Positions 1-24,535 are shown, counted from the first letter of the stretch. The stretch: DNA of 24,535 nt from a virus (IMGVR_UViG_3300020205_001245:1-24535); one strand, 5' to 3'. Made by a program: numbers and translations. Notes: generated by a model not told the origin, from the letters alone.

Positions 1-1
1 C

Positions 2-130
2 AGTATGGAAATATATTCCAGCACTTTAGCTGAGCTGCAACCCGTTAATTATTTTTACACTCTGGTGTATGTTAATAATGGAATAGAAACCATGCTTCTC
101 AAGGGCAAATTTTCTGTGGAGGCAGCATGA
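2..130 (+). CDS. C-terminal end of an unidentified protein (5' truncated)
   Basis: An open frame enters from the left edge and ends with TGA at 128-130. The 42 visible residues run from SMEIYSSTLAEL to GKFSVEAA. They alternate aromatic and hydrophobic residues (NYFYTLVYV) in a way that suggests beta strands. I do not recognise the family. Its position just before the fibre genes suggests a virion protein, but that is inference. The TGA overlaps the ATG of the next small gene in an ATGA arrangement, which is the usual spacing in this genome and supports the reading frame. Confidence 0.6.
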   Translation, partial: SMEIYSSTLAELQPVNYFYTLVYVNNGIETMLLKGKFSVEAA

Positions 131-246
131 GAAAATTGAAAATAACAGAAAATCAAAGAAGCAAAGTTCACCACAAAAGAGGGACTATAAATACAATAGT
201 AATCAAAAGGAATTCTCAAAAAACCACTATTGTACTAGTCCCCTAA
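127..246 (+). CDS. Small basic hypothetical protein (39 aa)
   Basis: The ORF starts at an ATG that overlaps the previous stop (ATGA) and has a GGAGG Shine-Dalgarno sequence four bases upstream (118-122). The product (MRKLKITENQRSKVHHKRG... to TTIVLVP) is rich in Lys and Arg with a hydrophobic end. No domain is recognised. The stop at 244-246 lies one base before the next ATG, so the next gene may depend on translational coupling. The coding sequence contains both a late-promoter box (186-193) and a long inverted repeat (181-242), so conservation at the DNA level could have another cause than coding. I consider it probably real because of its ribosome binding site and overlap. Confidence 0.5.
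   Translation: MRKLKITENQRSKVHHKRGTINTIVIKRNSQKTTIVLVP
181..242 (+). repeat. Imperfect inverted repeat (15-bp stem in two segments)
   Basis: Bases 181-186 (gggact) are complementary to 237-242 (agtccc), and 192-200 (tacaatagt) to 226-234 (actattgta). A small asymmetric internal loop and a 25-base apical loop complete the hairpin. No T-run follows, so it is not a typical terminator. The right arm ends six bases before the ATG at 248, and the left arm overlaps a TATAAATA box. RNA read through from upstream could fold, while RNA started at that box would lack most of the left arm. A regulatory role is inference. Confidence 0.5.
186..193 (+). promoter_or_regulatory. Candidate T4-type late promoter box
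   Basis: The octamer TATAAATA is the T4 late promoter consensus, which needs no -35 element and is used by phage gp55-type sigma factor. By T4 spacing, transcription would begin about six bases after the last A, near 199, leaving roughly 49 bases before the ATG at 248. This is a good place for expression of the fibre cluster. The motif lies inside the small ORF 127-246, and in AT-rich DNA an octamer can occur by chance. Confidence 0.5.
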
Positions 247-247
247 A

Positions 248-490
248 ATGGCAAAACAACTCTACTATTACGATAATAAAACAAAGTCAGTATTGGCAGT
301 TGCACCAATCGCTGTAGAAGAATATCCTTCATTGGATAATATCAAAAGGTTTTTACAACACGATATGGGTGTTCTTTCTCCTCTTTCTATACTTACGGTC
401 AATAGCAATTCTTATCTGGACAGACTCAATGTTGGTGAAATGGATGTTTCTAATATAACTAGTGCAGAACTGGATGGTGGTGAATTTTAA
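248..490 (+). CDS. Small virion-associated protein with C-terminal DGGEF tail (80 aa)
   Basis: The protein begins MAKQLYYYDNKTKSVLAVAP and ends AELDGGEF. No catalytic motif or membrane segment is visible, and I do not recognise the family. The last residues match a tail shared with four other proteins in the window (DGG followed by one residue and Tyr or Phe), all of them in fibre or structural contexts, so a virion or assembly role is inferred. The gene starts one base after the previous stop and has no clear Shine-Dalgarno sequence of its own. The next gene follows the TAA with no gap. A possible late promoter box lies at 186-193. Confidence 0.7.
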   Translation: MAKQLYYYDNKTKSVLAVAPIAVEEYPSLDNIKRFLQHDMGVLSPLSILTVNSNSYLDRLNVGEMDVSNITSAELDGGEF

Positions 491-2140
491 ATGTCTGATG
501 TAAAAATCAAAATAAAAAGATCTCTCATCCCCGGTACAATACCAGGAATTCTGTCTCTTGGTGAATTGGCAATAAATATACCAGATAAGAAAATCTATAT
601 TGGTGATGATAGCACAGATGGCAACACACTTATATTTAATGGAGTTTCTGGATCCGGTTCTTCTATAGATGTTTACGGAAAAAATGGAATAACTGTTGAT
701 ACGGATGGTGGGATTTCTCTGGATCTGAAATCTGGATCTTTTTCTACACAGAATATATCAAAATCAGATAAAGTCCCATATTTAGATTTTGAAACAAATA
801 CCACTAAATTTACAAATGCCAGACTTTTATTTACACAAACATTTGCTAATAGCATGTCTGACGGCGCATTTGGTACGGTAGGAGATCAGAGAATAGCATT
901 TGCGATACAAGATGGGAATCCAGATTCATTCGAGATAAAAACTCTACAGAATGGAACTGGTGGAAAATCGGCGATTATAAAAATTGATACAAGTCCAGTC
1001 GATGGATCGCGAATGGATTTGGGATCTACTACACTCACAATAGCACCATCAGAAGAATTAGCGTTGCAATGCTTGGGTGGTCAGATGACTGTTAACACCC
1101 CAACTGTACAGTTTCAGACAAATGATTTAAATTTTACATCAGAAGATACTACTGTATATGGAATTAATACACTAGAAGCAGGCCCAAGCGGAAATATATC
1201 TGTAGACGGTAATCTAATTGTTTCTGGTTATATTGAAACTGGTACTATAGGGGCGCAATTTTCAGAACAAATACGAGACTTGTTTGCTGCTACTTTGGTA
1301 GCAGGTGATAATATTGATATAGATTACAGCGACACCAATAATTCAATATCAATAAGCACACTTGGTAGTGTTTGGGATAGAAATGATGCTACTTTAGCAA
1401 CTGATATTTTTGGCATTCCTGCAGGAACGACAATAGCAGCAGGAACAGATGCAATTACAGTATTAGAAAGAATATTATATCCGTTTCAGCCAGCAACTAT
1501 TTCAACATTTACTATGTCTGGTTCTACAACAGTTGAATTGGGACAAAGTGTTTCAAGTCCGTCTTTTACATGGGTTATTGGGAATCTAGCAAATGCCAAT
1601 ATTGCAACTCTGGCTTGGTCGGGAGTAGCATCAGGAAGTTCTGTGTTCAATCCTGCATCCAATCAAACTGCATACGATCCGGCAATTGGTACAGTCAGCA
1701 GCACAACTGCTGGAGCAACTTTATCATTTAGTCTGACGGTTACTCAGGACGATGTTGCATATTCTAACGCAACTAGTAGCAGAACGGTCACTTGGCGTCC
1801 AAAGATATATGTGGGCCGCTCCACCCAGTCCGATTATACAAATATAACAAATGTAACTGATATAACAGGAGGAACTGATTATTTTGTATCTGGTACATCT
1901 CCTGCTACATCGAGTGGAGGAGCATCAATATCTTCTGGCTCTGGATTTATTTACATTTTAGTACATAGTAGTATAAATGATTTATCTACTTTGAGTATTG
2001 ATCAGACACCCGGACAACTATCTGCGTTTAGTAAGGTATCAAGTTCTCATAGTATAAATAATGGTTATACAAATTCAACCTATAAAGTTTATAAATCAGC
2101 GAATCAATTAACTGGAACTATAAGATTGGATTTTACATAA
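491..2140 (+). CDS. Tail-fibre-like protein with Mtd_N-like start and Ig-like region (549 aa)
   Basis: Probably a virion fibre or baseplate-attached structural protein. Residues 1-50 carry the motif KIKIKRSLIPG...LGELAINIPDKKIYIGD, resembling the N-terminal domain of Bordetella phage major tropism determinant (Mtd_N) and many phage fibres. Around residues 240-252 is GNLIVSGYIET, also found in the next gene. A segment LVAGDNIDIDYSD near 270-285 is typical of phage fibres. From about 330, ERILYPFQPATISTF leads into a beta-rich, Ser/Thr-rich Ig-like stretch, and a second beta-rich part (SGGASISSGSGFIYILVHSS) closes the protein. The end is RLDFT, without the DGG tail of its neighbours. A GGTGG sequence before the start may serve as ribosome binding site. 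Exact position in the virion is unknown. Confidence 0.8.
   Translation: MSDVKIKIKRSLIPGTIPGILSLGELAINIPDKKIYIGDDSTDGNTLIFNGVSGSGSSIDVYGKNGITVDTDGGISLDLKSGSFSTQNISKSDKVPYLDFETNTTKFTNARLLFTQTFANSMSDGAFGTVGDQRIAFAIQDGNPDSFEIKTLQNGTGGKSAIIKIDTSPVDGSRMDLGSTTLTIAPSEELALQCLGGQMTVNTPTVQFQTNDLNFTSEDTTVYGINTLEAGPSGNISVDGNLIVSGYIETGTIGAQFSEQIRDLFAATLVAGDNIDIDYSDTNNSISISTLGSVWDRNDATLATDIFGIPAGTTIAAGTDAITVLERILYPFQPATISTFTMSGSTTVELGQSVSSPSFTWVIGNLANANIATLAWSGVASGSSVFNPASNQTAYDPAIGTVSSTTAGATLSFSLTVTQDDVAYSNATSSRTVTWRPKIYVGRSTQSDYTNITNVTDITGGTDYFVSGTSPATSSGGASISSGSGFIYILVHSSINDLSTLSIDQTPGQLSAFSKVSSSHSINNGYTNSTYKVYKSANQLTGTIRLDFT
2053..2060 (+). promoter_or_regulatory. Candidate T4-type late promoter box inside the 549-aa gene
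   Basis: A second exact TATAAATA lies near the 3' end of the 491-2140 gene. Transcription from it would begin near 2066, about 76 bases before the ATG at 2142, so it could serve the downstream small protein and the large fibre gene. It is inside coding sequence and could be coincidental. A near match (ATAAATC) follows at about 2090. Confidence 0.35.
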
Positions 2141-2141
2141 T

Positions 2142-2549
2142 ATGGCAATTACAGGAACAGTAACCGTAGGAGCAGCAATCGCTCCTACAGCAGAAACGGA
2201 TACATATCCGGTAACCAATCCAAAGTATGGATTGGGTTCTTTGCGTACTGTACAGGCTTTAACAGATAGAAATGATATTTCTTCTGGTCGTAGAGAAGCT
2301 GGAATGATTGTATATGTGACCGATGTAGATAAATATTTCAAATTAAGCGAACCAAATAATGCTGTAGAGAACGACAAATGGACAGAATTGGTGTTTCTAC
2401 CAGCTACTATTGACTCTGGTGGTAATATACATATAGCAGGCAATTTAATTGTTTCGGGTTATATTGAAACCGATACAGGTATTCGCGGAAACACAGATAA
2501 CGAACTGGAATATATTGCTGGAATGGATATGGATGGCGGAACCTATTAA
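2142..2549 (+). CDS. Fibre-associated structural protein with DGGTY tail (135 aa)
   Basis: The protein reads MAITGTVTVGAAIAPTAETD..., then a segment LTDRNDISSGRREAGMIVYV followed by TDVDKYFKL, a pattern I associate with phage fibre and adhesin accessory proteins. Residues 93-113 hold SGGNIHIAGNLIVSGYIET, closely matching the 549-aa protein upstream at both protein and DNA level. The C-terminus is MDMDGGTY, one of the shared tails. The gene begins one base after the previous stop with no obvious Shine-Dalgarno sequence, so coupling or the TATAAATA box at 2053 may matter. It probably belongs to the same structure as its neighbours. Biochemical role unknown. Confidence 0.75.
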   Translation: MAITGTVTVGAAIAPTAETDTYPVTNPKYGLGSLRTVQALTDRNDISSGRREAGMIVYVTDVDKYFKLSEPNNAVENDKWTELVFLPATIDSGGNIHIAGNLIVSGYIETDTGIRGNTDNELEYIAGMDMDGGTY

Positions 2550-2565
2550 TAGAGGAACATGAATT

Positions 2566-5517
2566 ATGTCAGTAATTAAGATCAAACGCGGAACAACAGA
2601 TCCATCCGCAGCAAATGTAACAAATGCTGGAGAATTGGCAGCAAATACTACCACACCCAAGGTGTTTCTTAAGACTGCTGACGATGCTGTCACGACTCCA
2701 ATCTGGGTTGGCGCTCAAATCGAAGCATCTCCTGGCGATTGGACTAGTGCTGTCAAACTACCAACACAAAGCGCAGTCAACACCACCTTTATGCCAAAAG
2801 CTGGTGGTACTTTTACCGGAGTAACTTCCTTCGGTCAAGCCGGCACCGCAGCAGGTGAAATTCGTTTACTAGAAGATACCGATGATGGTGCAAACTATTC
2901 TGCATTCCGTGGTTCTGCTAGAGCAGCAAACATTACTTATGTACTTCCTACAACAGATCCTACTGCTGGTCAAGTATTAGCATCTACTGCTCCAACTTCC
3001 AATGTTGCTACACTTAGCTGGGCAGATGCATCTTCTGCAACCACAGTATCGACTACCTCAGATAACACAAATACTAACAGATATGTGGTATTCAGTACAA
3101 CTGCTGGATCTGGTAAGACTTTATATGTTGATGATACTACTGGTCCATTGGTATATAATCCCTCTACTGCTGCATTAGGATTGGCTGGTAATCTATCAGT
3201 TAGTGGACTTTCTACTACATTAGGAACTACTATTGCCAGTATTCTAACAAACAGTGGAACAGCAAATACTCTTAGCATTGAGCCATATGGGAACATAGAA
3301 TTAACACCAACTACAACAGCTACTTTAACAGGATCACCAACATCATTGGTTGTTACAAATGGCGTTGATGCAACAGGCCAAGTTCAAATTACTGGTGGTG
3401 ATTTGCTATTGAGTGTCAAGACAACAAACGGAGCTACTTATACCCCCGTCAATATAATATTTGAAGGTGCGACCGCTGATGCATATAAAACAACATTAAG
3501 TGTAGTAGACCCAACAGGAAGTCGTACAATTTTATTACCTAATGCATCAGATACTCTTGTTGGTAAAGACACTACTGATACATTAACAAACAAGACTCTC
3601 ACAAGTCCTACTCTTACTACTCCTGCTCTCGGTACACCATCTTCTGGTACTCTCACAAGTTGCACCGGATTACCTATATCCGGATTAACAGCATCTACAT
3701 CAACAGCATTAGGTGTTGGTACTATAGAACTTGGACACGCATCAGATACCACTATCGCTAGAAGTGGTGCGGGTGTAGTAACAATTGAAGGTGTTAATAT
3801 CGTAACAACATCTTCAACAGACACATTAACAAACAAGACTCTCACAAGTCCTACTCTTACTACACCAGCATTAGGAACTCCATCTTCAGGTACTCTTACC
3901 AGTTGCACCGGATTGCCTATATCTGGATTAACAGCATCCACATCAGCCGCATTGGGTGTTGGCACTATAGAACTCGGACACGCAACCGATACAACCATTG
4001 CTAGAAGTGGTGCGGGTGTAGTAACAATTGAAGGTGTTAATATCGTAACAACATCTTCAACAGACACACTAACAAACAAAACTCTAACAAGTCCTACTCT
4101 TACTACTCCTGCTCTCGGTACACCATCTTCGGGTACTCTTACTAGTTGTACTGGATTGCCTATATCTGGTCTGACCGCATCTACATCGACCGCATTAGGT
4201 GTTGGTACCATAGAACTTGGACACGCAACAGATACTACAATTGCCAGAAGTGGTGCGGGTGTAGTAACAATTGAAGGTGTTAATATCGTAACAACATCTT
4301 CAACAGACACATTAACAAACAAGACTCTTACAAGTCCTATTATTACAACAGGTCTTACTACTGGTAGTGCAACTTTTAATCTTCTTAATACCACTGCGAC
4401 TACTGTTAACTTTGCAGGTGCTGCTACTACAGTTTCTATAGGTGCTGCTGGTAGTGGTACTACAACAATCAATAGTGAGGATACCGTCATTAGTGGTGAC
4501 TTGGCAGTAAATGGTGGATACATCGTTACAAACCAAACATCTGCCAATATATTTAATGGAACTGCAACAACAGTAAATGCGTTTGGTGCTGCAACAACAT
4601 CGAATATTGGTTATATTAGTACTGGAACATCCACTACAAATATTTCAACTGGTGTTGCTGCAAGTACTTTTACCAAAACAATCAACATTGGTACAGCAAG
4701 TGCAGCAGGATCTACAACGAATGTGACAATTGGTTCATCCAGTGGCACATCTACTGTAACAATCAATGGTAACTTAACAGTCAGTGGCACAACCACAACT
4801 GTCAATACAACCAATCTTGATGTTCAAGATAAGAATATTACATTAGGAAAGGGAAATACATCAGACGCCGGCGCTGATACTGCTGGTATTACCGCAGATG
4901 CAACCAGCCCAAAGACTTTGCAATATGATAATACAAATACTGCTTGGACAAGTTCAGAAAACATGAATATTGCCACCGGCAAAACATATAAAGTTGCTGG
5001 TACAAATGTATTGACTGCAACTGCTCTTGGTTCGGGTGTAGTCGGATCATCGCTCACATCAGTTGGTACAATCGGAACAGGTACATGGCAAGGTACTGTT
5101 ATAGGATTGACATATGGTGGTACTGGCAAAGCACTCACCGCTGTAAACGGTGGTATAGTTTATTCGGATGCTGATAGTTTCGAAATTCTTGCAGCTGGTA
5201 CAAGTGGATATGTTCTAACTTCTCAAGGAGCTGGTGCTCCGCTTTGGGTAAATGCTACAGATGCAAACACCGTTTCTACTTTTGTAAAGAGAGATTCTTC
5301 TGGTAATTTCTCTGCTGGCACGATATCAGCAGCATTGACTGGAACCGCATCAAATGCTTCAGCAGTGACTATGGCGAGTTCTACCGATACCACTTCTTAC
5401 CTTACATTCGTAGAAACTAACTCGGCAACAAGTCAAGGATTGAAATATAACTCTTCGTTGTTATACAACGCTACTACTAATTACCTTGATGCAAACATTG
5501 ACGGTGGAACTTATTAA
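2566..5517 (+). CDS. Large repetitive tail-fibre protein (983 aa)
   Basis: A long Thr/Ser/Gly/Ala-rich fibre. Residues 1-50 carry the Mtd_N-like start MSVIKIKRGTTDPSA with GELAANTTTPKVFLK. The middle holds three tandem 81-residue repeats (residues 338-580) built on DTLTNKTLTSP and GTPSSGTLTSCTGLPISGLT, plus the start of a fourth. Next come LLNTTATTVNFAG modules and INGNLTVSGTTTTVNTT leading to DVQDKNITLGKG. Then GTWQGTVIGLTYGGTG and AAGTSGYVLTSQGAGAPLWV are followed by FVKRDSSGNFSAGTI, all hallmark segments of phage tail fibres. The end is NIDGGTY, a shared tail. GAGGA about nine bases before the ATG is the ribosome binding site. It is most likely the main host-contact fibre, but neither its attachment partner nor its receptor can be read from sequence. 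Confidence 0.88.
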   Translation: MSVIKIKRGTTDPSAANVTNAGELAANTTTPKVFLKTADDAVTTPIWVGAQIEASPGDWTSAVKLPTQSAVNTTFMPKAGGTFTGVTSFGQAGTAAGEIRLLEDTDDGANYSAFRGSARAANITYVLPTTDPTAGQVLASTAPTSNVATLSWADASSATTVSTTSDNTNTNRYVVFSTTAGSGKTLYVDDTTGPLVYNPSTAALGLAGNLSVSGLSTTLGTTIASILTNSGTANTLSIEPYGNIELTPTTTATLTGSPTSLVVTNGVDATGQVQITGGDLLLSVKTTNGATYTPVNIIFEGATADAYKTTLSVVDPTGSRTILLPNASDTLVGKDTTDTLTNKTLTSPTLTTPALGTPSSGTLTSCTGLPISGLTASTSTALGVGTIELGHASDTTIARSGAGVVTIEGVNIVTTSSTDTLTNKTLTSPTLTTPALGTPSSGTLTSCTGLPISGLTASTSAALGVGTIELGHATDTTIARSGAGVVTIEGVNIVTTSSTDTLTNKTLTSPTLTTPALGTPSSGTLTSCTGLPISGLTASTSTALGVGTIELGHATDTTIARSGAGVVTIEGVNIVTTSSTDTLTNKTLTSPIITTGLTTGSATFNLLNTTATTVNFAGAATTVSIGAAGSGTTTINSEDTVISGDLAVNGGYIVTNQTSANIFNGTATTVNAFGAATTSNIGYISTGTSTTNISTGVAASTFTKTINIGTASAAGSTTNVTIGSSSGTSTVTINGNLTVSGTTTTVNTTNLDVQDKNITLGKGNTSDAGADTAGITADATSPKTLQYDNTNTAWTSSENMNIATGKTYKVAGTNVLTATALGSGVVGSSLTSVGTIGTGTWQGTVIGLTYGGTGKALTAVNGGIVYSDADSFEILAAGTSGYVLTSQGAGAPLWVNATDANTVSTFVKRDSSGNFSAGTISAALTGTASNASAVTMASSTDTTSYLTFVETNSATSQGLKYNSSLLYNATTNYLDANIDGGTY
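3577..4350 (+). repeat. Three tandem 243-bp coding repeats plus a partial fourth
   Basis: Repeat units start at 3577, 3820 and 4063, exactly 243 bases apart (81 codons). A fourth start at 4306 diverges after about 15 codons. The protein copies are nearly identical (for example TSTALGV versus TSAALGV, HASD versus HATD), while the DNA copies carry many silent differences. A 66-base block is identical in all three (3760-3825, 4003-4068, 4246-4311). Copy-number change by recombination would stay in frame. Confidence 0.95.
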
Positions 5518-5536
5518 TAATTAAAGGAAATATATC

Positions 5537-5758
5537 ATGAATGAAGTGAATTATAATGAAACGGTGATTTTGCCTTATTTGCAAAGAAAATATCAAGAAG
5601 CAGCCAATTCTAATTTAATATTAGAGGCTACTTTATTGGTAGAACAAGCAAAAAACAAAGATTTGTCTATAAAATTACAACAAATGACAGAACTTCAAGT
5701 TGCCCCTCCTAAAAAGAAGAAGTCGGCCGAGTCTGTATTGGATGCGGATACTTACTAA
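5537..5758 (+). CDS. Small coiled-coil virion-type protein (73 aa)
   Basis: The protein MNEVNYNETVILPYLQRKYQ... is predicted helical, with heptad-like hydrophobic spacing through about residues 10-50 (LILEATLLVEQAKNKDLSIKL). A short basic linker PPKKKKS follows, and the end is VLDADTY, a looser version of the DGGxY tail on neighbouring proteins. A good Shine-Dalgarno AAAGGAAA precedes the ATG by about eight bases. It sits between two fibre genes, so a connector or assembly helper that uses the C-terminal peptide is a reasonable inference. No family recognised. Confidence 0.7.
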   Translation: MNEVNYNETVILPYLQRKYQEAANSNLILEATLLVEQAKNKDLSIKLQQMTELQVAPPKKKKSAESVLDADTY

Positions 5759-5764
5759 ATAGTG

Positions 5765-5792
5765 TTGACTTCATTGATCATGTTGATATAAT
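5765..5792 (+). promoter_or_regulatory. Sigma70-type promoter (TTGACT, 16 bp, TATAAT)
   Basis: TTGACT at 5765-5770 and a perfect TATAAT at 5787-5792 are separated by 16 bases. It lies in the 54-base gap before the 351-aa fibre gene, whose ATG is at 5813. The architecture is the same as the promoter before nrdJ at 19682, including the 16-base spacer and the GATATAATG around the -10. A host-type promoter in front of a structural gene suggests early or constitutive transcription, which would be unusual for a fibre. Confidence 0.65.
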
Positions 5793-5812
5793 GAAATTAT
5801 CTGGAGTGATTT

Positions 5813-6868
5813 ATGGCATCAAAGATATTAGTTAAACGCGGAACCGCCGCACCTGCAGCTGCAGCATTGACGCAGTACGAATTAGCAGTAGATACTACCA
5901 ATAAGCGCACATACATTGGTGCAGCCGACGGTTCTGGTATTCTTGTTGGATTTGGTACTGCTACTTCAGCTGAAATGGCAAGCATTGTAACTGATGAAAC
6001 AGGTAGTGGTAAATTGGTATTTGGTACTTCTCCAGAAATCTTAACCAGTTTAACTACAACAAGCGCATCATTCGATTTACTGAACACAACAGTTCGTACT
6101 TTGAATATTGGCGGATTTGCCAGTACCATAAACATATTGGGAACAACAGATGCTGCTGCTCTTTCCACCTATGATATAAACATAGGAAATGCTATACTCA
6201 CCCCTACTGTTGGTAGTGCTACTAAAAATATAAGCATTGGTGGAGATGCCGCATCCCCTTCTATTACTAACATAATTTTAGGTGGTAGAAATTCAGGCGG
6301 CACCCTGATAACTTCACCAGGCACTATTGCCGTTACTGTGTTTGGAGGTTTGGATCTATCACAAACAGTTAGTCTTCTTATGCCAAGTTCATTTACTGTT
6401 GGCAATTCACCATTACAAATTAGTGGTACTGGAATTAGTATGGCAAGTCCTGGTGAAAGTTTCATACGAGACACCTCAGGAAATGGGTTGAATATAGGAG
6501 ACAATTCAGATGGTGCTCCAATAAAAATAGGTGATTATGCTGACACACATGGCACTAGTACTATATTAACAATAGATGCTAGTCTTGAAACCATTTATTT
6601 AGCAGCAGCAAATGGTACTAGTGTTGATGGGTTGCTTAATTTAAATACTCAAGCAGAACTTAGATTCTATGATTCTGATAGTTCTAATTATGTTGGATTT
6701 AAATCGCCAGCAACCGTCACTGCAAATAAAATGTGGATACTTCCCTCTGCTGATGGAACTTCTGGTCAAGTATTAAGTACAAACGGCTCTGGCACTCTAT
6801 CTTGGGCAAGTAGCATTGAAAATTCTCCCGCAGAAAATTTAGTATTATTCGATATAGGAATTATTTAA
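5813..6868 (+). CDS. Tail-fibre-like protein, third Mtd_N-like paralogue (351 aa)
   Basis: The start MASKILVKRGTAAPAAAALT with YELAVDTTNKRTYIGAADG is the third copy of the Mtd_N-like N-terminal motif in this cluster. Residues 82-105 (SFDLLNTTVRTLNIGG then FASTINILG) match the LLNTTATTVNFAG modules of the 983-aa fibre. Near the end, PSADGTSGQVLSTNGSGTL followed by SWA is a common phage fibre segment. The end is LVLFDIGII, lacking the DGG tail. GGAG seven bases before the ATG gives a ribosome binding site, and a sigma70-type promoter lies just upstream. Probably a shorter fibre or a fibre subunit that assembles with the larger ones. Confidence 0.8.
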   Translation: MASKILVKRGTAAPAAAALTQYELAVDTTNKRTYIGAADGSGILVGFGTATSAEMASIVTDETGSGKLVFGTSPEILTSLTTTSASFDLLNTTVRTLNIGGFASTINILGTTDAAALSTYDINIGNAILTPTVGSATKNISIGGDAASPSITNIILGGRNSGGTLITSPGTIAVTVFGGLDLSQTVSLLMPSSFTVGNSPLQISGTGISMASPGESFIRDTSGNGLNIGDNSDGAPIKIGDYADTHGTSTILTIDASLETIYLAAANGTSVDGLLNLNTQAELRFYDSDSSNYVGFKSPATVTANKMWILPSADGTSGQVLSTNGSGTLSWASSIENSPAENLVLFDIGII

Positions 6869-6878
6869 AGGAAATCAA

Positions 6879-7262
6879 ATGGCAACAACAGCACAATACA
6901 CATCACAACCACTTGTCGAAGGATCTACTACAGCAACCACAGCATCAACTACTATTGCAGCAGCATTAGCAACAACTGCGGCAGCAGGAGTTGGTAAAAG
7001 AATTATTCGAGTGTATTCAACTATCCCAACAACAAATACAGCAGGTAAACTTAGTTTATATGTTACAATCAGTGGAACTGATTATTTGATTGCAGAACGG
7101 GCAGTTGCAGCAAACACAGTCGGTGCTACTACAGCCGCATTGAGAGTTGAATTTCCAGAAGCCGTTGGTATGGTTCTTCCCGGCGGTACTACCACTTCAT
7201 TGAAAATTACCAATGGATTGAATGTTACAATCAATAATACTGTGGAGAGCGGCTTATTATGA
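6879..7262 (+). CDS. Small Thr/Ala-rich virion-type protein (127 aa)
   Basis: A protein of small residues, beginning MATTAQYTSQPLVEGSTTAT, with a beta-rich core (KRIIRVYSTIPTTNTAGKLS, then LYVTISGTDYLIAE) and no Cys. Its composition matches the adjacent fibres. AAAGGAAA lies about six bases before the ATG. The stop overlaps the ATG of the glycine-rich adhesin gene, so the two are likely co-translated and may work together. I do not recognise a named family. A small structural or trimming subunit of the fibre tip is possible. Confidence 0.7.
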   Translation: MATTAQYTSQPLVEGSTTATTASTTIAAALATTAAAGVGKRIIRVYSTIPTTNTAGKLSLYVTISGTDYLIAERAVAANTVGATTAALRVEFPEAVGMVLPGGTTTSLKITNGLNVTINNTVESGLL

Positions 7263-8344
7263 ATAATGGTTTTTTTGGTTTTCCTTCTTCTTTAGATTCA
7301 AGTGTAATAGATATCAAAGAATTTGATATTAGTGGTGTATATACTGTACCACCAAACACAAAAAGACTTATTATATTTGCTGTGGGTGGTGGTGGTGGTG
7401 GTGCAGGAGGAGTTCGTCTGGTCGGAAACGGGTGTTCTGGTGGTGGTGGTGGCAATTCTGCAAATTTTGTGCTGTCTGAAATAGATAAAAAATCATTAAA
7501 TGGAATAACTACATTAAATATTATAATAGGAGCCGGTGGATCTGGTGGTGCAGGTTCGGCATCAAATGGTGCAGCAGCCTCTAATGGTGGTGGTGGTGGC
7601 GCAACAACGATTGGGATTTCTGGTAAAAAGAATCCATTTATATCCGCTGCTGGAAGTCAATATGGTTATGCTGGATCGACTGCATTTGGCCCAAACTCAC
7701 AAGCAGCTTCTGGAGTTAGTGCGGGAATATCTTTAATGTTTGGTTCTGTTGTATTTGGTGAGTTTGGGTTAACTCCTGGAACCAGCACCGGACCATTTTA
7801 CACCGGCTCCACACTTCATCCTGCATTAACCTCTGTTAATGACGGCGTTGGTGGCAGAGCAGGAAGAGGTACAACTGATTCAGTTGGTGGAACAGTGCAT
7901 GTTTTTTCTCCTTTGAGTTGTGCTGGTGCTGGTGGTGGAGGAGTATCTTATACCACAGTCCCTGGCACCGCACAAACTGGAGGTGGTATAAAATTTATGA
8001 ATGCTTCTAGTGCCGATTTCAGTGCAGATAGTAAAGTATATAAATCTGTATTTTCTTCCTGTCTGTCTGGTGATTATTCTCCAGGCGATGTTGTTTATTC
8101 TGGTGGTGCAATAAATACGGCAACTGCTCCTATAAACTCGAATCAGATGATTTGTCCAGATTGTATGTTTAGTGCAGGATTTGGAGGAGCCGGTGGTGGT
8201 GGAGGTGCATCAACTTCTGCAAACAATGGAGCAAATGGATATCGTGGAGGTGGTGGAGGTGGTGGAGGTGGTTCTAAGAATGTTGCCGCTGGTAATGGTG
8301 GTGCTGGTGGAAACGGTTATGTAAAGATAGTTGCAATCGGATAA
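7259..8344 (+). CDS. Glycine-rich tail adhesin-like protein (361 aa)
   Basis: The N-terminus carries FDISGVYTVPPNTKRLIIFA followed by six consecutive glycines, the pattern of phage glycine-rich domain proteins. Glycine runs recur at roughly residues 42-50, 60-65, 110-115, 221-226, 306-315 and 329-338, and the chain ends GGNGYVKIVAIG. Spaced glycine runs around variable loops recall the polyglycine layers of gp38-type adhesins at the tips of T-even long tail fibres, but I see no direct homology to gp38. There are several Cys, including ICPDC. The ATG overlaps the previous stop. A receptor-binding tip protein is the best guess. Tandem GGT codons make slippage-based length change possible. Confidence 0.7.
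   Translation: MNNGFFGFPSSLDSSVIDIKEFDISGVYTVPPNTKRLIIFAVGGGGGGAGGVRLVGNGCSGGGGGNSANFVLSEIDKKSLNGITTLNIIIGAGGSGGAGSASNGAAASNGGGGGATTIGISGKKNPFISAAGSQYGYAGSTAFGPNSQAASGVSAGISLMFGSVVFGEFGLTPGTSTGPFYTGSTLHPALTSVNDGVGGRAGRGTTDSVGGTVHVFSPLSCAGAGGGGVSYTTVPGTAQTGGGIKFMNASSADFSADSKVYKSVFSSCLSGDYSPGDVVYSGGAINTATAPINSNQMICPDCMFSAGFGGAGGGGGASTSANNGANGYRGGGGGGGGGSKNVAAGNGGAGGNGYVKIVAIG
7385..7402 (+). repeat. (GGT)6 trinucleotide tract in the adhesin gene
   Basis: Six perfect GGT units encode a glycine run. Shorter tracts occur at 7439-7453 and near 7585-7600, and mixed GGT/GGA runs near 8190-8200 and 8247-8273. Gains or losses of one unit keep the reading frame and would lengthen or shorten glycine runs. 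Confidence 0.85.
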
Positions 8345-8348
8345 AAAA

Positions 8349-8549
8349 ATGAAATACGCATTAGTAGAAAAAAATACAAATATTGTAAATAATATCATAA
8401 TTTGGGATGGTATAGGGGGTATAATAAATTTAGAATTATACACTCCTATATTATTAAATGAAAATGAAGATTGTGCTGTTGGTTATCTTTATGATCCAAA
8501 TTTACTACCTAGATTTTTTGCTATAGATTTTTTCTCTATAGCGTTTTGA
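8349..8549 (+). CDS. Small Tfa-like accessory protein (66 aa)
   Basis: I chose the ATG at 8349, four bases after the adhesin stop. An upstream TTG at 8331 would overlap the adhesin and adds six unlikely residues. The start MKYALVEKNTNIVNNIIIWD resembles small phage proteins of the type M-K-Y-A-x-I-x-N-x-x-V-x-N-x-I-x-W-D-G, which are often encoded beside tail-fibre genes as assembly helpers. There is no Shine-Dalgarno sequence, only an A-run. The end, FFAIDFFSIAF, is very hydrophobic and overlaps a hairpin. Assembly or trimming of the glycine-rich adhesin is an inference from position. Confidence 0.6.
   Translation: MKYALVEKNTNIVNNIIIWDGIGGIINLELYTPILLNENEDCAVGYLYDPNLLPRFFAIDFFSIAF
8520..8547 (+). 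terminator. Weak intrinsic terminator candidate
   Basis: GCTATAG (8520-8526) and CTATAGC (8536-8542) form a perfect 7-bp stem with a 9-base T-rich loop, followed by GTTTT. It falls at the end of the 66-aa gene and before the glycosyltransferases. The stem is AT-rich and the T-tract short, so termination would be partial at best. Confidence 0.4.
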
Positions 8550-8571
8550 TATATTTTAATATGGAGATACA

Positions 8572-9378
8572 ATGAAATTTTATATGTCATATTGGTCAAA
8601 TGGCTATTATGGTGAATTGGATGAATATATGTTGGACATACATCGGTTAAGTGTCCATTTAATTAATAAACATTATGGCGAGTGTCATTTAATAACAGAT
8701 AGCAATTCAAAGAAATATTTTTCGGAATTGCCTTTTGCTTCAATTTCTACCCACTTGGACACTGTTCCAGTACAAAAAAACAATTGGGCATTAGGTAAAT
8801 TATATGCTTATAAATTTTTAAGCGAAAATAATATTCCTTTTTGTCATATAGATTATGATGTGTTTTTGTGGAAAAGTTTACCAGAAAACTTATTAAAAAG
8901 TGAAGTTTTTTGTCAACATAAAGAAGAAAAAGTATACGATTTATATAGCTTTTATATGTTAAAAAAATATAATATTAATACTCATTTAATAGATAAAATA
9001 CCAGATAGAAATGAAAAGACAATTGCATTTAATGTTGGTATTTTTGGTGGAAATAACTTAGAATTTATTCAAAAATATTCTTCTAGTGCTATTGATTTTG
9101 CTATAGACAAACATAATCAAGAATGCTATAATGAAATTTCAAAGGTGCAAAAGCATCCAATACCTTGTATTACTGAACAGTATTATCTGTATGTTTGTTC
9201 TCAAAAATTTAATCAAAATGTAGAGTTTTTATTAAATGGAAAAATGCAAGATTATGAGAACGAAGCATCTGAATTGGGTTATACACATTTGATAGGGTAC
9301 AAATCTCACCCAAAAACAAAAGAAGCAGTTTATTTGAAATTATATGAGCACGGATTAAAGGAGCTAAAAGATTCATGA
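8572..9378 (+). CDS. DUF6734-like glycosyltransferase (268 aa)
   Basis: The order of conserved segments fits a GT-A-type glycosyltransferase related to DUF6734: MKFYMSYWSNGYYG at the start, HLITDS (residues 39-44), NNWALGKLYAYK near 70-81, the metal-binding DxD motif in CHIDYDVFLW (D94-Y-D96), and NVGIFGG in the middle. Donor and acceptor sugars cannot be told from sequence. GGAG lies six bases before the ATG. A paralogue follows immediately with a 4-base overlap. The codons are more A/T-rich than in the replication genes, which hints at separate acquisition. Being next to the adhesin genes, it may glycosylate virion proteins or host surface glycans. Confidence 0.7.
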   Translation: MKFYMSYWSNGYYGELDEYMLDIHRLSVHLINKHYGECHLITDSNSKKYFSELPFASISTHLDTVPVQKNNWALGKLYAYKFLSENNIPFCHIDYDVFLWKSLPENLLKSEVFCQHKEEKVYDLYSFYMLKKYNINTHLIDKIPDRNEKTIAFNVGIFGGNNLEFIQKYSSSAIDFAIDKHNQECYNEISKVQKHPIPCITEQYYLYVCSQKFNQNVEFLLNGKMQDYENEASELGYTHLIGYKSHPKTKEAVYLKLYEHGLKELKDS

Positions 9379-10202
9379 AATTTTATATGTCATATTGGTC
9401 TGGTGGATACCAACAAATACCACAATCATACATCATTGACTACCACAGACTATCTGCACATTATTTAAAAAAACACTATGGAGAAGTTCATTTAATAACA
9501 GATAGTGTTGGAAAGGATTCTTTAGAAGATGTTGGATATACAACAATAAGTACAGAATTGGATTCTTTGCCAGCAAATTTAAATTGGGCTTTAGGTAAAC
9601 TATACTCATATCGAAAATTGGCTCAAATTGGTGATCCTTTTTTGCATGTTGATTATGATGTTTTTGTTGAAAAACCATTTCCTGAAAATAAATTAACATC
9701 TACAGTTTTAGTGCAAAGTGTGGAAAAAATACTTCCGCCAGATAGATGGTACGATACAGACACATTTTATAATTTATGTCCTAATATTGGTTATTGCAAT
9801 AGAGATGATACAAATGATCATTCATACAATACTGGTATTTTTGGTGGAAATGATTTAGATTTTATTTACAAATATGCAAGTTCTGCATATGAATTGTCAG
9901 TAGATCCTGCAAATCAAATTGGCTATCAACAAATGAACAATAATGCAATTGGTCTATGTTTTTATCTTCCAACCATATTTTTAGAACAATATTATTTGTA
10001 TCAGTGTTCAAAACATTTTAATGTTTCGATAACGACATTGTTGAATGGCGGTGACTACGACAAACGATGGTTCGAAAGTAGTAGACGGGAATTAGAATAT
10101 TTTCATGTAACAGATATTGATGGAGGTATACCAAAAAACCATCAAAAACTACTTGAAATGATCCAAAGAAAATTAGTTTATGAGGGTGTGATTGTTGCTT
10201 AA
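9375..10202 (+). CDS. DUF6734-like glycosyltransferase, tandem paralogue (275 aa)
   Basis: This shares with the preceding gene the opening MKFYMSYWSGGY, YHRLSAHYLKKHYGEVHLI then TDS, ISTELDSLP, NWALGKLYSY, the DxD motif in HVDYDVFVEK (D93-Y-D95), a NTGIFGG motif in place of NVGIFGG, and EQYYLYQCSKHFN near the end. The first 26 bases of the two genes are identical, pointing to a tandem duplication or gene conversion. The ATG overlaps the upstream stop (ATGA). The proteins have diverged in their central acceptor-side regions, so they may act on different acceptors or in sequence. The donor is unknown. Confidence 0.7.
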   Translation: MKFYMSYWSGGYQQIPQSYIIDYHRLSAHYLKKHYGEVHLITDSVGKDSLEDVGYTTISTELDSLPANLNWALGKLYSYRKLAQIGDPFLHVDYDVFVEKPFPENKLTSTVLVQSVEKILPPDRWYDTDTFYNLCPNIGYCNRDDTNDHSYNTGIFGGNDLDFIYKYASSAYELSVDPANQIGYQQMNNNAIGLCFYLPTIFLEQYYLYQCSKHFNVSITTLLNGGDYDKRWFESSRRELEYFHVTDIDGGIPKNHQKLLEMIQRKLVYEGVIVA

Positions 10203-10632
10203 AGTTTATAAATTAAATGAAGAAGCAATTCTTCCCAAGTTCGCAACAGAACAATCTGCGTGTTTTGATATTTCTTTCTGTGGTAGAATTTTCAAGATCT
10301 TTGCTGGCAAAAGAGCAGTAATTCCTACAGGATTGATTCTTGATATTCCAAAAGGATATTCTGTTCGCATTCATGCCAGATCGGGATTGGCATATAAAAA
10401 TGGCATAACTCTTTTGAATGCAGAGGGTATTATAGATTCTGATTATGTTGATGAACTTAAAATTATTCTGTACAATACTTCAAATGAAGATTTTGAAATC
10501 CATCATGGTGATCGTATTGCCCAAGGAGAATTGGTGAAAACACTTGACTATACAGTAGAAGAATGCTATACTGCACCGGAACAGAAAACCAACCGTGTCG
10601 GTGGGTTTGGATCCACAGGAATAAAATCATGA
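10192..10632 (+). CDS. dut: dUTP diphosphatase (TTG start)
   Basis: Hydrolyses dUTP to dUMP and diphosphate, preventing uracil incorporation and giving substrate for ThyX. All five trimeric dUTPase motifs are visible: ACFDIS (motif 1), HARSGLAYKNGI (2), NAEGIIDSDYVDEL (3), HGDRIAQ (4) and NRVGGFGSTG (5). Motifs 1 and 3 depart slightly from the common AGxDL and DYRGE forms. The frame contains no Met, so a TTG start is forced, either 10192 or 10195. TGAGGG at 10181-10186 is the ribosome binding site and would suit 10195 slightly better. The gene overlaps the glycosyltransferase by 11 bases, and its stop overlaps the next ATG. Confidence 0.92.
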   Translation: MLLKVYKLNEEAILPKFATEQSACFDISFCGRIFKIFAGKRAVIPTGLILDIPKGYSVRIHARSGLAYKNGITLLNAEGIIDSDYVDELKIILYNTSNEDFEIHHGDRIAQGELVKTLDYTVEECYTAPEQKTNRVGGFGSTGIKS

Positions 10633-11009
10633 ACGAGCCATATAAAATCACAAGAGATGATTTGTTGACATTTCACCAAGGTCTTTGCAAAGACGCACTA
10701 GAACTAATGAAAGCAAAGAATCACGACTATGCTGGCAAGGGTGGACAAGAGCCATTTGCCAATTTTACTCGCGTAGAATCGATGGGAATTACAACAACTG
10801 AAAAGGGTATGATGGTTCGTCTTACTGATAAGATGAGCCGATTATCTTCTTTCACAGAATCTGGAAAGTTTGCTGTATCAGACGAGAAGTTAACTGATAC
10901 AATAATGGATATCATTAACTACTCTGTTCTTTTCTATGCATACATGATGGAAAAGCAAGCAAATGCAGATCTTAAAGCAGTTTCCAATAAAATTCTTATT
11001 CAGGATTAA
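10629..11009 (+). CDS. MazG-like / Nmad1 (DUF1599) family protein (126 aa)
   Basis: I chose the ATG at 10629, which overlaps the dUTPase stop; the frame stays open further upstream only because of overlap. The helical segment ELMKAKNHDYAG, then PFANF, MMVRLTDKMSRLSSF, and a late DEKLTDTIMDIINYSVL fit the Nmad1/DUF1599 family, which is related to all-alpha MazG-type nucleotide pyrophosphatases. The E..K..HDY, RLxDKxxRL and DE...D motifs would form the metal-nucleotide site. A role in nucleotide pool cleaning or modified nucleotide metabolism fits the neighbours (dut before, polymerase after). The substrate is not known. Confidence 0.7.
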   Translation: MNEPYKITRDDLLTFHQGLCKDALELMKAKNHDYAGKGGQEPFANFTRVESMGITTTEKGMMVRLTDKMSRLSSFTESGKFAVSDEKLTDTIMDIINYSVLFYAYMMEKQANADLKAVSNKILIQD

Positions 11010-13565
11010 ATGAGTTCTACTTTCTATACAAATGTCGCGGTTCGTGGAAACCGTATACTTTATCGTGGGTATCAAAATGGCAAGCGGATACATTCTGCAG
11101 AATCATTTCAGCCCACGATGTTTGTTACATCCAATAAACAAACAGAGTGGACTACACTTGATGGTAAGTATGTCGAACCAATCAATCCCGGTAGCATAGA
11201 CGATACCAAGAAATTCATAGATGATTACAAGGATGTTTCCGGATTTGAAATCTATGGAAACAATGATTTTGTTTATCAATTTATTGGTTATAAGTTTCCT
11301 AAAGAAGTTGTATACGACACCACTCAATTGAGAGTTGCCTATCTTGACATTGAAACTGAATGTGAGAGCGGATTCCCTTCGATTGAACAAGCAGATCAGA
11401 AAATCAATGTAATCACTTTTCGTATTGGTGATCAAACATACACATTCTGTTTGGGTAAAGCAACTCCCGTAGATGCTGATCATCATGTGTATTGCTACAC
11501 AAAAGAAGAAGTAATGCTTGAGCAGTTCTTGGAGATGTGGCAAGACAAAGATATTGATATTGTTACCGGATGGAATGTTAGATTCTTTGACATTCCATAT
11601 ATGGTAAACAGAATATCCCGTGTTCTTGATGAGAAGTCTGCAAAGAAATTGTCTCCTTGGGGACAATTGAAATCTCGTACAGTGGTTGTTCGCAATCAAG
11701 ATCTTGCAGTGTATGATCTTGTTGGAATTTCTATCATGGATTATTTCGATCTGTACAGGAAATTCACATTCGTTACTCGCGAAAGTTACAAACTAGACCA
11801 CATTGCTCATGTGGAACTCGGCGAACGCAAAGCATCTTTTGAAGAGTTTGAGAGTCTGCAAGATTTTTATACAGGAAACTTCGATAAATTTGTTGCATAC
11901 AATCACAAGGATGTTCAGTTAGTCCTGAAACTAGAAGAAAAATTGAAATTGTTGGAATTGGGAATTGCTCTTGCATACTCAGCAAAAGTAAATCTTCTTG
12001 ATGTGTTTTCTCAAGTTCGCACTTGGGATGCTATCATTTATCATTACTTGATCGAAAGAAATATAGTAATTCCTAAAAAAGAAGTAGAAGAGAAGGATCG
12101 TCAGTTCGAAGGTGCATATGTCAAAGAACCTTTGATTGGTGAACACAAGTGGATTGTGTCATTCGATTTGGATAGTCTCTATCCGCATTTGATCATGCAA
12201 TACAACATCTCACCTGAGACTAAGACTGATTGGGGTCAGCGAGGAATCCTGAATCCTGATATGATCTTTGACAGAGAAGACGATAAACCAATAACATCTT
12301 TCATGGATTGTCTTGAAATTTTCCGCAATGCTAAACTAAGAAACGAATCCGTTGCTGCAAATGGCATTACCTTTCGCAGAGATGTTCGTGGATTTCTCCC
12401 TGCTCTGATGGAGACAATGTATGAAGAGCGGAAAATGTACAAGAACAAGATGTTGCAGTGCAAAGCAGAATTGAAGAATCTAGATTCTTCTGCTAGCAAA
12501 GAACAAATCAAAACTCTCAAGAACAACATCTCCAAGTTTCACAATTTTCAATTGGTTCGTAAGATTCAATTGAACAGCGCGTTCGGTGCTATTGGAAATC
12601 AATATTTCCGTTACTATGATCTTGATCTAGCAGAAGCCATTACCGTGTCCGGTCAACTGGCAATTCGTTGGATTGAGAGATCGCTTAACACATTCCTGAA
12701 CACAACTATCGGCACAACCGGATGTGATTTTGTTATAGCATCCGATACCGATTCTGTTTATATCTGCTTGGATAAACTCGTTCAGAAGGTTATGCCTAAT
12801 GCAGACAACCACAAGATCGTAAAGTTCTTGGACAAATCTTGCAAGGATATTATCGATCCATTCATTGAATCGAAGTACAAGGAACTTGCCACATTGATGA
12901 ATGCATATTCTCAAAAGATGCACATGAAGCGAGAATCCATATCCAACAAGGGAATATGGACTGCTAAGAAACGCTACATGCTTAATGTGTATATGGCAGA
13001 AGATGATGTTCTTCTTGATAAGCCAGAAATGAAGATAATGGGAATCGAAACCAGTAGATCTTCGACTCCTCAGATTGTAAGAGAAGCACTGACTAAAGCC
13101 ATTCACATAATCATGAATGGAAACGAAGCATCTCTCAGAGAATTTGTTGATAATTTTCGCAAAGAGTTCTTCAGTAAAGATCCTGAAGTGATTGCATTCC
13201 CCCGTGGATGCAATGGAATGTTAGAGTATGCAGATTCGTCCAGCATATACCGAAAGTCAACTCCTATTCATGTGAGGGGTGCTTTGCTCTATAATCATTA
13301 TGTGAAGAAGAACAAATTGACAAAGAAATATCAATTGATCAAAGCAGGAGAAAAGGTAAAGTATGTGTATCTGAAAGAACCAAATCCTCTTGGGGAGAAT
13401 GTTGTTTCTTTCATCAGTACTTTACCTAAAGAACTTGACTTACATCGGTTTGTGGACTACAATTCACAGTTCGAGAAGAGTTTCGTAGAACCACTAACAA
13501 TCATTCTACATACCATGAATTGGAAAATCAAAGAGGAAAGTAGCCTAGAAAGTCTATTTGTATGA
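11010..13565 (+). CDS. 43: Family B DNA polymerase, T4 gp43 type (851 aa)
   Basis: Replicative polymerase with proofreading. Exonuclease motifs: Exo I AYLDIETE (D113, E115, almost the same numbers as in T4), Exo II GWNVRFFDIP (D194) and Exo III YNHKD (Y297, D301). Polymerase motifs: A in SFDLDSLYPH (D386), B in RKIQLNSAFGAIGN (K518, N522, G526) and C in ASDTDS (D579, D581). The length is slightly below T4 gp43 (898 aa). All catalytic residues are present, and there is no intein or split, unlike in some T4-like phages. The ATG directly follows the upstream stop. The stop overlaps a small membrane-protein gene. The neighbouring UvsX, gp41 and gp61 complete the replication set. Confidence 0.97.
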   Translation: MSSTFYTNVAVRGNRILYRGYQNGKRIHSAESFQPTMFVTSNKQTEWTTLDGKYVEPINPGSIDDTKKFIDDYKDVSGFEIYGNNDFVYQFIGYKFPKEVVYDTTQLRVAYLDIETECESGFPSIEQADQKINVITFRIGDQTYTFCLGKATPVDADHHVYCYTKEEVMLEQFLEMWQDKDIDIVTGWNVRFFDIPYMVNRISRVLDEKSAKKLSPWGQLKSRTVVVRNQDLAVYDLVGISIMDYFDLYRKFTFVTRESYKLDHIAHVELGERKASFEEFESLQDFYTGNFDKFVAYNHKDVQLVLKLEEKLKLLELGIALAYSAKVNLLDVFSQVRTWDAIIYHYLIERNIVIPKKEVEEKDRQFEGAYVKEPLIGEHKWIVSFDLDSLYPHLIMQYNISPETKTDWGQRGILNPDMIFDREDDKPITSFMDCLEIFRNAKLRNESVAANGITFRRDVRGFLPALMETMYEERKMYKNKMLQCKAELKNLDSSASKEQIKTLKNNISKFHNFQLVRKIQLNSAFGAIGNQYFRYYDLDLAEAITVSGQLAIRWIERSLNTFLNTTIGTTGCDFVIASDTDSVYICLDKLVQKVMPNADNHKIVKFLDKSCKDIIDPFIESKYKELATLMNAYSQKMHMKRESISNKGIWTAKKRYMLNVYMAEDDVLLDKPEMKIMGIETSRSSTPQIVREALTKAIHIIMNGNEASLREFVDNFRKEFFSKDPEVIAFPRGCNGMLEYADSSSIYRKSTPIHVRGALLYNHYVKKNKLTKKYQLIKAGEKVKYVYLKEPNPLGENVVSFISTLPKELDLHRFVDYNSQFEKSFVEPLTIILHTMNWKIKEESSLESLFV

Positions 13566-13669
13566 CAGATTCTATTATAATTGCTGTTTTGTTTTTTGCT
13601 TTTATTGGTATGACTTTTGGTTTATTGAGTTTTGAGATTGTGAGGAACTCATGCAGAAAAAAGAATTGA
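13562..13669 (+). CDS. Very small single-pass membrane protein (35 aa)
   Basis: The ATG at 13562 overlaps the polymerase TGA (ATGA), the joining used throughout this operon. The product is MTDSIIIAVLFFAFIGMTFG followed by [15 protein letters not shown]: one hydrophobic helix of about 20 residues and a basic end, predicting an inner membrane protein with the C-terminus in the cytoplasm. It overlaps the next gene by 19 bases. No family is recognisable at this length. Support comes from overlap and composition only. Confidence 0.5.
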   Translation: MTDSIIIAVLFFAFIGMTFGLLSFEIVRNSCRKKN

Positions 13670-13839
13670 GTAAAATTGCAAAAGAAATTATTGAAAATTG
13701 TTTGATCCTAAGACACACCGATCTTCAGTATAAACTCAAAGGAAATCTGAAACACATTGATCTAGCAACACTAGATCTCATTACAAACGAATCACGCAAT
13801 ATAGAAATTACATTGAAAGAAATGAAGGAATTATTATGA
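13651..13839 (+). CDS. Small helical hypothetical protein (62 aa)
   Basis: [20 protein letters not shown]... ending TLKEMKELL is charged and likely all-helical, with no motif I recognise. GTGAGGA precedes the ATG by about seven bases. The stop overlaps the UvsX start (ATGA). It lies between the polymerase and the recombinase, so it may be an accessory replication or recombination factor, but nothing in the sequence shows this. Confidence 0.65.
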
Positions 13840-14903
13840 GTTTTCTAAAAAATATTATAAAAGAGTCCAAGAATGAATTCGCAAGCATCGTTGAAGACGG
13901 CATTGAAGGCAGTGACATCAAGGGATTCGTGGACACAGGGAGCTATTCTTTTAATGCTCTTCTTTCTGGCTCTTTGTATGGTGGGATGCCTGATAATAAG
14001 ATCATGGCTATTGCTGGCGAAAGTGCAACTGGCAAAACTTATTTCACGCTAGGAATTGTCGGACAGTTTTTGAATGATTTTCCTGATGGAGCAGTGCTGT
14101 ATTTCGATACAGAGCAAGCAGTCACCAGTTCCATGTTTAAAGAACGAGGCATCGATCCTAATCGCATCGCTGTGTTTCCAGTGAACACAGTAGAAGAGTT
14201 CAGACACCAAGCAGTAACCATCTTGGATTCTTATTTGGCTCTTTCCCAAAAGGAAAAGAAGCCAATGATGATTGTATTGGACAGTCTTGGTATGTTGTCC
14301 ACCAATAAGGAAATGGCAGACACGGCAGAAGGTAAGACAACCAAGGACATGACACGCGCACAGGTGATTAAAGCCACCTTTAGAGTGTTGACTCTGAAAC
14401 TTGGTAAAGCAAATGTGCCACTGATTATGACAAACCACACTTATGACATAATCGGTTCGATGTATCCAACGAAAGAGATGGGTGGTGGATCTGGTCTTAA
14501 GTATGCAGCATCTACTATCGTATACCTCTCCAAGAGAAAAGAGAAGGATAATGATGGTAGTGTAGTGGGAAATGTGATACACTGCAAACTGTACAAGGGT
14601 AGAATCACCAAGGAAAACAAGATGGTTGATGTCATGTTACGATATGACAGTGGATTGGATCGTTATTACGGGTTGGTTGATTTGGCTATCAAATACGGAA
14701 TCTTTAAGAAAGTTTCTACTCGTATTGAATTGCCAGATGGAAAGACGGCGTTCGAAAAGAATATCCGTGAGAATCCAGAAAAGTATTTCACAGATGCAGT
14801 AATGGTCAAACTTGAAGACGCTGCAAGACAAGAATTCAAGTACGGTATGCAGTCTGCCGGCGATGAGACTGTTTCAGAGGATCTAGATGAGCCAACTGAA
14901 TGA
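13836..14903 (+). CDS. uvsX: UvsX-type RecA-like recombinase (355 aa)
   Basis: Strand-exchange protein for recombination-dependent replication and repair. Walker A is GESATGKT (residues 61-68), followed by a RecA-type FDTEQA with the likely catalytic Glu at 93. Walker B is MMIVLDSLG (144-152), and [11 protein letters not shown] (about 216-226) fits the L2/ATP-sensing region. The end is acidic ([13 protein letters not shown]), as in other single-strand-binding partner proteins. It is somewhat shorter than T4 UvsX (391 aa). It overlaps its neighbours at both ends by ATGA, so it is translated with gp41. I see no separate UvsY or gp32 in this window. Confidence 0.93.
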
Positions 14904-16318
14904 GCATAGAAAAAATCATATTGGAGAACTTACTAACAAATGAAATATATGTTAGACGAGTTCTACCATTCATAAAAGAAGAATACTTTCAAGAAAGAAA
15001 CGACAAAGCAATTTTTCGTTCCATTCAAGATTTCTTCATCACCTATAACGGCTTGCCTAGTCAAGATGCAATCAAGATTGCAATATCAAATCGCACCGAC
15101 TTAACTCAAACAGAATTTGAGACTATTAGTTCTAACATTGGTGCGTTTGATGTTACGACAAAACAAGATGATGCATGGTTGCTACATGAGACTGAAAAGT
15201 TTTGTAAGGATAAGGCAGTGTATAATGCCATATTGGAATCCATTCATATCATTGAAGGGAAGTCCAGTAACAAAACCACCACATCGTTGCCTTCTATTTT
15301 GTCCGATGCGCTTGCTGTTTCTTTTGATAGTAATGTTGGTCATGATTACTTGAAGGATGCAGAAAAGCGATACGACTTCTACCACACAGTAGAGAAGAAG
15401 ATTCCGTTTGATCTTGAATACATGAATCAGATCACAAATAGTGGCACTCCACAAAAAACATTGAATATTGTTATCGCAGGAACCGGAGTAGGTAAGTCTC
15501 TGTTCTTGTGTCATCATGCAGCAAATTGCATGATGCAAAACAAAAATGTTCTATACATCACATGTGAAATGGCAGAAGAGAGAATTGCCGAACGCATTGA
15601 TGCAAACATCATGGACACCACTCTTGATGATCTGAAACTGTTGACCAAGGACATGTATGCCAAGAGGCTGTTCAATGCAACTAGAGGTGTGCTAGGAAAG
15701 CTAATTATAAAAGAATATCCTACTGGCACAGCAAATGTCAACCATTTCAGACATCTATTAGATGAACTTAAATTGAAGCGAAAGTTTATTCCAGATATCA
15801 TCTTTATTGATTATCTGAACATATGCTCGTCTAGTCGATTCAAAGCAGCAGTTGTGAATTCGTACACTTATATCAAGGGTATTGCAGAAGAACTGCGAGG
15901 ACTTGCGGTAGAACAAAATGTACCAATTTTCTCTGCTACACAGACGAACCGAGATGGATATACCAATACAGATCTTGGATTGGAAAATACATCAGAATCG
16001 TTTGGATTGCCACAAACTGCAGATTTTATGTTTGCTCTGATTAGAACAGAAGAACTTGATCAGATGAATCAAGTGATGGTAAAGCAGTTGAAGAATCGGT
16101 ACAATGATTTGGCGTCCAATCGAAAGTTTATGATAGGAATCAATCGATCAAAGATGAAACTGTTTAATGTAGACGAATCTGCTCAGATAGGATTGATTGG
16201 TGCCGGTGCAGAAAATGAAGTGGTTACGAAAGAACAAGGATTTGGTAATAAGTTTAAGCGCAAAGGGTATGGAGATAAAGTAAAGTCTTGGCAATTTGAG
16301 GATAAAACAAATGAATGA
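14900..16318 (+). CDS. 41: Replicative DNA helicase, T4 gp41 / DnaB family (472 aa)
   Basis: Hexameric 5'-3' helicase that works with the gp61 primase. The N-terminal helical domain (residues 1-150) resembles that of DnaB proteins ([20 protein letters not shown]). The RecA-like core has Walker A AGTGVGKS (193-200), a catalytic Glu in TCEMAEERI (E223), Walker B IIFIDYLN (300-307) and the Gln sensor in [11 protein letters not shown] (Q348). Length matches T4 gp41 (475 aa). The ATG overlaps the UvsX stop, and the stop region overlaps a 47-aa gene. A basic tail ([13 protein letters not shown]) ends the protein. Confidence 0.95.
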
Positions 16319-16454
16319 ATATAAGCAACTACAATTTATTAAAGAAGATGATGTCCGCACATTTGACGAACGAATGGCTGCTTTGCCGGCTATTCGCGAT
16401 GAAGACTTTCCGGAGTGGAAAGAATGGGCAGAACACACCTTGCAGATTAACTAA
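16311..16454 (+). CDS. Small acidic hypothetical protein between helicase and primase (47 aa)
   Basis: The sequence ATGAATGA at the end of the helicase gene gives two ATGs. The one at 16311 opens a coherent acidic frame: [20 protein letters not shown]... to EWAEHTLQIN. It ends at 16454, two bases before the primase ATG, so it fills the gap exactly. The aromatic and acidic residues (FPEWKEWAE) suggest a small folded or partner-binding peptide. A role with the gp41/gp61 primosome is a guess from position. Confidence 0.6.
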   Translation: MNEYKQLQFIKEDDVRTFDERMAALPAIRDEDFPEWKEWAEHTLQIN

Positions 16455-16456
16455 AC

Positions 16457-17452
16457 ATGTCATTAATTATTGATAAAAAATACATCAATCTTGTTTCTTC
16501 TTCTCTTGATATGTTTAAGTGGAAGGGTGAGACACTAGCTAATTGCCGTTGTCCTATTTGTGGAGATTCTGAAAGGAATAAAACTAGAGCAAGAGGGTAT
16601 TTTTATTCAAAGAACAATGATATGTTCTATAGATGCCATAACTGCAGTGCATCAACAAACATCTATAGGTTCTTGGAGACAGTATCCCCTGCACTCTGCA
16701 GGGAGTATTCTCTTGAACGATGGAAGTCCGGAGAAAACGGACATTCCAACTACAAGAAGCCTGAGATAAAGATTGAAGCCCCTAAGTTTGGTAGAAAGAT
16801 AAATTTGCCATCTGTCTCTAGTTTAGAGGCAGATCATCCTTGCAGACAGTATGTCGTAAAAAGAAAAATTCCACAACACTTATGGAATACTCTGTATTAC
16901 GCAGAAAACTTCTCAGAATTTGTAAAGAAACTGATTGATAAAGAAGTTGGTGAAGAACCTAGACTTATTATTCCTATATTGAATATACGCAAGGAACTTA
17001 TAGGGTTTCAAGGTAGAGCATTGGATAACAATGCGCTTCGGTATGTTACTATTAAATTCGATGAAAACGATAAGTTGTGTTTTGGTATTGATCAGGTGGA
17101 TCTGAATTCTATTGTATATGTTTTGGAAGGACCATTGGATTCTTTGTTTATACCAAATGGAGTAGCAATCCTTGGTATGAACCATGAAATTGATACATCA
17201 GTGTTTGCTAAAAGCAAATTGATTTATGTTCTAGACAATGAACCACGCAACAAACATGTGGTTCAGCAATATCATAAATTAATAAATACTGGTAAGACTG
17301 TGTGTATCTGGCCAGATAGTATAACTGGTAAAGATGTTAATGATATGATTTTGCGAGGAAGAAGTCCAAACGAAATCAAGAAACTTATAGATCATAACAC
17401 ATATTCTGGTCCGGAAGCAATGTTTAGATTCACCAAATGGAAGAAGGTCTAA
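16457..17452 (+). CDS. 61: DNA primase, T4 gp61 type (331 aa)
   Basis: Makes RNA primers for lagging-strand synthesis with gp41. The N-terminal zinc finger is CPICGDSERNK (C32, C35) and YRCHNC (C60, C63). The Toprim-type catalytic centre has LEGPLDSL (E224, D228), the acidic LDNEP (D260, E262) and GKDVNDM (291-297). Length is close to T4 gp61 (342 aa). It follows the 47-aa gene with a two-base gap and precedes the acidic protein by one base. No helicase domain is attached, as expected for T4-like phages. Confidence 0.93.
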   Translation: MSLIIDKKYINLVSSSLDMFKWKGETLANCRCPICGDSERNKTRARGYFYSKNNDMFYRCHNCSASTNIYRFLETVSPALCREYSLERWKSGENGHSNYKKPEIKIEAPKFGRKINLPSVSSLEADHPCRQYVVKRKIPQHLWNTLYYAENFSEFVKKLIDKEVGEEPRLIIPILNIRKELIGFQGRALDNNALRYVTIKFDENDKLCFGIDQVDLNSIVYVLEGPLDSLFIPNGVAILGMNHEIDTSVFAKSKLIYVLDNEPRNKHVVQQYHKLINTGKTVCIWPDSITGKDVNDMILRGRSPNEIKKLIDHNTYSGPEAMFRFTKWKKV

Positions 17453-17453
17453 A

Positions 17454-17819
17454 ATGGCAGATTACAAAGACGAACATGAGGACGAATATTATGAAGACGA
17501 AGACGAGATTGAATCAGATGATCCGGAAGAAACTTCACAGTTCCCAACAAGCTATACCGAAGAATCAGACGAAGATTCAGAAGTTGTTGACTTGGGAGAC
17601 ATTGAAATCGAATTCGACGGGTTGAGTGAAGAGCAACAAGCATGGATCATAACAACAGAAGCTATTGCTGAATTTGGTATAAAATTTGCAGAATATATCA
17701 AAGAAATAGATCCTGAAATGTGGAAACGCGCCAGAGATTATGCAATGGATTATGTGCAAATTGATGGCGTAGAATTTAAATTTGGTGATGAGGAAGAAAA
17801 TGGAAAACCTAAAGATTGA
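17454..17819 (+). CDS. Highly acidic protein of unknown function (121 aa)
   Basis: Asp and Glu dominate the first 60 residues (KDEHEDEYYEDEDEIESDD). After this comes a likely folded helical part (QAWIITTEAIAEFGIKFAEY, then IKEIDPEMWKRARDYAMDY) and a short acidic end. There is no recognised domain, signal or membrane segment. A disordered acidic arm joined to a small helical domain could bind basic proteins or mimic DNA. The gene sits directly behind the primase and overlaps thyX by 20 bases, so it is expressed with the replication genes. Function unknown. Confidence 0.8.
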   Translation: MADYKDEHEDEYYEDEDEIESDDPEETSQFPTSYTEESDEDSEVVDLGDIEIEFDGLSEEQQAWIITTEAIAEFGIKFAEYIKEIDPEMWKRARDYAMDYVQIDGVEFKFGDEEENGKPKD

Positions 17820-18471
17820 TGTTCTTGATAAAGGATTTGTACAATATGTCATGCACATGGGAAGCGATCTTACTGTAGTAAATGCAGCAAGAGTGTCTTT
17901 CAATTCTGAAAGTACTGAGTTTACCGAGAGAGATGGTAAATTAGTAAATTACTTGGCAAAACACAAACATTGGACTCCGTTTGCACATCCACAAATCACT
18001 CTGAGAATCAAAGCACCGATCTTTATTCGAACTCAGCTTTTTAAACACAAAGTTGGATTTGTTGAGAATGAAGTTTCAAGACGCTATGTGTCAGATGCTC
18101 CTGAGATTTATATCCCAAATTGGCGTGGAAAACCAACAAATGGTGCAAAGCAAGGGTCTGAAGATTTTATGCCAATTGATGATGTATACAATACATTAAA
18201 CCGTAGTTATGAAATGACTGCTAAAGATGCTCTTCACACCTATGAAGATCTTCTAGCAAAAGGAGTAGCACCAGAACAAGCCCGTTCAGTTCTCCCACAG
18301 GGGACATATACTGAATGGTGGTGGACTGGCTCTCTTTCTGCATTTGCCAGAGTGTATTCACAGCGAATAGACCCCCATGCACAATGGGAAGTGCGCCAAT
18401 ACGCACAAGCAATTTATGACATCATTCAACCCCTATACCCAGTTTCTTGGTTAGCATTAACTACTAAATAA
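17800..18471 (+). CDS. thyX: Flavin-dependent thymidylate synthase (variant KHK motif, 223 aa)
   Basis: Converts dUMP to dTMP using FAD, NADPH and methylene-tetrahydrofolate. I start at the ATG at 17800, because AGGA at 17791-17794 sits five bases upstream. The signature region is QLFKHKVGFVENEVSRRYV (residues 79-97): the usual RHR-x7-S is replaced by KHK (82-84) with one more residue before the Ser (S93). Later motifs are normal for ThyX: AARVSF (29-34), SLSAFARVYSQR and AQWEVRQYAQAI near the end. It overlaps the acidic gene by 20 bases. Together with dut and nrdJ it makes a complete dTTP supply route. Activity is likely, but the altered signature is untested here. Confidence 0.92.
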   Translation: MENLKIDVLDKGFVQYVMHMGSDLTVVNAARVSFNSESTEFTERDGKLVNYLAKHKHWTPFAHPQITLRIKAPIFIRTQLFKHKVGFVENEVSRRYVSDAPEIYIPNWRGKPTNGAKQGSEDFMPIDDVYNTLNRSYEMTAKDALHTYEDLLAKGVAPEQARSVLPQGTYTEWWWTGSLSAFARVYSQRIDPHAQWEVRQYAQAIYDIIQPLYPVSWLALTTK

Positions 18472-18477
18472 CAATAT

Positions 18478-19665
18478 ATGATCTCTGTATTCTCCTCATA
18501 CAATGCTCCAGAACCGTCTACGATCCACGCTAAGCTCTCCTTGAAGGAAGTTCGGTATGGAGACTCTATGCGGTTAACTGTTGATCTAGGTGATGTTAAA
18601 TCCGGGCGTATATTTAAATTAATACCTTCTCACTTATATGAAGAATTGAAATCTGAGGGTATTCAGGATTATATTGTTAAGTTAAAAGGAATTGGCGAAT
18701 TTTGTTTTTTAGAAGACAGTAATAACGGTTTAACTTTACTAAAAGTAGTAGGTGGACTTGATCCTACTAAACAAATTGATAAATTATTTGAAATTTATGA
18801 TATAAATAAGTTAGATGGTATTAAGCCTGTCGTTGATGTACAACCAGCTATTGTTAAGTCAATACCTGCTCCTAATGTTTATATTCCTCGCGATGTAAAA
18901 GACGGCAAAGATGGAACTAAAGGTGATCGTGGTGATCGTGGTTTTATCGGTGAAAGAGGAGAAAAGGGAGATATAGGACCATCCGGCCCACAAGGAGTAC
19001 CCGGAGAAAGGGGACTAGATGGGATACAAGGCAATAGCGGGGTTAAAGGCGATAAAGGAGATAGTGGTCCTGCGGGAGCAGTTGGCCCTATTGGATTGCC
19101 AGGAAAAGATGGTAAAGATGGAATTCCTGGTGAAAAAGGAATTGCTGGTGCAAAAGGAGATATTGGGCCTCAAGGCATTGCTGGTTTGGCTGGGGAACCA
19201 GGTCCGATTGGTATTCCTGGTCCTAGAGGAGAGAAGGGCGATAAAGGAGATACAGGAAACACGGGACTTTCTGGACTACAAGGTATACAGGGTATACAAG
19301 GACTACAAGGAATTCAAGGTCCTATTGGAAAAACTGGAAAATCCGGTGACAAAGGAATAAAAGGAGATGCAGGAGAACCCGGTGTGGTTTCTGCTAACTA
19401 CCCTTTAAAAATTGATAATACTGTTCTAACATTAGATCAAGCATATCTCACTAAAATCACCGATCAAGTGTCTAATGCAACTGCACAAGGCGGTGGTGGT
19501 GGAAATGTAAGCATATATAAAAACGGACAAAAGGTTTCTAAAGCCGCTCGTTCGATTAATTTTACTGGAAATGTGGAATTAACCACAAATAAAAATAATG
19601 TTACTGTAGAAATTTTATCATCATCATCCACAATTGTTTCGGACTTAGATGGTGGAAATTTCTAA
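18478..19665 (+). CDS. Collagen-like fibre protein with DGGNF tail (395 aa)
   Basis: Three parts can be seen: an N-terminal domain (1-140; MISVFSSYNAPEPSTIHAKL... with KLIPSHLYEEL) that I do not recognise; an uninterrupted collagen stretch of 54 Gly-X-Y triplets (141-302); and a C-terminal domain (303-395) with a glycine run and beta-rich segment, ending DLDGGNF. Collagen stretches in phage proteins form trimeric rods, usually in tail or head fibres. The C-terminal tail matches those in the structural cluster 13 kb upstream, which ties this isolated gene to the virion. No Shine-Dalgarno sequence precedes the ATG, which lies six bases after the thyX stop. Position among replication genes is odd for a fibre. 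Confidence 0.85.
   Translation: MISVFSSYNAPEPSTIHAKLSLKEVRYGDSMRLTVDLGDVKSGRIFKLIPSHLYEELKSEGIQDYIVKLKGIGEFCFLEDSNNGLTLLKVVGGLDPTKQIDKLFEIYDINKLDGIKPVVDVQPAIVKSIPAPNVYIPRDVKDGKDGTKGDRGDRGFIGERGEKGDIGPSGPQGVPGERGLDGIQGNSGVKGDKGDSGPAGAVGPIGLPGKDGKDGIPGEKGIAGAKGDIGPQGIAGLAGEPGPIGIPGPRGEKGDKGDTGNTGLSGLQGIQGIQGLQGIQGPIGKTGKSGDKGIKGDAGEPGVVSANYPLKIDNTVLTLDQAYLTKITDQVSNATAQGGGGGNVSIYKNGQKVSKAARSINFTGNVELTTNKNNVTVEILSSSSTIVSDLDGGNF
18898..19383 (+). repeat. Uninterrupted collagen Gly-X-Y coding repeat (54 triplets)
   Basis: Glycine occupies every third codon from 18904 to 19383 with no break in phase. Typical triplets are GEKGDKGDT and GIPGPRGEK. Near 19275-19320 a simpler run of Gln-Gly-Ile (LQGIQGIQGLQGIQG) is almost repetitive in DNA and looks like a recent expansion. 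Confidence 0.95.
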
Positions 19666-19681
19666 CAACTAAATATCGTAC

Positions 19682-19709
19682 TTGACACACAAACACATAG
19701 TGATATAAT
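19682..19709 (+). promoter_or_regulatory. Consensus sigma70-type promoter for nrdJ
   Basis: A perfect TTGACA (19682-19687) and a perfect TATAAT (19704-19709), 16 bases apart, lie in the 67-base gap before nrdJ. AGGAG at 19718-19722 is the ribosome binding site, about ten bases before the ATG at 19733. A host-like strong promoter suits early expression of nucleotide metabolism. Confidence 0.85.
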
Positions 19710-19732
19710 GTCACTTTAGGAGATGTATATTA

Positions 19733-21652
19733 ATGAAATTACCAACACTTTACCAAGATTTTATTCACCTTTCCCGTTACTCCCGTTGGTTGGAGGAAGA
19801 GAATAGAAGAGAAACTTGGGAGGAAACTGTTGAGAGATATTTTAAATTCTTCGATAGTCATCTGAAGGATCAAAAAGTAAAACTAACAAAAGAAGAACGC
19901 GAAGAATTAAAAACCGCTGTTCTCAATCTTGAAATAATGCCAAGCATGAGATCTTTGATGACTGCTGGAGAAGCACTCGAAAGAGATCACACAGCCGGCT
20001 ATAACTGTTCATATTTGGCAATTAATCGCGTGAGGGCATTTGATGAAATTTTATATATTCTTATGTGCGGTACTGGTGTTGGTTTCAGTGTGGAAAAGCA
20101 ATATGTTGATAAGTTGCCTACAATCGCTGAAGAATTCACTCAATCCGATACTACAATCATTGTACAGGACAGTAAGGCTGGTTGGGCTAAATCGTATAAA
20201 GAACTTGTATCCCTACTCATTGGAGGTCAACTACCAAAATGGGATGTATCTAAAGTACGAGCTTCTGGCGCACGGCTCAAGACTTTTGGTGGAAGAGCCA
20301 GTGGACCTAAGCCTCTCGAAGATCTTTTCCGTTTCACCAGTGATACTTTTAAGAGAGCGGCTGGGCGGAAACTCACCTCAATCGAATGCCATGATATTGT
20401 CTGTAAAATTGCGGAGATTGTCGTTGTCGGAGGAGTCCGTAGATCTGCTCTTATTAGCTTATCGAATCTCACGGATGACCGCATGCGCGACTCCAAGACC
20501 GGGGCATGGTGGGAAGCTAATCCACAACGAGCACTAGCAAACAATTCTGCCGTGTATACAGAACGACCAGAAATTGGTGTGTTCATGGAAGAGTGGTTGT
20601 CTCTTTACAAGTCTAAGAGTGGTGAGCGTGGTTTGTTCAATCGCGATGCTGCTAAAAAGACTGTAGAGAAACTAGGTGATCGTAGAGATGCAACATATGA
20701 ATTTGGTACAAATCCATGTTCAGAAATAATTCTTCGTGATCGTGAATTTTGTAATCTAACAGAAGTCATCATCAGAAGTGACGATACCAAAGAAAGTCTA
20801 TTAAGAAAGATTCGTCTTGCTAGTATTCTTGGCACATGGCAAGCATCACTGACCAATTTCCCATACCTCTCTAGTGAATGGAAAAAGAATTGCGAAGAAG
20901 AGGCTCTGTTGGGTGTATCTCTAACTGGCATATTAGACAACAAGTTGACATATGATAATGGAACCGGTCTACAAAATCTGTTGTATGATCTAAGAAAAAC
21001 TGCCATTGCTGTTAATAAAGAATGGGCAAAGAGACTCGGAATCAATCCTGCTGCAGCAATCACTTGTGTAAAACCGAGTGGCACAGTTTCACAGTTGGTG
21101 GATGCAGCATCAGGTATTCATGCTCGTCATGCAGAATACTACATTCGTACTGTTCGTGCAGATCAGAAAGATCCTCTTTGCACTATGATGATGGAGTTAG
21201 GATTCCCATATGAAAAATGTGTAATGAAACCAGATTCCGTTATGGTGTTTGCTTTTCCGATGAAAGCAGTGGGATCTGTTACAAGAGATGGTTTGAGTGC
21301 AATTGCACATTTAGAACTGTGGTTGACATATCAGAATTTCTGGTGTGAACACAAGCCATCTGTGACAATCAGCGTGAAGGAACATGAGTGGATGGAAGTT
21401 GGTGCATGGGTGTATAAGCACTTCGATGAGATCAGTGGTATTTCTTTCTTGCCACATAGTGATCATTCGTATCGTCAAGCACCATATCAGGATTGTACTA
21501 AGGAAGAGTATGAAAGTATGTTGAGTAAGATGCCAAAGGATATAGATTGGTCTCAACTGAAGTTATATGAAAAAGAAGACACCACTACAGGAACACAAGC
21601 CTACGCCTGCAGTGCAAATTCATGTGAAATTGTAGATTTAACAACAAGATAA
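19733..21652 (+). CDS. nrdJ: Adenosylcobalamin-dependent (class II) ribonucleotide reductase (639 aa)
   Basis: Reduces ribonucleotides to deoxyribonucleotides with a B12-generated thiyl radical and works in air or without oxygen. It looks like the monomeric Lactobacillus-type enzyme. NPCSEI (327-332) gives the thiyl Cys 329 and Glu 331. C92 (GYNCSYLA) and C340 (REFCNLTE) form the likely redox pair, and the 11-residue spacing from C329 to C340 matches Cys408-Cys419 of the Lactobacillus enzyme. The C-terminal shuttle is CSANSC (C626, C631), the same CxxxxC spacing. It is about 100 residues shorter than that enzyme. No B12 genes are seen, so cobalamin must come from host or environment. It has its own promoter. 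Confidence 0.95.
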   Translation: MKLPTLYQDFIHLSRYSRWLEEENRRETWEETVERYFKFFDSHLKDQKVKLTKEEREELKTAVLNLEIMPSMRSLMTAGEALERDHTAGYNCSYLAINRVRAFDEILYILMCGTGVGFSVEKQYVDKLPTIAEEFTQSDTTIIVQDSKAGWAKSYKELVSLLIGGQLPKWDVSKVRASGARLKTFGGRASGPKPLEDLFRFTSDTFKRAAGRKLTSIECHDIVCKIAEIVVVGGVRRSALISLSNLTDDRMRDSKTGAWWEANPQRALANNSAVYTERPEIGVFMEEWLSLYKSKSGERGLFNRDAAKKTVEKLGDRRDATYEFGTNPCSEIILRDREFCNLTEVIIRSDDTKESLLRKIRLASILGTWQASLTNFPYLSSEWKKNCEEEALLGVSLTGILDNKLTYDNGTGLQNLLYDLRKTAIAVNKEWAKRLGINPAAAITCVKPSGTVSQLVDAASGIHARHAEYYIRTVRADQKDPLCTMMMELGFPYEKCVMKPDSVMVFAFPMKAVGSVTRDGLSAIAHLELWLTYQNFWCEHKPSVTISVKEHEWMEVGAWVYKHFDEISGISFLPHSDHSYRQAPYQDCTKEEYESMLSKMPKDIDWSQLKLYEKEDTTTGTQAYACSANSCEIVDLTTR

Positions 21653-21662
21653 AGGAGATACT

Positions 21663-21965
21663 ATGTTTACACCAGTGCAATGTGTTTGGATTTTGATTGT
21701 TTCGTTTTGTATCATGACTGTTCTTTATATTTTATCGGAATTACAAAACCGATCATATAAGAAACAACTCTTTAGTGAACGAGAAGATACTAGAGAAATA
21801 AATATGCGAAGAGATATCGAACAAGATATTCAAAATGTTCGTAGTCGAATCGATGAGAATGATCAAGCGTTGTGGGCTGCTTTAAGTGACTTGAGTAACA
21901 ACATAGAAACTAGATTGTCTCTGTTGTCTCCTCCCAAACAAGTAAACCCCAAGAAACTCAAGTGA
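21663..21965 (+). CDS. Small membrane protein with coiled-coil tail (100 aa)
   Basis: The N-terminal hydrophobic helix (about residues 6-25, QCVWILIVSFCIMTVLYIL) is followed by NRSYKKQ, so by the positive-inside rule the rest is cytoplasmic. Residues 45-88 are charged, with heptad-like spacing (IEQDIQNVRSRIDENDQALW), probably a coiled coil. The end is basic. AAAGGAGA before the ATG is a strong ribosome binding site, and a strong terminator follows. The layout looks like an i-spanin, but the basic residues after the helix argue for the wrong orientation. Function unknown. Confidence 0.75.
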   Translation: MFTPVQCVWILIVSFCIMTVLYILSELQNRSYKKQLFSEREDTREINMRRDIEQDIQNVRSRIDENDQALWAALSDLSNNIETRLSLLSPPKQVNPKKLK

Positions 21966-21972
21966 ATGTAAG

Positions 21973-22000
21973 AATCCCGATAAAAATCGGGATTTTTATT
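21973..22000 (+). terminator. Strong intrinsic terminator after the nrdJ unit
   Basis: AATCCCGAT (21973-21981) and ATCGGGATT (21986-21994) pair perfectly over nine bases around an AAAA loop and run into TTTATT. It lies eight bases after the stop of the 100-aa gene and just before the late promoter box at 22012. The symmetrical A/T flanks may let it act weakly in both directions. Confidence 0.93.
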
Positions 22001-22011
22001 TAGCCAGCCAA

Positions 22012-22019
22012 TATAAATA
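22012..22019 (+). promoter_or_regulatory. T4-type late promoter box before the protease gene
   Basis: An exact TATAAATA lies in the short gap between a terminator and an ATG, the best-placed late box in the window. By T4 geometry, +1 would be at about 22025, only two bases before the ATG at 22027, predicting a leaderless or nearly leaderless message. Confidence 0.7.
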
Positions 22020-22026
22020 ATAGTGT

Positions 22027-22794
22027 ATGAGCAAGGGTCTAGTGATTTTCCTAGTAACCTTTATTGCGACGATAAACGCCTGCAAAGGTATAGCCCCCTC
22101 AACATCCTCCATACAACCAGATGGAAATCGATCCGAAGTGGTCGAAACTACTCCTGACCAAGAACTTCCCGGCTGCATTTCCCGGAACTTTGAAGTCATA
22201 AAAGAAGGAGAACACGATTCATTTGGTTGTGTGGGGAAAGTATTACGAGAGAATGGAGAACTTATTGGGAGTTGCGTTCTCATCTCTTCTAATGTTGCAT
22301 TAACTGCAGCACATTGCATTGATGGAGATGCTCCATATTGGTTTGAAACTAATATGTGTGAGCGGGTGAAGATTAAAAAAGCAATCCCATGTCCAGCATA
22401 CAGTAAACACAGAACCTCTAATGATATTGGTGTTTTAATACTTGAAACAGATTGCACAGAAACACCAGCCATTGTTGGATCCTATCTAGATCTCACCCGA
22501 TTAGAAGCAATCACTACAGTCGGTTACAGTTTTTGTGTAAAGAAGAAAAGCAATCCCGGAACATTTTTCTATTATGGGACAATAGTAGAAGATCCCACTT
22601 GTATGAAGTTTTTGCCACTATCTGGAACTATTTGGTTTGGTGATTCTGGTGGTGCAGTATTTGAAGCTGGTGGTAATTTATGTGGCATCATATCTTCTTT
22701 TGGATTGTATGGCACACAGCCATTCGAAAATTCAGCTACTCATATATTTTTATATAAAGAGTGGATTGACATCATAATTGGGGAGAATAGATAA
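22027..22794 (+). CDS. Exported trypsin-family (S1) serine protease, probable lipoprotein (255 aa)
   Basis: The chymotrypsin-fold triad is visible: H96 in LTAAHCIDGD, D133 in SNDIGVLIL and S207 in FGDSGGAVF. C83 and C97 match the conserved His-loop disulphide. Apart from the lipobox Cys there are ten cysteines, which fits export to an oxidising compartment. The N-terminus is a hydrophobic signal (GLVIFLVTFIATINAC); C19 follows an Ile-Asn-Ala lipobox with an unusual Asn at -2, so simple cleavage without lipid is possible. The start is fixed: an in-frame stop lies just upstream at 22021 and no other Met is near. No Shine-Dalgarno sequence is present. It could process virion proteins, act in lysis or act on the host envelope. 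Substrate unknown. Confidence 0.85.
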   Translation: MSKGLVIFLVTFIATINACKGIAPSTSSIQPDGNRSEVVETTPDQELPGCISRNFEVIKEGEHDSFGCVGKVLRENGELIGSCVLISSNVALTAAHCIDGDAPYWFETNMCERVKIKKAIPCPAYSKHRTSNDIGVLILETDCTETPAIVGSYLDLTRLEAITTVGYSFCVKKKSNPGTFFYYGTIVEDPTCMKFLPLSGTIWFGDSGGAVFEAGGNLCGIISSFGLYGTQPFENSATHIFLYKEWIDIIIGENR

Positions 22795-22799
22795 GATGT

Positions 22800-23351
22800 A
22801 TGATAATAGCTGGTATCGATTATTCCTTGACTGGGCCTGCAATATGTGTCTTCTCCGGAGAAGGGAAGTTCGCTTTCAGCAAGTGTACATTTTACTTCCT
22901 AACCGACACCAAAAAGTACGCCAAAACCCATTTAACTAATATAATAGGGGAAACCTTCTTAGATTGGGATTGCGATATCGAAAGATACGAAACAATCGCT
23001 GATTGGGCTATCGAAGTGCTTCTAGGATGCTCAGCAATCGCTCTGGAGGGGTATGCCTACGGCGCCAAGGGTAAAGTCTTCCACATCGCGGAGAATACGG
23101 GAGTATTGAAATATAAGATATACCAAAAGGGAATCCCTGTTACAATTCTGACTCCAAGTGAAGTCAAGAAATTTGCCACTGGCAAGGGAAATTCGGATAA
23201 AGAGGGAATGCATGATGCTTTTGCCCTAGAGAACAATATGCAATTGAAAACATTAATAACACCGGACAAGAAAGATATTTCAAGCCCGGTGTCGGATATA
23301 GTCGATTCTTATTATATCTGTAAAATGCTACACAGCAAACTATCAGACTGA
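22800..23351 (+). CDS. RuvC-like Holliday-junction endonuclease (183 aa)
   Basis: RNase H-fold nuclease with the four acidic residues of the RuvC group: D7 in GIDYSLTG, E83 in ALEGYAYG, and D166 and D169 in SDIVDSYYI. KKFATGKGNSDKEGM (about 123-137) matches the basic region before the last motif. In phages such enzymes resolve branched DNA before packaging, a job done in T4 by the unrelated gp49. The ATG at 22800 is five bases after the protease stop. A purine-rich GGGGAG lies about 15 bases upstream, which is a weak site, so coupling is likely. It ends inside the convergent lipoprotein gene by nine bases. Confidence 0.85.
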   Translation: MIIAGIDYSLTGPAICVFSGEGKFAFSKCTFYFLTDTKKYAKTHLTNIIGETFLDWDCDIERYETIADWAIEVLLGCSAIALEGYAYGAKGKVFHIAENTGVLKYKIYQKGIPVTILTPSEVKKFATGKGNSDKEGMHDAFALENNMQLKTLITPDKKDISSPVSDIVDSYYICKMLHSKLSD

Positions 23352-23633
23352 TGGAGGAGGAGTTGGTACCTTTGTCTCATCTTTTAGCTTACCCTCTTCT
23401 TCGCATAATAGTGGTCTACGAACAAACTCTCTGTATGCCCAGAATGATGCTATGATGACAATTGGCACATACCAAAACACCCAACCATAAGAAGCCTTAA
23501 CTCCGCCAGGTTGTGAGATTTGATCCTTTAGCTGCAACATAACAACATTATCTCCGCTTGTATCTGGAATGATAATAGGAGATGTGTTACACCCAGCAAC
23601 AATCATAGAAATTAAAAGTACAATGTATTTCAT
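23343..23633 (-). CDS. Lipoprotein with inner-membrane helix, unimolecular-spanin-like (96 aa)
   Basis: I chose the ATG at 23633, which begins the signal peptide MKYIVLLISMIVAGCNTS and has AAGGAA about eight bases upstream; longer readings would overlap the holin-like gene. The lipobox is V-A-G-C (C15). About 35 polar residues follow, then a hydrophobic helix WVFWYVPIVIIASFWAY (51-67) and a basic, proline-rich cytoplasmic-type end. An outer-membrane lipid anchor plus one inner-membrane helix is the u-spanin design known from phage T1 gp11, which fuses inner and outer membranes at lysis. The linker here is short. The holin-like neighbour supports a lysis role. Alternative: a simple bitopic lipoprotein. 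Confidence 0.65.
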   Translation of the reverse strand: MKYIVLLISMIVAGCNTSPIIIPDTSGDNVVMLQLKDQISQPGGVKASYGWVFWYVPIVIIASFWAYREFVRRPLLCEEEGKLKDETKVPTPPPSV

Positions 23634-23644
23634 ATTATGTTTCC

Positions 23645-24088
23645 TTATTGTTTGTTGGTAGAAGCTGCAGATGTTCCAAAGTAGAATCCAATAATACTCA
23701 GTAGAACTTGTCTGTTTTCTGATGCCCACAAGAACCCATTGATCTCTACAAAGAACTTTCTAGTAGATTGTGGGACTATGCCAAACAATCCTTCTGGAGT
23801 AGTTGCATCAACTTCTACGAATGTTGGGACACCGAAGAATGGTAAAATGAATGGTGCAGCAAATGCACCAAATAAAACTGTCAGTACAATTATTTGACGG
23901 ACAACTCTACCAGTATCGAGAGGAACTCGTAAAGCAGCCTTGTCTTGATTATCTGTTGTTTGTTTATTTGCAGTGATCAGACGGTCGAATATGTCTTTCT
24001 GATCTTGACTCTTTTGTGCCAAGTATCTGAATAGAAATCCTACAAAGCCACCACCAATTAAACTTATTAATTCTGTAGAAATCATCAT
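23645..24088 (-). CDS. 3-TM holin-like membrane protein (147 aa)
   Basis: Three hydrophobic segments are visible: LISLIGGGFVGFLFRYLA (about 8-25), QIIVLTVLFGAFAAPFILPF (about 65-84) and VLLSIIGFYFGTSAAS (about 127-142). The last, with FYFGTSAAS before a polar end, resembles 3-TM holins of the GTA/phage type. Holins permeabilise the inner membrane to time lysis. The start is ATGATG at 24088/24085 behind AGGAGA; the second ATG has the better spacing. It overlaps the upstream stop (TAATG), and the spanin-like gene begins 11 bases after its stop. I see no endolysin in the window. Confidence 0.65.
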   Translation of the reverse strand: MMISTELISLIGGGFVGFLFRYLAQKSQDQKDIFDRLITANKQTTDNQDKAALRVPLDTGRVVRQIIVLTVLFGAFAAPFILPFFGVPTFVEVDATTPEGLFGIVPQSTRKFFVEINGFLWASENRQVLLSIIGFYFGTSAASTNKQ

Positions 24089-24535
24089 TATCTCCTGTTT
24101 AATTTTGCAAATTCAAGATATTGTTTTGCTAATCGTTTTTTGTTTTTCTTTGTTGGAGGTACAACATTCTGTGCATCAGGCACAGGTCTAACACCTGCAA
24201 TGTCAAAGTCATATGGAGATGGTGTAGTACCAATAGTTGTTTCTCCAGTTCCACCGACCATACCGCCCGATTGTCCAGTTCCTCCACCAGCAGTAAGTTC
24301 TTCTTGTAATTTAAGATTGCCACTATATGCCATCGAACGAACGCGATTATATAATAATTGATCGTGTGTTATCGCATCGATTATGTTTTTCAGCAGTCCT
24401 AACATTCTTTTGCGATATATCAGATTACTGGTACGCAAAAATGGATGCTTTACATCATACATCAAACTATTGGCTTTTGAACCATTCATGCCAGATAACA
24501 ACAGAAGATAATAGAATCTATTTGGGTTGTGAATA
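24088..24535 (-). CDS. C-terminal part of an unidentified protein (5' end outside window)
   Basis: The frame is open from the right edge to the TAA at 24088-24090. A TTG at 24501 could be taken as a start, but the frame continues upstream without a stop (IHNPNRFYYLL), so the gene very likely begins beyond the window. The visible part has a basic helical region (NLIYRKRMLGLLKNIIDAIT), a Gly/Thr-rich linker near the middle (TAGGGTGQSGGMVGGTGE) and a basic helical end (RLAKQYLEFAKLNRR). No family recognised. Being co-directional with the holin-like gene, it might be a virion or late protein. Confidence 0.6.
   Translation of the reverse strand, partial: IHNPNRFYYLLLLSGMNGSKANSLMYDVKHPFLRTSNLIYRKRMLGLLKNIIDAITHDQLLYNRVRSMAYSGNLKLQEELTAGGGTGQSGGMVGGTGETTIGTTPSPYDFDIAGVRPVPDAQNVVPPTKKNKKRLAKQYLEFAKLNRR

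Follow-up and report, generated by a model that had tools for sequence, protein, structure and literature searches.

In bacteriophage T4, gp36 binds through its C-terminal end to the N-terminal end of gp37 (PMC9603124), with gp36 trimers attaching to this N-terminal region (PMC3004832). T4 gp36, encoded by the gene before gp37, ends in QDFGYY. This end is strongly conserved among gp36 orthologues, which close with EDFGYY, IDFGTF, IDFGTY, IDFGAY or LDYGTF, each before a gp37 that opens with the N-terminal domain referred to here as the socket. In Bordetella phage BPP-1, the distal adhesin Mtd likewise carries an N-terminal domain and is encoded directly downstream of bbp9, which belongs to the same gene cluster, but the Bbp9 protein ends in ...LADLGGIA, not in the peptide described below. 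In Synechococcus phage S-H34, several fibres share an exact C-terminal peptide (...DAEL, ...NGATVS), as in the phage studied here; these are other peptides with other N-terminal domains, however, and the S-H34 genome contains no gp37-type socket.

The DNA studied here, the window, is a 24.5-kb viral record (24,535 nucleotides) of a T4-related phage. Relatives of its DNA polymerase occur in 2,580 phage records, including those of T4-like phages, and the record also encodes RecA-like and DnaB-like proteins, ThyX, ribonucleotide reductase and fibre proteins. Like T4 gp36-gp37 and their Straboviridae orthologues, the window places an upstream gene ending in D-x-G-x-[YF] next to a downstream gene starting with KRS...GELAIN, in the same order. 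In contrast to T4 gp36, which matches Phage_T4_gp36 at 1e-52, the window proteins that carry the peptide have no PF03903 match. Their peptide mostly reads DGG instead of DFG, and the joint appears to be used several times, giving chains of segments with interchangeable bodies. We consider it highly probable that this is a widespread plug-and-socket fibre joint of the gp36-gp37 type, repeated here into multi-segment fibres on adaptors not homologous to gp36.

Results

Five window proteins with a common C-terminal peptide

The pattern [LIM]-D-[GA]-[GD]-x-[YF]-stop ends exactly five window genes, each in frame at the stop codon, as the first-pass annotation had claimed. The genes that carry this tag (the putative plug) or a socket are the following.

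248-490, + strand: 80-aa adaptor-like protein ending in ELDGGEF (plug 473-490), with a socket gene directly downstream
491-2140, + strand: 549-aa fibre protein with an N-terminal socket (residues 5-69, socket HMM E 9.8e-21) and without a C-terminal tag
2142-2549, + strand: 135-aa protein ending in DMDGGTY (plug 2532-2549), with the gene of the 983-aa socket fibre immediately downstream
2566-5517, + strand: 983-aa fibre protein with a socket (residues 1-68, HMM E 3.2e-23) and the plug NIDGGTY (5500-5517), a putative internal segment
5537-5758, + strand: 73-aa coiled-coil-like protein whose end, VLDADTY (5741-5758), is a degenerate plug; its gene separates those of the tagged 983-aa fibre and the 351-aa socket protein
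5813-6868, + strand: 351-aa protein with an N-terminal socket (residues 2-64, HMM E 9.9e-20) and no tag, a putative terminal segment
18478-19665, + strand: 395-aa collagen-like fibre (Pfam Collagen E 1e-28) ending in DLDGGNF (plug 19648-19665), followed by the ribonucleotide reductase gene

Residue composition predicts 0.003 such ends in the ~26 genes (probability of at least five, ~1e-15), for a motif that was picked post hoc. When the pattern was loosened and all window ORFs were checked, no further ORF with such an end appeared; the LDADTY end of the 73-aa protein is itself a degenerate form. BLAST among the five tagged bodies, stripped of their last six residues, returned nothing significant (best E 0.17), in agreement with the earlier description of these bodies as unrelated.

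Several of these proteins have informative relatives. Those of the 80-aa protein, 77-80 aa long, retain LDGGEF or LDGGDF beside a socket gene (L010, L214, L420); in cultured phages, no match to the 80-aa protein was found by tblastn. The N-terminus of the 549-aa protein is 51% identical to T4 gp37 over 39 aa, and the 983-aa fibre matches the PHROG virion structural protein phrog_6002. The last 43 residues of the 135-aa protein show a 79% match to the end of a 310-aa socket-plus-plug protein (G003), which combines the start of the 549-aa protein and the end of the 135-aa protein in one chain; the present 549/135-aa arrangement therefore looks like a split or an insertion. Small genes occupying the same place as that of the 73-aa protein, between tag and socket genes, are often untagged (L099, L215, L216, P-HM1).

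The first-pass annotation had listed the five ends under positions 248 to 19,665. This span is not one unit: the collagen-like fibre forms a locus of its own next to the ribonucleotide reductase gene. In relatives, the slot beside the reductase gene holds tag-ending bodies of 74 to 664 aa, and the tag is therefore kept while the bodies change. The search for relatives of the collagen-like fibre was dominated by unrelated collagen repeats. In the window its gene does not lie directly upstream of a socket gene, and no socket partner was found for it.

A chain-end motif on many bodies

In the first 138 related viral loci, a run that also took in the window itself and five short window-derived loci, D[GA][GD]x[YFW] ends 55 of 1,863 ORFs; internal occurrences would predict 0.22. 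Across all loci fetched, after deduplication, 238 of 5,832 unique ORFs close with a broader motif, where 1.26 would be expected. The enrichment at C-termini over internal positions that had been put forward as a check in related phages was thus found. The consensus is [LIVM]-[DN]-[GFYA]-G-x-[FY]-stop.

The tagged proteins fall into 25 body families when grouped by single linkage on the last 100 residues minus the final six. Among family representatives, information rises in the last six columns only, which read aliphatic, D, G, G, any residue, F/Y. Because information is confined to these columns across 25 families, the tag is best described as a short chain-end peptide on unrelated bodies and not as a shared domain. 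Descent of the ends from one homologous domain, the outcome that had been named as refuting the proposal, was not upheld. A literature search that reached few subscription journals found no paper describing this end peptide in phages.

The socket domain

The genes directly 3' of tagged genes repeatedly begin with I-K-x-K-R-[SG]...P...GELAxN. This ~50-residue domain opens three window fibre genes and T4 gp37; a socket HMM built without T4 matches T4 gp37 at E 2.2e-10 and the three window proteins at E 1e-20 to 3e-23. The mixed socket alignment was too diverse for a pattern search, and a narrower alignment proved usable. The socket profile finds 327 ORFs in the fetched loci, every match being N-terminal, and its members match PHROGs families labelled 'long tail fiber protein distal subunit'.

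AlphaFold2 predicts a four-stranded domain over residues 1-50 of a 93-aa socket-plus-tag protein (pLDDT 89-97), and over residues 1-50 of the first 70 residues of the 549-aa protein (pLDDT 81-90), with the same strand order. The tail peptide is unstructured in the monomer models (pLDDT 50-60). Foldseek with the socket model returned many gp37 models. Against the PDB, Foldseek and VIA-align gave weak matches only: a collagen trimerization domain (Z 3.6), a phage hyaluronidase N-terminus (Z 3.4) and Mtd (~3). By sequence, the socket profile yielded only chance matches among solved structures, mostly designed propellers; no PDB relative was found for T4 gp36; and the N-terminal 200 residues of T4 gp37 matched only a gp34-type chain in the PDB, outside the socket.

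The resemblance to the Mtd N-terminus is weak in sequence, with 17 of 60 socket members matching Mtd_N (PF18454) at E up to 1 (best E 0.0007), and in fold, where Mtd residues 5-47 align at Z ~3. The window fibres gave no Mtd_N match at E 0.01. Such similarity does not suffice to assign the socket to Mtd_N.

Gene order and chain grammar

Among unique same-strand neighbouring gene pairs in the fetched related loci, the upstream member carries the tag in 104 of the 191 pairs whose downstream member is a socket gene, compared with 106 of 3,789 other pairs (OR 41.5, p 1e-91, where p values overstate the evidence because the loci were picked by related queries and are not phylogenetically independent). 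The reverse order, a tagged gene downstream of a socket gene, occurs in 3 of 147 pairs (p 0.63). Around socket genes, position -1 is tagged in 42-78% of cases and positions +1 to +3 in 0-4%. Loci retrieved with the socket as query, and hence selected independently of tags, give the same picture: a tag stands at position -1 in 42% of cases for viral loci and 59% for bacterial genome contigs, and at positions +1 to +3 in 0-2%. Genes before another fibre N-terminal type carry the tag in 0 of 29 cases. Socket genes without a tagged gene directly upstream number 87 of 191; an intervening coiled-coil gene or a variant end explains some of these, not all.

Whether a socket gene is itself tagged depends on what follows it. 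Where a further socket lies within two genes downstream, 58 of 64 are tagged, and two of the six untagged exceptions end in DGGSI. Where none does, the figure is 36 of 129, mostly one P-SSM2-type family; in P-SSM2 itself the next socket gene is unlinked. This is the grammar expected if the tag signals that another segment is to follow. On contig G014, a gp5-like hub protein ends in LDGGAF with no socket nearby.

In the window, a plug stands directly upstream of a socket in the 80-aa/549-aa and 135-aa/983-aa pairs, and the 983-aa fibre precedes the 351-aa protein with the 73-aa gene between them. Overall, five tagged ends face three sockets. The 549-aa protein is read as a terminal (distal) segment, because a socket is present and a C-terminal tag absent.

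T4 and other cultured phages

Cultured phages mostly have equal numbers of tags and sockets, or neither. T4 has one of each, and P-SSM2, S-8S55, Melnitz-3, Mosig and P-HM1 have two of each; the Mosig adaptor ends in NAGAF, and P-HM1 shows one extra weak socket-profile match, in a frame whose start is not a socket. Both tag and socket are absent from five cyano- or pelagiphages: S-H34, S-PM2, Syn9, S-RIM8 and, over its fetched part, HTVC008M. In S-SKS1, one tag and one socket lie in genes ~100 kb apart, the tagged gene adjoining neck genes as in P-SSM2. S-SCSM1 has a single socket, which belongs to an annotated virion long tail fibre protein, and its only plausible tag, EIDAGFY under a looser pattern, is on another protein annotated as virion protein. 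No socket was found in KVP40 or phiM12, and the single DNA-level match in phiM12 is not at the end of any ORF found.

Phages with a fused or replaced gp36/gp37 (Aeh1, avDM9-HANS, Lw1) lack both tag and socket in the fibre genes read, the fused proteins of Aeh1 and avDM9-HANS being read up to the edge of the fetched stretch; Vibrio phage D525 is similar. In DSL-LC03, a single ORF of 443 aa encodes adaptor and socket protein; the tag is missing at the junction, and the far end retains DGGSY. Here the two proposed partners occur naturally fused.

Discussion

The shared peptide is probably a C-terminal plug that joins tail-fibre segments head to tail. A segment or small adaptor, trimeric by analogy, would insert its three C-terminal peptides into the ~50-residue N-terminal beta-strand domain of the segment that follows, which has the signature I-K-x-K-R-[SG]...P...GEL-A-x-N. 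T4 would use this joint once, between gp36 and gp37, and the window phage several times. A protein with both socket and plug would be an internal segment, and one with a socket but no plug the distal, receptor-facing end. The window suggests two fibre chains. The shorter would join the 80-aa plug protein to the 549-aa fibre; the longer would run from the 135-aa plug protein through the 983-aa fibre to the 351-aa protein, the small coiled-coil gene lying between the last two. The motif, the socket, their order, the chain grammar and their co-occurrence are evident at the level of sequence. From these we infer the peptide as the contact itself, the trimeric arrangement and the order of the chains in this phage.

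The first-pass annotation had proposed an end-of-chain docking signal read by one partner, for example a baseplate protein, chaperone or protease. An end-of-chain docking signal for a common kind of partner is well supported, while the suggested readers are not. The N-terminal gp37-type domain is favoured as the reader because of gene order, tag-socket parity in complete genomes, T4 gp36/gp37 and the natural fusions.

The peptide might instead dock all tagged proteins onto one virion site, such as the baseplate, collar or hub, with sockets as neighbours merely through the clustering of fibre genes. Tagged proteins without a nearby socket do exist (the collagen-like fibre and the gp5-like protein of G014), and tags outnumber sockets in the window. 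Against this, the adjacency is strongly directional with no reverse signal, the chain grammar holds, no tag precedes another fibre N-terminal type, tags and sockets co-occur even when unlinked (S-SKS1, P-SSM2), and T4 gp36-gp37 provides a precedent for the joint. We therefore regard a common docking site as unlikely.

There is only a slight chance, in our estimate, that the tag is bound by an adjacent small coiled-coil chaperone resembling T4 gp57A and not by the socket. A coiled-coil-like gene of 68-156 aa often lies between tag and socket genes and is sometimes degenerately tagged, yet most tag-socket pairs have no intervening gene, and the T4 gp36-gp37 contact is described without such a protein (PMC9603124, PMC3004832).

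That a protease cleaves or reads the peptide, as a signal for maturation or sorting, appears highly improbable. The strictness of the chain-end motif and a trypsin-like lipoprotein (Pfam Trypsin, 22027-22794) on the same fragment would agree with it. However, the fibre joint is enough to account for the pattern in T4 and many tagged phages, a cleavage site has no need of an adjoining socket gene, the N-terminus of the window protease reads as lipoprotein-like, and no link was found between this protease and the tagged genes. We give equally little credence to the ends having been inherited from one homologous C-terminal domain through shared ancestry only. A few pairs do have longer common ends, such as the window 135-aa and G003 310-aa proteins, but information is limited to the last six columns in 25 body families, the five window bodies are dissimilar, and the reductase-side slot swaps bodies and retains the tag.

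That the Gly-Gly codons merely supply a Shine-Dalgarno site for the next gene is hardly credible: a GGAGG-type run does occur in 46 of 105 tags whose next gene is no more than 12 nt away, against 10 of the other 115, but when the next gene is distant the first Gly is mostly encoded by GGT/GGC with the peptide unchanged, D and F/Y are unaccounted for, T4 gp36 has DFG, and 68 nt separate the collagen gene from the start of the next. Shine-Dalgarno use of these codons is a secondary overlay.

Returning to the plug-and-socket joint, we lean slightly towards a near-universal plug code. One six-residue C-terminal peptide and one ~50-residue N-terminal domain, common to T4-like phages, marine cyanophages, pelagiphages and phage-like loci in bacterial genomes, would allow any tagged body to couple to any socket body; fibres varying in length and composition would arise by gene swapping, with fusions and unlinked genes as natural variants. 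On the small coiled-coil protein, the degenerate tag might serve as a cap for free sockets before assembly.

The end peptide would thereby become a readable grammar for fibre assembly. Sequence alone could propose fibre segments, their joining order, the distal receptor-facing end and unlinked fibre genes, which would be useful for phages whose fibres are mostly annotated as hypothetical. The grammar points out probable fibre genes, such as PSSM2_293 of P-SSM2 and a 75-aa gene before a 527-aa fibre, and calls into question the name of the 2,425-aa P-HM1 'baseplate wedge initiator', which begins with a fibre socket. Plug and socket would together make a small, testable joint.

A small gene encoding a coiled-coil-like protein often lies between the gene bearing the C-terminal tag and the gene bearing the gp37-type N-terminal socket, as in the window (5537-5758), at loci L099, L215 and L216, and in the cultured phage P-HM1. 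In some cases its product carries a degenerate tag (LDADTY, LDGQTY or LEGGEF). This protein is possibly a trimerisation chaperone. The 983-aa fibre (window 2566-5517) contains three near-identical repeats in its translation.

A gp37-type fibre socket also stands at the start of the 2,425-aa protein that P-HM1 (GU071101) encodes from position 70324 on. The annotation of this protein is gp7 baseplate wedge initiator, a name that may therefore be mistaken. On contig G014, a 598-aa protein with likeness to gp5 hub/tail lysozyme proteins (L179:13699-15495) ends in VLDGGAF, with no socket gene near it.

Two further features of the window are listed here.

8572-10202: two tandem genes of Pfam DUF6734 (268 and 275 aa)
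22027-22794: trypsin-family protease with a lipoprotein-like N-terminus

The DUF6734 genes are apparent duplicates, and the protease has a 59% identical counterpart on the related contig G003.

The genome of Synechococcus phage S-H34 (MT162467; L200, L201) contains no gp37-type socket. This phage shows a second and a third kind of shared fibre end: ...DAEL, on seven of its fibre proteins, and ...NGATVS, on four.
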